Under the pieces are notes generated by a model. That model ran no database searches, was not told where the DNA came from, and saw only the letters and a list, made by a program, of their open reading frames with translations. Source: Acidobacterium sp. (lineage in GTDB: Bacteria > Acidobacteriota > Terriglobia > Terriglobales > Acidobacteriaceae). From it: a DNA stretch of 48,414 nt. The stretch is taken from contig PMUI01000115.1 of the NCBI GenBank assembly GCA_003166955.1, forward strand, positions 24,266-72,679, in the 5' to 3' direction. Both the position numbers and the translations under genes were made by a program. Below, piece after piece: positions 1-48,414 of the stretch (within the stretch, counting starts at the first letter, position 1; every line of letters begins with the position of its first letter).

Positions 1-656
1 CAGCCCCAAAACCCGCAGCCCCGAAAGCCACAACCCCTGTGGTTCCGGCCGAGCCCGTTGGCGCCCTCGCTGCCGCTGCCGAGCCCGCCGGCAAATTGGT
101 CGTCGAAACTCAGCCCGAATCCCTCTCCACCCCGCCGCCCGAGCCGGTCGCCGGCACGGTGAAAGGCGCCCGCGGATTCGTCGTCCTCACCATCGGCCTC
201 CCAGGCTCCGGCAAAACCACCTGGTTCAAACGACGCGGCGTCACCCCCTTATCCAGCGACCTCCTCCGCAGTCTGCTCTTCGACGACATCGCCGAGCAGC
301 GCTGGCAAGGCCTCGTCTTCTCGACCCTCCGCTCTCTGCTCCGCGCCCGCCTCATCGCCAAGATGCCCTGGAACTACGTTGACGCCACCAACCTCTCGCC
401 CCACGAGCGCCGCCAGTGGATCAAGATGGCCAAAAGCTTCGGCTACGACGTCCAGGCGGTCTTCTTCGACGTGCCGTTAGAAATCTGCATGGAGCGCAAC
501 AGCCGCCGCGAGCGCACCGTCAGCGACGACGTAATGAAAAAGATGGCCGAACGCCTCCGCCCACCCGACTTCAAAGAAGGCTTCTCGAAGATCACCGTGG
601 TGCGCGTGAAGGGCGCGCCGGGATCGGGTGCATCGGCATCTGGGGACGACGAATGA
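1..656 (+). CDS. P-loop ATPase/polynucleotide-kinase-like protein, 5' end outside window
   Basis: The frame is open from the first base, so the gene very probably starts upstream; GTG at 39 is only the first start-type codon in view. The visible N-terminal part is a low-complexity Pro/Ala/Glu-rich segment. A compact kinase-type domain follows, with Walker A GLPGSGKT about 20 residues after the linker ends. Further on come SSDLLRSLLF, a VDATNLSP segment and an FFDVPLEICMERN segment. This order matches the AAA_33 family (zeta-toxin/polynucleotide-kinase-like P-loop kinases), which phosphorylate nucleic-acid ends or small substrates. The substrate cannot be told from sequence. The partner domain that the linker attaches to lies outside the window. 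The gene runs toward the minus-strand gene that ends 20 bases downstream. Confidence 0.75.
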   Translation, partial: APKPAAPKATTPVVPAEPVGALAAAAEPAGKLVVETQPESLSTPPPEPVAGTVKGARGFVVLTIGLPGSGKTTWFKRRGVTPLSSDLLRSLLFDDIAEQRWQGLVFSTLRSLLRARLIAKMPWNYVDATNLSPHERRQWIKMAKSFGYDVQAVFFDVPLEICMERNSRRERTVSDDVMKKMAERLRPPDFKEGFSKITVVRVKGAPGSGASASGDDE

Positions 657-676
657 AAGGCAGCCCTCTTACAGCT

Positions 677-1636
677 CTACCTTTTTGGTTTTAGGCGCTC
701 ATCGAGCCCGTTCCAGGAATCTGCCTCCATCCCTGACGCGAACCCCCGACCGGTCGCGATTTCTTGAGTGTGCCGGAGAACCCGCTCTCCGAAATCGTTC
801 ACGAATGGCCCAAGAGCCGAGTCAACGTATGTTCGCAAAAAGTCCTTATGAACAATGTCAATTACCCAATAGTGGTGCCGGTTGGGTTTGCCCTCCTCGC
901 CTTCGTAGTCATGTCGGGCTATTCGGACCCATGGAGAGAATTCGAGTGCCGTACCCGTCTTGTCGGATGTGGCAATCACCATGGGAGCATCTAGGACGCC
1001 CAGACCGATGCACGTATGTGCGTCAAAGTAGACCGCGGTATCGGGCGGTTTCGAATCAGTTCGGAAATGACTCAAAGCCTTGACCAACGGAAGAATCAGA
1101 TGGCTATATGCGTCTGTGCCAGAGAGCTCGACCTTAGCTCCCTTTCGGACGCACTTGCTAAATGTCTTCGAGAATCTGGGGGCTCGCTGAAAATCGTGGT
1201 CGTGCAACCCAAGCGCATTGATTACCGGCAAAACCCAAGTCGATCCGGAGTCATCTGTCGCAATCTCAATTCCGGAGTGGCCTAAGCCGCAGATAACCGG
1301 ATGGTCGAAGACGAATTGAGGAGAATCTGATTTGAAAAAGACGTAGGGGAGGTCGCTCTGCTTGCATTCAATTAACAGATTGACAGTGGGGCGAACCCTC
1401 GGCTGGTTGTTCCAGTCAAAAAGAAATTTCCAGGCGTGCATGTCCATCGTCCGTACTTCACCTGAATCGCGGTCAATGTAAGCCCATTCCTCATCGACTG
1501 AGTAGGAATCCCGGAGTACATTCCCGACAAAAGTTTGCAGGGGGTACCCCGATTCTTCTACAGCTGACCGCAACATTTCTTCAGTGAGGCCCGATCCCAA
1601 TCGGTTAGCAAGAGGGTTCTCAGGAGGGTCGCTCAT
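677..1636 (-). CDS. Hypothetical protein with PD-(D/E)XK nuclease-like signature
   Basis: About 319 residues from ATG 1636. A longer frame reaches 1777 but would overlap the upstream metallo-beta-lactamase gene, so the internal ATG (Met-Ser-Asp-Pro-Pro) is preferred. Residues 60-95 read as a restriction-endonuclase-like core: Asp65 in TMDMHA, then a hydrophobic strand ending in IECK (Glu90, Lys92). That spacing is typical of the PD-(D/E)XK fold, but I do not recognise a named family. There is no signal peptide or membrane segment. Base composition is clearly lower in G+C (near 50%) than in the neighbours, and codon choice is more mixed, which suggests recent acquisition. The 80-base gap to the upstream gene means it need not share that transcript. 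The nuclease role is inference; a protein with a degenerate nuclease fold is equally possible. Confidence 0.6.
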   Translation of the reverse strand: MSDPPENPLANRLGSGLTEEMLRSAVEESGYPLQTFVGNVLRDSYSVDEEWAYIDRDSGEVRTMDMHAWKFLFDWNNQPRVRPTVNLLIECKQSDLPYVFFKSDSPQFVFDHPVICGLGHSGIEIATDDSGSTWVLPVINALGLHDHDFQRAPRFSKTFSKCVRKGAKVELSGTDAYSHLILPLVKALSHFRTDSKPPDTAVYFDAHTCIGLGVLDAPMVIATSDKTGTALEFSPWVRIARHDYEGEEGKPNRHHYWVIDIVHKDFLRTYVDSALGPFVNDFGERVLRHTQEIATGRGFASGMEADSWNGLDERLKPKR

Positions 1637-1716
1637 TCGCCCGATCTTAGCTCCATTCTCTACAAAAGAACCCAACGTCCTTCTGGGGAACTGCGACGGG
1701 TAAGCAGGATCGATCC

Positions 1717-2724
1717 CTACAGCGACTCGTACACCAGAGCCACAAAAGTCCCCGGCTTCAGCGTCCCTTTCGCCCAAACCGCATCGAGGTCCGCCGTAGG
1801 AGCCGCTGCCACAGCATCCTGTACACTCTTCCCCGACACCTTCAGCTTCTCCACCCGATCCGCCACCGTCACCAGCATCTCGCGATACCGCTGCAACGCG
1901 CCCTTATCCCCCAGCGGCCCGTGCCCGGGGACAATCTTCGAACGCTCATCCGCAGCCTGCAGCACCTGATCCACCCCGCGAATCATCCCATTGATCGTCC
2001 CCCCGCTCCCGGTATCGATCAGCGGATACATCCCGTTGAACCACAAATCCCCGGCATGGATCACGTTCCCGCGCACAAAATGAATAAAGATATCCGAGTC
2101 CGTGTGCGCCTCCGGCGTGTGCACCAGATTCAGCTGATCGTTGTTCACCCACAGCGTCTCGATCTCCCCGAAAGTCTGCTGCGGCAGCCCAGCGTCCGGC
2201 GCGGCGTTGAAGTGCGCCTGGTACATCTGCATCACCTGCGGCTTCTCGAGGCGCGCGCGCGTGTTGTCGTGCGCCACGATGAACGCGCCCTCCAGATGGA
2301 TGGCCGCATTGCCGTCCGTGTGATCGAAATGCCAGTGCGTGTTAATCAGCAGCTTCAGCTTGTGCTCGTCCAGCTTCGCCAGCGCATCGAGCAGGTGAGG
2401 CGTCCCCGTCGAAATCTGTGAGTCGATCAGCACCTTCCCGTCCGGCCCAATCTGGCAAACCACGTTCCCGCCCACCCCCTGCAGCAGAAAAATCGTGTCC
2501 GTCAGCTTCGTGGTTTTGATCTTCTCGTTCGCCGCCGCCGTGCGCAGTTGCTGCGCGATATCGGGATTCGGCTGCACCGCCGGATCCGTATTCGCCGCTG
2601 CAGGAGCCTGCCCCACGCCGGTCGCGGCGTTCTGCCCCGCCAGCGCGAGCAAATCTCCGCGCGTCAGCCACGCCGCCGCCGTCGCCATGCTCGACCTGAT
2701 CAGGAACTCCCGGCGCGTCTTCAT
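1717..2724 (-). CDS. Tat-exported metallo-beta-lactamase-fold hydrolase
   Basis: 335 residues from ATG 2724, chosen because Met-Lys-Thr-Arg-Arg-Glu-Phe-Leu begins a twin-arginine (RREFL) signal followed by an Ala-rich hydrophobic stretch. A GTG at 2742 would add six residues before it. The mature part has the zinc motif HWHFDHTDG (HxHxDH). A later HTPEAHTDSD segment, a GDLWFNG segment and VPGHGP supply the remaining predicted metal ligands. These place it in the metallo-beta-lactamase superfamily, acting outside the cytoplasmic membrane. The fold covers lactamases, lactonases and quinoprotein-associated hydrolases, and I cannot pick the substrate. It follows ybaB on the same strand with a 60-base gap, in the slot where recR is often found after dnaX-ybaB. 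Confidence 0.85.
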   Translation of the reverse strand: MKTRREFLIRSSMATAAAWLTRGDLLALAGQNAATGVGQAPAAANTDPAVQPNPDIAQQLRTAAANEKIKTTKLTDTIFLLQGVGGNVVCQIGPDGKVLIDSQISTGTPHLLDALAKLDEHKLKLLINTHWHFDHTDGNAAIHLEGAFIVAHDNTRARLEKPQVMQMYQAHFNAAPDAGLPQQTFGEIETLWVNNDQLNLVHTPEAHTDSDIFIHFVRGNVIHAGDLWFNGMYPLIDTGSGGTINGMIRGVDQVLQAADERSKIVPGHGPLGDKGALQRYREMLVTVADRVEKLKVSGKSVQDAVAAAPTADLDAVWAKGTLKPGTFVALVYESL

Positions 2725-2784
2725 AACCCTGTCTTCATACACTCGTTAGAAGCAGAAAATCCCACGCGCGGGGCCCCATCCGAT

Positions 2785-3114
2785 TTACAGCAGCCCCGGC
2801 GGCAAATTCAGCCCGCCCAGCATGCCCTGCACGTTGGACTTGATGATCTCATCGGCGCGCCGTCCGGCCTCATTCACCGCCGCCGCCACCAGATCCTCCA
2901 GCATCTCCACATCGGCGTTGGGACCCGTCAGGCTGCTCACCGCGGCCGGATCGATGCTTATCTTCAGGACCTCTTTCTTACCGTTCATCTTCACGGTGAC
3001 CGCGCCGCCTCCCGACGACGCCTCCACCACCGTTGAGGCCAGCTTCTGCTGGATTTGCTCCTGCATTTGTTTCGCCTGGCCCAGCATTTCCTGAAGTTTT
3101 AGAGGATTCAGCAT
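2785..3114 (-). CDS. ybaB: YbaB/EbfC family nucleoid-associated protein
   Basis: 109 residues, the normal length for the family. It starts MLNPLKLQEMLGQAKQMQEQ, a Gln-rich amphipathic helix. A central VKMNGKKEVLKISIDP strand follows, then DVEMLEDLVAAAVNEA and a C-terminal Gly/Leu-rich tail. Family members are small dimeric DNA-binding proteins that coat the nucleoid. It lies 74 bases downstream of dnaX on the same strand, the classic dnaX-ybaB pairing, so co-transcription is likely. The usual third partner, recR, is not present here. Confidence 0.92.
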   Translation of the reverse strand: MLNPLKLQEMLGQAKQMQEQIQQKLASTVVEASSGGGAVTVKMNGKKEVLKISIDPAAVSSLTGPNADVEMLEDLVAAAVNEAGRRADEIIKSNVQGMLGGLNLPPGLL

Positions 3115-3188
3115 CGATTCGTTTTTCTTTCCGTTGTTTTTTTGATTTGCCTGGTTTTGATCTGCCCGGGCCCGCGAACACTTCTGCT

Positions 3189-5132
3189 CTAATTCTTATC
3201 CCGCAGATCGAGCACGCTGCGAATATCCGCATTAAACAGTTCCTTCGTCTTCTTCACCAGCGGATTCTCCATCGCCGCCGACTGCGCGCTGCCCGCGATC
3301 ACCACCGGCGCGCCGCTGCCCGGCCCCGCTTTACCACCATTGGCCCCATTCTCGCCCGGCACAAACGCAATCTTCTGCGTCGCACCCATCGCCTTCATCG
3401 TTTTCCTGCAGATCGCCTCAGCTTCGGCATTCACGGTCAGCGCCAGCATCGTCTTCCGAACCGCCAGCTCCACCTGGATCGCGTTCCCCTGCTCCGCCCA
3501 ATTGCCCTGGTGGATCAGGTTCGCCGCCGTTTCATGGCCCGCACTCGCCAGCGCCCCACAAACCGCCTCGCGAATCCGATCCAGATCCGGCGCTCCTTCG
3601 GCCGCCGCAGCCAGCGCCAGCGCCCCTTCCGTTGACTCACCCAGCGGCTCCGCCACTCCCACCGCAACCGGTGGCTTCGCCTCCGCCGCCATCGATGAAT
3701 AAGACGCTTTGCTCTCGACCGCTGCTCGCGCCACACTCTCGGCCGGAGACAACCCCCGAGCCGCAGGCTCCGAACCCGCGCCGCCCTCGCCCACGGTCTT
3801 CCGATCCCGATCCGCCTCAAACGGCGAAGGCCGCGCCGGAGCAGCCGCCCGCACCTGCCCCGCCACAGGCACCTGCGTCACGGGCCCAGCAGCACGCGCC
3901 CCAAGCCCCGACCCCAAACCGCCCGACCCCTGCCCGGAGCCCGGCGCCCGGAGCCCGGTGCCCGGTGCAGTACCTTGCGACCCACTCAAAATCTCTTCGA
4001 TGGGCAGCAGCCGCTGCAGATGTACCAGCTTCACCAGCCCCAGCTCCAGATGGAACCGTTGCTCCTGCCGATAATTCAAATCGTCGAAGGTCCGCAGCAT
4101 CACCTGCAGAAACCGGGTCAGGTCCTCTTCGGAAAACAGCATCGCCGAGCGCGCTGCCCGAGCCCGCTCATCGGCCGAAATCTGCAGCAGGTCGGTATTC
4201 TCGCCGCCCACCCGCGCCATCAGCGCATTCCGCAGATACCGCACAAACTGCCGAGCCAGCGCTGACGGGCTGTTCCCTGCATTCAGCAGCGTGTTCAGTT
4301 CTTCGACCACCGCCGCCGTTTGCCCCGCGCTGATCTGCTCCATCAACCGCTCAAACACCGTGTTCGGCACCGAGCCCATCAGCTCGCGAATCTGCTCCGA
4401 CTCCAGATGCGGCTTGCCCGCGACCACGGGCGCCGAAGCAATCGCCTGGTCCATGATTGACAGCGCATCGCGCATCGACCCGTCGCCGGCCTCGGCCAGC
4501 AGCGCCAGCGCCGCGTCCTCCGCGTCAATTGCCTCCTGCGCCGCAATCGACTTCAGCTGCGCCAGGATGTCGTCGTACTTCACAGCATGAAAGCTGAAGT
4601 GCTGGCATCGCGACCGAATCGTCTGCGGAATATCCTCCGGCTGCGTGGTCGCCATCATAAACACCACGTGGTCCGGCGGCTCCTCCAGCGTCTTCAGCAG
4701 CGCGTTGAACGCCGCATCGGTGATCTGGTGCGCCTCATCGAGAATCCAAATTTTGTACTTGTCCCGTGCCGGCCGATACCGCGCCGCCTCGCGCAGCTCG
4801 CGCACTTCGTCGATGCCGCGATTCGTCGCCGCATCGATCTCCAGCACATCGATCGAATTCCCCGCGCGAATCTCCGTGCACGAATCGCAAACTCCGCACG
4901 GCTCCTGCGTCGGCCGCTTCTCGTCGCCCACTGCCGTCCGGCAATTCAGCGCCATCGCCAGAATCCGCGCGATCGTCGTCTTCCCAATCCCTCGATGGCC
5001 GGAAAAAATGTACCCATGCGCAATCCGCCCCTGCTCCAGCGCATTCACCAGCGTCCGCGTGACATGATCCTGCCCCGCCACATCGGCAAATTTCTGCGGG
5101 CGATATTTCCGAGCCAGAACCTGGTAAGCCAT
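3189..5132 (-). CDS. dnaX: DNA polymerase III subunit gamma/tau
   Basis: 647 residues from ATG 5132; the start MAYQVLARKYRPQ is the family signature, so a Met ten codons upstream is ignored. The clamp-loader ATPase domain covers about residues 1-370: Walker A GHRGIGKTT (45-53), zinc-finger cysteines at 64, 79, 82 and 85, the DEAH Walker B (132-135) and the SRC sensor motif (174-176). A long Gly/Ala/Pro-rich linker follows (about residues 390-530), then a tau-like C-terminal domain. The protein loads the sliding clamp and couples polymerase to helicase at the replication fork. The linker contains five heptamer units (3933-3967), so part of the coding sequence appears to be built from the same seven-base repeat class that occurs between genes elsewhere here. 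Confidence 0.96.
   Translation of the reverse strand: MAYQVLARKYRPQKFADVAGQDHVTRTLVNALEQGRIAHGYIFSGHRGIGKTTIARILAMALNCRTAVGDEKRPTQEPCGVCDSCTEIRAGNSIDVLEIDAATNRGIDEVRELREAARYRPARDKYKIWILDEAHQITDAAFNALLKTLEEPPDHVVFMMATTQPEDIPQTIRSRCQHFSFHAVKYDDILAQLKSIAAQEAIDAEDAALALLAEAGDGSMRDALSIMDQAIASAPVVAGKPHLESEQIRELMGSVPNTVFERLMEQISAGQTAAVVEELNTLLNAGNSPSALARQFVRYLRNALMARVGGENTDLLQISADERARAARSAMLFSEEDLTRFLQVMLRTFDDLNYRQEQRFHLELGLVKLVHLQRLLPIEEILSGSQGTAPGTGLRAPGSGQGSGGLGSGLGARAAGPVTQVPVAGQVRAAAPARPSPFEADRDRKTVGEGGAGSEPAARGLSPAESVARAAVESKASYSSMAAEAKPPVAVGVAEPLGESTEGALALAAAAEGAPDLDRIREAVCGALASAGHETAANLIHQGNWAEQGNAIQVELAVRKTMLALTVNAEAEAICRKTMKAMGATQKIAFVPGENGANGGKAGPGSGAPVVIAGSAQSAAMENPLVKKTKELFNADIRSVLDLRDKN
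3933..3967 (+). repeat. Heptamer array within dnaX linker
   Basis: Five consecutive seven-base units of the form CCCGGNG (CCCGGAG, CCCGGCG and CCCGGTG) on the plus strand, with looser seven-base spacing just to the left. It lies in the low-complexity linker of dnaX, where an insertion whose length is a multiple of three would be tolerated. It has the same period as the eleven intergenic arrays in this window but a different sequence. Confidence 0.75.
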
Positions 5133-5222
5133 CGAATGCTGATTGTATCGCCTGAAGCCCACCCCGATTTTCCAGAGCCATAACCGGGCCCACGGATAAA
5201 GACTCCCGCAGTGAAGATGGAA

Positions 5223-5690
5223 TTAGTTCGGTCGGCGATTCGCTGTGGAAAGGTCGATCACCCTGGTGGAATTCCGATTCGCGGAACTCATGAGCGACGA
5301 AATCGAGCGGTCGAGCGTTACGAAGTGGCCTTTGCGGTGTAGCGCGAGTCCCAGCAGATAAGCGTCTGTGATCTGCCGATATCCCTGAAGGCGGCTGCCG
5401 CAGAGAGATAGAGAAGAAGAGACGTCCAGATCGTCGGGCCAGAACAAATGGCCGGGAAGCCGCAGGTTGGCACCGAGCAATTCGAGAGCTTCGCTGACGC
5501 TTACCGCATCCGGGGTAATGGCGGGATTCGAGGCCAGACGGACGAATCCTGCCTGCGTGATAGGGCAGGTGGCCCAATGCCGGGCGGCGTTGGCACGGAA
5601 CCAGGTGCGGACCTTTTCATGGTCTTCGTGGGTTGGCCAAAACAACGCCAGCAGTGCGTTGACATCCAGGAGGTATCCGGGCCCTACCAT
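5223..5690 (-). CDS. PIN-domain toxin (VapC-like)
   Basis: 155 residues. The N-terminus YLLDVNALLAL carries the first PIN acidic residue. The middle CPITQAGFVRL and the later ITDAYLLGLA plus FVTLDRSI supply the remaining acidic positions expected for a metal-dependent RNase. The length is slightly above that of a typical VapC. Its ATG overlaps the end of the upstream antitoxin gene by seven bases, the usual translational coupling of such pairs. It probably cleaves tRNA or rRNA when released from the antitoxin; that target is family knowledge, not visible here. Confidence 0.88.
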   Translation of the reverse strand: MVGPGYLLDVNALLALFWPTHEDHEKVRTWFRANAARHWATCPITQAGFVRLASNPAITPDAVSVSEALELLGANLRLPGHLFWPDDLDVSSSLSLCGSRLQGYRQITDAYLLGLALHRKGHFVTLDRSISSLMSSANRNSTRVIDLSTANRRPN

Positions 5691-5908
5691 TCGTCTTCCA
5701 TTTCCAGTACGCGCTTCGTCGTAACCGTGGGCGAGTCAGCCGGCAAAACGGGCAAATAAAGGCCATCGACACACTTCAGTGTCAGAGGCCGCGTAATGCC
5801 CCGCCGAATCAAGTCCGTCGCCGCCCTGCCCATGCTCACGTTTCGACTTTCGGCATACTCCCTCACCTGTTGCAATACGTCGTCATCAAGGGTAAGCGTG
5901 GTGCGCAT
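5684..5908 (-). CDS. Ribbon-helix-helix antitoxin
   Basis: 74 residues from ATG 5908; a longer frame reaches 6031 but Met-Arg-Thr-Thr-Leu-Thr-Leu-Asp-Asp-Asp is the standard start of a ribbon-helix-helix DNA-binding domain. The N-terminal half has the strand plus two helices (DDVLQQVREYAESRNVS, then a helix with IRRGITRP). The acidic C-terminus ending in LEMEDEW would wrap the toxin. It precedes and overlaps the PIN toxin gene. Such antitoxins repress their own operon, and inverted ATGATG/CATCAT-type repeats lie just upstream. Confidence 0.86.
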   Translation of the reverse strand: MRTTLTLDDDVLQQVREYAESRNVSMGRAATDLIRRGITRPLTLKCVDGLYLPVLPADSPTVTTKRVLEMEDEW

Positions 5909-5918
5909 AGTGCTACCA

Positions 5919-5947
5919 TGATGCAGAATTTCATCACATGATGTCAA
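5919..5947 (-). promoter_or_regulatory. Putative promoter and operator of the first toxin-antitoxin operon
   Basis: Reading toward the antitoxin, a perfect -35 TTGACA lies at 5947-5942. After 18 bases there is a CATCAT hexamer that could serve as -10. The stretch also holds an inverted repeat TGATG-N8-CATCA (5919-5936) and an adjacent CATC-N4-GATG. That puts candidate operator arms across the -10 region, as expected for autorepression by a ribbon-helix-helix antitoxin. The assignment rests on motif appearance only. Confidence 0.5.
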
Positions 5948-5977
5948 TATACTGAACGTATCATCGCCCAACCGATC

Positions 5978-6556
5978 ATGATGCTCGGCCCCCTCCACTA
6001 CCGCCTCGCCACACCAGCCGACATCCCCCACCTCGGCCCGCTCATCGAGGCCTCCATCCGCGGCCTGCAGACCAACGACTACGCCCCCTCCCAGATCGAT
6101 CAGGCCATAGGCACCTGGCTAGGCCTCGACACCCAGCTCATCGCCGACCAAACCTACTTCGCCGTTGAACTCCCCGCCAACTCCGCAAACCCGGCCAACC
6201 TCCCAACCACAGGCCGCCTCGCAGCCTGCGGAGGCTGGTCCCGCCGCAAAACCCCCTACGGCGCCGACCACCGCCCCAACCGCGACGACGCCCTGCTCGA
6301 CCCACGCATCGACGCCGCGAAAATCCGGGCCTTCTTCGTGTATCCCGCATGGGCGCGCCGGGGCATCGGCACTCGCATTCTCGAACTGTGCGAGCAGGCC
6401 GCGCAGGCGGAAGGCTTCACCCGCTTCGAAATGGGTGCCACCCTCACCGGCATCCCGCTCTATCGCCGCCACGGCTACATCGAGCAGGGCCGCATCGACC
6501 TGCCCCTCGCCAACGGCGAGTTCCTCCCCATCGTGAAAATGACGAAAAGCACTTAG
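5978..6556 (+). CDS. GNAT family N-acetyltransferase
   Basis: 192 residues. The start is ATG 5978 or the adjacent ATG 5981; neither has a clear ribosome-binding site. The acetyl-CoA loop ARRGIGTRI follows strand IRAFFVYP, as in GNAT motif A. The C-terminal LYRRHGY matches the usual GNAT motif B ending. An insert around residues 60-85 is rich in Asn, Ala and Pro. The acceptor substrate is unknown. The gene is divergent from the first toxin-antitoxin operon across a 69-base gap, so their promoters must overlap or abut. Confidence 0.85.
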   Translation: MMLGPLHYRLATPADIPHLGPLIEASIRGLQTNDYAPSQIDQAIGTWLGLDTQLIADQTYFAVELPANSANPANLPTTGRLAACGGWSRRKTPYGADHRPNRDDALLDPRIDAAKIRAFFVYPAWARRGIGTRILELCEQAAQAEGFTRFEMGATLTGIPLYRRHGYIEQGRIDLPLANGEFLPIVKMTKST

Positions 6557-6666
6557 TCTGGAGACAACAAACGGCAACAGAACGACGTGCTGTATGATTG
6601 GCGCGCCCGGGAAGTCCCGAGAAAAATCCCCCCACGAAACGAAACTCAAACTGGAGGAAGCTCGAG

Positions 6667-6945
6667 ATGAAATTCATGACTACCTGGTCCTTTCCCACTG
6701 GAAACATTCCTGAAGCCGCCGCGCGGTTCCTCGCCGGCGAGGCAGCACCCCCTGAAGGCATAAAGCTGCTCGGACGCTGGCACAATACCGACTGCAGCGG
6801 AGGTTTCGTGCTGGTGGAGACCAACGATCCGGTGGCGATGTACGCTGATTCCGCAAAGTGGGCGGACTTACTGGAGCTGAACACCGTTCCGGTTATCGAA
6901 GATGGCGATGCCGGACCCGTGCTCGCAAACCGCTTCAAAAAATAA
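6667..6945 (+). CDS. DUF3303-like small protein
   Basis: 92 residues from ATG 6667, which has a good GGAGG nine bases upstream; this fixes the start although the frame is open further up. The sequence begins MKFMTTWSFPTG, then KLLGRWHNTDCSGGFVLVETND and a C-terminal helix that includes WADLLEL. This resembles the small ferredoxin-like-fold DUF3303 proteins. No catalytic role is known to me. It stands alone between a GNAT and a convergent SET-domain gene. Confidence 0.75.
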   Translation: MKFMTTWSFPTGNIPEAAARFLAGEAAPPEGIKLLGRWHNTDCSGGFVLVETNDPVAMYADSAKWADLLELNTVPVIEDGDAGPVLANRFKK

Positions 6946-6971
6946 ACCTGGAACTTAGCCGAATCGGCTGG

Positions 6972-7463
6972 CTACTTCCGCCTCTGCTTACTGCGTGGCG
7001 CCGCAGTCTTGGGTCTGCTCTTCCTCCCCGCCCGCTTCGCCGCCCTCGCCCGCCGCCCAATCTCCTCCGGCGAATACATGCTCTTCCGGCAGTTCTTCGA
7101 TCCGCAGTTGCACCGCGCCTCATCCTCGTCGCCGTCGTAGAGGTAGTAGTCGTACGTCAGCTCTTCGCCCGCCGCGATGTTGCGGATCGCCATGATCCAC
7201 ACCCGTCCGTCAATCTCCTCGGTCTGGCAGTTCGGATCGCAGGAGTGATTGATGAACATCGCAGTCCCGTGCCCATCGATCACCGTCTTCCCATCCCCCA
7301 CACCAAACAAATACGTAGTCGGCGAGTTCTCGTACTTCTCATCGGCCTCGTCTTTCGGAATGCGCGGCCCCGTGTACTCCACTACCCGCGTGCGTTTGCG
7401 GATCGGCGCCATCGTGTAGCAGCCCGCTGCGTGGATTGCCGAAGAGCGAATGATCAGACTCAT
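6972..7463 (-). CDS. SET-domain protein-lysine methyltransferase
   Basis: 163 residues from ATG 7463 (a GTG lies three codons upstream). It is a minimal SET domain. Near residues 27-33 is VVEYTGP. The S-adenosylmethionine and pseudoknot motif FINHSCDPNC is at 70-79. EELTYDYYLYD follows, then a post-SET zinc cluster with cysteines at 118, 120 and 125. The C-terminus is a strongly basic Arg/Lys tail. SET proteins methylate lysine side chains, and bacterial versions of this stand-alone type have been reported to act on nucleoid or ribosomal proteins. The target here is unknown. The complete cysteine set argues that it is active. Confidence 0.88.
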   Translation of the reverse strand: MSLIIRSSAIHAAGCYTMAPIRKRTRVVEYTGPRIPKDEADEKYENSPTTYLFGVGDGKTVIDGHGTAMFINHSCDPNCQTEEIDGRVWIMAIRNIAAGEELTYDYYLYDGDEDEARCNCGSKNCRKSMYSPEEIGRRARAAKRAGRKSRPKTAAPRSKQRRK

Positions 7464-7526
7464 CTCCACCACAATACCAACGCCCGGCCCTCTTTCCCCA
7501 CGTTCCCCCGTCTAAAATAAGAAGGA

Positions 7527-8297
7527 ATGTTGCCGCGCTCCCTCATCGTCGGCGCCGTCTTCGCGTTGGCCCTCCCCCTGGCGGCCCGCCCGCAGGACAA
7601 CTCCGCGCCGCCACCCCAGCAAAATCCTCCCGCGCAGACCAACGCGCCCGCCCCGCAAAAGAAAGATCAGCCCAAAAAGAGCACCGCCCAGGAGAACCCC
7701 TTCCCCGCAGCCCAGTCCGAGGCGGCCGCCCATCAGGCCCAGCAGCAAAACTCCTCCCCTGACGCCCCGCAGCCCCAAAGCGCACCCCAGCCCGGCTCCC
7801 CAACCAGACCTGCCACCTCCGGCAATCCATTCCCCGAAGAGCAATCGGAAAAGGCCGCCCACCAGGCGCAGCCGCCTGCGAACTCCGAACCCGCATCGCC
7901 CAACTCCAACCCCGCCGACGAAACCTACAGCTCGAGCCACGTGAAGGGCCTCGACATGCCCGACATTCCCGACACGCCGCCCCTAACGCTGCAGAGTCTG
8001 CCGCCCTCTACGCTGCCCTTCAATTCGAAACTCGCCCGCAAGGATGCTGAGATCGGCGACTTCTACATGGAGTCCGGCAATTGGCAGGGCGCCTACGAGC
8101 GCTTCCTCGAAGCCAATCGCTCCGACCCCGGCAACGCCGAGGCCGTCTTCGGACTCGCCGAAACCGCGCGCCACCTCCACCATCCCGACGAGGCGCTCCG
8201 CAACTACCGCCTCTACCTCAGCGCGCTGCCCAGCGGCCCCCACGCCAAAGAGGTCCGTAAGGCCCTCAAAGAAATGGGTGCCGCGCCGCCTGCCTGA
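7527..8297 (+). CDS. Exported tetratricopeptide-repeat protein with duplicated N-terminal motif
   Basis: 256 residues. A signal peptide occupies about residues 1-22 (MLPRSLIVGAVFALALPLAA). A Pro/Gln/Ala-rich linker of about 110 residues contains the same motif twice, NPFPxxQSExAAHQAQ, near 57-72 and 100-115. The C-terminal 90 residues form TPR helices (EIGDFYMESGNWQGAYERF, then DPGNAEAVFGLAETARH and a further pair). It is probably periplasmic or envelope-associated and works as a scaffold. It lies upstream of a broken DUF1569 gene. The function is not assignable; the duplicated motif preserved in an otherwise loose linker suggests a binding segment. Confidence 0.82.
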   Translation: MLPRSLIVGAVFALALPLAARPQDNSAPPPQQNPPAQTNAPAPQKKDQPKKSTAQENPFPAAQSEAAAHQAQQQNSSPDAPQPQSAPQPGSPTRPATSGNPFPEEQSEKAAHQAQPPANSEPASPNSNPADETYSSSHVKGLDMPDIPDTPPLTLQSLPPSTLPFNSKLARKDAEIGDFYMESGNWQGAYERFLEANRSDPGNAEAVFGLAETARHLHHPDEALRNYRLYLSALPSGPHAKEVRKALKEMGAAPPA

Positions 8298-8349
8298 AGA
8301 CTCCGGTGGTATAGTTCCCCCAACCCATTCCAGCCGCACCCGGCCCGCT

Positions 8350-8899
8350 ATGCACCCCGTCCTGCAACAGGTCTTCGACTCGTACCGCGCCGAGCTCTCC
8401 GGTAAGTCTGTCGACTGGTGCCAGCTTCATCCCGAGAGGGACGACCGCCTCTGGTCCGCGCAGCAACTCACCGAACACCTTGTGCTTACCTGCCGCAGCT
8501 CCAGCCGTGTTCTGCAAAAAGCGCCTCGACCGCGACCATCCAACCTCCGAACACAGCACGCCCATTCAATGGTTGTTACAGATGTTCATGCTCAGCTTTG
8601 GCCGGATGCCGCGGGGCGCGCCCGCCCCGGTTTTCGCCCGCCCCGGTCAGCTCCACTGGCCACCCAACGGCGGCGTCCAACTCCTCGATCTGCTGCGCCA
8701 GGAAATCGATCAGATGGACTCACTCATCGACCTCTGCAAGCACCGTTTCGGGATTCAGCGCGTCGCCTCACACTTCGTCCTCGGGCCCCTGCGCGCCGAC
8801 CAGTGGCGCCGCTTCCACGTGATTCACATCCGCCACCATCTCGGGCAGCTGCGCCGCATCGAGCATGCTGTCGGCCAGGTTCCCTCGGTTCAGGGCTGA
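8350..8899 (+). pseudogene. DUF1569 (DinB-like) protein, frameshifted at an A5 run
   Basis: From ATG 8350 the frame reads a DinB-like start (VLQQVFDSYRAELSGKS, then WSAQQLTEHLVLT) up to codon 56 at 8517. The family sequence then continues only in the +1 shifted frame: KRLDRDHPT, then LSFGRMPRGAPAPVF, FGIQRVASHF and DQWRRFHVIHIRHH, to the stop at 8897-8899. Removing one A from the five-A run at 8516-8520 restores one open frame of 182 residues. So the gene is either recently inactivated or carries a sequencing or assembly error. The downstream half is well conserved, which makes the lesion recent in either case. Confidence 0.82.
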
Positions 8900-8932
8900 A
8901 GCACTCCCGCGCAACCACCCAGCCGCGCTGCC

Positions 8933-8981
8933 GGCTACAGGCTGCCGGCTACAGGTTACCGGCTACAGGCTACAGGCTGCC
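8933..8981 (+). repeat. Heptamer array, seven units
   Basis: Seven consecutive seven-base units: four GGCTACA, two GGCTGCC and one GGTTACC, with no interruptions. The last unit ends one base before the stop codon of the minus-strand DUF481 gene (8982). It sits between a plus-strand pseudogene and that convergent gene. Confidence 0.9.
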
Positions 8982-10184
8982 TCAATACTTCGACTCAAAC
9001 GCGTACGTCAGCCCCATCGTGAACTGGAACGAATTGCGCCTCGTCGGCGGCTCCGTCGACGGCGGATCGTTCAGGTAGCTGTCCATCGTACCCACTGCGA
9101 AACCGAGGCTCTTGTAAGCCGGGAACGCGAACGTGTCCGTCTCCTGCGCCGAGTAAGCGCGCTCATTGTTATAGGCGGGCACAAACTGCAGCTCCTGCGT
9201 CAACGTCACCAGCTTCAGCTTCAGCAGATAATTTGCCGCGAACGTCGACCCAATCAGGTTCTGGTTTCCCGACGATGCCCCGGAGATGAAGCCCTGCTTC
9301 TCGTACTGCATGGTGGCCTTCAAATCGGCTTCCTGCTTCGGCGTCTTCAGCGCCGTCCAGCCCACGCCACCGCCATAGATTTGCTGCAGGTTCAGATCCT
9401 GCCCAAAGTTGTGATCGAACGCCGTCTGGCCCAGGACAAAGAACCGCGGCAAAAAATACTCATCCCGCTCCGCGTCGAAGTGCGAGATCGACGACTTGGT
9501 CACACTGGCCGGTGTGAAAACGCCTCCGCTCGTAAAAGCCGGCTCCGTGATCTTCCCATACGATCCGCTGAAGTCCGCCGACGTCCGGTTCCGTGAATCC
9601 AGCCACTCCACCGTCGGAACCACTCGCACCAGCCCGATACTTCCCGAGACCGAGTACTGATTCTGCGTCGCGCTCACCAGCGTCGCTCCCGCCGTCGCCG
9701 CTCCATTCCATCCGGTAAAGAAACCGGGCTCATGCAGCACCTGCTTGTCCAGCTCCGCCTTGCTCACAATCACCTGCGCGTCCTTTACAGGAATCGGCGC
9801 CGGCGTCGTGCCCTGATTCGCCGGACGCACCGACACCGCGCCATTCGCCACATCAATGGCCCCCGCGGGCAAACCCTCCGCAGCCTTCTTGTCACGCTTC
9901 TTCATCTGCGAGTTCAACACGGCAAAGCTCCCGCCCGCGTGCAGCTCCTTGATCTTGTCCCACGCAATTTTCACGTCGCCCAGCGGATCGCAATGGAACG
10001 TCACCGTCCCACCCGTCTCCTCGACCAGCTTGCCGTGCAGAGTATCGCCGTTGCTCAGCACCAGCGTGTCCGCCGCGGCATCGGCCTTCTTCTCCTCGGC
10101 GGCGCACCGGAAACCCAGCGGAGCAGCGATCAAAATCAACATCACCACAAAAACGAAACGGCCAAAACGGGGGAAGAGACTCAT
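8982..10184 (-). CDS. DUF481 (YdiY-like) outer-membrane protein
   Basis: 400 residues from ATG 10184, which has AGGAGG about ten bases upstream; a frame further upstream is ignored. The N-terminus is a hydrophobic signal (FVFVVMLILIAAPLGF). Next is a small beta domain (DTLVLSNGDTLHGKLVEETGG, then a VKIAWDKIKELH strand). From about residue 180 a run of alternating strands ends in FQFTMGLTYAFESKY, the terminal-aromatic signature of an outer-membrane beta-barrel. This layout matches DUF481/YdiY proteins, sometimes called salt-induced outer-membrane proteins. Its role is unknown. It is divergent from mqnC across 133 bases. Confidence 0.85.
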   Translation of the reverse strand: MSLFPRFGRFVFVVMLILIAAPLGFRCAAEEKKADAAADTLVLSNGDTLHGKLVEETGGTVTFHCDPLGDVKIAWDKIKELHAGGSFAVLNSQMKKRDKKAAEGLPAGAIDVANGAVSVRPANQGTTPAPIPVKDAQVIVSKAELDKQVLHEPGFFTGWNGAATAGATLVSATQNQYSVSGSIGLVRVVPTVEWLDSRNRTSADFSGSYGKITEPAFTSGGVFTPASVTKSSISHFDAERDEYFLPRFFVLGQTAFDHNFGQDLNLQQIYGGGVGWTALKTPKQEADLKATMQYEKQGFISGASSGNQNLIGSTFAANYLLKLKLVTLTQELQFVPAYNNERAYSAQETDTFAFPAYKSLGFAVGTMDSYLNDPPSTEPPTRRNSFQFTMGLTYAFESKY

Positions 10185-10317
10185 CGACCAGGATCCTCCT
10201 GAGAAAATGAAGCTAAAAAGATGAGAGATTGCGTTCTGCAACTCAAGATGCGGCCCACACGCCCTGGCGTTGCAGCCCCGCTGGACGCGCCGCCCGATTT
10301 TCCTCGACAATGAAACT

Positions 10318-11364
10318 ATGCCGATAACCCGTGAACAGGCCCTGGACTACTTCCACTCCGACGACCTCATCGGCCTGGGCATGGAAGCCGACGCCCTCCG
10401 CAAACGTCTGCACCCGGAAGGCGTCGTCACCTACATCATCGACCGCAATATCAACTATACGAATTTCTGCACCGAGTACTGCACCTTCTGCGCCTTCTAT
10501 CGCCCCCTCAAAGGCAAGCAGGCCGCCGAAGGCTACATCCTCGATTTCGAGACCATCTACGCGAAAATCGCCGAGACCCTCGAAATGGGCGGAACCGGCG
10601 TCCTTATGCAGGGGGGCCTGCACCCCGACCTCAAAATCGACTGGTTCGAGCGCCTGCTCCGCGGCATCAAGCAGCGCTTCCCGTCCATCTGGCTGCACTG
10701 CTTCTCCGCTTCAGAAATTCTCGCCATCGCCGAATACAGCGGCCTCTCCGTCCGCGACACCATCATCCGCCTGCGCGACGCCGGCCTCGACTCCATCCCC
10801 GGAGGCGGCGCAGAAATCCTCGACGACGCGGTGCGCCATCGCATCGCCCGCCTCAAATGCGGAACAGAGGACTGGGTCCTCGTCCACCGCACCGCCCATC
10901 AGCTCGGCATGCGTACCACCGCAACGATGATGTTCGGCGTCGACGAAACCCTCGACCAGCGCGTCAACCACTTCGAAGTCATCCGCCGCCTCCAGGAAGA
11001 AACCGGCGGATTCACCGCCTTCATCCCCTGGAGCTTTCAGCCCCACAACACCGCGCTCGGCGGCCGCGGCTGGGACGAGGCCACCGCCGTCGACTACCTC
11101 AAAGTCCTCGCCATCTCCCGCCTCTATCTCGACAACATCGAGAATGTCCAGTCCAGCTGGGTCACCCAGGGCCTTAAGGTCCTCCAGCTCGGCCTCCGCT
11201 TCGGCGGCAACGACGTAGGCTCCGTCATGCTCGAAGAAAACGTCGTCAAAGCCGCCGGCACCTCGAACTGCACCACAGAAGAAGAACTTCGCCGCATCAT
11301 CCGCGACGCAGGCTTCCAACCCCGCCAACGCGACACCCTCTACCGCACCATGTTTCTGAATTGA
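10318..11364 (+). CDS. mqnC: Dehypoxanthine futalosine cyclase (menaquinone, futalosine pathway)
   Basis: 348 residues, normal length. The radical-SAM cluster motif is Cys51-x3-Cys55-x2-Cys58 (FCTEYCTFCAFYR). It is followed by GVLMQGGLHPDLKIDWF, IPGGGAEIL and FIPWSFQPHNT, all characteristic of MqnC rather than of CofH. The enzyme makes cyclic dehypoxanthinyl futalosine from dehypoxanthinyl futalosine, using S-adenosylmethionine and a 4Fe-4S cluster, in the alternative menaquinone route. No other mqn gene lies in this window, so the pathway is scattered. MqnE is the closest alternative, but its motifs differ. Confidence 0.9.
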   Translation: MPITREQALDYFHSDDLIGLGMEADALRKRLHPEGVVTYIIDRNINYTNFCTEYCTFCAFYRPLKGKQAAEGYILDFETIYAKIAETLEMGGTGVLMQGGLHPDLKIDWFERLLRGIKQRFPSIWLHCFSASEILAIAEYSGLSVRDTIIRLRDAGLDSIPGGGAEILDDAVRHRIARLKCGTEDWVLVHRTAHQLGMRTTATMMFGVDETLDQRVNHFEVIRRLQEETGGFTAFIPWSFQPHNTALGGRGWDEATAVDYLKVLAISRLYLDNIENVQSSWVTQGLKVLQLGLRFGGNDVGSVMLEENVVKAAGTSNCTTEEELRRIIRDAGFQPRQRDTLYRTMFLN

Positions 11365-11728
11365 GTGGTGAACCTGGGCATTACACCCCACCCCCCAATC
11401 CTCTCCCGCCCTCACCCCGCCGCAGATACGGCCAGGTTCACCCCACAGCAAGTAGCGAACTCTCTCGCCATTGCCTCGTCAACGCGATTCGGCTGGGTGC
11501 TCGGTCCGAAAGTAACGGCTGGAAACGTCCCCGTTCCATTTTGGAAAAGGCATAGTTCTAACTTCGCGTCATTGCGTTTGTTCCAGCTCTCCTCGCGAAT
11601 CACGTTCGTGAGGGAGAGTTCTTTGGGGAGAGCGGCTGGGTCGAGCTCGGAACTCCGAGCCGCTGCACTTGTTTCCACCAAAAGTGCAATGAGCCTTGCT
11701 CCGACTGAAGCTCCGATATCGCCCGTCT
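11365..11728. other. Intergenic region holding dispersed repeat copy 1
   Basis: This 364-base gap separates mqnC from the mbfA-like gene. It contains the first copy of the dispersed element (11428-11548) and about 180 bases to the right with no gene I can support. An 89-codon minus-strand frame crosses it but shows no homology beyond the repeat itself. Confidence 0.6.
11428..11548 (+). repeat. Dispersed 110-120 bp element, copy 1
   Basis: The left end is ACGGCCAGGTTCACCCCACA and continues GCAAGTAGCG. About 50 divergent bases follow, then GGTCCGAAAGTAAC and a right block CCATTTTGGAAAA. The same block order recurs at 23797, 25657 and 45279, all on the plus strand. This copy is not flanked by the paired hairpins seen around copies 2 and 3. 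Confidence 0.85.
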
Positions 11729-12925
11729 CTACGCGCCCAGGTGTCCGAGCCCAATCCCAATCACGTACGTCGCCACGCCTTCCACCGCACCCACCAGCGT
11801 CATCTCCAAACCACTAGCCCACCACGACCGCACCGTGATCAGGGACTTCGCCGCGCCCACTGCGAAATGCGCAATCAGCGACACAATGGCCGACGCGATC
11901 ACCGCTGGATATCCCGTCATAAAGAAGAACGGCATGATGGGGATGAACGCGCCGACCGCCGTCGACAGCGCGCCCGACCACGCCGACACCAGCGGCTGGC
12001 TCAGCCCCTCCTCGGTCATGTTCAGCCGCTCCGCCGCCAGCGCCCGCGTGAACTGCTCCGGCGACTCGGCCAGATGCCCGACCACGTGATCGGCATCGTC
12101 CAGCGGAATCCCCTTCACCTGGTAGTACAGCGACAAAAGTTCCTGCGCTTCCGGGCCGTTCATTTCGACCGCCTCACGTTCCCGCGTCAGTTCCGCCTCA
12201 TAGATTTCCCGCTCGCTCTTCGCCGCCAGATACGCGCCCGAACCCATCGACAGCGCGCTCGCGATCATCCCCGCCAGCCCCGACAGCAGCACCCACTTGC
12301 TGTTGCCCAGCGTCGCCCCCGATACGCCCGACACGATCCCGAAGATCGCGCCCAGCCCATCATTCACGCCGTAGATCGCGTCGCCGATCCAGCCCGCCGT
12401 CTGCTTCCCCGAAGAATTCCGCCGCGTCAGCAGATCGTCCAGTTCCTTGCGCGCCATCTCCGAGCTCACCGCCATCTTCGGATAGCGGTGCCGGATCAGC
12501 TCGCTCAGCTCGCGATAATGCTCCTGCTCGTCGGCGATCACCTGCTTCAGAATCGCGACGCTCGGCTCGTCTCCCAGCTCCTTCAGCTGCTGCCCGTACC
12601 GCGCAATGTCGCGGCTCTCATCGATCTCCAGCCGCCGCAGCGCCATCTGCGGCCCGCCCAGCCGGTTCACCAGCGTGTCCGCGTCGCCCGTCGCCTTGCC
12701 GTCGTACTTCGGCAGCTCCGCGCCCAGCTCGCGAATCCGCTTCGCCCACAGCGCCGCGTGTTGCGCCTCCGCCTCCGCTATGTGCCGCAGCGTCTTGCTG
12801 CGGACAGCATCGTCGTCGCGCTCTGCCAGCGTGTTGTACGTGTGGAAGCCGCGCATCTCCGCCTGCCAGTTCTCGTTTAGCGCCTCCAGCACCTTCTGCT
12901 CTTTTTGCGACACACTCTGCGCCAT
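11729..12925 (-). CDS. mbfA: MbfA-like membrane ferritin: ferritin-like domain fused to VIT1/CCC1 transporter
   Basis: 398 residues. Residues about 1-150 form a ferritin/rubrerythrin-like four-helix bundle with repeated Glu/His metal positions (WQAEMRGFHTYN, AEAEAQHAALW, DEQEHYRELSE). From about 175 a VIT1/CCC1 transporter begins with GWIGDAIYGVNDGLGAIFG, continues through SMGSGAYLAAKSERE and ends in several hydrophobic helices. This is the MbfA (Erv1-Vit1) architecture. In rhizobia that protein exports iron, with the ferritin domain sensing or feeding metal. A DtxR/MntR-type regulator lies about 4.6 kb away on the same strand and is a natural candidate controller, but the adjacency is not direct. 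Confidence 0.9.
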   Translation of the reverse strand: MAQSVSQKEQKVLEALNENWQAEMRGFHTYNTLAERDDDAVRSKTLRHIAEAEAQHAALWAKRIRELGAELPKYDGKATGDADTLVNRLGGPQMALRRLEIDESRDIARYGQQLKELGDEPSVAILKQVIADEQEHYRELSELIRHRYPKMAVSSEMARKELDDLLTRRNSSGKQTAGWIGDAIYGVNDGLGAIFGIVSGVSGATLGNSKWVLLSGLAGMIASALSMGSGAYLAAKSEREIYEAELTREREAVEMNGPEAQELLSLYYQVKGIPLDDADHVVGHLAESPEQFTRALAAERLNMTEEGLSQPLVSAWSGALSTAVGAFIPIMPFFFMTGYPAVIASAIVSLIAHFAVGAAKSLITVRSWWASGLEMTLVGAVEGVATYVIGIGLGHLGA

Positions 12926-12931
12926 GCTTTG

Positions 12932-13480
12932 CTAGCTCCCAATCTGATAGCTAAACCCGAACCTCCCAATCTGAATCGCGGATCGCTCCGCCGGCGGCCA
13001 AATGCGAAACGCCTCCACCCGCGTTACCCCTGCCAGCAGCCCCGCCGCAACGCTGCCCACCGGCTTTCCTGTCGCCGCTTCATAAAAATGCACCAATAAC
13101 ACATTATTCTCGGTGTGCTCGTACCCCAGCACGTACTCGCCTGGCGCCAGCCGTGTGTCCGTTCCCAGCTTCAACGAAACCTGCGTGAGAAAAAAGTGCG
13201 AGTACTTGCCCTCCGCCGAATAACCCGCCGTGATCAGCACTACGCCCGCAATGTATTTCCCGTGTCCATTCGTGATCCCGGAAGCCGACCGCATCTCCGT
13301 CTCGATCCGCTCCCGCACTACCGGAGCCCGCGCCGGAATCACAGACCGCAACTCAGCTTCATTCGCCACCCGCCACTCCGCAGCCCGCGTCTCCTGCGCC
13401 CATCCACAGAGCGCGAGCCCCAACGTCAGACAGCCCGCAACCACCCAACCGCGAAACCGGTTCTCGCCCAGGCACATCAT
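12932..13480 (-). CDS. Exported hypothetical protein
   Basis: 182 residues; ATG 13480 and 13477 are both possible starts. A signal peptide is present (GWVVAGCLTLGLALCGWAQ), with cleavage probably after the Ala-Gln. The mature protein has strands such as YIAGVVLITAGYSAEGKYS and EYVLGYEHTENNVLLVHFYEA, suggesting a small beta-rich periplasmic protein. I do not recognise a family. It lies six bases before mbfA on the same strand, so the two are probably co-transcribed. A heptamer array separates it from the response-regulator gene upstream. Confidence 0.75.
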   Translation of the reverse strand: MMCLGENRFRGWVVAGCLTLGLALCGWAQETRAAEWRVANEAELRSVIPARAPVVRERIETEMRSASGITNGHGKYIAGVVLITAGYSAEGKYSHFFLTQVSLKLGTDTRLAPGEYVLGYEHTENNVLLVHFYEAATGKPVGSVAAGLLAGVTRVEAFRIWPPAERSAIQIGRFGFSYQIGS

Positions 13481-13482
13481 CG

Positions 13483-13510
13483 CTAATCCCTAACCCCTAA
13501 ACCCTAATCC
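13483..13510 (+). repeat. Heptamer array, four units
   Basis: Units CTAATCC (twice), CTAACCC and CTAAACC in direct succession, with a degenerate CTGCTTC after them. It fills nearly all of the gap between the start of the exported hypothetical gene (13480) and the stop of the response regulator (13518). Confidence 0.85.
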
Positions 13511-13517
13511 CTGCTTC

Positions 13518-14144
13518 TCAGTCCAGATGCACAATCCCGCGCTGCAGCGCCGTGGTCGCCGCCTGCGTGCGATCCTCCACGCCCATCTTCCCCAGCAAAC
13601 TGTTCACGTGCGTCTTCACCGTCGCCTCCGAAATGAACAGCGCCGCCCCGATATCCTTATTACTCTTGCCGGCCACAATCAGCTGCAGAACCTCCAGCTC
13701 GCGAGCCGTCAGCGTCGCGCCGCCCATGCGCTCCGCCAGCTTCTCCGCCACCCGCGACGGGATTCGCGACTTTCCTGCGTGCACGACCTTCACAGCCTCG
13801 GTCAGCTCCGTCAGGTCCATCCCCTTCAGCAAATACCCCTTCGCGCCCGCCTGCAACGCGCGATAAATATCCTCGTCCCCATCGAAGGTCGTCAGCACAA
13901 TGATCCGTGCCGCCGGAAATTCCTGGCGAATCCGCGCGATCGCCTCCACCCCATTCATCTTCGGCAGCCGCAGATCCATCAGCGTTACGTCCGGCTTGTG
14001 CTTCCGGAACATATCCACCGCCTGCGCTCCGTCCGACGCTTCGGCCACCACCGCAAACCCCGGCACCGTTTTCAGCAGCGCCGCAAATCCCTGGCGCACG
14101 ATGTGATGATCGTCCACCAGCAGGATGTTAATTGTATCTGCCAT
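13518..14144 (-). CDS. NarL/LuxR-family response regulator
   Basis: 208 residues. The receiver domain has the acidic pair Asp11-Asp12, phospho-acceptor Asp57 (VTLMDLRLP) and the conserved Lys107 in AKGYLLKG. The C-terminal LuxR helix-turn-helix starts LTARELEVLQLIVAGKSNKDIG and includes ISEATVKTHVNSLLGK. It lies two bases after the stop of the large sensor kinase on the same strand, so the two form a two-component system. The signal and regulon are unknown. Confidence 0.95.
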   Translation of the reverse strand: MADTINILLVDDHHIVRQGFAALLKTVPGFAVVAEASDGAQAVDMFRKHKPDVTLMDLRLPKMNGVEAIARIRQEFPAARIIVLTTFDGDEDIYRALQAGAKGYLLKGMDLTELTEAVKVVHAGKSRIPSRVAEKLAERMGGATLTARELEVLQLIVAGKSNKDIGAALFISEATVKTHVNSLLGKMGVEDRTQAATTALQRGIVHLD

Positions 14145-14146
14145 AG

Positions 14147-17100
14147 TTACGTATTCTTCTCCGTCTCCCCAGCCCGAGCGTCGCTCAGCGCCAGCGCCAC
14201 TCGCACCGTCGTTCCCCGTCCCGCGCCGCTCTCCACGGTCAGCGTCGCGCCAATGGCCGACGCCCGCTCCCGCATCCCCGTCAATCCAAAATGCCCAGTG
14301 GCCCCATCCGGTGGCGTCCCGGCAAATCCGCGCCCATCGTCGCGAATCTCCATCCCGAACATACTCCCCTCAAACTCCAGTCGCAGCACGATGTTCTCCG
14401 GATCGCCGTGCCGCACGGCATTCGTCACCGCCTCGCGCGCAATCCGCGTCAGCTCGCGTTCCGCATCCTCATCCAGCGGATGGTTCGTGCCCGCAACGTG
14501 CATCTGCACCCGCGTCCCTGCCACGCCGGCATGATGCGTTCGCGCTCGCGCAACCGTTTCCTCCGCCATCTTCAAAATGCGCACCGCCAGATCTTCGCGT
14601 TCGCCCTCGCGCTCCGCTCCCTGCGACCGCAGTTCCCAAATCGAAGTCCGCGCATCATCCAGACTGCTCCTCACCAGCGCCTGCGCCCGCTCCAGTTGCT
14701 CCCGCGCCGCGTCCACCGAATTTCGCATCAGCTGCGCCACCAGTTCCAGATGAACCGAAACCGCAACGAACCCCTGAGCCAGCGTATCGTGAATCTCGCG
14801 CGCGATGCGCGTCCGCTCCCCCAGCACCGCCTGAAACTCCCGCTCCACGCGCAGCAGCCGCCGCCGCCATGCCGCGTACGCAAGCCCAGCGATCGCCGCC
14901 AGCAACAGCAGCCGGAACCACGCCGTCTGGTAATAATGCGGCTCGATGGTCAGCGCCGCCGTTGCCGCCGCCCCGCTCCACACGCCATCGTTGTTGCGCG
15001 CGATCACGCGAAACCTGTACCGTCCATGCGGCAAATTCGTGTAGTACGCCGCGCGCCGCGTCCCCACATCCACCCAGCCGCGATCGAATCCCTCCAGCTG
15101 ATACCGGTACTCCACCTTCTGCGGCGCAACAAAGCTCAACCCTGCATAGTCGAACTCATAATGACTGTGCCCAGGCGCAACCGTCAGGTCTTCAATCGAC
15201 CCCTGCGGCGCATCGTCCACGCTCACCCGTTCGATCGCCACTTGAGGCGGCACGCGGTTCACCGGCATGTGCTCCGGATCGACGCGCGCGATCCCCTTCA
15301 GCGTCGCGAACCACAACGACCCATCCCCCGGGGCCCCCGACGCGCCTGTTGTTGGCGCGGTGGGGTGGTCGCTCAGCCGCACCGCGGCCGGGTGTCCGCC
15401 GCTTGAGCATTCGCTGATGCGCATTCCATCCGCAACGCCAAAGCGCATCGCCTCCGCCGCAGCGCCACCATCGGCCTCGCGATTCAATGCATCGCGGCTC
15501 ACGCGGTAAATACCGGTATTGGAACTGATCCACAAATACCCGCTCGCGTCCTCCAGAATCCCAATCACCCGCTGCGGCAGTTGCTTTTGCGCGAGGCTCA
15601 CAATCCTGTCAGCCCGCCGGCGATTCAACCCTCCATCATTCGTCCCGATCCATAGCGTTCCCTCGCGATCCTCATAGAGCGCCGTCACCACATTGCTCGA
15701 AAGCCCATCCTTCGTCGTGAAATTCGTGAAGCGCCCATCGCGAAAACGGCTCAGCCCGCCCAGCGTCCCAATCCATAGCGCCCCGTCGCGATCCTCGGCC
15801 ATCGCGCCAATCAGATCGCTGCCCAGCCCATCCATCGCAGTCCACGTCGTGAATCTCCCGCCTTCGTAGCGAGAGAGCCCGCGTCGCGTCCCGATCCACA
15901 ACTCACCCCGCGCGCCCACGTACAGCGACCGCACAAAGTCATCCGCCAGCCCATCCGCCGTCGTGAACACGCGCACCTGATTCCCGCGAATCAGATCGAG
16001 CCCATCGGGCGTTCCCGCCCACACGTCGCCATCGGGAGCAGCAGCCACCGCCAGCACCACGTTGCTCGTCAGCCCCTGCGCCGTCGTCAGCGCTCTAAAT
16101 TTTCCGTCACGATAGACATTCAGACCACCGCCCCGCGTCCCCGCCCAAACCGCGCCCGCACGATCCTGTGCCAGCGCCAGCACATATTCGTCCGTCAGCC
16201 CTTCGTCCGCCGTCAGCGTCGAAAATTTCCGATCCCGCAACACCGCCAACCCACCCGACTCCGTGCCCAGCCACAGATCTCCCTCGCGATCCTCTGCGGC
16301 ACTCAGAAAAACTTCTCCTCCCCGCAGCGACTCCACGCCACCCTCGGGCGCAATCCGCATCAGCCCATGCGCCGTCCCCGCCCAAATCACTCCAGCCCTG
16401 TCGCAGTAAAGAAAATCCACCCGCCCCGCGACACCCACGCTCTCGATCCGATTCGTAACGACAAACAGCCCCGCATCGGTTCCAATCCACATCTGTCCGC
16501 GCCGATCCCGCGCAACGGCATGCACCACATTCGCTGGCGATGGAAGAGCAACGTGATGACAATCGCCGCCCGCCGCGCACATCTCCAGCGCCGAACGCGT
16601 CGCCGCCCATCCGCGACCCTCTGCATCGGTCGCCAGCGCCACAATCTCTCCAGCATCGCCCAGCGGATGGAACCCACCCTTGCCCCCGCGCATCAGCCCG
16701 TCCGCGGTCCCCAGCCACAACGACCCCGGGGCCCCCGGCGCGCCCGCTGTTGGTGCGACGGGGTGGAGCGACCCCTCCGGCCCCTCCACCATTCGGCTGT
16801 CTTCGGTTAACGCCGCATCCAGCGGAACTCGCTCTGCGCGCTCACCCTCGATCCGAAACAGCCCCGCCGCCGTCAGCGCCCACACCGTGCCGCGCCTGTC
16901 CTCGAACGTCCGCCAAACCTGCGTCGCCGGCACACCTTGCGCCGGCCCAAACGCCTCCACTCTCCCGCCGCGCATCCGCGCAAGCCCGCCCGAAGTGCTG
17001 ATCCACAGCGCCCCGTCGTGACCCTCCATCAAATCGTCCACAAGATCGCTGGGCAGCCCCGGGGTCCCCATCGCGCTGCTGTCGGCGCGAATGGGGTGGA

Positions 17101-17407
17101 GCGCCGGGGTCCCCATCGCGCTGCTGTCGGCGCGAATGGGGTGGAGGCCCGGCGTATTCGCCCGCGTGTACGCCCTGAACTCCACGCCATCGAAGCGCAC
17201 CAGCCCGCCCTCGGTCGCGATCCACAAAAACCCATCGCGCCCCTGCACAATCGCGTGAACCGTGTTCTGCGGCAACCCGGTGTCCGTCTGCCAAGACTGA
17301 TAGCCGTACTGCGCCAGCGGTGTATGCGCATCGAGCGCGCTCGCCGAAACCGCCGCCAGGACGAACCACAAACCGCAAATCCCAAAGGCAGCACGCAGTT
17401 GAAGCAT
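14147..17407 (-). CDS. Hybrid-type sensor histidine kinase with beta-propeller ligand domain
   Basis: 1086 residues from ATG 17407, chosen because MLQLRAAFGICGLWFVL begins a signal or first membrane segment; the frame extends further up without support. Repeated Reg_prop blades (pattern GxLWIGTxGGLxR) make two seven-bladed propellers in the periplasm. A Y_Y_Y domain (around YRYQLEGFDRGW) and one membrane helix (FRLLLLAAIAGLAYAAW) follow, then a HisKA_3 dimerisation domain with His873 in AREIHDTLAQG and an ATPase domain (NAVRHG, DDGRGF, GLTGMRERA). This layout is common for polysaccharide- or nutrient-sensing kinases. Four 45-base palindromic units are inserted in frame in loops between blades (residues about 87-116, 213-227 and 679-693). 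Confidence 0.93.
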   Translation of the reverse strand: MLQLRAAFGICGLWFVLAAVSASALDAHTPLAQYGYQSWQTDTGLPQNTVHAIVQGRDGFLWIATEGGLVRFDGVEFRAYTRANTPGLHPIRADSSAMGTPALHPIRADSSAMGTPGLPSDLVDDLMEGHDGALWISTSGGLARMRGGRVEAFGPAQGVPATQVWRTFEDRRGTVWALTAAGLFRIEGERAERVPLDAALTEDSRMVEGPEGSLHPVAPTAGAPGAPGSLWLGTADGLMRGGKGGFHPLGDAGEIVALATDAEGRGWAATRSALEMCAAGGDCHHVALPSPANVVHAVARDRRGQMWIGTDAGLFVVTNRIESVGVAGRVDFLYCDRAGVIWAGTAHGLMRIAPEGGVESLRGGEVFLSAAEDREGDLWLGTESGGLAVLRDRKFSTLTADEGLTDEYVLALAQDRAGAVWAGTRGGGLNVYRDGKFRALTTAQGLTSNVVLAVAAAPDGDVWAGTPDGLDLIRGNQVRVFTTADGLADDFVRSLYVGARGELWIGTRRGLSRYEGGRFTTWTAMDGLGSDLIGAMAEDRDGALWIGTLGGLSRFRDGRFTNFTTKDGLSSNVVTALYEDREGTLWIGTNDGGLNRRRADRIVSLAQKQLPQRVIGILEDASGYLWISSNTGIYRVSRDALNREADGGAAAEAMRFGVADGMRISECSSGGHPAAVRLSDHPTAPTTGASGAPGDGSLWFATLKGIARVDPEHMPVNRVPPQVAIERVSVDDAPQGSIEDLTVAPGHSHYEFDYAGLSFVAPQKVEYRYQLEGFDRGWVDVGTRRAAYYTNLPHGRYRFRVIARNNDGVWSGAAATAALTIEPHYYQTAWFRLLLLAAIAGLAYAAWRRRLLRVEREFQAVLGERTRIAREIHDTLAQGFVAVSVHLELVAQLMRNSVDAAREQLERAQALVRSSLDDARTSIWELRSQGAEREGEREDLAVRILKMAEETVARARTHHAGVAGTRVQMHVAGTNHPLDEDAERELTRIAREAVTNAVRHGDPENIVLRLEFEGSMFGMEIRDDGRGFAGTPPDGATGHFGLTGMRERASAIGATLTVESGAGRGTTVRVALALSDARAGETEKNT
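15328..15372 (+). repeat. In-frame 45-bp palindromic element (kinase copy 4)
   Basis: Begins CCGGGGCCCCCGACGCGCC and ends in the block GTGGGGTGG. It aligns over its full 45 bases with the unit at 16726-16770. In the kinase protein it encodes HPTAPTTGASGAPG, directly before a propeller blade reading GSLWFAT. Confidence 0.8.
16726..16770 (+). repeat. In-frame 45-bp palindromic element (kinase copy 3)
   Basis: Begins CCGGGGCCCCCGGCGCGCC and ends ACGGGGTGGAGCG. It is 45 bases long and encodes LHPVAPTAGAPGAPG, immediately before the blade motif SLWLGTADG. It is related to the tandem pair at 17059. Confidence 0.82.
17059..17148 (+). repeat. Tandem pair of in-frame 45-bp palindromic elements (kinase copies 1 and 2)
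   Basis: Two near-identical 45-base units (17059-17103 and 17104-17148), each beginning CCGGGGTCCCCATCGCGC and ending AATGGGGTGGAG. Within each, CCCCAT-CGCGC pairs with GCGCG-ATGGGG across a short loop. Together they give the 15-residue protein repeat LHPIRADSSAMGTP(A/G) twice. Near-identity of the two units implies a recent duplication. Confidence 0.9.
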
Positions 17408-17498
17408 GGCTGGAAGCACAGTGAAAATGCTACATGCCTGCCCCGCGCCCGGTTTACTTTTCGCCCGGTTCACTGTTATTGCGAAGCGCCGCTTCGCA

Positions 17499-18179
17499 TC
17501 AGCGGCCATTCCGTCCCGAACTGCGCCGTACGCGCACCTTCTCAGCGGCTGCCGGCCCGAGGGTGAAATGCCCCGCCGCCGTCTCAATGGCCACCGTCTG
17601 ATCGTAGTTGCGCCGCACCACGCGCACCGTGCCGCCCGGTTCGATCCCCGCCTGTTGCAGAAACCGCAGCAACTTCTCGTCGCGCTCATACAGGCTCGTC
17701 ACCGTGTACTCCGCCCCCTCCGCCACATCGGCCAGCGGCCGCACCCCGTGCCGCTTCCGCGTCGCGTCGCTCTCCGGCAGCACCGCGTTGCCGTGCGGAC
17801 ACGTCCCCTTCTCGCCCAGCTTCCTCATCAGCAGCGCTTCAAACGCCGGCGAAACCGCGTGCTCCAGCCGCTCCGCCTCATCGTGCACCTCGAACCACGG
17901 CATCCCGAACATCTCCGACAGCATGCGCTCGATCAAGTGATGCCGCAGCGCCGTCCGGTACGCCGCCTCGTGCCCCTTCGGCGTCAGCCGCACCACGCCA
18001 TCCGCCCGCACCTCGACGTACCCATCGCGCTTCAGCCGCCGCAGCGCCATCGACACCGCTGGCGGCGACACCTCCAGCCAGTGCGCCAGCGTCGCCGAGA
18101 TGACAGTCTGCCCCTCGCTCTCAGCTTCGAGAATCGCCTTCAAATAGTCTTCCTTCGAAACGCTGATCGCCGTCTTCAC
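17499..18179 (-). CDS. DtxR/MntR-family metal-dependent transcriptional regulator
   Basis: 226 residues. The N-terminal winged helix includes KEDYLKAILEAE and VSPPAVSMALRRLKRDGYV. The dimerisation domain starts LTPKGHEAAYRTALRHHLIERML, with metal ligands expected among MPWFEVHDEAERLEH. It also has the CPHGN segment seen in many family members. The C-terminal 80 residues form an SH3-like FeoA domain. These proteins bind DNA when loaded with Fe(II) or Mn(II) and control metal uptake, storage or export. It is divergent from trpS across 153 bases. Confidence 0.92.
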   Translation of the reverse strand: MKTAISVSKEDYLKAILEAESEGQTVISATLAHWLEVSPPAVSMALRRLKRDGYVEVRADGVVRLTPKGHEAAYRTALRHHLIERMLSEMFGMPWFEVHDEAERLEHAVSPAFEALLMRKLGEKGTCPHGNAVLPESDATRKRHGVRPLADVAEGAEYTVTSLYERDEKLLRFLQQAGIEPGGTVRVVRRNYDQTVAIETAAGHFTLGPAAAEKVRVRRSSGRNGR

Positions 18180-18332
18180 AGGTTTTCCCGGTTCCTAGCT
18201 TACAGCGAGAAAAGCCCCGCGCCTCAGCAGGATTCGCATCATCAGCGACCCGCTTTTCCGCAACGCTAGGCGGCCTCGGCATGCAGTGCCTCCCGTACAA
18301 TATCCAAAGCAATTTCCCTCACGAAGGATTCC

Positions 18333-19418
18333 GTGTCGAACCCCACTTCTTCCAGCCGTAAGCGCGTCCTCAGCGGCATGCGCCCCACCGGCAAACTTCA
18401 CCTCGGCAACTACATGGGCGCCCTCCACAACTGGGTCCGCCTGCAGGACGACTACGACTGCTTCTTCTTCATCGCCGACTGGCACGCCCTCACCACCGAC
18501 TACGCCGACCCCTCGCAGATCGCTGCCAATACCCGCGACGTCATCCTCGACTACCTCGCCGCTGGCCTCGACCCCGCCCGCTCCGTCCTCTTCATCCAGA
18601 GCGACATCAAGCAGCACGCCGAACTCCACCTGCTTCTCTCCATGATCACCTCGGTCGGCTGGCTCGAGCGCGTCCCCACCTATAAGGAGCAGCAGGAAAA
18701 CCTGAAGGACAGAGACCTCAGCACATACGGCTTCCTCGGCTATCCGCTCCTCCAGGCCGCCGACATCCTCATCTATCAGCCCGCCTTTGTGCCCGTCGGC
18801 CAGGACCAGGTCGCGCACGTCGAGCTCACCCGCGAGGTTGCGCGCCGCTTCAACCAGTTCTACAAGGCTACCGACGGCTCCGAAATCCTCCCCGAGCCCC
18901 AGGTCCTCCTCACCCCATCGCCTAAACTCCCCGGCACCGACGGCCGCAAGATGTCCAAGAGCTACGGCAACACCATCCTGCTCTCCGACCCCGAGCCCGA
19001 AATCCGTGCCAAGCTCAAGCCCATGGTCACCGACCCGGCCCGCATCCGCCGCAAAGACCCCGGCAACCCCGACAAATGCCCCGTCGGCGACCTGCACAAA
19101 ATCTTTTCCACTCCGGAAACCATCGCCAAAGTCTACGAAGGCTGCACGACCGCCGGCATCGGCTGCATCGAATGCAAAACCTGGGCCGCCGACGCCATCG
19201 TCTCCGCGCTCGCGCCGCTCCAGGAACGCCGCACAAAGTTCGAACAGAATCCCACGCTCGTGTCCGACATCCTCGCCGACGGCGCGCGCCGCGCCACCGC
19301 CCGCGCCGAGCAGACCATGCACGAAGTCCGCTCCGCCATGGGCTTGGGTTCCAGGCCAGGTTCCAATCCGAGTTCCAATCCGGGTGCCAAAGTGTCAAAG
19401 GCGGTGCCAAATGTCTGA
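18333..19418 (+). CDS. trpS: Tryptophanyl-tRNA synthetase
   Basis: 361 residues from GTG 18333, with a GAAGGA sequence upstream. Class I signatures are present: the HIGH-type motif KLHLGNYMGA (21-30) and the KMSKS loop at residues 206-210 (RKMSKSYGN). The enzyme charges tRNA-Trp with tryptophan. The last 20 residues are not typical of the family; they are encoded by imperfect 12-base repeats (19347-19394) that carry the reading frame into the start of scpA. No T-box leader is visible upstream. Confidence 0.95.
   Translation: MSNPTSSSRKRVLSGMRPTGKLHLGNYMGALHNWVRLQDDYDCFFFIADWHALTTDYADPSQIAANTRDVILDYLAAGLDPARSVLFIQSDIKQHAELHLLLSMITSVGWLERVPTYKEQQENLKDRDLSTYGFLGYPLLQAADILIYQPAFVPVGQDQVAHVELTREVARRFNQFYKATDGSEILPEPQVLLTPSPKLPGTDGRKMSKSYGNTILLSDPEPEIRAKLKPMVTDPARIRRKDPGNPDKCPVGDLHKIFSTPETIAKVYEGCTTAGIGCIECKTWAADAIVSALAPLQERRTKFEQNPTLVSDILADGARRATARAEQTMHEVRSAMGLGSRPGSNPSSNPGAKVSKAVPNV
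19347..19394 (+). repeat. Four 12-base repeats forming the trpS tail
   Basis: Four successive 12-base units of the type GGTTCCAATCCG (GGTTCCAGGCCA, GGTTCCAATCCG, AGTTCCAATCCG, GGTGCCAAAGTG). They code the Gly/Ser/Asn/Pro-rich tail of TrpS. A fifth weak match, GGTGCCAAATG, runs into the scpA start. Confidence 0.7.
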
Positions 19419-20343
19419 CGAGCAGCCAAAGACCGCCGCCCCCACCGAGCCATCGCAAAACCAGCCCGCGCCCGTGTCAGATACCGCGTCCGACACAAAA
19501 TCAGACACGCCGCCCACAACGCCCCACCACTACGAAAAAACCCCTGCCGACCTCCGCAAAGAAGAGGAATCCGCCTTCCCCTTCTCCGTCATTGTCGGAC
19601 AAGTCTACGAAGGTCCCTACGACCTCCTCCTCGACCTGGTCCGCAGGCAAAACATCGACATCTACGACATCCCCATCGCCAAAATCACCGCGCAGTTCCT
19701 CGCCTGGGTCGAGCACCTCAAAGTCTCCGACGTCGACACCGCCGGCGAGTTCATCTATATGTCGGCCCTGCTCATCCACATCAAGAGCAAAATGCTCCTC
19801 CCGCGCTCGCCCGCCGAATCCCCCGAGGAAGCCGAGGATCCCCGCCGCGAACTGGTCGAGCGCCTCCTCGAACACGAGCGCTTCCGCAACGCCGCTCAGA
19901 TGCTCCAGCAAAAACGCCAGCTCGAAGAGGCCACCTGGACCAATCCCGGCATGCGCGAATTCCGCGAAACCGCCGATGCCGACCAGGATATCGCCGCCGA
20001 CACCCTCGACCTCGTCCGCGTCTTCCGCGAAGTCCTCGAGCGCGCCAGGAATCGCCCCATCCTCGACGTCGAAGAAGACACCGTCACCGTCCGCCAGATG
20101 ATCGACTTCATCCGCCGCCGCCTCATGATGGAAGACCGCCCCGTCGGCCTCTCCAAGCTTCTCTCCCATACCCGCTCGGTCAACGCCGTCGTCTCCATGT
20201 TCCTCGCCCTCCTCGAACTCGTCCGCCTCCAGGCCATCCTGCTCCGCCAGGACCGCGGCTTTAGCGAAATCTTTATCAAGAAAAGCGAACAGTTCGAGCA
20301 GGCCATCAACGAGCGCCTCTCCGCAAAAGATGACTGGAGTTAG
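19411..20343 (+). CDS. scpA: Segregation and condensation protein A
   Basis: 310 residues from ATG 19411, overlapping the trpS end by eight bases. After an acidic/Pro-rich N-terminal stretch of about 55 residues, the kleisin core starts at VGQVYEGPYDLLLDLVRRQNIDIYDIPIAKI. It continues through FIYMSALLIHIKSKMLLPR and ends with the C-terminal winged helix (FLALLELVRLQ, then FSEIFIKK). ScpA bridges the SMC heads in the condensin complex with ScpB. The long disordered N-terminus is unusual compared with short ScpA proteins. Its partner scpB lies 2.3 kb downstream, separated by a permease gene. Confidence 0.94.
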   Translation: MSDEQPKTAAPTEPSQNQPAPVSDTASDTKSDTPPTTPHHYEKTPADLRKEEESAFPFSVIVGQVYEGPYDLLLDLVRRQNIDIYDIPIAKITAQFLAWVEHLKVSDVDTAGEFIYMSALLIHIKSKMLLPRSPAESPEEAEDPRRELVERLLEHERFRNAAQMLQQKRQLEEATWTNPGMREFRETADADQDIAADTLDLVRVFREVLERARNRPILDVEEDTVTVRQMIDFIRRRLMMEDRPVGLSKLLSHTRSVNAVVSMFLALLELVRLQAILLRQDRGFSEIFIKKSEQFEQAINERLSAKDDWS

Positions 20344-20637
20344 GCGCTGGCCGAACTCAGTCGTCTCTTATCCAGGCCTGCCCTGAGCACGGGAGCGAAC
20401 GTGACCACGTCGGATGGGACTGAAGTGACAGGCTCGGATTTTCGCAGTCCATCCCCACGCGGAATCTCCCAAAGTTACTCCCTCGTCACCCCTTGGTCCG
20501 ATTACCTGCGTAACTCCCAGCGCACCCGTAACCCTCATCCCCTCCGCCTCATACAGATTTACAGTCTGTTAACCCGGCGTTCATGCGCACCCGTAATGCC
20601 CCTCGGTAATTTGGCTCCACCCGCCCCCCACCCTACA
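20344..20637. other. Intergenic region upstream of the phosphate permease
   Basis: This 294-base gap carries no gene I can support, although the permease frame is open through part of it. It contains a short perfect palindrome ACAG-T-CTGT at 20561-20569 close to the likely promoter zone. No clear -35/-10 pair stands out. Confidence 0.4.
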
Positions 20638-22308
20638 ATGGAGCCGCCAATCAGCATGCCCGCAGGAGCCAGGATTCCTCTCACAGAAGTCGTAGATATT
20701 CCCGCAATTCCCGAACATCCCAGCGCCCTCCTTCACGAGAAGATGAGCAAGTCTCCCGGCGCTATCGGGATGATCGTTTTCGGCATCGCCCTGCTCGGCG
20801 GCCTCACCTACGCAGGCTCCCAACTCGCCCGCGATCTTTCCACCACCCACCTCGCCTCCGCCGGACCGTATATTCTGCTGGGTGTCGCGCTGCTCATCGC
20901 GCTCGGCTTCGAGTTCGTCAACGGCTTCCACGACACCGCCAACGCCGTCGCCACCGTCATCTATACGCACTCGCTCGAGCCCCACGTCGCCGTCGTCTGG
21001 TCCGGCATGTGGAACCTCATTGGCGTGCTCACCTCCTCGGGCGCAGTCGCCTTCACCATCCTGTCGCTGCTCCCTGTGGAGCTCATCCTCCAGGTCGGCA
21101 AGGGCGCGGGCTTCGCCATGGTCTTCTCCCTCCTCATCGCCGCCATCATCTGGAACCTCAGCACCTGGTGGTTCGGCCTGCCCGCCTCCAGTTCGCACAC
21201 CCTCATCGGATCCATCATCGGCGTCGGAATCGCCAACCAGCTCATGAATCCCCATACCGGCACCAGCGGCGTCGACTGGGAGCAGGCTGGCGGTGTCTTC
21301 CGAGTTCTCCTGGTCTCTCCGCTGGTCGGCTTCGGCTTAGCGGCAATTCTCCTGCTCATCCTGAAGCTCTTCATCAAAAATAAGGCCCTGTACGAGTCCC
21401 CGAAGGGCACTCAGCCCCCGCCCCTTTGGATTCGCGCCCTCCTCATCCTCACCTGCACCAGCGTCAGCTTCGGCCACGGCTCCAACGACGGCCAGAAGGG
21501 CATGGGCCTCATCATGCTCATCCTCATCGGCACCGTCCCCACCGCCTACGCCCTCAACCACGCCGTCGGATACAGCCAGGTCAATACCTTCGCCACCGTC
21601 TCCCAGCAGGCCGAGCAGGTCTTCAACCACTACGTCTCGCCCAACGCCGTCATCTCCGACGCCCGCACCGAACTCACCGACTTCATCCGCACCAAGGAAT
21701 TCAACCAGAACACCATGCTCGCCGCCCGCCAGATGACCGAGGAAGTCGAGAACGAAGTCGTCCTCTACAAATCCCTCAACAGCGTCCCCGCCAACCAGCA
21801 GCAGAACGTCCGCAACGACATGTACGTCGTCAGCGAGGCGCTCCGTCTCATCGCCAGGTACCCCGGTAGAAACGGCGCCCCCACCTTCACCGCTGCCGAG
21901 AACAAATCCCTTGGCGCCTATAAGAAGCAGCTCGACAACGCCACCAAGTTCATCCCCACCTGGGTCAAGGTCGCTGTCGCCATCGCTCTCGGCCTCGGCA
22001 CCATGGTCGGATGGAAGCGCATCGTCGTCACCGTCGGCGAAAAAATCGGCAAGGAGCACCTCACCTACGCTCAGGGCGCGGCTGCTGAAATCGTCGCCGC
22101 CGTCACCATCATCGCCGCCGACCAGTACCATATGCCCGTCTCCACTACCCACGTCCTGTCTTCGGGCGTGGCAGGCACCATGATGGCTAACGGCAGCGGA
22201 CTCCAGCTCTCCACCATCCGCAACATCGCCCTGGCGTGGATCTTCACCCTGCCCGCCGCGGCCCTGCTCGCCGCCGGCATCTTCTTCGTGATGCGGCGAT
22301 TCATGTAA
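20638..22308 (+). CDS. PiT family inorganic phosphate permease
   Basis: About 556 residues from ATG 20638; ATG 20656 and 20743 are alternatives, and none has a strong ribosome-binding site. Two inverted PiT repeats are clear: FEFVNGFHDTANAVATVIYT with WWFGLPASSSHTLIGSIIG in the first, and VSFGHGSNDGQKGMGL with MPVSTTHVLSSGVAG in the second. Ten or more hydrophobic helices are visible. Between the halves is a soluble segment of about 150 residues (VNTFATVSQQAEQVFNHY onward), longer than in E. coli PitA. It would import phosphate, possibly as a metal-phosphate complex, with protons or sodium. It sits between scpA and scpB and is followed by a terminator. Confidence 0.92.
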   Translation: MEPPISMPAGARIPLTEVVDIPAIPEHPSALLHEKMSKSPGAIGMIVFGIALLGGLTYAGSQLARDLSTTHLASAGPYILLGVALLIALGFEFVNGFHDTANAVATVIYTHSLEPHVAVVWSGMWNLIGVLTSSGAVAFTILSLLPVELILQVGKGAGFAMVFSLLIAAIIWNLSTWWFGLPASSSHTLIGSIIGVGIANQLMNPHTGTSGVDWEQAGGVFRVLLVSPLVGFGLAAILLLILKLFIKNKALYESPKGTQPPPLWIRALLILTCTSVSFGHGSNDGQKGMGLIMLILIGTVPTAYALNHAVGYSQVNTFATVSQQAEQVFNHYVSPNAVISDARTELTDFIRTKEFNQNTMLAARQMTEEVENEVVLYKSLNSVPANQQQNVRNDMYVVSEALRLIARYPGRNGAPTFTAAENKSLGAYKKQLDNATKFIPTWVKVAVAIALGLGTMVGWKRIVVTVGEKIGKEHLTYAQGAAAEIVAAVTIIAADQYHMPVSTTHVLSSGVAGTMMANGSGLQLSTIRNIALAWIFTLPAAALLAAGIFFVMRRFM

Positions 22309-22330
22309 TCCCTCCGCTCCTGTTGAAAAC

Positions 22331-22359
22331 GAGCCCCGCCCCCTGCGGGGCTCATTTTC
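22331..22359 (+). terminator. Rho-independent terminator after the phosphate permease
   Basis: A nine-base perfect stem GAGCCCCGC/GCGGGGCTC with a CCCCT loop is followed directly by ATTTTCT. It lies 23 bases after the permease stop codon and would end that transcript before scpB. A second GCGGGGCTTTTG stretch just downstream may add to it. Confidence 0.8.
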
Positions 22360-22504
22360 TGCGGGGCTTTTGTTTTGCACGCTCCCCACCCGTCTGATCC
22401 ACCACGCTTTTCTGTACTATCGAAGGAGCGCCTTTCGGCTCGGTTCCTGCGGAAACGCGGGCGTCTCTGCGTCAGGGTGTCGGCGCTGGTGTCGTATTTG
22501 GTTT

Positions 22505-22580
22505 TGTTTTGAAGGGGCATGGCTTCAGCCGTGCCGTTACCCGCCCCTCAAAAAACAGGGGCTTTAGCCCCCGAGGGAAG
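22505..22580 (+). repeat. Paired-hairpin intergenic repeat, complete copy
   Basis: Reads GTTTTGAAGGGGCATGGC-TTCA-GCCGTGCC (first hairpin), then about 25 bases, then GGGGCTTTAGCCCC (second hairpin) and GAGGGAAG. The same pair, more or less degraded, recurs at 23684-23990 and 25513-25866. The trailing GAGGGA is purine-rich and lies near the next start codon each time a gene follows. Confidence 0.8.
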
Positions 22581-22612
22581 TTTTCCCCGATACAATCCCC
22601 GAAACCCTACCG

Positions 22613-23647
22613 ATGAGTCTTAAAGCCCGCATTGAAGCCGTTATCTACGCTGCCGAAGAGCCTGTAACCCTGGCCCAGCTCGCGTCCCTCTTCCGCGACG
22701 AAGCCCTCGTCAGTCGTGCCGCCCGCACTGCGCCTTCCGCCGATCCCGAAGCGCCCACCGAAGCCGGCTTCGATGTGGAATCCGGCCTCGCCTCAGAGGC
22801 CGACGAAGAACCGCTGCCCACGACACCCGCGGCCACAGAATCGCTCGACGCCGACATCCCACCCGCTCCCTCGGTTCATGAAGGAACGACGCCCGTCGCT
22901 GAAGGCGCAGTTCCCGGGCCGGAAACGCCGTTCGCTGAAGGCGCGGGTCCCGGGCGCGAAGCGCAGTCCGCCGACCGCGAAGGTCCCGACGCCGAAAAGG
23001 TAGCCGCGCACCAGCGTGACCGCGAAGTCCGCGAAGAAATCCGCAGCCTCATCGACGACCTCATCGCCGACTACAACGCCGCCGACAGCGGCCTCGAGAT
23101 TCGCGAAGTCGCCGGTGGCTTCCGCATCGGCACCCGTCCCGAGTGTCACGACGCCGTTCGCGCCTTCATCAAGACCCTCAAGCCGCCTCTCAAGCTCTCC
23201 CTCCAGGCTCTCGAAACCCTCGCCGTCATCGCCTACAAGCAGCCCGTCACCGCCCCCGAAATCGGCGAAATCCGCGGTGTCGACTCCTCCGGCGTCCTCG
23301 GCTCCCTGGTCGCGCGCAAGCTCATCACCACCGCCGGACGCAAGCAGGTCGTCGGCCGCCCCATCCTCTACAAAACCACTAAAGAATTCCTCCTCCGCTT
23401 CGGCCTCAAAGACGTCAACGAGCTCCCCTCCATCGAAGAATTCGAAAGGATGGCCACGGAATTGGCGGACACGGACCTCGCTGAGTCTGAGGAAGGCGCC
23501 GTCGCGTCAAGCGAAGAAGATCTCCCCTTCGCCCAAAACGAAATCGCCGAAATCGAAGAGAATGAAGAACTCTCAAACAGCACCGACGCAGGCGAAGCAG
23601 AATCGGCGCCGATCTCGGAACACGACATCGCCGAGCAACCGAAGTGA
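22613..23647 (+). CDS. scpB: Segregation and condensation protein B with a large disordered insertion
   Basis: 344 residues, much longer than the usual 180-220. The first winged helix begins MSLKARIEAVIYAAEEPVTLAQLASLF. It is then interrupted at about residue 36 by roughly 95 residues rich in Ala, Glu, Pro and Gly before resuming at REEIRSLIDDLIADYN. The second winged helix is standard (LSLQALETLAVIAYKQPVTAPEIGEIRGVDS, then GRPILYKTTKEFLLRFGL). The C-terminus is acidic. The insertion includes two 36-base repeats (22898-22969) encoding AEGAVPGPETPF and AEGAGPGREAQS. ScpB dimers join ScpA in the SMC condensin that compacts and segregates the chromosome. Confidence 0.93.
   Translation: MSLKARIEAVIYAAEEPVTLAQLASLFRDEALVSRAARTAPSADPEAPTEAGFDVESGLASEADEEPLPTTPAATESLDADIPPAPSVHEGTTPVAEGAVPGPETPFAEGAGPGREAQSADREGPDAEKVAAHQRDREVREEIRSLIDDLIADYNAADSGLEIREVAGGFRIGTRPECHDAVRAFIKTLKPPLKLSLQALETLAVIAYKQPVTAPEIGEIRGVDSSGVLGSLVARKLITTAGRKQVVGRPILYKTTKEFLLRFGLKDVNELPSIEEFERMATELADTDLAESEEGAVASSEEDLPFAQNEIAEIEENEELSNSTDAGEAESAPISEHDIAEQPK
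22898..22969 (+). repeat. Two 36-base coding repeats in the scpB insertion
   Basis: Units 22898-22933 and 22934-22969 both start GCTGAAGGCGC, followed by (A/G)(G/T)TCCCGGG. They encode 12-residue repeats AEGAVPGPETPF and AEGAGPGREAQS inside the disordered segment that splits the first winged helix. Confidence 0.75.
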
Positions 23648-23683
23648 TTTGTTTGTGTCAGGACACCAGTCTCTTGGCCTGTG

Positions 23684-23990
23684 AAATTTTGCTTTGTATC
23701 AGGGCACGACTTCACAGCTTGCGAAAAAACTCGCCAGCTTTGAAGGGGCACAGCTCAAAGCTTGGAGAAAAAAAACATACACGCACCAACGCAGAGACGG
23801 CCAGGTTCACCCCACAGCAAGAAGCGGAATCCCCCGTCGCCCGAACATCAAGGCGAATCGATTCCGGGTTCATCCCAAAGTACTGTCCTCTCCCATTTTG
23901 GGAAAAAACTCAGTTTCGTGTCGGGGCCCCGACTTTCAGTCGTGCCGTACCTCCGCCTAATAGAATGGGACTTTAGCCCCCGAGGGACCA
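23684..23990 (+). mobile_element. Composite repeat 1: paired-hairpin halves enclosing the dispersed element
   Basis: The left part carries two copies of a GGGCACGACTTCACAGCTTGC-type phrase. The centre is dispersed element copy 2 (23797-23908). The right part carries CGACTTTCAGTCGTGCCGTA, then GGGACTTTAGCCCCCGAGGG, the closing hairpins. A closely similar arrangement occurs at 25513-25866. The order suggests that the dispersed element sits in or travels with the hairpin repeat. No transposase gene is present, so any movement would depend on a factor elsewhere. Confidence 0.6.
23797..23908 (+). repeat. Dispersed 110-120 bp element, copy 2
   Basis: The left block ACGGCCAGGTTCACCCCACA is identical to copies 1 and 4. 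GCAAGAAGCGG and a divergent middle follow, then CCAAAGTACTGTCC and CCATTTTGGGAAAA at the right. It has the same orientation as the other three copies. Confidence 0.87.
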
Positions 23991-23997
23991 ATTCCTG

Positions 23998-24996
23998 ATG
24001 GCGAACGACCACGAACAGCAGTCCGCCGGCTCCTCACAGCGCCTGCAGAAAATCATCGCCGCCGCCGGCATCGCCTCGCGCCGCAAAGCAGAAGAACTCA
24101 TCACTGAAGGACGCGTCCAGGTCAACGGCCAAACCGTCACCGAACTCGGCACCAAAGCTGACCCCGCCCACGACCACATCCGCGTCGACGGCAAGCTCCT
24201 CCACGGCCCCGAGCGCCACCGCTACTTCGTCATCAATAAGCCGAAGGGCTACGTCACCACCGCCAGCGACCCTGAAGGCCGCCCCACCGTCATGAATCTG
24301 GTCAAAGGTGCAGAACGCCTCTTCCCGGTCGGCCGCCTCGACTACTCCAGCGAAGGCCTGCTCCTCATGACCAACGACGGCGACCTCGCCAACGCCCTCA
24401 CCCGCGCCGCCGCCCGCATCGAAAAAACCTACCTCGTCAAAGTCAGCGGCAAGCCTTCCGACTCCGCGCTCAACCAGATCCGCCACGGCGTCATGATCGA
24501 CCGCGACACCCAAATCCGCCCCCAGATCCGCCCCCGCAATGGGAAAGACTCCGACGAACCCGAAGCTCCTTCGCATGACAAAGTTCGGCGATCCACCACC
24601 CGCGTTATGACCGCGCCCGCCCGCATCCGCCTCCTGCGCGACGCCGACAACCCCTGGTACGAGTTGATCCTCATCGAAGGCCGCAACCGCGAAATCCGCA
24701 AGATGTTCGAAGAAGTCGGCCATCACGTCGAAAAAATACGCCGCGTCGGCTACGGCCCGCTCATCCTCGACCTCGAACCCGGCCGATCCCGCGAGCTCAG
24801 CCCCGAAGAAGTTACCGCCCTCCAACGCGCAGCTCAAGGCAAATCAACCAGGGCCGCCAAAGTCGACCTGCCCACCCGCAAGATGCCCCGCCCAGGCCGC
24901 ACGCGCCCCACCCGCCCCAACGACCGCCCCACATCGCCCGCTTCTCGCTCCGAATCGCGGCCACCTCGCCCAGCCCGCCGCCGCACCGGCCGCTGA
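23998..24996 (+). CDS. rluB: 23S rRNA pseudouridine synthase, RluB/RsuA family
   Basis: 332 residues from ATG 23998. An N-terminal S4 RNA-binding domain (RLQKIIAAAGIASRRKAEELI) is followed by the synthase domain with the catalytic motif GRLDYSSEGLLLMTNDGD (Asp in GRLD). The RNREIRKMFEEVGHHV segment near the end is typical of RluB/RsuA. An inserted stretch of about 30 charged residues follows MIDRDTQIRPQI, and the C-terminus is a basic Pro/Arg-rich tail. It modifies a uridine in 23S rRNA near the peptidyl-transferase centre. The scpB-rluB order is a common arrangement, kept here despite the composite repeat between them. Confidence 0.93.
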   Translation: MANDHEQQSAGSSQRLQKIIAAAGIASRRKAEELITEGRVQVNGQTVTELGTKADPAHDHIRVDGKLLHGPERHRYFVINKPKGYVTTASDPEGRPTVMNLVKGAERLFPVGRLDYSSEGLLLMTNDGDLANALTRAAARIEKTYLVKVSGKPSDSALNQIRHGVMIDRDTQIRPQIRPRNGKDSDEPEAPSHDKVRRSTTRVMTAPARIRLLRDADNPWYELILIEGRNREIRKMFEEVGHHVEKIRRVGYGPLILDLEPGRSRELSPEEVTALQRAAQGKSTRAAKVDLPTRKMPRPGRTRPTRPNDRPTSPASRSESRPPRPARRRTGR

Positions 24997-25041
24997 ATCC
25001 GGATATCCTGTTGCCTATCTAATCGACTGAGAGGTTCCCCA

Positions 25042-25512
25042 ATGGCCAAAGCCACATTTGCCGCGGGTTGTTTCTGGGGTGTCGAAGCCTGTTTTCAGCA
25101 ACTGCCCGGCGTCACTGCGACCGCCGTCGGCTACGAAGGCGGCGCGCTCCAGAACCCCAGCTACCAGCAGGTCTGCACCGACGGCACCGGTCACGCCGAA
25201 GCCGTCGAGATCGACTTCGACCCCGAGAAAATCACCTACCAGCAGATCCTCGACCAGTTCTTCGCCCTCCACGACCCCACCCAGCTCAACCGCCAGGGGC
25301 CCGACTGGGGCACGCAGTACCGCAGCGTCGTCTTCTTCCACTCGCCCGAGCAGGAAGCCGAGGCGAAAGCCACCATCGCGCGCCTCACCGCCGAGAAGAA
25401 GTTCTCAAAACCCATCGTCACCCAGGTCGTCCCTGCCGAGACCTTCTGGCGCGCCGAGGAATACCACCAGAAGTACCTCGAGAAACGCGGCGCCGTAAGC
25501 TGCCACATCTGA
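25042..25512 (+). CDS. msrA: Peptide methionine sulfoxide reductase A
   Basis: 156 residues, slightly short but complete. The catalytic motif GCFWG is near residues 9-13. YEGGALQNPSYQQVC, GHAEAVEIDFDP, FFALHDPTQLNRQGPDWGTQYRS and a C-terminal YLEKRGAVSCHI with a possible resolving Cys follow. It reduces methionine-S-sulfoxide in proteins using thioredoxin. The start has GAGAGG upstream. It is probably transcribed apart from rluB or read through from it (46-base gap). Confidence 0.96.
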   Translation: MAKATFAAGCFWGVEACFQQLPGVTATAVGYEGGALQNPSYQQVCTDGTGHAEAVEIDFDPEKITYQQILDQFFALHDPTQLNRQGPDWGTQYRSVVFFHSPEQEAEAKATIARLTAEKKFSKPIVTQVVPAETFWRAEEYHQKYLEKRGAVSCHI

Positions 25513-25866
25513 TCCTGGTTTGAAGAGGCACGGCTTCACAGCTTGCGGAAAAACTCGGCGGTTTTGCAGCGGCATAACTCTACAGCCTGCGGAAGCCTTG
25601 TATCAGGGCACGGGCCCGACGTTACAGCCCGCGGAAAAAAAGCCCCAAAGCAGGCCCCGGCCAGGTTCACCCCATAGCAAGAAGCTAAAGCCTTCCCCAC
25701 CCGAACATCAACACAACTCGTCGATAGGCCCATCCCCAAAGTACCGCCCTGTGCCATTCTGGGAAAGCGCTGCCTCAACTCTCCCCGTCGCCTTTTTCCG
25801 CAAGCTCTTCAGCCGTGCCGTTGAACCACCACAACCACGCGGGCTTCAGCCCTCGAGGCAGATCAA
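25513..25866 (+). mobile_element. Composite repeat 2: hairpin halves enclosing the dispersed element
   Basis: The left side has three degraded versions of the phrase GGCACGGCTTCACAGCTTGC, each followed by GGAAAAA or similar. The centre is dispersed element copy 3 (25657-25767). The right side has CTTCAGCCGTGCCGTT and then GGGCTTCAGCCCTCGAGG. The order is the same as in composite 1, about 1.8 kb away, so the two share an origin. Confidence 0.6.
25657..25767 (+). repeat. Dispersed 110-120 bp element, copy 3
   Basis: The left block CCGGCCAGGTTCACCCCATA differs by two bases from the other copies. GCAAGAAGC follows, then the CCCGAACATCAA segment shared with copy 2, CCAAAGTACCGCCC, and CCATTCTGGGAAA at the right. 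Copies 2 and 3 are more alike in the middle than copies 1 and 4. Confidence 0.87.
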
Positions 25867-25871
25867 CACAA

Positions 25872-25907
25872 AGGCCGCACAGCATATGCCGTGCGGCCTC
25901 CGTTTTC
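25872..25907 (+). terminator. Rho-independent terminator downstream of msrA
   Basis: A nine-base perfect stem AGGCCGCAC/GTGCGGCCT around a ten-base loop is followed by CCGTTTTCC. It faces the plus strand and could stop read-through from msrA and composite repeat 2 into the convergent DUF4252 gene. Confidence 0.65.
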
Positions 25908-25956
25908 CTAAACTCCAAACTCTAAACTCCAAACTCTCTCCTGTTGCCTATTGCCT
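25908..25956 (+). repeat. Heptamer array, seven units, overlapping the DUF4252 gene end
   Basis: CTAAACT and CCAAACT alternate twice, then CTCTCCT, GTTGCCT and ATTGCCT. The last unit contains the stop codon (25948-25950) and final codons of the minus-strand DUF4252 gene, so the array has grown into or out of the coding end. Confidence 0.88.
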
Positions 25957-26436
25957 GCCTTCGAGGTCTCCGCCAAACCTAGGAATCCCAAAATGTCCGC
26001 GCAGATGCAGCAGATCCGTTGCGCTGATCATCCCATCAATCACGATCAGGTTCACGTTCCGCTCATTCGCTACCAGCACCACCATCCCATCGAAGTTCGC
26101 GTGATCCATCCGCACCCAAACATCGGTCCGCGTCGGATCGAACGGCTTCACCGGTGCCGCCGGGTCATACATCCCCGCCGCCGAGTATCGGAACTGATGC
26201 ACCGTAATGCTGCGCAGCTTCGCAATGATCGGCTTATCCTCGTCCGGCATGATCTGGCTCGCCGCCCGCAGCATCGACTCATCAAACTTCAGATCGGTGT
26301 GCAGCGTCGCCGACGCCGCCAGCGCATCCATCCCCCGCGGCGTAGGCGGACCCTCCTGCGCCCGCATCATCGATGTCGAAAAGGCAGCGCCCAACAGAAC
26401 GGTGGACGCAAGAATTGCGAAGCTTCGGTGCGACAT
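25948..26436 (-). CDS. DUF4252-like exported protein
   Basis: 162 residues from ATG 26436 (MSHRSFAILASTVLLGAAFS), a signal peptide. The mature part has LRAASQIMPDEDKPIIAKLRSITVHQF and VWVRMDHANFDGMVVLVA. It ends in LIVIDGMISATDLLHLRGHFGIP, which matches the usual end of DUF4252 proteins. These are small envelope proteins of unknown function found in Bacteroidota and Acidobacteriota. The final residues are encoded by heptamer-repeat DNA. Confidence 0.75.
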   Translation of the reverse strand: MSHRSFAILASTVLLGAAFSTSMMRAQEGPPTPRGMDALAASATLHTDLKFDESMLRAASQIMPDEDKPIIAKLRSITVHQFRYSAAGMYDPAAPVKPFDPTRTDVWVRMDHANFDGMVVLVANERNVNLIVIDGMISATDLLHLRGHFGIPRFGGDLEGRQ

Positions 26437-26550
26437 ATCCACTAAAGACGCGTTTCCCCAGAAAAAGTGTCGAAGGAAATCTCGCAGATCCAGAACTGGG
26501 AATCACCGCAGAACAAAGCCTGCGCCGATTGATGGAACCGCCGGGCCCTT

Positions 26551-26571
26551 CTACTCCCTATTGCCTGCTCC
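26551..26571 (+). repeat. Heptamer array, three units
   Basis: Units CTACTCC, CTATTGC and CTGCTCC, with a partial CTGCAGT after them running up to the stop codon of the aminopeptidase gene at 26578. It shares the 11-mer CCTATTGCCTG with the array at 25908-25956. Confidence 0.7.
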
Positions 26572-26577
26572 CTGCAG

Positions 26578-27852
26578 TTACACCCACTCCCCGCCGCGCA
26601 TCACCGGCTCCGCCCCACCCGACGCCGAAATTCCATCCACATCCATCTTCCCCGACCCAATCATCCAGTCCACATGAATCAGGCTGTCGTTCGCGCCCTT
26701 GCCGGCAAGTTCCTCCGGCGTCAGTTTGTCGCCGTTCTTCACGCAACTTGAGTAGGCCTGCCCCAGCGCAATATGGCACGCGGCATTCTCATCGAACAGC
26801 GTGTTCAGAAACAGCATCCCGCTCGCCGAAATCGGCGACGAGTTCGGCACCAGCGACACCTCGCCCAGCCGCCGCGCCCCCTCATCCGTGTCGATCAGCC
26901 GCTGCAGCACATGCTCGCCCTTCGCCGCATGCGCCTCCACAATCTTCCCGCCCTCAAACCGCACCGCGATCTCCTCAATCAGCGTCCCTTGGTGCGACAA
27001 CGGCTTCGTGCTCTTCACCGTCCCATCCACGCGATCCTTGTGCGGCGTCGTGAACACCTCTTCGGTCGGCATATTCGGAATGCAGTAGTGTCCGTTTCCT
27101 GCCGTCGTCCCGCCGCCCAGCCACAGATGTTCGTCCGCCAGCCCCACCTTCAAATCTGTCCCCGGACCCTTGAAGTGCAACGCCGCATACCGCCGCTCGT
27201 TCATCCGATTCGCCCACTTGTGCAGTTTGCTGTCGTGCGTCTTCCACGCCGCCACCGGATCGGCCAGGTCCGCGCGGCTCGCCGCAAAAATCGCATCCCA
27301 CAATTTCCCCAGAGCCTCGTCCGCCGGCAATCCCGGAAACACCGCCGCCGCCCACGCCGGCGTCGCCGCCGACACAATCGTCCAGTTAATGTCGTGCCGC
27401 GTGATCAGCTCCAGCGCCGGCCGGTACGCCTTCGACATGGCGCGATTCGCCCGGCTCACCTTCTCCGGATCCTCCTTCGACAGCAGCGATGGATTCCCGC
27501 CCGTGATCGCCAGCCGCGCCGCCCCACTCTTGTACGCCGTCGCCATGCCCTCGTAGAGCCACGCCGCCGCCGTATCAAAGCTCGCGTCCGCGCCGTACCT
27601 GTAGCGCAATAGCTGCGCCTCCTCATCGGTGAACAGAATCGTCACCAGCGAAGCGCCAGCCTTGTACGCATGTTTCGAGATCAGCCGCGCCAGCGGCATC
27701 GCATCCGTGCTGGCCGTCATCACCAGCTCCTGCCCGGGCGCAAGCCCAAGGCCGCACTGGATCGCGACCTCAGCCAGCCGGTCGAGTTTCGTTTCAAAAT
27801 CCTTAGTCGTCGTCGGAGTTTCCGCAATCGCAGTAGCGCTCATGATTCCCAT
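26578..27852 (-). CDS. M29-family aminopeptidase (AmpS/aminopeptidase T-like)
   Basis: 424 residues from ATG 27852 (ATG 27843 is an alternative). M29 features include PGQELVMTASTDAMPLAR near the start, ITGGNPSLLS, GGGTTAGNGHYCIPNMPTEEVFTTP in the middle, and a metal-binding C-terminal part with NENAACH-like (FDENAACHIALGQAYSS) and DSLIHVDWMIGSGKMDVDG. The enzyme is a cytoplasmic two-metal aminopeptidase with broad specificity. It begins two bases after the prmC stop on the same strand, so translation is probably coupled. Confidence 0.92.
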   Translation of the reverse strand: MGIMSATAIAETPTTTKDFETKLDRLAEVAIQCGLGLAPGQELVMTASTDAMPLARLISKHAYKAGASLVTILFTDEEAQLLRYRYGADASFDTAAAWLYEGMATAYKSGAARLAITGGNPSLLSKEDPEKVSRANRAMSKAYRPALELITRHDINWTIVSAATPAWAAAVFPGLPADEALGKLWDAIFAASRADLADPVAAWKTHDSKLHKWANRMNERRYAALHFKGPGTDLKVGLADEHLWLGGGTTAGNGHYCIPNMPTEEVFTTPHKDRVDGTVKSTKPLSHQGTLIEEIAVRFEGGKIVEAHAAKGEHVLQRLIDTDEGARRLGEVSLVPNSSPISASGMLFLNTLFDENAACHIALGQAYSSCVKNGDKLTPEELAGKGANDSLIHVDWMIGSGKMDVDGISASGGAEPVMRGGEWV

Positions 27853-27854
27853 TG

Positions 27855-28739
27855 TCAGCCCCGACGCTGTGCAATGGCAACGCGCGGAATCCCCTGCAAG
27901 TCCGCGACGAATTCCACCGCATCCCAGTCCCGAAGCAAATGCGCCAGCTCCTCCCGCTGCCCATGCCCAATCTCCATCAGCAACCAGCCGTCCTCAACCA
28001 GCGCCGCCCGCGCCTCCGGAATCAACCGCTCGTAGATCTCAAGCCCCGTCGACCCCGCAAACAGCGCGCCCGGCGGCTCAAAATCCCGCACCTGCGCCTC
28101 AAGAACCTCGTCCTTGCGCACATAAGGCGGATTCGAAACCACTACATCGAACCGCTCGCCGCGCACGGCGCTCATCAAATCCGACTCGACGAACCGCACC
28201 CGCCCCGCGACCCCATGCCGCTCCGCATTCTCCCGCGCAACCGCCAGCGCCGCCGCCGAAATATCCAGAGCCGTCACCTCCGCCCGCGGCAGAGCGTGCG
28301 CCAGCGCAACAGCGATCGCCCCCGACCCCGTCCCCACATCGCAAATCCGCACCGCCGCATCGTGTCGGACCCGCTCCAAAGCGGATTCCACCAGGTGCTC
28401 CGTCTCTGGCCGAGGAATCAGCACATCCGGCGTCACCCGCAGAGTCAACCCAAAGAACTCCGTCTCGCCCAGAATGTACTGCACCGGCTCCTGCCGCGCC
28501 CGCCGCGTCAGCCAGCTTTCAAATTTCTCAACCTGCCCCGCCGGCAACTCCGCATCAGAATGCGTCAACAACCACGCGCGATCCCGCCCCGCCGCCCGCA
28601 TCAGCAGCAGCTCCGCATCCCGCCGCGACGTGGAATCAGATTTGGGTGCCCCGGGTCTCGCTTCTGAGACCCGGGATCTGGATGCTTCCAGGCGAGCCGC
28701 TGCCGCATCGATCCTCGCGCGCACGGTTATCGCAGACAC
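27855..28739 (-). CDS. prmC: Release-factor glutamine methyltransferase with in-frame hairpin insertion
   Basis: 294 residues. The N-terminal helical domain contains DAELLLMRAAGRDRAWLLTH. The methyltransferase domain has ETEHLVESALE, ICDVGTGSGAIAVALA and the catalytic SNPPYVRKDEV. The enzyme methylates the Gln of the GGQ motif in release factors 1 and 2. Residues about 18-35 (SRSRVSEARPGAPKSDST) have no counterpart in typical PrmC and are encoded by a perfect 10-bp hairpin at 28650-28675. prfA, its usual neighbour, lies 1.2 kb upstream, with a GNAT gene and brnTA in between. Confidence 0.93.
   Translation of the reverse strand: MSAITVRARIDAAAARLEASRSRVSEARPGAPKSDSTSRRDAELLLMRAAGRDRAWLLTHSDAELPAGQVEKFESWLTRRARQEPVQYILGETEFFGLTLRVTPDVLIPRPETEHLVESALERVRHDAAVRICDVGTGSGAIAVALAHALPRAEVTALDISAAALAVARENAERHGVAGRVRFVESDLMSAVRGERFDVVVSNPPYVRKDEVLEAQVRDFEPPGALFAGSTGLEIYERLIPEARAALVEDGWLLMEIGHGQREELAHLLRDWDAVEFVADLQGIPRVAIAQRRG
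28650..28675 (+). repeat. CCCGGGTCTC hairpin element inside prmC
   Basis: A perfect ten-base stem CCCGGGTCTC/GAGACCCGGG with a six-base loop, within the N-terminal coding part of prmC. The same stem, nine base pairs long, occurs between genes at 35039-35066. Confidence 0.8.
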
Positions 28740-28753
28740 TTAGGCCACGCCTC

Positions 28754-29275
28754 TTACTTCTCGTCCCGGCACAACACCCCAATGTCCGCCCACCCAAACG
28801 CAATCTCCGGCAGCGTCGTCCCGCCAATCTCAATCATCTGCTCACCCACCAGCACTCCGCCCATCCGCCGATAAAATGCGCATGCCGGATTCGCCCGCAG
28901 CACCCACACCACCATGTTCGCGAACCCCAGCCTCCGCAACTCCCCCGCAAAATGTCGCACCAGCGCTGCCCCCGCGCCCTTTCCCTGATGCGAAGCCAAC
29001 AGATAAATCGCGGCCAATTCGCCCTCGTATCCATCCACCGGATGCATGATGCTCCCGCCGGCGGCAAATCCAAACACGCCCGCCTCATCCACCGCGACGA
29101 AAACCGTCGTCTTCTTTTCCCTCAGCCGCGTCTCCCACCGCGCCCTTCCGTCCTCCACGCGCAGCCCATCGATGTGCTCCTGCGGAATAATCCCCGGATA
29201 CGTCGTCTTCCAGCCCGCCAGATGTACCTCGGCAATCGACGCGGCATCCACCGGCACAGCTTCTCTGATCTTCAC
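28754..29275 (-). CDS. GNAT family N-acetyltransferase
   Basis: 173 residues. It starts MKIREAVPVDAASIAEVHLAGW, a typical GNAT opening. The acetyl-CoA motif is LLASHQGKGAGAALVRHF, after strand ELAAIYL. The C-terminus has WVLRANPACAFYRRMGG. The substrate is unknown. It lies 14 bases before prmC on the same strand, in the interval between prfA and prmC. Confidence 0.9.
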   Translation of the reverse strand: MKIREAVPVDAASIAEVHLAGWKTTYPGIIPQEHIDGLRVEDGRARWETRLREKKTTVFVAVDEAGVFGFAAGGSIMHPVDGYEGELAAIYLLASHQGKGAGAALVRHFAGELRRLGFANMVVWVLRANPACAFYRRMGGVLVGEQMIEIGGTTLPEIAFGWADIGVLCRDEK

Positions 29276-29290
29276 GAGGTATTTTCCCGT

Positions 29291-29575
29291 TCAGGACGCG
29301 ACTCGCCGCCGCTTGCCCTGCCGCACGAGCCACTGCCGCACCGCTTCTTCCACGCGCAGCTCCCAGCCCTCACCGGTCGCCTGCATCTTTTCGACAACAT
29401 CCTGCGGCAGCTGAACGGAAACCTTCTTCCTGGCCGCATTCTCCTCCATAATGCCCCTCAGGATGCGCTGTTCATCTTCCGGAAGCTGATCGAAAGGGAT
29501 CCCCCGCGCGAAATCTTCTTCCGTTAACTCGCGGACTTCGCCCTCATCGTCGGTCAATGGTTTTCGGCTTCCCAT
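29291..29575 (-). CDS. brnA: BrnA-type antitoxin
   Basis: 94 residues from ATG 29575 (MGSRKPLTDDEGEV). The acidic N-terminal half includes LTEEDFARG. A ribbon-helix-helix follows (KKVSVQLPQDVVEKMQATGEG, then RVEEAVRQWL), with a basic tail. The start overlaps the brnT toxin gene by 32 bases, as is common for brnTA operons. BrnA neutralises BrnT and represses the operon. Confidence 0.88.
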   Translation of the reverse strand: MGSRKPLTDDEGEVRELTEEDFARGIPFDQLPEDEQRILRGIMEENAARKKVSVQLPQDVVEKMQATGEGWELRVEEAVRQWLVRQGKRRRVAS

Positions 29576-29822
29576 ACTTCCTCGCCTCCCGATCATTCGC
29601 TTTCCTGAAACTGATCACCCGAATCGCGTCTGGCAGCCTAAGGTAGCAAAGGATGTGCAGTCGCCCATCCAGGTACCCCGCCGCTACCCGGCGTGTCTCA
29701 CCCCCGCGATCCTCTAACCAGATATTGGCCGTCTCAAAATCAAACTCCGCCGCCCGCTCAAAGGATAACCCCCGCTCCCGAACATTCCGTGCGTTCTTCG
29801 CGGGATCGTACTCGACCTTCAC
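29544..29822 (-). CDS. brnT: BrnT-type ribonuclease toxin
   Basis: 92 residues, the normal BrnT length. The features are VEYDPAKNARNVRERGLSFERAAEFDF, then RRVAAGYLDGRLHILCY and IRVISFRKANDREARKY. The fold is RelE-like and BrnT cleaves mRNA. Toxin first and antitoxin second is the usual brnTA order. The pair lies between prfA and the GNAT-prmC genes, which normally adjoin. Confidence 0.92.
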   Translation of the reverse strand: MKVEYDPAKNARNVRERGLSFERAAEFDFETANIWLEDRGGETRRVAAGYLDGRLHILCYLRLPDAIRVISFRKANDREARKYGKPKTIDRR

Positions 29823-29875
29823 CCGAAGATCGTAGGTTCCCCATCAACCCGCCACAAGATTACTGCTGCGCACTT

Positions 29876-29896
29876 CTATTCCCTATTCCCTATTCC
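29876..29896 (+). repeat. Heptamer array, three units
   Basis: CTATTCC three times, then CTGAACT reaching the prfA stop codon at 29903. It lies just downstream of prfA, between it and brnT. Confidence 0.85.
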
Positions 29897-29902
29897 CTGA
29901 AC

Positions 29903-30979
29903 TTACGCCGCCGCCTCGCCCTCGCTCTTCAGCCGCTCTGAATTAAAGTGCGCGATCAGCGCATCCACCACCGGCTGCAGCTTCCCCTCCATAATTTCCG
30001 CCAACTGATGAATCGTCAGCCCAATCCGATGATCCGTCAGCCGGTTCTGCGGAAAGTTATACGTCCGAATCTTCTCGCTGCGGTCGCCCGACCCCACCTG
30101 CTGCTTGCGCTCCTTCGCCAGCGCTGCCTGCTGCTTCTCCATCTCCATCTCATACAGCCGCGCCCGCAGCACACGCATGCCCTTCTCGCGATTCTTGATC
30201 TGCGACTTCTCGTCCTGGCAACTCACCACCGTATTCGTCGGCAGATGCGTAATCCTCACCGCCGAGTAGGTCGTGTTCACACTCTGCCCGCCCGGGCCTG
30301 AAGAACAAAAAGTATCAATGCGAAGGTCCTTCGCCTCGATCTTCACGTCCACGTCCTCGGCCTCCGGAAGCACGGCAACCGTGATCGCGGACGTGTGCAC
30401 CCGCCCCTGCGTCTCCGTCGCCGGAACCCGCTGCACCCGATGCGCCCCGCTCTCGTACTTCATCTGCGAGTACACGCGATTCCCCTCGATGATCGCGATC
30501 ACTTCCTTCAAGCCGCCCACCGAAGACTCCGACGAAGACAGCACCTCCACCTTCCACCGATGCTGCTCCGCAAACCGCGTGTACATGCGGAAAACTTCCG
30601 CCGCGAACAGCGAAGCCTCATCGCCGCCCGTCCCCGCGCGAATCTCCACCACCACGTTCTTCTCGTCGTTGGGATCCTTCGGCAGCAACAACAGCTTCAG
30701 GTCCTCTTCCAGTTGCGGCGCCCGCGCCTCAAGCGCCGTCAGCTCTTCCTGCGCCATGGCCCGAATCTCAGGGTCGGTCTCAGTCAGCATCGCGCGTGCA
30801 TCGGCGATGCCGGTCTTCACCTGCCGATACTCGCGAAACTTCTCCACCACCGGCTCCAGGTCCCGATGCTGCTTCGCAATCTTTTGATATTGAGCATGGT
30901 CCCCCAGCACTTCAGGATCGGCCATCTGCCGGCCTAAATCCACATACCGAGCTTCAATCTGCTCCAGACGTTCAAACAT
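29903..30979 (-). CDS. prfA: Peptide chain release factor 1
   Basis: 358 residues, normal length. It starts [19 protein letters not shown]. The codon-recognition tripeptide PxT appears as Pro-Ala-Thr in [15 protein letters not shown], marking RF1 rather than RF2. The catalytic GGQ is at 230-232 ([16 protein letters not shown]). RF1 ends translation at UAA and UAG. The Gln of GGQ is the target of PrmC, encoded 1.2 kb downstream on the same strand. Confidence 0.97.
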
Positions 30980-31200
30980 AAAACCCTCCCGGCAACCAAC
31001 CGGTTCAAGCTACAAATTGTCGATGGAATTAACGACGCAGCAAGGCGAAGGCGGCAGGAGCCGCTAGAGAAGAACGCCGATGGGAAAAAGCCGCCGCATC
31101 GCCTTTATTCTACTTCGATCCGATGTTCGTTCTCCCGGAAAGGACGCGAACCCGCACACTCCCGTACCTCAAACGAAACAATTGCGCCCCGAAGCGGCCT

Positions 31201-31219
31201 TGCACTACACTGTAGTGCA
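31201..31219 (+). promoter_or_regulatory. Perfect 19-bp palindromic operator overlapping the start of the VapBC-like operon
   Basis: TGCACTACA-C-TGTAGTGCA is a perfect inverted repeat with nine-base arms and a one-base centre. Its last base is the A of the antitoxin ATG. A candidate promoter runs TTGCGC (31182-31187), 18 bases, TACACT (31206-31211), so the palindrome covers the -10 and the expected start site near 31218. No Shine-Dalgarno sequence precedes the ATG. The layout suggests a leaderless transcript repressed by the antitoxin. Confidence 0.82.
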
Positions 31220-31500
31220 TGAAGACCGAAGTCTACAGCTGGCGAGTCTCCTCAGAGCTCAAGCAGAACCTCGAGCGCGAAGCGCGCCGCCGCAAAGCCT
31301 CCGTCTCCTCCATCCTCGACGCCGCCGCCCGCGAGTGGCTTGCAAAAAGCCGCGCCAGCATTACCGACGACGAAGAACAGAAGCGCCTCCATGCCGCCAT
31401 CGAGCCGCTCCTTGGCAGCATCTCGAGGGACATCCCCTATACCCCCGAGATTCTCCGCGAAACCATCCGCCGTCGCGTGAATAAACGCTATGGCCGCTGA
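31219..31500 (+). CDS. Antitoxin of VapBC-like module
   Basis: 93 residues. The N-terminus VYSWRVSSELKQNLEREARRR followed by SVSSILDAAAREWL is a ribbon-helix-helix DNA-binding domain. The C-terminal 45 residues (IEPLLGSISRDIPYTPEILRETIRRRV) would contact the toxin. The ATG is at the edge of a perfect palindrome, consistent with autorepression. The stop codon overlaps the toxin gene by 11 bases. Confidence 0.86.
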   Translation: MKTEVYSWRVSSELKQNLEREARRRKASVSSILDAAAREWLAKSRASITDDEEQKRLHAAIEPLLGSISRDIPYTPEILRETIRRRVNKRYGR

Positions 31501-31930
31501 TGCCCCCTCCGCCCTGCTGGACACCGGTGCCGCTCTTGCGATCCTCAATCAGCGAGACCCCTGGCACAACCTCTGTCTGGAGACGTTTCGCCAGCTTCGC
31601 ATGCCACTCCTCACCTCAGAAGCCGTCCTCACTGAACTGTTTCACCTGGTCGGCCGTTTTCGCAGCGACACCGAATCGGCCTGGACCTTCATCCGCTCAG
31701 GCGCCGTCACCCTCGCCACCATCGCCGAGGACGAACTGCCTCGCCTCCACGAACTCATGTCCCGCTACTCCGACCATCCCATGGATTTCGCCGACGCGAC
31801 CCTCGTCTACCTGGCCGAGCGCGAATCCCTCTTCACCATCTTTACCGTGGACCACGCCGATTTCGCCACCTACCGCATCGCAAGCAGACGCAGGTTCCGC
31901 GTCCTCCCCGTCGACCGCCCGAAGCACTGA
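31490..31930 (+). CDS. PIN-domain toxin (VapC-like)
   Basis: 146 residues. PIN acidic positions are visible in SALLDTGAALAILNQRD, LTSEAVLTELFHLV, MDFADATLVYLAERE and FTIFTVDHADFATY. It is coupled to the upstream antitoxin by overlap. The expected activity is ribonuclease; the target is not shown by sequence. It differs in sequence from the PIN toxin at 5223, so the two are not recent copies. Confidence 0.9.
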   Translation: MAADAPSALLDTGAALAILNQRDPWHNLCLETFRQLRMPLLTSEAVLTELFHLVGRFRSDTESAWTFIRSGAVTLATIAEDELPRLHELMSRYSDHPMDFADATLVYLAERESLFTIFTVDHADFATYRIASRRRFRVLPVDRPKH

Positions 31931-31987
31931 TCCGGCGCGCCCTCCAGTCTCATACGAAGCAGCCGACGCCGGACTTTGAACCACTCC

Positions 31988-32050
31988 CTCAACGCTGATC
32001 CCTGAAACGCCGATCACATTACGCTGTACGCTGATCGCTGAACGCTGCTC
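31988..32050 (+). repeat. Heptamer array, nine units, ending two bases before the ligase ATG
   Basis: Nine seven-base units: CTCAACG, CTGATCC, CTGAAAC, two degenerate units, then GCTGTAC, GCTGATC, GCTGAAC and GCTGCTC. The last unit ends at 32050 and the ligase ATG is at 32053. There is therefore no room for a normal ribosome-binding site; the array itself occupies that position. Confidence 0.88.
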
Positions 32051-32052
32051 TC

Positions 32053-34062
32053 ATGCCCCTCTTTCAATCCTTCGCCGAACTCAACGACGCACTCGCCGCC
32101 ACCACCAAAAAGCTCGAAAAGCGCGCCTTCATCGCCGACTACCTTCGCGCCCTTCCCATCGAAGACGCCGGACGCGCCGCCCTCTGGCTCTCCGGAACCC
32201 CCTTCGCAGAAACCGACCGCCGCGTCCTCAATATCGGCGGTTCACTCCTCAGCAAAGCCGTAGCCGAGCTCTCCGGTGCCACCTCTGAAGCCATGTCCGC
32301 CGCCTACCGCCGCCACGGCGACTTCGGCGCCGCCGCCGCCGACCTCCTTTATGGCCACGCGCCGACAACCGCGACTCTCACCCTCGCCGACATCGAAACC
32401 GCGCTCGCCGCCCTCGCCGAAGCCCGCGGCCCCGTCCCCAAACTCCGCCTCCTCCTCGATCTCCTCCGCCGCGCCACCCCCGACGAAACGAAGTACCTCA
32501 TCAAGCTCGTCACCGGCGACATGCGCACCGGAGTCAAGCAATTCCTCGTCGAAGAAGCCATCGCCGAAGCCTGGCCGCTTCAGAGCGCTATCCCAGCAGA
32601 ACTGCAGAAGTCCGCCCCCGCGGCAACGCCTGCGGCGGTGTTGAAGAGTGCGCCTGCGGCGGGTTTGGAGTCAGTCCGTCGCGCAACCATGTTCACCGGC
32701 TCGCTCCCCGAAGTCGTAGCCCTCGCCGCCGCCGGCACCCTCGACCACGCGCGCATGAAGCTCTTCCACCCCATCGGCTTCATGCTCGCCAGCCCCGTCC
32801 AAACCACCGCCGAAGCCATTGCCCGCTTCACCGAAGAAATCAAAGCGGAACTCGGCCCGGCCGCAAATGCGTCGGAAACAGAAAACTCCGTCATCCTGAG
32901 CGAAGCTTCCGAATCGTTGCGCCCGCTTTTGGAGCGCAACAAACAATCCAGCCGCGAGTCGAATGGACCTGCATTTCGCTCTTCGGTCTTGAAAGCCGCC
33001 CAACTCGAAGACAAATACGACGGCATCCGAGCCCAGCTCCACGTGGCCCCGGTCGAGTCAGGCCAGGCCCGAGTAGCCCTCTACTCCCGCAATCGCGACG
33101 ACCTCTCCGAATCCTTCCCCGACCTCGTCGAAGCCTTCTCCCCCATCACCGAACCCGCGATCCTCGACGGCGAAATCCTCGCCTGGAATCCCGCCGCCCA
33201 CCGCGCCCTCTCCTTCTCCGCCCTCCAGCAACGCCTCGGCCGCAAACGCGTCACGCAGGAAATGCTCCGCGACATCCCCGTCGTCCTCGTCGTCTTCGAC
33301 ATCCTCTACCGCGGCGAAACTCTCCTCCTGAACGAACCCCTCATCGAACGCCGCGCGACCCTCGAAGACTTCGCCGCCCGCTGGTCCCCCGCGACCGCCT
33401 CAACACAAGCCCGAGGCCAATCCCACCTCTTCGAAGCCCAACAAGACCCAAGCTTTCCACGCCTCATCCTCGCCAATGCCACGCGCCTCGAGACACCCCG
33501 CCTTTCCGCGTCCGCTCAACTAGACCAGGCCTACCTCGACGCCCGAGCCCGCGGCAACGAAGGCGTCATGATCAAGTCCCTCGCCAGCACCTACCAGCCC
33601 GGCCGCCGCGGCCTCGCCTGGCTCAAGCTCAAGCGCGAACTCGCAACCTTAGATGTAGTCGTCACGGGCGTCGAATACGGCAATGGCCGCCGCGCCCACG
33701 TACTCAGTGACTACACCTTCGCCATTAGCGATCCCGACGACCCGGCCCAGCCGCTAAAAAACGTAGGCAAAGCCTACTCCGGCCTCACCGATCAGGAAAT
33801 CGCCGACATGACCGCCTTCTTCAAAGCGCACACCCTCGAAGACAACGGCCACTTCCGCACCGTCGAGCCAACCATCGTCCTCGAAGTCGCCTTCAACAAC
33901 GTCATGCGCTCCACCCGCCACGCCAGCGGATTCGCCCTCCGCTTCCCAAGAATCCTTCGCATCCGCACCGACAAACCCGTCAACGAAATTGACACCCTCC
34001 AGCGCGTCGAAGAAATCTACAACTCCCAACCCGACAAACCCATCGATGACCCTGAACCCTGA
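32053..34062 (+). CDS. ATP-dependent DNA ligase with in-frame insertions
   Basis: 669 residues. The N-terminal helical DNA-binding domain includes LLLDLLRRATPDETKYLIKLVTGDMRTG. The adenylation domain has the catalytic lysine Lys321 in EDKYDGIRA, DGEILAWN, EGVMIKSL and WLKLKRE. A C-terminal OB domain follows. It seals nicks using ATP. Two stretches look inserted: residues about 182-207 (Ala/Pro-rich, internally repeated) and about 280-311 (VILSEASESLRPLLERN onward), the latter ending nine residues before the catalytic lysine. The last codons and stop lie in a heptamer array. The start has no Shine-Dalgarno sequence because another array precedes it. Confidence 0.92.
   Translation: MPLFQSFAELNDALAATTKKLEKRAFIADYLRALPIEDAGRAALWLSGTPFAETDRRVLNIGGSLLSKAVAELSGATSEAMSAAYRRHGDFGAAAADLLYGHAPTTATLTLADIETALAALAEARGPVPKLRLLLDLLRRATPDETKYLIKLVTGDMRTGVKQFLVEEAIAEAWPLQSAIPAELQKSAPAATPAAVLKSAPAAGLESVRRATMFTGSLPEVVALAAAGTLDHARMKLFHPIGFMLASPVQTTAEAIARFTEEIKAELGPAANASETENSVILSEASESLRPLLERNKQSSRESNGPAFRSSVLKAAQLEDKYDGIRAQLHVAPVESGQARVALYSRNRDDLSESFPDLVEAFSPITEPAILDGEILAWNPAAHRALSFSALQQRLGRKRVTQEMLRDIPVVLVVFDILYRGETLLLNEPLIERRATLEDFAARWSPATASTQARGQSHLFEAQQDPSFPRLILANATRLETPRLSASAQLDQAYLDARARGNEGVMIKSLASTYQPGRRGLAWLKLKRELATLDVVVTGVEYGNGRRAHVLSDYTFAISDPDDPAQPLKNVGKAYSGLTDQEIADMTAFFKAHTLEDNGHFRTVEPTIVLEVAFNNVMRSTRHASGFALRFPRILRIRTDKPVNEIDTLQRVEEIYNSQPDKPIDDPEP
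32890..32983 (+). repeat. Repeat-like insertion in the ligase gene
   Basis: Begins GTCATCCTGAGCGAAGC and ends GAGTCGAATGGACCTGCATT followed by TCGCTCTT. Both ends match the phrase type of common dispersed intergenic repeats in Acidobacteriota and other bacteria as I remember them. Here it is translated in frame. No second copy is present in this window, so the call rests on memory of the phrase and on its position as a gap in the family alignment. Confidence 0.55.
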
Positions 34063-34112
34063 ACGCTGTACCCTGAACGCGGTACTCTGCACCCTGTGCC
34101 CTGTCTTCTGAA
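34050..34112 (+). repeat. Heptamer array, nine units, overlapping the ligase stop codon
   Basis: CCCTGAA three times, mixed with CGCTGTA, CGCGGTA, CTCTGCA, CCCTGTG, CCCTGTC and TTCTGAA, without interruption. The ligase stop codon (34060-34062) is inside the second unit. It shares the ten-mer CTGAACGCTG with the array before the ligase. Confidence 0.88.
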
Positions 34113-34135
34113 TCCAACCCCACTGAGGAGATTCC

Positions 34136-35020
34136 ATGCCCACCACCACCGCCCCTCCCAACGCTGCCGCCGCCGGCCAGATCCACCTCGGCGACCTCAC
34201 CGTTAACCGCCTCGGCTACGGAGCCATGCGCATCACCGGTCCAGGCATCTGGGGCCCGCCCAAAGATCACGACGCCGCCATCAAAACCCTCCGCCGGGCA
34301 GTAGAATTAGGCGTCAACTTCATCGACACCGCCGACTCCTACGGCCCCAACGTCTCTGAAGAATTAATCGCCGAAGCCCTCCACCCCTACCCCAAAGGCC
34401 TCGTCATCGCCACCAAGGGCGGATGGGAGCGCGTCGGCCCCGGCCAGTGGATCCACAACGCCAGCCCCAAACACCTCGAAGAAGCCGTTGAAGGCAGCCT
34501 CAAACGCCTCAAGCTCGATCGCATCGACGTCTACCAGCTCCACATCCCCGACCCCGCCGTCTCCTTCATCGCCTCCATGGAGACGCTCGAAAAACTCCGC
34601 CAGCAAGGCAAAATCCGCCACCTCGCCCTCTCCAACGTCGCCCTCGAATACGTCGAGCGCGCCCGCAAAATCACGCCCATCGTCTCGGTCCAGAACCGCT
34701 ACAGCTTCGCCGACCGCGAGTGGGACTTCCTCCTCGACTTCTGCGAGAAGAACGGCATCGCCTTCATCCCCTGGGCCCCGCTCGGCCAGAACCGCGAAGC
34801 GCACGACCTCCTCGAAAAATTCGCGAAGGAACTCGACGCCTCGCCCCTCCAGGTCGCCCTCGCCTGGCTCCTGCGCCGCTCGCCGGTCACGCTGCCCATC
34901 CCCGGAACCTCATCGCCGAAGCACGTCGAGGAAAACATCGTCGCCGCCGCCCTCAAACTTCCCGACGCCATCTACAAACAACTCGAAGCCGTAACCCCAC
35001 CCCCCGCCAGCCTGCGGTAG
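34136..35020 (+). CDS. Aldo/keto reductase
   Basis: 294 residues from ATG 34136, with GAGGAG upstream. Features: LGYGAMRITG near the start, FIDTADSYGPNVSEELIAEAL with the catalytic Asp and Tyr, VIATKGGW with the catalytic Lys, the LDRIDVYQLHIPDP strand, and the C-terminal LPIPGTSSPKHVEENI that binds the NADPH phosphate. It reduces carbonyl compounds; the specific substrate is unknown. It is probably monocistronic. Confidence 0.94.
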   Translation: MPTTTAPPNAAAAGQIHLGDLTVNRLGYGAMRITGPGIWGPPKDHDAAIKTLRRAVELGVNFIDTADSYGPNVSEELIAEALHPYPKGLVIATKGGWERVGPGQWIHNASPKHLEEAVEGSLKRLKLDRIDVYQLHIPDPAVSFIASMETLEKLRQQGKIRHLALSNVALEYVERARKITPIVSVQNRYSFADREWDFLLDFCEKNGIAFIPWAPLGQNREAHDLLEKFAKELDASPLQVALAWLLRRSPVTLPIPGTSSPKHVEENIVAAALKLPDAIYKQLEAVTPPPASLR

Positions 35021-35038
35021 GTAATGGGGTCCGGATGT

Positions 35039-35066
35039 CCCGGGTCTCGCCCTCTTTGAGACCCGG
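35039..35066 (+). repeat. CCCGGGTCTC hairpin element, intergenic copy
   Basis: Stem CCGGGTCTC/GAGACCCGG of nine pairs, with a GCCCTCTTT loop, between the aldo/keto reductase and parE-like genes. It matches the hairpin inserted in prmC. It could act as a bidirectional terminator for these convergent genes but lacks a T run. Confidence 0.65.
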
Positions 35067-35090
35067 TCCCCCGCGACGATCAGGAAGGCG

Positions 35091-35384
35091 TTATTGAACC
35101 CTTCCCTGCGCCAACATGCTCTGATGAAGAATGCGAGAGATCACGACCCGGTCTCCCTTCAGCCGATAGAAGATAACGTGTCGCCCTTCTTCCATCCGGC
35201 GCAGGCCCGGCACTATCTCATCACATGCACGCCCGAGCATGGGCTTCTCGGCCAACCGCTCCATACAGTCTTCAATCTTGGCCAGATAGCGAGTGGCCTG
35301 GGATTCCCCCCAGGTCCGTAGCGTGTATTCGCCAATGCCCACTAGGTCAGAACGAGCCTTCGCGGATAGCCGCAACGCCGCCAT
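35091..35384 (-). CDS. ParE/RelE-family toxin
   Basis: 97 residues. ParE features are [18 protein letters not shown], then [43 protein letters not shown] and [11 protein letters not shown]. The spacing of a helical hairpin plus antiparallel sheet is normal. ParE proteins poison gyrase; RelE relatives cleave mRNA, and ParE is favoured by the sequence. The antitoxin gene ends three bases upstream. Confidence 0.92.
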
Positions 35385-35387
35385 GCT

Positions 35388-35645
35388 TCAGCGTACGCGT
35401 TTTGGCAGCTTTAGCTTCCGGCGCACCTGTGCGAAGACATCTCCTCTTGCAATCCCGCTCCGATCTCCCTCATCAATCGCCTCCCGCAATGCCGCCAGCT
35501 TCGCCTCGTACTCCTGCTCCTCGCGCTCCAGCGTCCGCAGAGCCGCCCGAACGACTTCGCTGGCGTTCTCGTAGCGGCCGCTCTCAACCCTCGCGACCAC
35601 AAATCGATCCAGTTCCTTCGTCAGGTTCACATTCCGAGTGGGCAT
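35388..35645 (-). CDS. ParD-family antitoxin
   Basis: 85 residues from ATG 35645, with GGAGG upstream; a longer frame to 35720 is ignored. [40 protein letters not shown] is a textbook ParD ribbon-helix-helix, followed by a charged C-terminal region that binds ParE. It is first in the operon and is probably the repressor. Confidence 0.93.
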
Positions 35646-35674
35646 CCTCACGTTCCTCCAGGCTCTTCCTCGGA

Positions 35675-35703
35675 ATGGTAACCCGGTTGGCAATCTTTGA
35701 CAA
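35675..35703 (-). promoter_or_regulatory. Putative promoter of the parDE-like operon
   Basis: Reading toward the antitoxin: -35 TTGTCA (35703-35698), a 17-base spacer, -10 TACCAT (35680-35675). The spacing is ideal and the hexamers match the vegetative consensus at five and four of six positions. A GGAGG ribosome-binding site follows before ATG 35645. Confidence 0.55.
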
Positions 35704-35776
35704 CATCCTCCCAGCGACAAAATCCTCCCAAACCTGTTACGCTAAGCGGTTTTCTCATCCTCCTCATCGGATCACC

Positions 35777-36979
35777 ATGACCACCACCGCACAAACCGCC
35801 CCCGGCCTCCAGCCCGCCACCTTCCCCTTCACCCTCACCGAAGACCAGGAAGCCCTCCGCCGAGAAATCCGTGACTTCGCCGCCCGCGAAATCGCCCCCA
35901 ACGTCCTCCGCTGGGACGAAGCCTCCGAATTCCCCCACGACGTAGTCAAGCAGCTCGGGGCAATGGGCCTCCTCGGCGTCATCTTCCCCCCCGAATACGG
36001 CGGCGCCGGCCTCGGCTACACCGACTACATGCTCGCCATCGAAGAGCTCTCCGCCGTCGACGGCAGCATCGGAATCATCGTCGCTGCGCACAATTCCCTC
36101 TGCACGAATCACATCTTCCTCGCCGGCTCCGAAGCCCAGAAAAAGCAGTACGTCTCGAAACTCGCCACCGGCGAACATCTCGGCGCCTGGGGTTTAACAG
36201 AACCCGGCTCCGGCTCCGACGCCAGCGCCGCCCGCACCACCGCCGTCCGCCGCGGCGACCAGTGGGTACTCAACGGCAACAAGACCTTCATCACCAACGG
36301 CCACTACGCCGACGTATCTGTCATCATCGCTGTTACAGATAAATCCCAGGGCACCCACGGCCTCTCCGCCTTCATCGTTGAAAAAGGCACCCCCGGCTTT
36401 CGCCCCGGCAAAAAAGAAAACAAGCTCGGCCTCCGCGCCTCCGACACCTCCGAACTCATCTTCGAAGACTGCGCTATCCCCGCCGAAAATCTTCTGGGCA
36501 AAGAAGGCGAAGGCTTCATCGACTCCATGCGCACCCTCGACGGCGGCCGCATCTCAATCGCCGCCCTCTCCTTAGGAATTGCAAGGGGCGCCCTCGACGC
36601 GAGCGTCAAATATGTAAAAGAACGGCGCCAGTTCGGCAAAGCCATCGCCGAATTCCAGGGCATCCAATGGAAACTCGCCGACATGGCCACCGAGCTCGAC
36701 GCCGCCCGCCTCCTCACCCTCCGCGCCGCCGTCCTCAAAGACGCGGGCCAGCGCGTCACCCAGGAATCCGCCATGGCCAAGCTCTACGCCAGCGAAGTCG
36801 CGGTCCGCATCTGCAACGAAGCCGTCCAGCTCCACGGCGGGTACGGCTTCATCAAGGACTATCCCGTCGAGAAGTTCTACCGCGACGTCAAACTCTGCAC
36901 CATCGGCGAAGGCACCAGCGAAATCCAGCGCATGGTCATCGGCCGCGAAATCTTAAAAGTCCACCCCTCGAGAGGGTGA
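35777..36979 (+). CDS. Acyl-CoA dehydrogenase
   Basis: 400 residues from ATG 35777; the frame is open upstream across the antitoxin gene, but the conserved start [20 protein letters not shown] begins just after this Met. Domains: N-terminal helices, a central beta domain with [12 protein letters not shown] and [10 protein letters not shown], and C-terminal helices with [15 protein letters not shown] and [27 protein letters not shown]. The catalytic glutamate position matches the short-chain/butyryl group. The FAD enzyme oxidises acyl-CoA to enoyl-CoA. It is the first of several acyl-CoA genes in this part of the window (meaB, mce). Confidence 0.95.
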
Positions 36980-36986
36980 GCTTATC

Positions 36987-37424
36987 TCAGAATTTAATGC
37001 CAATGATTCGTATGGAGAAGATCAGGAGAAACACCACCCAAATCACCAGAGCGATTCCCACATTGCGCTTCGCGCGGCGATAGTCCGGATCCTCCGAACG
37101 AAGCGAGGAGAATCGAACCCACCAGCGAATCGCCAGGACTGGCACCAACACGAGCAGAACGTAGTAGCCAACCAGACCAACGAGCCCCATGAACGGCACA
37201 AATGCTAACAACCAAAATCCAATGAGCGACCCCGCGAGGATCCGAACATAGCTGGCGTCGCTGCATGCCTGGCTGACTTTGCTCGTAACTTCCGCCGCGG
37301 CTTCGGCGGCCTGCGCGTCTACCGGCGCTGAGCAATAGGGGCATTGTGTAAGTGACGTGTTGATAGTCTGCCTGCAGTTCGGGCATTCAAATACCCGAAC
37401 ACCGCTGCCTTGCAGAAGGCTCAT
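36987..37424 (-). CDS. Zinc-ribbon membrane protein
   Basis: 145 residues. The N-terminal zinc ribbon has Cys14, Cys17, Cys28 and Cys31 (ECPNC and QCPYC). A helical linker of about 25 residues follows, then two hydrophobic segments: one long hairpin-like stretch (ILAGSLIGFWLLAFVPFMGL onward, to about residue 100) and a C-terminal helix VGIALVIWVVFLLIFSI. I do not recognise a family. G+C is lower than around it (near 52%), which may mean transfer. It is convergent with the acyl-CoA dehydrogenase, leaving only seven bases between them. Confidence 0.7.
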   Translation of the reverse strand: MSLLQGSGVRVFECPNCRQTINTSLTQCPYCSAPVDAQAAEAAAEVTSKVSQACSDASYVRILAGSLIGFWLLAFVPFMGLVGLVGYYVLLVLVPVLAIRWWVRFSSLRSEDPDYRRAKRNVGIALVIWVVFLLIFSIRIIGIKF

Positions 37425-37644
37425 CGGCTACGCCTCGAGAATCGAGTCTAACAAGAGGCCGGCCTTCAGGCACCAACGCCGTTTTGCTCAGCAAACTCAG
37501 ATTCCTCCATGCGCGCTGATCGACGATCAGACATTCCACTCTTCCCCCTCCCTCCTTTTTTCCTCTCCCTCACCGCATTTCGTCGTACGATAAGTGAACC
37601 CTCCCGCCGTTCAGCTGCCAAAGGAAAAACCACAGGAGATTCCA

Positions 37645-38196
37645 GTGAGCGGAACCACGATCCGTCTTTGGGCGATCCTCATTCTGGCCCCCGCTGCCTG
37701 CACCTGGGCCCACAGCCAGGACCTCACCCCCGACGCCGCGAAGGACATGCTCAACCAGCAGGGCGCCGGCACCGCCGCCAGCGAGTTCACCCTCACCCAG
37801 GATCAGGCCCGCCAGCTCACCGCGCTCAGCCAGACTCTTCTCGCCCCGCTCGCCGTCCAGGCCACCCAGCCCTGTCTCCCCAACCCCGGCGACAAGCGCG
37901 TCCAGAGCCATCAGTTCGCCGCCTGCCAGGGCATCTTCCCCGCCGGAATCACCGCCCAAAACCCCGGCGTCTATCTCAAAGTCGGCCGCGCCTTCCACTG
38001 GCACGTCGTCGAAGTCAGCGGCATCATCGACCCCACCGAAGATCACAGCCAGCGCGTCGCCTCCTACACCTGGGAGTACGACTTCTCCGACCTACCCGCC
38101 GAAGTCCAAAACGTCTTAAAAGAAGGCTCGCGCCACGAAGGCCGCTCCCTGTTTGAACTCGACGGCTCCAGCTGGAAGTGGAAGAGCTATCAGTAG
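37645..38196 (+). CDS. Exported hypothetical protein
   Basis: 183 residues from GTG 37645, chosen because CAGGAGATTCCA lies directly upstream and the following residues SGTTIRLWAILILAPAACTW form a signal peptide. A GTG at 37594 would place 17 non-signal residues in front. The mature part has a Gln/Ala-rich helix (LTLTQDQARQLTALSQTL), then a predominantly beta region with FHWHVVEVSGIIDPTEDHSQRVASY, and an aromatic end (WKWKSYQ). No family recognised; probably periplasmic. Confidence 0.72.
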   Translation: MSGTTIRLWAILILAPAACTWAHSQDLTPDAAKDMLNQQGAGTAASEFTLTQDQARQLTALSQTLLAPLAVQATQPCLPNPGDKRVQSHQFAACQGIFPAGITAQNPGVYLKVGRAFHWHVVEVSGIIDPTEDHSQRVASYTWEYDFSDLPAEVQNVLKEGSRHEGRSLFELDGSSWKWKSYQ

Positions 38197-38249
38197 AGCA
38201 ATGCAGTTGGCGCGACGGGGCACCTTACGCGCCACTAAACTATTCCCAA

Positions 38250-39026
38250 ATGCCCGACCCAGTCTCTGACCACTACGCCAACCTCCTCGCCCGCCACTAC
38301 TCCTGGATGTTCGGCCTCTCCTTCGCCGAGAAGGTCGCCGAGCAGCACGCCATCCTCGAGCCTCTTCTCAAAGAAGCTCCCCGCGGCCCCGCCGTCGATC
38401 TGGGCTGCGGCCCTGGATACCAGTCCATGGCGCTCATCGAGCTGGATTTCAATCCCATCCAGGCAATCGACATCTCGGATGAACTCCTCCGGGAGTTCAT
38501 CCCCCACATCGGCAGGCTCCCCATCGATCTCCATTGCGCCGACATCCTCAGCGTGAATGAAATTGTTATTCCCGAGACGGCGGCCGTCATCGTCTGCATG
38601 GGAGACACCCTCACCCACCTCCCCTCGCTCGACGCCGTCCGCGGCCTCTTCGCGTCCGCAGCCAAAGCCCTCGCCCTCGGTGGCCTCTTCATCCTCACCT
38701 GGCGCGACCTCACCCCCGAACTCAAGGGCCCCGACCGCTTCATCCCCGTCCGCGCCACCGGCGACCGCATCATGACCTGCTTCCTCGAATACCTGAGCCC
38801 AACCACCGTCCAGGTCCACGACCTCGTCTACACGCGCAACCTGATCGGCAACCCAGCCACCGCCGCCTGGACCCTCGAAAAAAGCAGCTACCCCAAACTT
38901 CGCCTCTCGCCGAACCAAGTCTCCCAGGAACTCACCGCCGCCAACCTCGAACCCAACACTCCCCCCACTGCGGGCCGCCTCTCCCTCGCCGTCGCGAAGA
39001 AAACCACAGCAACAGCCCGCACCTGA
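38250..39026 (+). CDS. SAM-dependent class I methyltransferase
   Basis: 258 residues from ATG 38250. Motif I is AVDLGCGPGYQSMALIE, the acidic residue after the second strand is in AIDISDELL, and motif post-III resembles LALGGLFILTWRDL. The region after residue 180 is specific to this protein (FLEYLSPTTVQVHDLVYTR). The substrate is unknown. It precedes meaB with a 43-base gap that consists mostly of heptamer repeat. Confidence 0.87.
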   Translation: MPDPVSDHYANLLARHYSWMFGLSFAEKVAEQHAILEPLLKEAPRGPAVDLGCGPGYQSMALIELDFNPIQAIDISDELLREFIPHIGRLPIDLHCADILSVNEIVIPETAAVIVCMGDTLTHLPSLDAVRGLFASAAKALALGGLFILTWRDLTPELKGPDRFIPVRATGDRIMTCFLEYLSPTTVQVHDLVYTRNLIGNPATAAWTLEKSSYPKLRLSPNQVSQELTAANLEPNTPPTAGRLSLAVAKKTTATART

Positions 39027-39047
39027 CAGCTCCCAGCTCCCAGCTGA
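39027..39047 (+). repeat. Heptamer array, three units, starting directly after a stop codon
   Basis: CAGCTCC twice and CAGCTGA; the first unit begins on the base after the methyltransferase stop codon (39024-39026). It shares the 17-mer GCTCCCAGCTCCCAGCT with the array at 40078. Confidence 0.75.
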
Positions 39048-39069
39048 ACCCAGGAGCTATCCTGTTCAC

Positions 39070-40062
39070 TTGACCCACCCCGACACCATCGCCGCCCTCG
39101 TCGCCCGCCTCCGCAAAGGCGACACCCGCGCCCTCGCCCGCGCCATCTCCCTCGTCGAAAACGACGCCCCCGAATCCGCCTCTCTGCTCTCCGCCTGCTT
39201 CCCGCACACCGGCAGCGGCCTTCGCATCGGCATCACCGGTGCCCCTGGAGCCGGCAAGAGCACGCTGGTCGACCGTCTCGCCCGCGCTTTTCGTGAAACC
39301 CCGGAGGGGCGAGAAGCCAACAAAACCGTAGGCGTCATCGCCGTCGACCCCACCAGCCCCTTCACCGGCGGCGCCATCCTCGGCGACCGCATTCGCTTTC
39401 AGGATCGCCACGGCGATTCCGGCTTCTACGCCCGCAGCATGGCCACGCGCGGCTCCCTCGGCGGCCTCGCCCTCGCAACTGCCGACGTCGCCCTCGTCCT
39501 CGAAGCCAGCGGCAAAGACGTCCTCCTCATCGAAACCGTCGGCGTCGGCCAGGATGAAATCGAAATCGCCCGCCTCGCCGACATCACCGTCGTCGTTCTC
39601 GTTCCCGGCATGGGCGACGACGTGCAGAGCCTCAAGGCCGGTGTCATGGAAATCGCCGACATTTTTGTTGTGAATAAGTCCGACCGCGAAGGCGCCGACC
39701 GCGTCGAACAGGAAATCCGCGGCCTGCAGTCTCTGGCCTCTGACCATCCGGACCACACGCCGCCCGTCATCCGCACCATCGCCACCACTGGCGACGGCCT
39801 CGACAACCTCGCAACCGCCATCTCGGAAATGGAAGAGTGGTTGCGCGCAGACAACCGCCTCGCCAAACGCCGCACCCAGCACTGGCAGCGCCGCCTCGAC
39901 GCCATGCTCCGCACTGAGCTGATGCGCCGCGCCCGTCAAAACGGATTCGACGCGAAAATCCTCCAGTTCCACGCCGCCCGCATCGCCTCCGGCCAACAAG
40001 ACCCCTGGCAGCTGGTCGCTCAACTCACCGAAAAAGTCTTCTCCCCAGCCAACTCAAGCTGA
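39070..40062 (+). CDS. meaB: Methylmalonyl-CoA mutase-associated GTPase
   Basis: 330 residues from TTG 39070. The G1/P-loop is ITGAPGAGKSTLVDRL; AVDPTSPFTGGAILGDRIRF follows, then the G3-like ETVGVGQDEIE, VVNKSDREGADR (G4) and a C-terminal dimerisation helix region. Family members guard and repair the coenzyme-B12 form of methylmalonyl-CoA mutase. The methylmalonyl-CoA epimerase gene follows 87 bases later, supporting that role, although the mutase itself is outside the window. Confidence 0.94.
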   Translation: MTHPDTIAALVARLRKGDTRALARAISLVENDAPESASLLSACFPHTGSGLRIGITGAPGAGKSTLVDRLARAFRETPEGREANKTVGVIAVDPTSPFTGGAILGDRIRFQDRHGDSGFYARSMATRGSLGGLALATADVALVLEASGKDVLLIETVGVGQDEIEIARLADITVVVLVPGMGDDVQSLKAGVMEIADIFVVNKSDREGADRVEQEIRGLQSLASDHPDHTPPVIRTIATTGDGLDNLATAISEMEEWLRADNRLAKRRTQHWQRRLDAMLRTELMRRARQNGFDAKILQFHAARIASGQQDPWQLVAQLTEKVFSPANSS

Positions 40063-40077
40063 GGAATCAATCCCACC

Positions 40078-40147
40078 GGCTCCAGGCTCCCAGCTCCCAG
40101 CTCCCGTCTGACCTTGCACCCTGTACCCTGTACCCTGCACCCTTTAG
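40078..40147 (+). repeat. Heptamer array, ten units, filling the meaB-mce gap
   Basis: Starts with GGCTCCA, GGCTCCC and AGCTCCC units, then changes to CCTGTAC-type units (GTCTGAC, CTTGCAC, CCTGTAC twice, CCTGCAC, CCTTTAG). It ends two bases before the mce ATG at 40150. The switch of unit type within one array suggests two arrays joined or local re-spreading. No normal ribosome-binding site is left in front of mce. Confidence 0.9.
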
Positions 40148-40149
40148 TT

Positions 40150-40557
40150 ATGCCCGAACTCGACCACATCGGCATCGCCGTCAAAAGCATCGCGCAGACG
40201 AGAAGACTCTACGAATCCCTCGGCCTCAAAGTCGTTCACGAAGAGACCGTGGAGCACGAGCACGTCCGCACCGCGCTGATCCCCGCCGGCGACGCGCGCA
40301 TCGAACTCCTCGAGCCGACCACGTCCGATTCGCCCGTTGGCCGCTTCCTCGCCAAGCGCGGCGAGGGCCTGCACCATATCGCGCTCCACGTCGAAGACAT
40401 TTCGGCCGCGCTCGAAACCTTGAAAGCCCAGGGCGCAAGCCTCATCTCCGAAGATATTCAAACGGGAGCCGGCGGCCACCTCTATTTCTTCGTCCACCCA
40501 TCGAGCGCCGGCGGCGTGCTGCTCGAAATCTGTCAGGACGCGGTGAGTGACGTATAG
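40150..40557 (+). CDS. mce: Methylmalonyl-CoA epimerase
   Basis: 135 residues, the standard length. Two VOC half-domains: LDHIGIAVKSIAQTRRLYESLGL with the first His ligand, and GLHHIALHVEDISAALETL with the second. HLYFFVHPSSAGGVLLEICQ carries the remaining metal ligand and the Glu. It interconverts the R and S forms of methylmalonyl-CoA in propionyl-CoA metabolism. It is adjacent to meaB. Confidence 0.93.
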   Translation: MPELDHIGIAVKSIAQTRRLYESLGLKVVHEETVEHEHVRTALIPAGDARIELLEPTTSDSPVGRFLAKRGEGLHHIALHVEDISAALETLKAQGASLISEDIQTGAGGHLYFFVHPSSAGGVLLEICQDAVSDV

Positions 40558-40616
40558 CCGCTGGTTGAGGTGAGCCAGGGCCGGCACGCGCAGTGTGCCA
40601 GCCAGCCGAAGGACCT

Positions 40617-40658
40617 CCTGTAACCTGTAACCCGTAACCCGTAACCTGTAACCTGTTC
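40617..40658 (+). repeat. Heptamer array, six units, before tsaB
   Basis: CCTGTAA three times, CCCGTAA twice and CCTGTTC; it ends one base before the TTG start of tsaB (40660). The left edge is 60 bases after the mce stop. Confidence 0.88.
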
Positions 40659-40659
40659 T

Positions 40660-41328
40660 TTGCTGCTCCTCTCCATCGACACCTGCGGCTCACTCGGCAC
40701 CGTCGTCCTCGCCCGCCTCACTTCAGACAACCTCGGGATCCTCGCCCAAACCGAGCTCCCCGGCAAGACCTGGTCCGCCCGGCTGGTCCCCGCCATCCGC
40801 GAACTCCTCGCCGCGCACAACGCCGCGGTCGCCGATATTGCAACCATCGTTGTTACAAATGGCCCCGGCTCCTTCACCGGCATCCGCATCGGTCTCTCCA
40901 CCGCCAAAGGCCTCGCCGAACCCACCTCCATCCCCGTCCTCGCCGTCTCGCGCCTGGCCGTCCTCGCTCACAAAGCGAAAACCCAGGCCGCCGCCCTCGA
41001 CGCCAGCCGCGGCGAGTTCTACTTCGGCGACTACTCAGCCAGCCCCGAAGAGTCCCTCCTCACTCGCGATTCCTTCCTCGAGCGCACCACCGCCCTCGGC
41101 CCCCAACTCGCCATCTGCGAACCGTCGATCCTCGCCCTGGCCCCGGCCGCCACCCGCGTCCCTCCGCCCACCGCCGCCGACGCGCTCTACTTCTCCCTGG
41201 CCCGCCTCCGCGCTCGCGCTTTCGACGACCCCCTCCTCCTCGACGGCAACTACATCCGCCGCTCCGACGCCGAAATCTTCTCCAAACCCGGCTCGCCACC
41301 CCGCCCTACTCCAGCCCCCCACTCATGA
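40660..41328 (+). CDS. tsaB: tRNA t6A biosynthesis protein TsaB
   Basis: 222 residues from TTG 40660; LLLSIDTCGSLGTVVL is the family start, so the unusual start codon is accepted. GPGSFTGIRIGLSTAKGLA is the hallmark TsaB motif, followed by ALDASRGEFYF. The C-terminal half is more variable. It acts with TsaC, TsaD and TsaE in N6-threonylcarbamoyl-adenosine modification of tRNAs reading ANN codons. A RimI-like gene overlaps its end, a common pairing. Confidence 0.94.
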   Translation: MLLLSIDTCGSLGTVVLARLTSDNLGILAQTELPGKTWSARLVPAIRELLAAHNAAVADIATIVVTNGPGSFTGIRIGLSTAKGLAEPTSIPVLAVSRLAVLAHKAKTQAAALDASRGEFYFGDYSASPEESLLTRDSFLERTTALGPQLAICEPSILALAPAATRVPPPTAADALYFSLARLRARAFDDPLLLDGNYIRRSDAEIFSKPGSPPRPTPAPHS

Positions 41329-41882
41329 GCTTCACTCTCCGAACCATGCGGGCCACCGACCTCGAGCAGGTCCGCGCCATCGCCATCGCATCCCCCGAAT
41401 CTCCCCAGTGGCAGCCCTCGGACTACGCCGCCTACCTCAGCCCCGAGAACTCCACCTACAACCCGGCCCTCCTCCGCACCGCCCTCGTCGCCGTCGCCCC
41501 CAACCCCAACACCCGCACCCCCGAAGAAAAAATCCTCGCCTTCGCGGCCGCCACGCTCCTCCTCGACGGGGCACAAAACCTCTGCCAACTCGACTCCATC
41601 GCCGTCCGGCCCGAAACCCGCCGCCAGGGCCTCGGCGCTGCCCTTCTCCACACCGTCCTCCACTGGGCCGCCCAAAACAGCGCCCGCCATTTCTCCCTCG
41701 AAGTCCGCGCCGGCAACGCCCCTGCCATCCGCCTCTATCAGCGCCTCGGCCTCCGCCCCGAAGGCCGCCGCCCCAGCTACTACACTCATCCTGAAGAAGA
41801 TGCCTTGATCCTGGGCACGCCCGTTACCGCCGGTACTCCCCGGACCCAGATTGGCACCGTTTTCCACCATGAAAACCATTGA
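41325..41882 (+). CDS. rimI: RimI-like ribosomal-protein N-acetyltransferase
   Basis: 185 residues, starting four bases before the tsaB stop (ATGA overlap). GNAT motif A is DSIAVRPETRRQGLGAALLHTVLHWAA, followed by FSLEVRAGNAPAIRLYQRLGLRPEGRRPSYY, which is very close to RimI. It probably acetylates the N-terminal Ala of ribosomal protein S18, though this is inferred from family and neighbour. The N-terminal 60 residues are less conserved, with an insert (APNPNTRTPEEKI). Confidence 0.9.
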   Translation: MSFTLRTMRATDLEQVRAIAIASPESPQWQPSDYAAYLSPENSTYNPALLRTALVAVAPNPNTRTPEEKILAFAAATLLLDGAQNLCQLDSIAVRPETRRQGLGAALLHTVLHWAAQNSARHFSLEVRAGNAPAIRLYQRLGLRPEGRRPSYYTHPEEDALILGTPVTAGTPRTQIGTVFHHENH

Positions 41883-42001
41883 ATGTCAGGCTTCCTCGGT
41901 GCTAGCGTGGTACGTCTCACTTTGTAAGTGAGCCAATTCGCCCGGCGAACCACGATAGCCGCGGCTCTGCCGGGGATGATCCCGCACCGGAGGAGTCGTC
42001 T

Positions 42002-42220
42002 ATGGACCTGGAAGCGAACGGTCAGCCGGATAGTGAAGCGATACGCCGCCTGGAAGAAGAGCATCGTCACTATTCGGAAAAGCTCGAAACCCTGCTCCAA
42101 AAAACTTGGCTTTCTGAAGACGAGCAACTCGAGGAAGTTCGCCTGAAAAAGCTCAAATTGCATATTAAGGACCAGCTGACCCTGGTTCGCAGTCAGGTTC
42201 GCGCTTTTAGCGCCGCCTGA
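42002..42220 (+). CDS. YdcH-like (DUF465) small protein
   Basis: 72 residues from ATG 42002, with a strong GGAGGAG about eight bases upstream. It is a single helical hairpin: IRRLEEEHRHYSEKLETLLQK, then EQLEEVRLKKLKLHIKDQLTLVRSQV. This is the DUF465/YdcH pattern of short coiled-coil proteins of unknown function. Confidence 0.85.
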   Translation: MDLEANGQPDSEAIRRLEEEHRHYSEKLETLLQKTWLSEDEQLEEVRLKKLKLHIKDQLTLVRSQVRAFSAA

Positions 42221-42514
42221 CAGTTCGTTCGCGCTCCACCATCCCATCTCCCTTCGCGACGCAGCGCCAGCGCCTCACGGTGAGTGTCTGCTCCACTTCC
42301 GTAATCGATTCTCATCGAAACCGCAGCCTCCGCCCCTTTCTGTTTCACTGTTCCCGCCATAGAATGGGTAAGACTTTCGGACGAAGGGTCCAGTTGTGCT
42401 GCGCGGCCGGTTTCCGTCCTCCTTATCTCCTTGGGATTTCCTCCAGGCTCGACCGCAAAGCGCCAAACTGCTCTGGCCAGCGCGTCCAAAGGTCTTCGTT
42501 GTCCGATCTTTATC
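42221..42514. other. Intergenic region upstream of psd
   Basis: This 294-base gap has no supported gene. A TAGAAT hexamer (42360-42365) with a TTTCTG 17 bases upstream (42337-42342) is a weak promoter candidate for psd. No repeat of the families described elsewhere occurs here. Confidence 0.4.
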
Positions 42515-43183
42515 ATGGTGCGTGACGGATACTTCTACGGACTGGCCCTCGCTGCAGTGGCCGCCATTCTCTGGCTCGTGACCCGCAACTGGGTCTGGGC
42601 CATTCCGCCCCTGCTCTTCGCCGCCTTCTTCCTCTGGTTCTTCCGCGATCCCAATCGCACCATCCCTCCAGAGCGCGGCCTCGTCGTCGCGCCCGCCGAT
42701 GGCAAAGTCACTCAGGTCGCCCTCGTCTCCACCCCCGACGGCCAGCGCCTGCGCCTCAGTATCTTTCTCAGCGTCTTCGATGTCCACGTCAACCGTTCCC
42801 CCGTCGAAGGCATCCTCCGCGAAGTCCGCTATCGCAAGGGCGAATACCTCAACGCCATGAACCCCGTCTGCGCTGAGCGCAACGAGCAGAACCTCGCCGT
42901 CGTCGACTGCATCGAGGGCTACCAGGTTTCCTTCATCCAGATCGCCGGCCTCCTCGCCCGCCGCATCGTCTTCAACAAGAAACCCGGCGACTACCTCGAG
43001 CGCGGCGAACGCGTCGGCCTCATCAAATTCGGCTCCCGTACCGACATCCTGTTGCCCGGCAGCGCCGAGCCCCTCGTCAAACCCGGCGATCGCGTCCGTG
43101 GCGGAGCCAGCGTTATCGCCCGCATTGCCACCCCCGACCCCGATCCCTTGCTAGCCTCCATTGGCGCGGAGATGCTGGTTTGA
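42515..43183 (+). CDS. psd: Phosphatidylserine decarboxylase (short, archaeal-type)
   Basis: 222 residues from ATG 42515. A membrane anchor near the start ([15 protein letters not shown], then [16 protein letters not shown]) leads into [26 protein letters not shown] and the processing site region [11 protein letters not shown]. In this group the pyruvoyl cofactor forms from the Ser of the GS pair, here in FGSRT. The enzyme converts phosphatidylserine to phosphatidylethanolamine at the membrane. pssA follows with a four-base overlap, giving a complete two-step pathway in one operon. Confidence 0.93.
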
Positions 43184-44091
43184 CCGGCGAATCTCAGCCT
43201 TTCCTCCGTCCCCCCGGCTCCTCCGGATTCCGCGGCCACCCCGCGCAGCCTCGCCGCCGCCCCCGCGGCATGTACCTCCTGCCCTCCATGTTCACCGCCG
43301 TGAACATCGCCGCCGGCTTCTTCGCCATCACCGAGAGCCTCGAAGGCTCCGCCGGCCAGCCCCACCACTTCGACTATGCCGCGATCGCCATTGGCCTCGC
43401 CATCCCCTTCGACGCCCTCGACGGCCGCATCGCACGCCTCACCAATACCGAAAGCGAATTCGGCCGTGAGCTCGACTCCCTCGCCGACGTCATCACCTTC
43501 GGCGTAGCGCCCAGCATCCTCGCCTACACCTGGGGTTTCCGCTCCCTGCCCTTGTCCATGTCCCACGACCTGCGCGTCAGGCTCATTCAGTTCGGCGCCT
43601 TCGTCTGCTTCCTTTTCCTCCTCTGCGGCGCCAGCCGTCTGGCCCGCTTCAACATCAGCGTCAACCCCGTCCCGAAAAACCCCGGCCGCCCGGGCCGCAA
43701 ATACTTTGTCGGGATGCCGATCCCGGCCGCTGCCGGCCTTGTTGTCGCCGTGGTTCACGGCTTCAGCGGAGCGTTCGACCGGCCCATCTTCACCTGGTGG
43801 CTGGCCATCATCTGGGGCCTCCTCGTCGGCTTCATCGGCTTCCTCATGGTCAGCACCTGGCGCTTCTGGAGCGGCAAGGAGATCAACCTCACAGTCCGCC
43901 AGCCCTTTCGCTGGATCGTCTTCCTCGGCATCAGCATCTATCTGCTCGTCTTCTTCTCGCGCGAAGTCCTGTTTGTCCTCGCCCTCGTCTATATGTTTTC
44001 CGGCGTCATCGCGCGCCTCGCCTACTCCTGGCGTCGTCACCATCAACCCGCCCGGAACCCATTGCCTCCGTCTCAGGGCCCCATCGGATGA
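43180..44091 (+). CDS. pssA: CDP-diacylglycerol-serine O-phosphatidyltransferase
   Basis: 303 residues from TTG 43180. The CDP-alcohol phosphotransferase signature DG-x2-AR-x8-G-x3-D-x3-D is exact in [20 protein letters not shown] plus LAD. Several membrane helices follow. The N-terminal 30 residues are basic and Pro-rich. It makes phosphatidylserine from CDP-diacylglycerol and serine, feeding psd. It overlaps the following asd-like gene by four bases. Confidence 0.93.
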
Positions 44092-45158
44092 CTGATCCAC
44101 AGAAGATCGCTATCGTCGGCGCCGCTTCCCTGCGTGGCAAGGAACTCAACGACGCGCTCGCTGACTCTCCCTTTGCCGAATCCGACTTCCTCCTCATGGA
44201 TGACGAATCCGAGCTCGGCAGCCTCGAAGCCGTCGGCGATGAGGTCACCTTCATTCAGCGCATCGACCCCACCTCCTTCCGCCACGTGGACTTCGCCTTC
44301 TTTGCCGGCGAGCAGCCGCTCACCCTCAAACACTGGGAAAACGCCAACAAAGCCGGAGCCAGCATCGTCGACCTCTCCTACGCCCTCGAAGGCAAGCCCG
44401 GCGTCCTGGTTCGCGCGCCGTGGGTCGAAGGCGAGCTCCCGCCCATCCCCGCCCTGCCCAGCCCCGACGCTCCCCGCCCCGATGCCCCCGGCCTCGAAAC
44501 CCCCGCTATCGTCCCCGCGCATCCCGTCGCGGTCGCGCTCGTCATCCTTCTCGGCCGCGTCGCGCAGTCCACGCCGATTCGCATCGCCTCGGCCACCGTC
44601 CTCGAGCCCGCCTCCGAATACGGCCGCGCCGCCCTCGACGAGCTTCACCAGCAAACCGTCAAGCTGCTCAGTTTCCAGGAACTCCCGCGTCAGGTCTACG
44701 ACACCCAGGTCGCCTTCAACACCACGCCGTCCTTCGGCGACTCAGCAAAGTTCTCCCTCGCTGCCAGCGAATCCCGCATCCGCCGTCACTTCGCGCTGCT
44801 CTCCGCCGGCCGCCTCCCCGACGTCGGCGTGCAGCTCCTCCACGCCCCCGTCTTTCATGGCTACGGAATTTCCCTCTCCATGGAACTCGCCGCGCCCACT
44901 TCGCTCGATCAGATGGAAGCCTCGCTCGCCGGGGAGCACGTCGAGATTGTCACCGCGGAATCCGACCCGCCCACCAACCTCACCGTCGCCGGCCAGGGGG
45001 ACATCCTTGTCCGCGTCCGCCCCCACAACACAAAAGAGGCAGAGAGCACCCGCTTCTGGATCTGGGCCGGCCTCGACAATCTCCGCTTCGCCACCATCAA
45101 CGCCCTCGCCTGCGCCCTCGAGCTCAAGCGCCTCCGCCCCTCCGGCAAAGTCCAGTAG
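44088..45158 (+). CDS. Aspartate-semialdehyde-dehydrogenase-like protein lacking the catalytic cysteine
   Basis: 356 residues from ATG 44088; the frame is open upstream but the ATG overlapping the pssA stop fits. The N-terminal nucleotide fold has KIAIVGAASLRGKELNDAL, and FAFFAGEQPLTLKHWENANKAGASIVDLS corresponds to the ASADH region. Where active enzymes have NPNCST, this protein reads VPAHPVAVALVI, so the nucleophilic Cys is missing. The later PVFHGYGISLSMEL matches the C-terminal substrate-side motif only partly. It resembles the USG-1 type of non-catalytic paralogue. Its position directly after psd-pssA is suggestive but gives no function. Confidence 0.85.
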   Translation: MTDPQKIAIVGAASLRGKELNDALADSPFAESDFLLMDDESELGSLEAVGDEVTFIQRIDPTSFRHVDFAFFAGEQPLTLKHWENANKAGASIVDLSYALEGKPGVLVRAPWVEGELPPIPALPSPDAPRPDAPGLETPAIVPAHPVAVALVILLGRVAQSTPIRIASATVLEPASEYGRAALDELHQQTVKLLSFQELPRQVYDTQVAFNTTPSFGDSAKFSLAASESRIRRHFALLSAGRLPDVGVQLLHAPVFHGYGISLSMELAAPTSLDQMEASLAGEHVEIVTAESDPPTNLTVAGQGDILVRVRPHNTKEAESTRFWIWAGLDNLRFATINALACALELKRLRPSGKVQ

Positions 45159-45497
45159 CGACAACCTCGCGGAAACAACCAATGCCGCCCGAGGACCCGG
45201 GGCAGCTCCTCATCCGCCGCCGATCTGGGCAGATCCTCATCGACACCCTCAGCCCCCGAGCCACCCCCAACAACTGAAACGGCCAGGTTCACCCCACAGC
45301 AAGTAGCGGACTCCTCTGCCACCGGATCGTCAATGGAATTGATTCGGCTGTTCAGTCCGAAAGTACTGTCCGGACCAATTTGAAACTGAGACCTTCTTGG
45401 AAAACCAGTCTCACCTCCGCCCACTGGCCCGGTCCGCAAGACCCCCGAGCCACCGGCGGACCGCCTTCCCGCCGCCTTTCCCCCTCTTCCCCACTCC
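45159..45497. other. Intergenic region holding dispersed repeat copy 4
   Basis: This 339-base gap lies between the asd-like gene and the convergent exported hydrolase. It holds dispersed element copy 4 (45279-45387). About 110 bases on each side show nothing I can name. Confidence 0.6.
45279..45387 (+). repeat. Dispersed 110-120 bp element, copy 4
   Basis: The left block ACGGCCAGGTTCACCCCACA is identical to copies 1 and 2. GCAAGTAGCGGACTC and a GGATCGTCAA segment similar to copy 1 follow, then GTCCGAAAGTACTGTCC and a degraded right block CCAATTTGAAAC. Copies 1 and 4 form one subgroup, 2 and 3 another. Confidence 0.85.
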
Positions 45498-46442
45498 TCA
45501 CCGCACCGGGTAGCAGTCCAGGTCATTCGAAAGCGCAAGCGGTCCGCCGTAATGCAGCCGAATCTCCTCCCGCGTCTGGTTCTCCTTCTCCGACCCCAGC
45601 GTCCTCAGCATGCGATGAGACAGCACCAGCTGCCGCACATGAGCGTTCGCCGCAGTCACCCCAATCACCGAAGGCGGCATATGCAGGCGTCTTTCCACCC
45701 CCGTAGCTCCCTCCGGCACTGCGTTATGAGCGACAAATAGATCCGCATTCAATGCCAGTTGTGTCAGACCATCCCCATCGCCGTTCGTATCTCCGCTGAA
45801 CACGATCCGCTTGCCGCCCATCTGCACGCGCCATGCCAGCGCGGGAAACGCCCCATGTATCACCCGCACCGCATACAGCGCCATGTCGCCGTTGCGCAAA
45901 ACAACCAAAGGCGTTGAGCCGGCCACCACATCATGCGGCTGCAGTTTGTAGCTGTCGGTCTGCCCCGGATCCACCATCTCGCTCAGGTAGCGCCACGCCC
46001 CGTGCGGATCGCTGAACAGGTCATGCACAAACTCCGTCGTCGACGGCATGTACTCATTCCCCGGCGGCCCATACACTGGCAGGGGACGCGTGCGATTTCC
46101 AAACCACGAAGAAAATACCAAAGCAGGAAAATCGCCGCTGTGGTCGATATGAAAGTGACTGAACAGCATTACATCCACATCGGACATCTGTGCTCCGCTC
46201 TCGCCAAACCGGAGCGCGCTGCCTCCGCCCGCATCCACGATTACGCGCGCATGTCCGTTATCCCAGATCAAATAGCTGCTCGACGCCCGCTTATCCTTCA
46301 ACTCCGGCCCGCCCGAGCCGAGCACCTGCACCGCCAGTCCTGTTGAACCGCATGCCTGCGCCCACACCAGCGAGGCGCCGCACACAGCGAGAAGCGCCAC
46401 AAGAATCGCCGTAGTTTTTGCCCCTGATCTCGGCCAGCGCAT
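45498..46442 (-). CDS. Exported metallo-beta-lactamase-fold hydrolase
   Basis: 314 residues. A signal peptide (TTAILVALLAVCGASLVWAQA) leads to a beta-strand VQVLGSGGPE. The zinc motif is FSHFHIDHSGDFPAL, with further ligands in IVFSGDTNGDGD and LVLSHRM. The layout is of the ribonuclease-Z/AtsA-like branch, but the signal peptide makes an RNA role unlikely. The substrate is unknown. It ends near the dispersed repeat; the LacI-type regulator gene ends 60 bases upstream. Confidence 0.88.
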   Translation of the reverse strand: MRWPRSGAKTTAILVALLAVCGASLVWAQACGSTGLAVQVLGSGGPELKDKRASSSYLIWDNGHARVIVDAGGGSALRFGESGAQMSDVDVMLFSHFHIDHSGDFPALVFSSWFGNRTRPLPVYGPPGNEYMPSTTEFVHDLFSDPHGAWRYLSEMVDPGQTDSYKLQPHDVVAGSTPLVVLRNGDMALYAVRVIHGAFPALAWRVQMGGKRIVFSGDTNGDGDGLTQLALNADLFVAHNAVPEGATGVERRLHMPPSVIGVTAANAHVRQLVLSHRMLRTLGSEKENQTREEIRLHYGGPLALSNDLDCYPVR

Positions 46443-46501
46443 CTTGCAACCTCCGATCCGAGCTCTTCCCGCCTGGGCCCCGTCTCATCGGCCGGTCGCG
46501 C

Positions 46502-47539
46502 TCACGCCCTCACCAGCCCGGCGTCCTCCCGCATTTTCCCTGTCGTATCCCGCGGCACTCGTCCCGTCGAACTCCGCAGCACCAGCGAAGTCGGCACACC
46601 GTACTCCGCGCCCTTGCTGCCTTCCTGCCGGATCCCGTACAGCGCCCGGAACGCCACCCGCGCAATCTCATCGCGCGACAGCCGCACCGTGGTCAGCGCC
46701 GGCTGCGTAAACGCGCTGATCTGGATATCGTCGAAGCCCACAATCGAGATGTCCTCCGGCACCCTCAATCCGCTCTCGTGGATCGCTCCCAGCGCCCCGA
46801 TCGCCGTCATGTCGTTCGAGGCCAGCACCGCTGTCGGCCGCGTCTTCCGGCTCAACAGCCGCTCCATCGCCCCGTGCCCGCCATCCACCTGGTGATTGCC
46901 CTCCTCCATCAACCCCGCCCCAATCCCTCTGCGCTCCAGGCACGCCACAAACGCCTCCCTCCGCACCCGCGCCGATCGCAGCATCATCGGCCCTGAGATG
47001 AACGCTATCTCCGTGTGCCCCAGCCCCACAATATGCTCCACCGCTGCGTCCACTCCCGATGCGTAATCCACCACGATGTTGCTCGTCAGCTTCTGCGCCG
47101 TCCCCGTATCCAGAAACACCAGCGGAATATCCCGATCCTGAAATTCCGTTATCAGCCTCGGATCCATCTCCGACGTCATGATCGCCACGCCGTCCACCTT
47201 GCGCTGCAGCATCCGGCTCACGCACTGCTCCATGCGTGCCGGATCGTAGTTCGTGTTCGCCACCAGCACTTCCTGGCCGTTCTGCACCGCAATATCTTCG
47301 AAGCTCTTCACCAGCTCCGGGAAAAACGGATTCGTGATGTCGGAGATGATTAGCCCGTACAGCCTGCTGCGCCCCGATCCCAGCGCCCGCGCCCACGTGT
47401 TCGGATAAAACTTCAGCTCCTCGATCGCCCGCTGCACACGCTCCTTCGTCTCCGGCGTCACCTTGTCCGACCCGTTGATCGTCCGCGACACCGTTGCCGT
47501 CGAGACCTTCGCCAACCGCGCCACTTCCCTGATGTTCAT
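46502..47539 (-). CDS. LacI-family transcriptional regulator
   Basis: 345 residues from ATG 47539; the frame reaches 47617 but MNIREVARLAKVSTATVSRTING is the canonical helix-turn-helix start. The hinge helix lies around FYPNTWARALGS. The periplasmic-binding-like sensor domain includes IISDITNPFFPELVKSFEDIA, VFLDTG, AVLASNDMTAIGALGA and SIVGFDDIQISAFTQPALTTVR. Such proteins bind a sugar or its derivative and release DNA. It is divergent from the glycoside hydrolase gene across 124 bases, the likely target, and may also repress itself. Confidence 0.95.
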   Translation of the reverse strand: MNIREVARLAKVSTATVSRTINGSDKVTPETKERVQRAIEELKFYPNTWARALGSGRSRLYGLIISDITNPFFPELVKSFEDIAVQNGQEVLVANTNYDPARMEQCVSRMLQRKVDGVAIMTSEMDPRLITEFQDRDIPLVFLDTGTAQKLTSNIVVDYASGVDAAVEHIVGLGHTEIAFISGPMMLRSARVRREAFVACLERRGIGAGLMEEGNHQVDGGHGAMERLLSRKTRPTAVLASNDMTAIGALGAIHESGLRVPEDISIVGFDDIQISAFTQPALTTVRLSRDEIARVAFRALYGIRQEGSKGAEYGVPTSLVLRSSTGRVPRDTTGKMREDAGLVRA

Positions 47540-47597
47540 AAAGCGTGCCTGACCCGTTATATTCGATCTGCTCCGACTTAGGAAGGTGATTGTCCGT

Positions 47598-47605
47598 AAG
47601 CGTTT
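47598..47605 (+). promoter_or_regulatory. Candidate LacI-type operator half
   Basis: AAGCGTTT fits the AANCGNTT core that many LacI-family operators share. It is in the divergent region between the regulator and the glycoside hydrolase. The surrounding bases GTAAGCGTTTTCG are only partly symmetric, so this is a weak call. Confidence 0.4.
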
Positions 47606-47633
47606 TCGCCAAAACACGCCAATCGCCCCTCCC

Positions 47634-47661
47634 GCTACTGGCTACCGGCTGCTCGCTGTTA
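47634..47661 (+). repeat. Heptamer array, four units, before the glycoside hydrolase
   Basis: GCTACTG, GCTACCG, GCTGCTC and GCTGTTA; it ends two bases before the ATG at 47664. GCTGCTC is shared with the array before the DNA ligase. The start codon therefore has no normal ribosome-binding site. Confidence 0.78.
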
Positions 47662-47663
47662 CC

Positions 47664-48414
47664 ATGTCCCCGATGAAAACGGCCCTTCTCCAGCGCCTCA
47701 TCGCCGCTCTGCTGATTGCCACGGCCCTCCCCGCCGCCGCGGAATCCGCCAAACGCTGGACCGAAGACGAGGCCAATGCATGGTACGCCCGCCAGCCCTG
47801 GCTGGTCGGCAGCGACTACCTCCCGTACGACGCCATCAACCAGCTCGAAATGTGGCAGCCCGCCACCTTCAACCCGCAGCGCATCGACCTCGAGCTCGGC
47901 TGGGCCGAAGCCATCGGCATGAACACCATGCGCGTCTTCCTCCACGACCTCCTCTGGCAACAGGACCCCGACGGCTTCCGCCACCGCATCGACACTTTCC
48001 TCGCCCTTTGCGCGAAACACCACATCCGCCCCATCTTCGTCCTCTTCGACTCCGTCTGGGATCCCGACCCGAAGCTCGGCCCCCAGCATCCCCCCATCCC
48101 CGGCGTCCACAATTCAGGATGGGTGCAGAGTCCCGGCCGCGCCGCGCTCGCCGATCCCGCACAATATTCGCGCCTCGAAACCTACGTCAAAGGCGTCATA
48201 GGAGCCTTCGCCAACGATCCCCGCATCCTCGCCTGGGATCTATGGAACGAGCCCGACAACGGCAACGATCCCTCCTATGCCGCCGGCGAGCCCACCACCA
48301 AACAAGCCCTCGTCGCAAAACTCCTGCCCAAAGTTTTCGACTGGGCCCGTTCTGCGAACCCCACCCAGCCGCTCACCAGCGGCCTCTGGCACGGCGACTG
48401 GACCTCCCTCAAAA
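47664..48414 (+). CDS. Exported glycoside hydrolase (GH5-like TIM barrel), 3' end outside window
   Basis: 250 residues are in view from ATG 47664 (or 47673), open to the last base. A signal peptide occupies about residues 4-27 (LIAALLIATALPAAAES). The mature part begins RWTEDEANAWYARQPWLVGSD, then GMNTMRVFLHD, IRPIFVLFDS and the catalytic-acid strand ILAWDLWNEPDNGND, where the Glu of WNEP is the expected acid/base. The nucleophile Glu would lie beyond the edge. This matches clan-A barrels such as GH5 mannanases and cellulases. Divergent from the LacI regulator, it is probably induced by a sugar. Confidence 0.85.
   Translation, partial: MSPMKTALLQRLIAALLIATALPAAAESAKRWTEDEANAWYARQPWLVGSDYLPYDAINQLEMWQPATFNPQRIDLELGWAEAIGMNTMRVFLHDLLWQQDPDGFRHRIDTFLALCAKHHIRPIFVLFDSVWDPDPKLGPQHPPIPGVHNSGWVQSPGRAALADPAQYSRLETYVKGVIGAFANDPRILAWDLWNEPDNGNDPSYAAGEPTTKQALVAKLLPKVFDWARSANPTQPLTSGLWHGDWTSLK

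Follow-up and report, generated by a model that had tools for sequence, protein, structure and literature searches.

The window, by which we mean the whole stretch of 48,414 nt analysed here, belongs to the draft assembly (5.41 Mb) of a soil Acidobacterium sp. Its genes, called with a codon-usage script that fixes stops more reliably than starts, are accompanied by arrays of head-to-tail heptamers, lying beside gene ends, in gaps and, in one case, inside a gene. The features are as follows (the unit given on the G-rich strand where so marked).

3189..5162, minus strand: dnaX (clamp-loader tau/gamma), the gene that contains the coding array (Pfam)
3931..3968, minus strand: heptamer array CCGGGCA/CCGGGCT (G strand) inside dnaX, in the linker after domain III, on the sense strand (TRF; lag-7 score 21; Pfam)
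8927..8978, plus strand: heptamer array GCTACCG/GCTACAG, with the stop codon of a minus-strand DUF481 gene 3 nt away; orientation ambiguous (TRF; ortholog comparison)
13479..13512, minus strand: heptamer array TAGGGAT (G strand), 5 nt past the stop of a response-regulator gene (TRF)
25908..25962, minus strand: heptamer array TGGAGTT/TAGAGTT, then CAGGCAA/TAGGCAA units, adjoining a plus-strand hairpin and T-run (TRF)
26551..26577, minus strand: degenerate heptamer run CAGGGAG CAGGCAA TAGGGAG, adjoining the stop end of an M29 peptidase gene (26578-27852, minus strand) (profile score 16.2; Pfam)
29876..29898, minus strand: heptamer array TAGGGAA, 4 nt past the stop of a peptide-chain-release-factor gene (PCRF/RF-1 domains) (TRF)
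31988..32047, minus strand: heptamer array CAGCGTA/CAGCGTT, clear over 32020-32047, lying 5 nt upstream of the start of an ATP-dependent DNA ligase gene
34049..34103, minus strand: heptamer array CAGGGTT, providing the final codons of the ligase gene and its stop (TRF)
39027..39045, minus strand: heptamer array CTGGGAG, immediately past the stop of a methyltransferase gene (TRF)
40078..40105, minus strand: heptamer array CCGGGAG, in the gap between meaB and a glyoxalase-family gene (TRF)
40111..40143, minus strand: heptamer array CAGGGTA, in the same gap, adjoining the start of the glyoxalase-family gene (lag-7 self-match)
40617..40656, minus strand: heptamer array CAGGTTA, 3 nt upstream of the start of a TsaD-domain (TsaB-like) gene (TRF)
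47634..47650, no strand assigned: claimed array, not above chance (profile score 5.4, lag-7 score 7)

An earlier note on this DNA had claimed twelve arrays with one shared period of seven bases, and the period is confirmed. Self-matching of the window at lag 7 gave 8 segments with a score of at least 13 and 11 with at least 11, against none at either threshold for periods 4, 5, 6, 8, 10, 11 and 13; period 9 gave one segment at a score of at least 11 and none at 13 or more. At a score of at least 13 there was one segment each for periods 12, 15, 16, 21 and 28, and the five found for period 14 all fell within period-7 arrays. Ten of the twelve claimed arrays were recovered with lag-7 scores of at least 11, and the run at 26551, which has no lag-7 segment of score 6 or more, by a profile built without the window sequence (16.2, against a maximum of 8.7 in 600 shuffled 90-mers); the array at 47634 was lost, as neither this profile nor self-matching places it above chance. 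The number of units, put at about 70, is nearer 65 as estimated from array extents, and the long words said to be shared do exist (17 bases between 39027 and 40078; CCTATTGCCTG between 25908 and 26551).

The same period dominates a genome sample of 976 kb out of the 5.41 Mb, where the other periods that stand out are multiples of seven and steps of 6, 9 and 12, mostly genic. Within it, 53 stretches not picked for repeats (788 kb) contained 40 period-7 segments with a score of at least 13, none at periods 5, 8, 10 or 11, one at period 13, 6, 3 and 7 at periods 6, 9 and 12, respectively, and 23 at period 14; over the full sample the period-6 and period-12 segments are mostly coding. In 361 kb of intergenic DNA there were 49 period-7 segments, against a mean of 0.5 in 20 shuffles. 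In this intergenic test, period 15 was represented by 13 segments with a score of at least 10. Across the genome the motif (YAGGGNN)x3 was counted 145 times and its reversed control 5 times; with YAGGG spaced in steps of 6 or 8 the count was 0. The repeats thus behave like long simple sequence repeats (LSSR), with seven-base tandem units beyond chance and no excess of other non-triplet periods, and the unique spacers that separate CRISPR-type repeats are absent, since the units lie head to tail.

Spelling does vary from array to array, as had been claimed, but the units are not independent sequences. The 106 arrays align to a single loose frame, about Y-A-G-G-G-W-R on the G strand, with a fit of 3.41 against 2.16 ± 0.06 for 20 column permutations (20 starts for the real data, 6 for each permutation), and 24 of the 49 consensus unit types connect to one another by single substitutions (null mean 2.4, maximum 5). 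The earlier note had read the constant period as a mechanism that counts seven and not as copies of one sequence. The intrinsic, genome-wide step is upheld by the motif counts, by the translated dnaX arrays and by period 7 in other genera of the family (both described below); the strong form, unrelated heptamers counted off by a machine, is rejected for this genome because of the common frame. Identical heptamer words recur at many loci and are also found in a genome of another, distant family (G056). A quadruplex as common denominator was rejected too, a G3 quadruplex motif being present in only 20 of the 106 arrays.

Order within the arrays is also informative. When every unit was required to fit the profile by itself, neighbouring units were more alike than distant ones, a modest gradient once edge effects had been removed. 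In runs of five (n = 47) the differences rose from 1.72 between neighbours to 2.49 at a separation of four (statistic 0.44, against a maximum of 0.35 in 500 order shuffles), and in runs of six (n = 21) from 1.69 to 2.38 (0.47; shuffle maximum 0.48, SD 0.12), with no clear order effect in runs of four (n = 88; 0.17, SD 0.12). A less strict version gave a rise from 2.17 to 3.50, inflated by poor units at the run ends, and the gradient on arrays detected by lag 7 was set aside because that detector favours alike neighbours. There are also composite arrays, as in L024, in which one unit passes into another in phase.

The array at 3931..3968 is not intergenic but lies within dnaX, in a translated linker; in this gene the Pfam DnaX domains reach residue 392. 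The linker carries period-7 coding arrays, with differing units, in 9 of 11 members of the genus (of the 12 genomes, G011, with a split match, was left out). The same genes before residue 380 yielded no period-7 segment in 11,775 nt; a longer control of 12,100 nt gave one, having extended into the linker of one of them (L297). The step of seven therefore persists in translated sequence, although one would expect a multiple of three there. Judging from the reading frames, a change in unit number here would put translation out of frame and bring it to a stop 51 or 112 nt past the array.

Outside genes the arrays have a polarity, the G-rich strand tending to begin just past a stop codon. In this genome and two others, the closer of the two neighbouring genes is the one lying 5' of the G strand for 55 of 81, 27 of 32 and 31 of 45 arrays (25 of the 106 arrays of the first genome have no usable neighbour pair), with median distances past the stop codon of 7.5, 6 and 1 nt, respectively. 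In the first genome the polarity is clear for GGG units (30/40) and not clear for the others (25/41). Moreover, local GC skew favours the G-rich strand in 90 of 102 arrays, compared to 66% of random intergenic pieces; in G056 the figure is only 31 of 51. Gene orientation is ruled out as the origin of this bias, since genes divide 360 to 359 between the two strands relative to the local skew. Neither avoidance of divergent gaps (11/81 arrays, against 114/524; p 0.10) nor an excess in convergent ones (p 0.12) was significant. Both array edges are enriched in AAA on the G strand (23 and 17 of 106, against 8.4%), and inspection revealed an extended left edge common to several arrays (stop codon, AAGG/AAGC and CAGGG); apart from a few bases the flanks showed no shared sequence. 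A link to the dispersed GAAGGACCT / CATCCTGAGC repeat, which adjoins the array at 40617, was rejected, as 2 of the 106 arrays show it and the rate at randomly chosen intergenic places is 1.5%.

At the matching sites of sister species, arrays recur in 18 of 57 cases, mostly with other units, compared to 16 of 127 gene-edge flanks (p 0.0036), and the recurrence holds across separate assemblies. The counts exclude the genome itself, weak or partial orthologues (L209, L210, L222, L233, L234 and L246), L150 (G001) at gap sites, and any two genes that differ in strand or are separated by over 700 nt; the three gaps without arrays that served as controls were short and unmatched in length. In these 18 arrays the G strand is sense in 7 of 8 past stops and antisense in all 10 before starts, a few by small margins. 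One stretch (L014, listed also as L149) has a sub-threshold array of opposite sense in the meaB gap (meaB|VOC). In other genera of the family, period 7 appears with other spellings in 5 of 6 stretches, and the YAGGG triple is absent from 17 of 25 genomes, some of which have differently spelled heptamers.

The STRR repeats of heterocystous cyanobacteria, taken as the nearest analogue in the earlier note, are tandem heptamers and, by description, resemble the arrays in having more than one spelling. However, the GGGAATC and GGGGA(C/T)T repeats of Xanthomonas and Nostoc (Rehm et al. 2015, PMC4692102, which also mentions three heptamers for Calothrix) are closer. They are described as genome-wide, mostly intergenic, with about four copies, and, in relatives, retained at the same gene pairs at varying length and with varying sequence; our arrays share the seven-base units, the distribution and the placement rule, the G strand near the gene on its 5' side and sense past stops, weakly for units without GGG (25/41). 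Unlike that nearly fixed, quadruplex-capable G3/G4 unit, there are 49 consensus types here and few G3 motifs, and the xanthomonad repeats are described as having no leading/lagging preference, in contrast to the skew-linked arrays of this genome. An excess of seven-base units is also common to the long simple sequence repeats of 5-11 nt, heptamers being the commonest (Mrazek 2007, cited in PMC4679880 and PMC4692102), for which slippage with a polymerase-set step of seven has been proposed; unit turnover at orthologous sites, found here, receives no mention in the portions of that literature considered. The TAACTGA repeats of Beggiatoaceae (MacGregor 2015, PMC4679880), intergenic heptamer direct repeats patchy across phyla, are different, being a single fixed heptamer, mostly just before starts, with related heptamers rare; TAACTGA is absent from our 49 consensus units. 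In a survey from 2014 (PMC4060949, Table 2), 7-base repeats have a normal median in 4 acidobacterial genera, and a literature search provided, among the matches listed, no description of such repeats in Acidobacteria.

That the step stays constant while the spelling varies suggests an error of copying whose step of seven is built in. The reading we favour, at roughly 58%, is that the arrays are heptanucleotide repeats which local tandem duplication creates and renews, replication slippage by one seven-base unit being its simplest form, and that they survive where the sequence is expendable. A replicating strand would slip by one unit, the copies would drift by point mutation and further slippage would homogenise them, so that the unit would change but not the seven-base register nor, in this genus, the loose frame; the arrays could persist immediately beyond gene ends and in linkers of proteins, that of dnaX among them. 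We count in favour of slippage the excess of period-7 segments, the order gradient, the in-phase composites, the connected cloud of units, the dnaX arrays, the excess at orthologous sites and the missing link to a dispersed repeat, although polymerase slippage as the duplication step, and a reason for the step of seven, are inferred. Slippage alone fails to explain the polarity, or why identical words turn up at many loci as well as in a distant family, and the smaller gradient under the stricter requirement weighs slightly against it.

These recurrent words would fit a less probable alternative, in which arrays are seeded or replaced from other arrays through ectopic recombination or a small mobile element and the shared vocabulary moves; the common left edge, the AAA at both edges and the change of units between species agree with such copying. 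Nevertheless, the flanks share only a few bases, gradients and composites in phase fit stepwise drift, and the one dispersed repeat tested, of the GAAGGACCT type, shows no association. It is rather unlikely that the repeats act in the message or the DNA, as G-quadruplexes or as sites for ribosomes or an RNA-binding protein past stops, with selection holding strand and position. The placement rule in three genomes, as for Xanthomonas and Nostoc (PMC4692102), the short distances past stops and the sense of the orthologous arrays would suit such a role, but the scarcity of G3 motifs, the interchangeable units at a site, the many genomes of other genera without the YAGGG triple (some with other heptamers) and the tolerance of arrays within translated dnaX speak against it. 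Chance, low-complexity noise or assembly error, for which the draft state of the assembly and the failed array at 47634 could be cited, is refuted by the counts against shuffles, and arrays recur in separate assemblies.

With local duplication by slippage as the preferred origin, the start of the G strand past stops may, at a guess, reflect putative RNA-DNA hybrids that form at the point where ribosomes come off the message, the non-template DNA being G-rich there. More speculative still, and improbable in our judgement, a strand-directed process with a register of seven might keep writing heptamers, of any spelling, at the ends of translation or of protein domains, and the dnaX array might be a heritable two-form switch operated by slippage. 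If so, gain or loss of one unit would cause a frameshift and a shortened, gamma-like clamp-loader subunit.

Heptamer repeats are already known in bacteria; here they occur in a new group, with turnover of units and a coding case. The finding bears on why heptamers dominate long bacterial repeats, because letters that vary over a constant step, even in a gene where three would be safer, allow a mutational cause to be separated from selection on the sequence. It also extends the placement rule of Xanthomonas and Nostoc to another phylum, without a fixed quadruplex unit, and the genus supplies many arrays as sites for a direct test of seven-base stepping.

The genome that holds the window is a 5.41-Mb draft in 142 contigs, and by its MeaB protein it lies near "Acidobacterium sp." palsa_123 (86% identity) and palsa_291 (84%), both Acidobacteriaceae genomes from metagenomes. 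Scoring self-match at an offset of seven (lag-7 score), we found eight segments of score ≥13 in the window. At this score, periods 4, 5, 6, 8, 9, 10, 11, and 13 gave none, periods 12, 15, 16, 21, and 28 one each, and period 14 five, all within period-7 arrays. Ten of the twelve arrays named in the earlier note reach a lag-7 score of at least 11, and the array at 26551 stands above chance by a profile built from units outside the window (16.2 versus a shuffled maximum of 8.7); the one claimed at 47634 fails the test. A sample of the same genome (61 stretches, 976 kb including the window, seven of them picked for carrying CTAATCCCTAATCC) contained 54 intergenic and 11 coding period-7 segments of score ≥13. 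The 53 stretches that were neither the window nor picked for CTAATCCCTAATCC held 40 period-7 segments versus none at periods 5, 8, 10, and 11, one at 13, three at 9, six at 6, and seven at 12. At the lower score of ≥10, 13 intergenic segments of period 15 were also seen in a sample of this genome. Across the whole genome, YAGGGNN three times in tandem occurs 145 times versus 5 for the reversed pattern (overlapping matches inside one array are scored separately), and the YAGGG motif at a step of 6 or 8 does not occur.

The spelling of the heptamers does vary between arrays, as had been claimed, but the spellings are not independent. When 106 arrays were column-aligned, with orientation not preset, a common frame appeared on the G-rich strand: C/T, mostly A, G (0.90), G (0.78), G (0.61), A/T, and A/G. 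Independence of the letters is contradicted by the fit of this frame (3.41 per array versus 2.16 ± 0.06 in 20 permutations of the columns) and by single substitutions, which join 24 of the 49 consensus types into one component (mean 2.4 and maximum 5 with permuted letters). Within arrays, adjacent units are closer in sequence than those far apart. A first order-neutral test (58 runs) gave 2.17 versus 3.50 differences, values inflated by run ends, and the effect was smaller in a stricter test in which each unit must fit the profile on its own. There, in runs of five (n = 47), neighbors differ by 1.72 and units at a separation of four by 2.49, with a gradient statistic of 0.44 versus a maximum of 0.35 in 500 shuffles; in runs of six (n = 21), differences go from 1.69 to 2.38 (statistic 0.47, shuffle maximum 0.48), and runs of four (n = 88) showed no clear order effect. 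In one array of a relative (L024), the unit changes in phase from CTGAACG via CTGTCCG and then CTATCCG to CTAACCC. Both the order gradient and this in-phase passage are consistent with repeated local duplication plus mutation.

The arrays are also placed with polarity. For 55 of the 81 arrays located in gaps with both neighboring genes known, the nearer gene is the one at the 5' side of the G-rich strand (G strand) (P = 0.0017). Within 10 nt of a gene there were 31 arrays on this side versus 12 on the other, while random placement in the same gaps gives a mean of 12.5 and a maximum of 22 on the 5' side. Sense arrays after a stop codon lie at a median distance of 7.5 nt. The polarity was found in a congener, G006 (27/32; 21 versus 2 within 10 nt), and in G056, from another family of the class (31/45; 19 versus 3), the YAGGG pattern having picked 14 of the 20 G006 stretches and all 20 from G056. 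Pooled over the three genomes, it holds for 70 of 90 arrays on the stop side and 43 of 68 on the start side; units without GGG (own genome) show little polarity (25/41). Local GC skew favors the G-richer strand in 90 of 102 arrays, versus 66% of random intergenic pieces, and genes are split 360 to 359 relative to this skew; arrays are so oriented in 28/32 cases in G006 and in only 31/51 in G056. YAGGG arrays often open with a stop codon, AAGG or AAGC, and CAGGG, and close with TAG and AAAA. Within 8 nt of the array edge on the G strand, AAA is found at the 3' side in 23 and at the 5' side in 17 of 106 arrays, and TTT in 2 and 7, respectively. At 25870 to 25907, a hairpin and T-run that look by eye like a terminator abut the start of an array. 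Another stretch, L123 (4622 to 4703), has a pair of arrays in inverted order flanking a center of ca. 32 bases, resembling the inverted pairs reported in Xanthomonas.

Of the 12 genomes examined from the genus, 11 have the tandem YAGGG triple at least 10 times (G003 has 2). Among 25 genomes from other genera of the family, it was absent from 17 and found at least five times in 6, one of which (G019) has a nearly equal control (45 versus 38), and 3 of 24 genomes from other families reach five. High motif counts were seen in G056, G017, and G025 (other genera and families); in four further members of G025's genus, the count is 0 or 1. Genomes without the YAGGG type need not lack heptamers, since stretches of other genera carry other spellings: one stretch from each of six other family genera (115 kb) gave six period-7 segments, in five of the six stretches, spelled TTTCAAG, CATTCAG, GACGAAT, and similar. 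Ten named loci of other Acidobacteriaceae held one segment. Arrays with other units were noted in L152 to L156 (other genera of the family; e.g., TTTCAAG, GACGAAT) and, in distant groups, in L046 (Anaerolineae), L051, L053, L060, and L066 (e.g., CACGCAT, AAAGAGC, CAGGACT). At eight array sites of the window, the orthologous places in other species carry an array in 18 of 57 cases, versus 16 of 127 flanks of gene edges in those genomes (odds ratio, 3.2; P = 0.0036), a background of one flank per gap that includes some of the orthologous sites themselves. Three gaps array-free in the window had none in relatives (0/18), these gaps being short and not length-matched. Units differ from one species to another: the one following the release-factor stop codon is AGGGAAT in the window, CAGGTTA in G006, CGGATAG in G005, and TACGGTT in G004. 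The G strand is sense in 7 of 8 orthologous arrays after stop codons and antisense in all 10 before starts, a few by small margins.

Among described systems, the closest is found in Xanthomonas and Nostoc, which carry G-rich heptamers (Rehm et al. 2015, PMC4692102). Placement is the same in those genera and here, but the unit is not fixed here, and the arrays have a GC-skew strand bias, of which Rehm et al. found none in the xanthomonads. A G3 quadruplex motif was present in 20 of 106 arrays. In Mrazek and Huang 2014 (PMC4060949), four acidobacterial genera have a normal median for seven-base repeats. No report of such repeats in Acidobacteria was among the matches listed in a literature search, in which subscription journals are thinly covered.

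Arrays are also found within genes. Well inside called genes, 11 of 16 are in sense (976-kb sample), and in the ligase gene (32053 to 34062), an array supplies the last codons (D-P-E-P) and the stop, at 34049 to 34062. Another array is in dnaX:

3931 to 3968, dnaX sense strand: heptamer array just after domain III (the Pfam match ends at residue 392).

In the window and stretches L287 to L297, a period-7 segment occupies this linker in nine of the 11 genus members whose match is continuous, with units that differ between species (CAGGGAA, CAGGGTA, CAGAGCA, CAGAGCG, and CCGGGCA, among others); before residue 380, the same 11 genes have none in 11,775 nt. Because seven bases do not make up whole codons, one unit gained or lost shifts the frame. 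In the two shifted frames, a stop follows 51 and 112 nt past the array, and the gene frame continues for 740 nt. The dnaX product has a long tau and a short gamma form, through frameshifting in Escherichia coli and, in Thermus, through transcriptional slippage. The dnaX arrays might possibly serve as a switch of frame that gives a long or a short form of the clamp loader.

The arrays are best read as heptanucleotide repeats that would arise by slippage during replication or by an equivalent step of local duplication. Their copies would drift and then become homogeneous again, and gene edges and linkers may be where such arrays are tolerated. For repeats of this kind, contact of the polymerase with about seven bases has been proposed (Mrazek 2007, as cited in PMC4679880 and PMC4692102). 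We infer the reasons both for the step of seven and for the G strand starting after stop codons. Most likely, the step stems from the generating process and not from use of the sequence, because selection within a gene should favor steps of three, yet the step in dnaX is seven. The dnaX coding case bears on whether the seven-base step is mutational or derives from sequence use.
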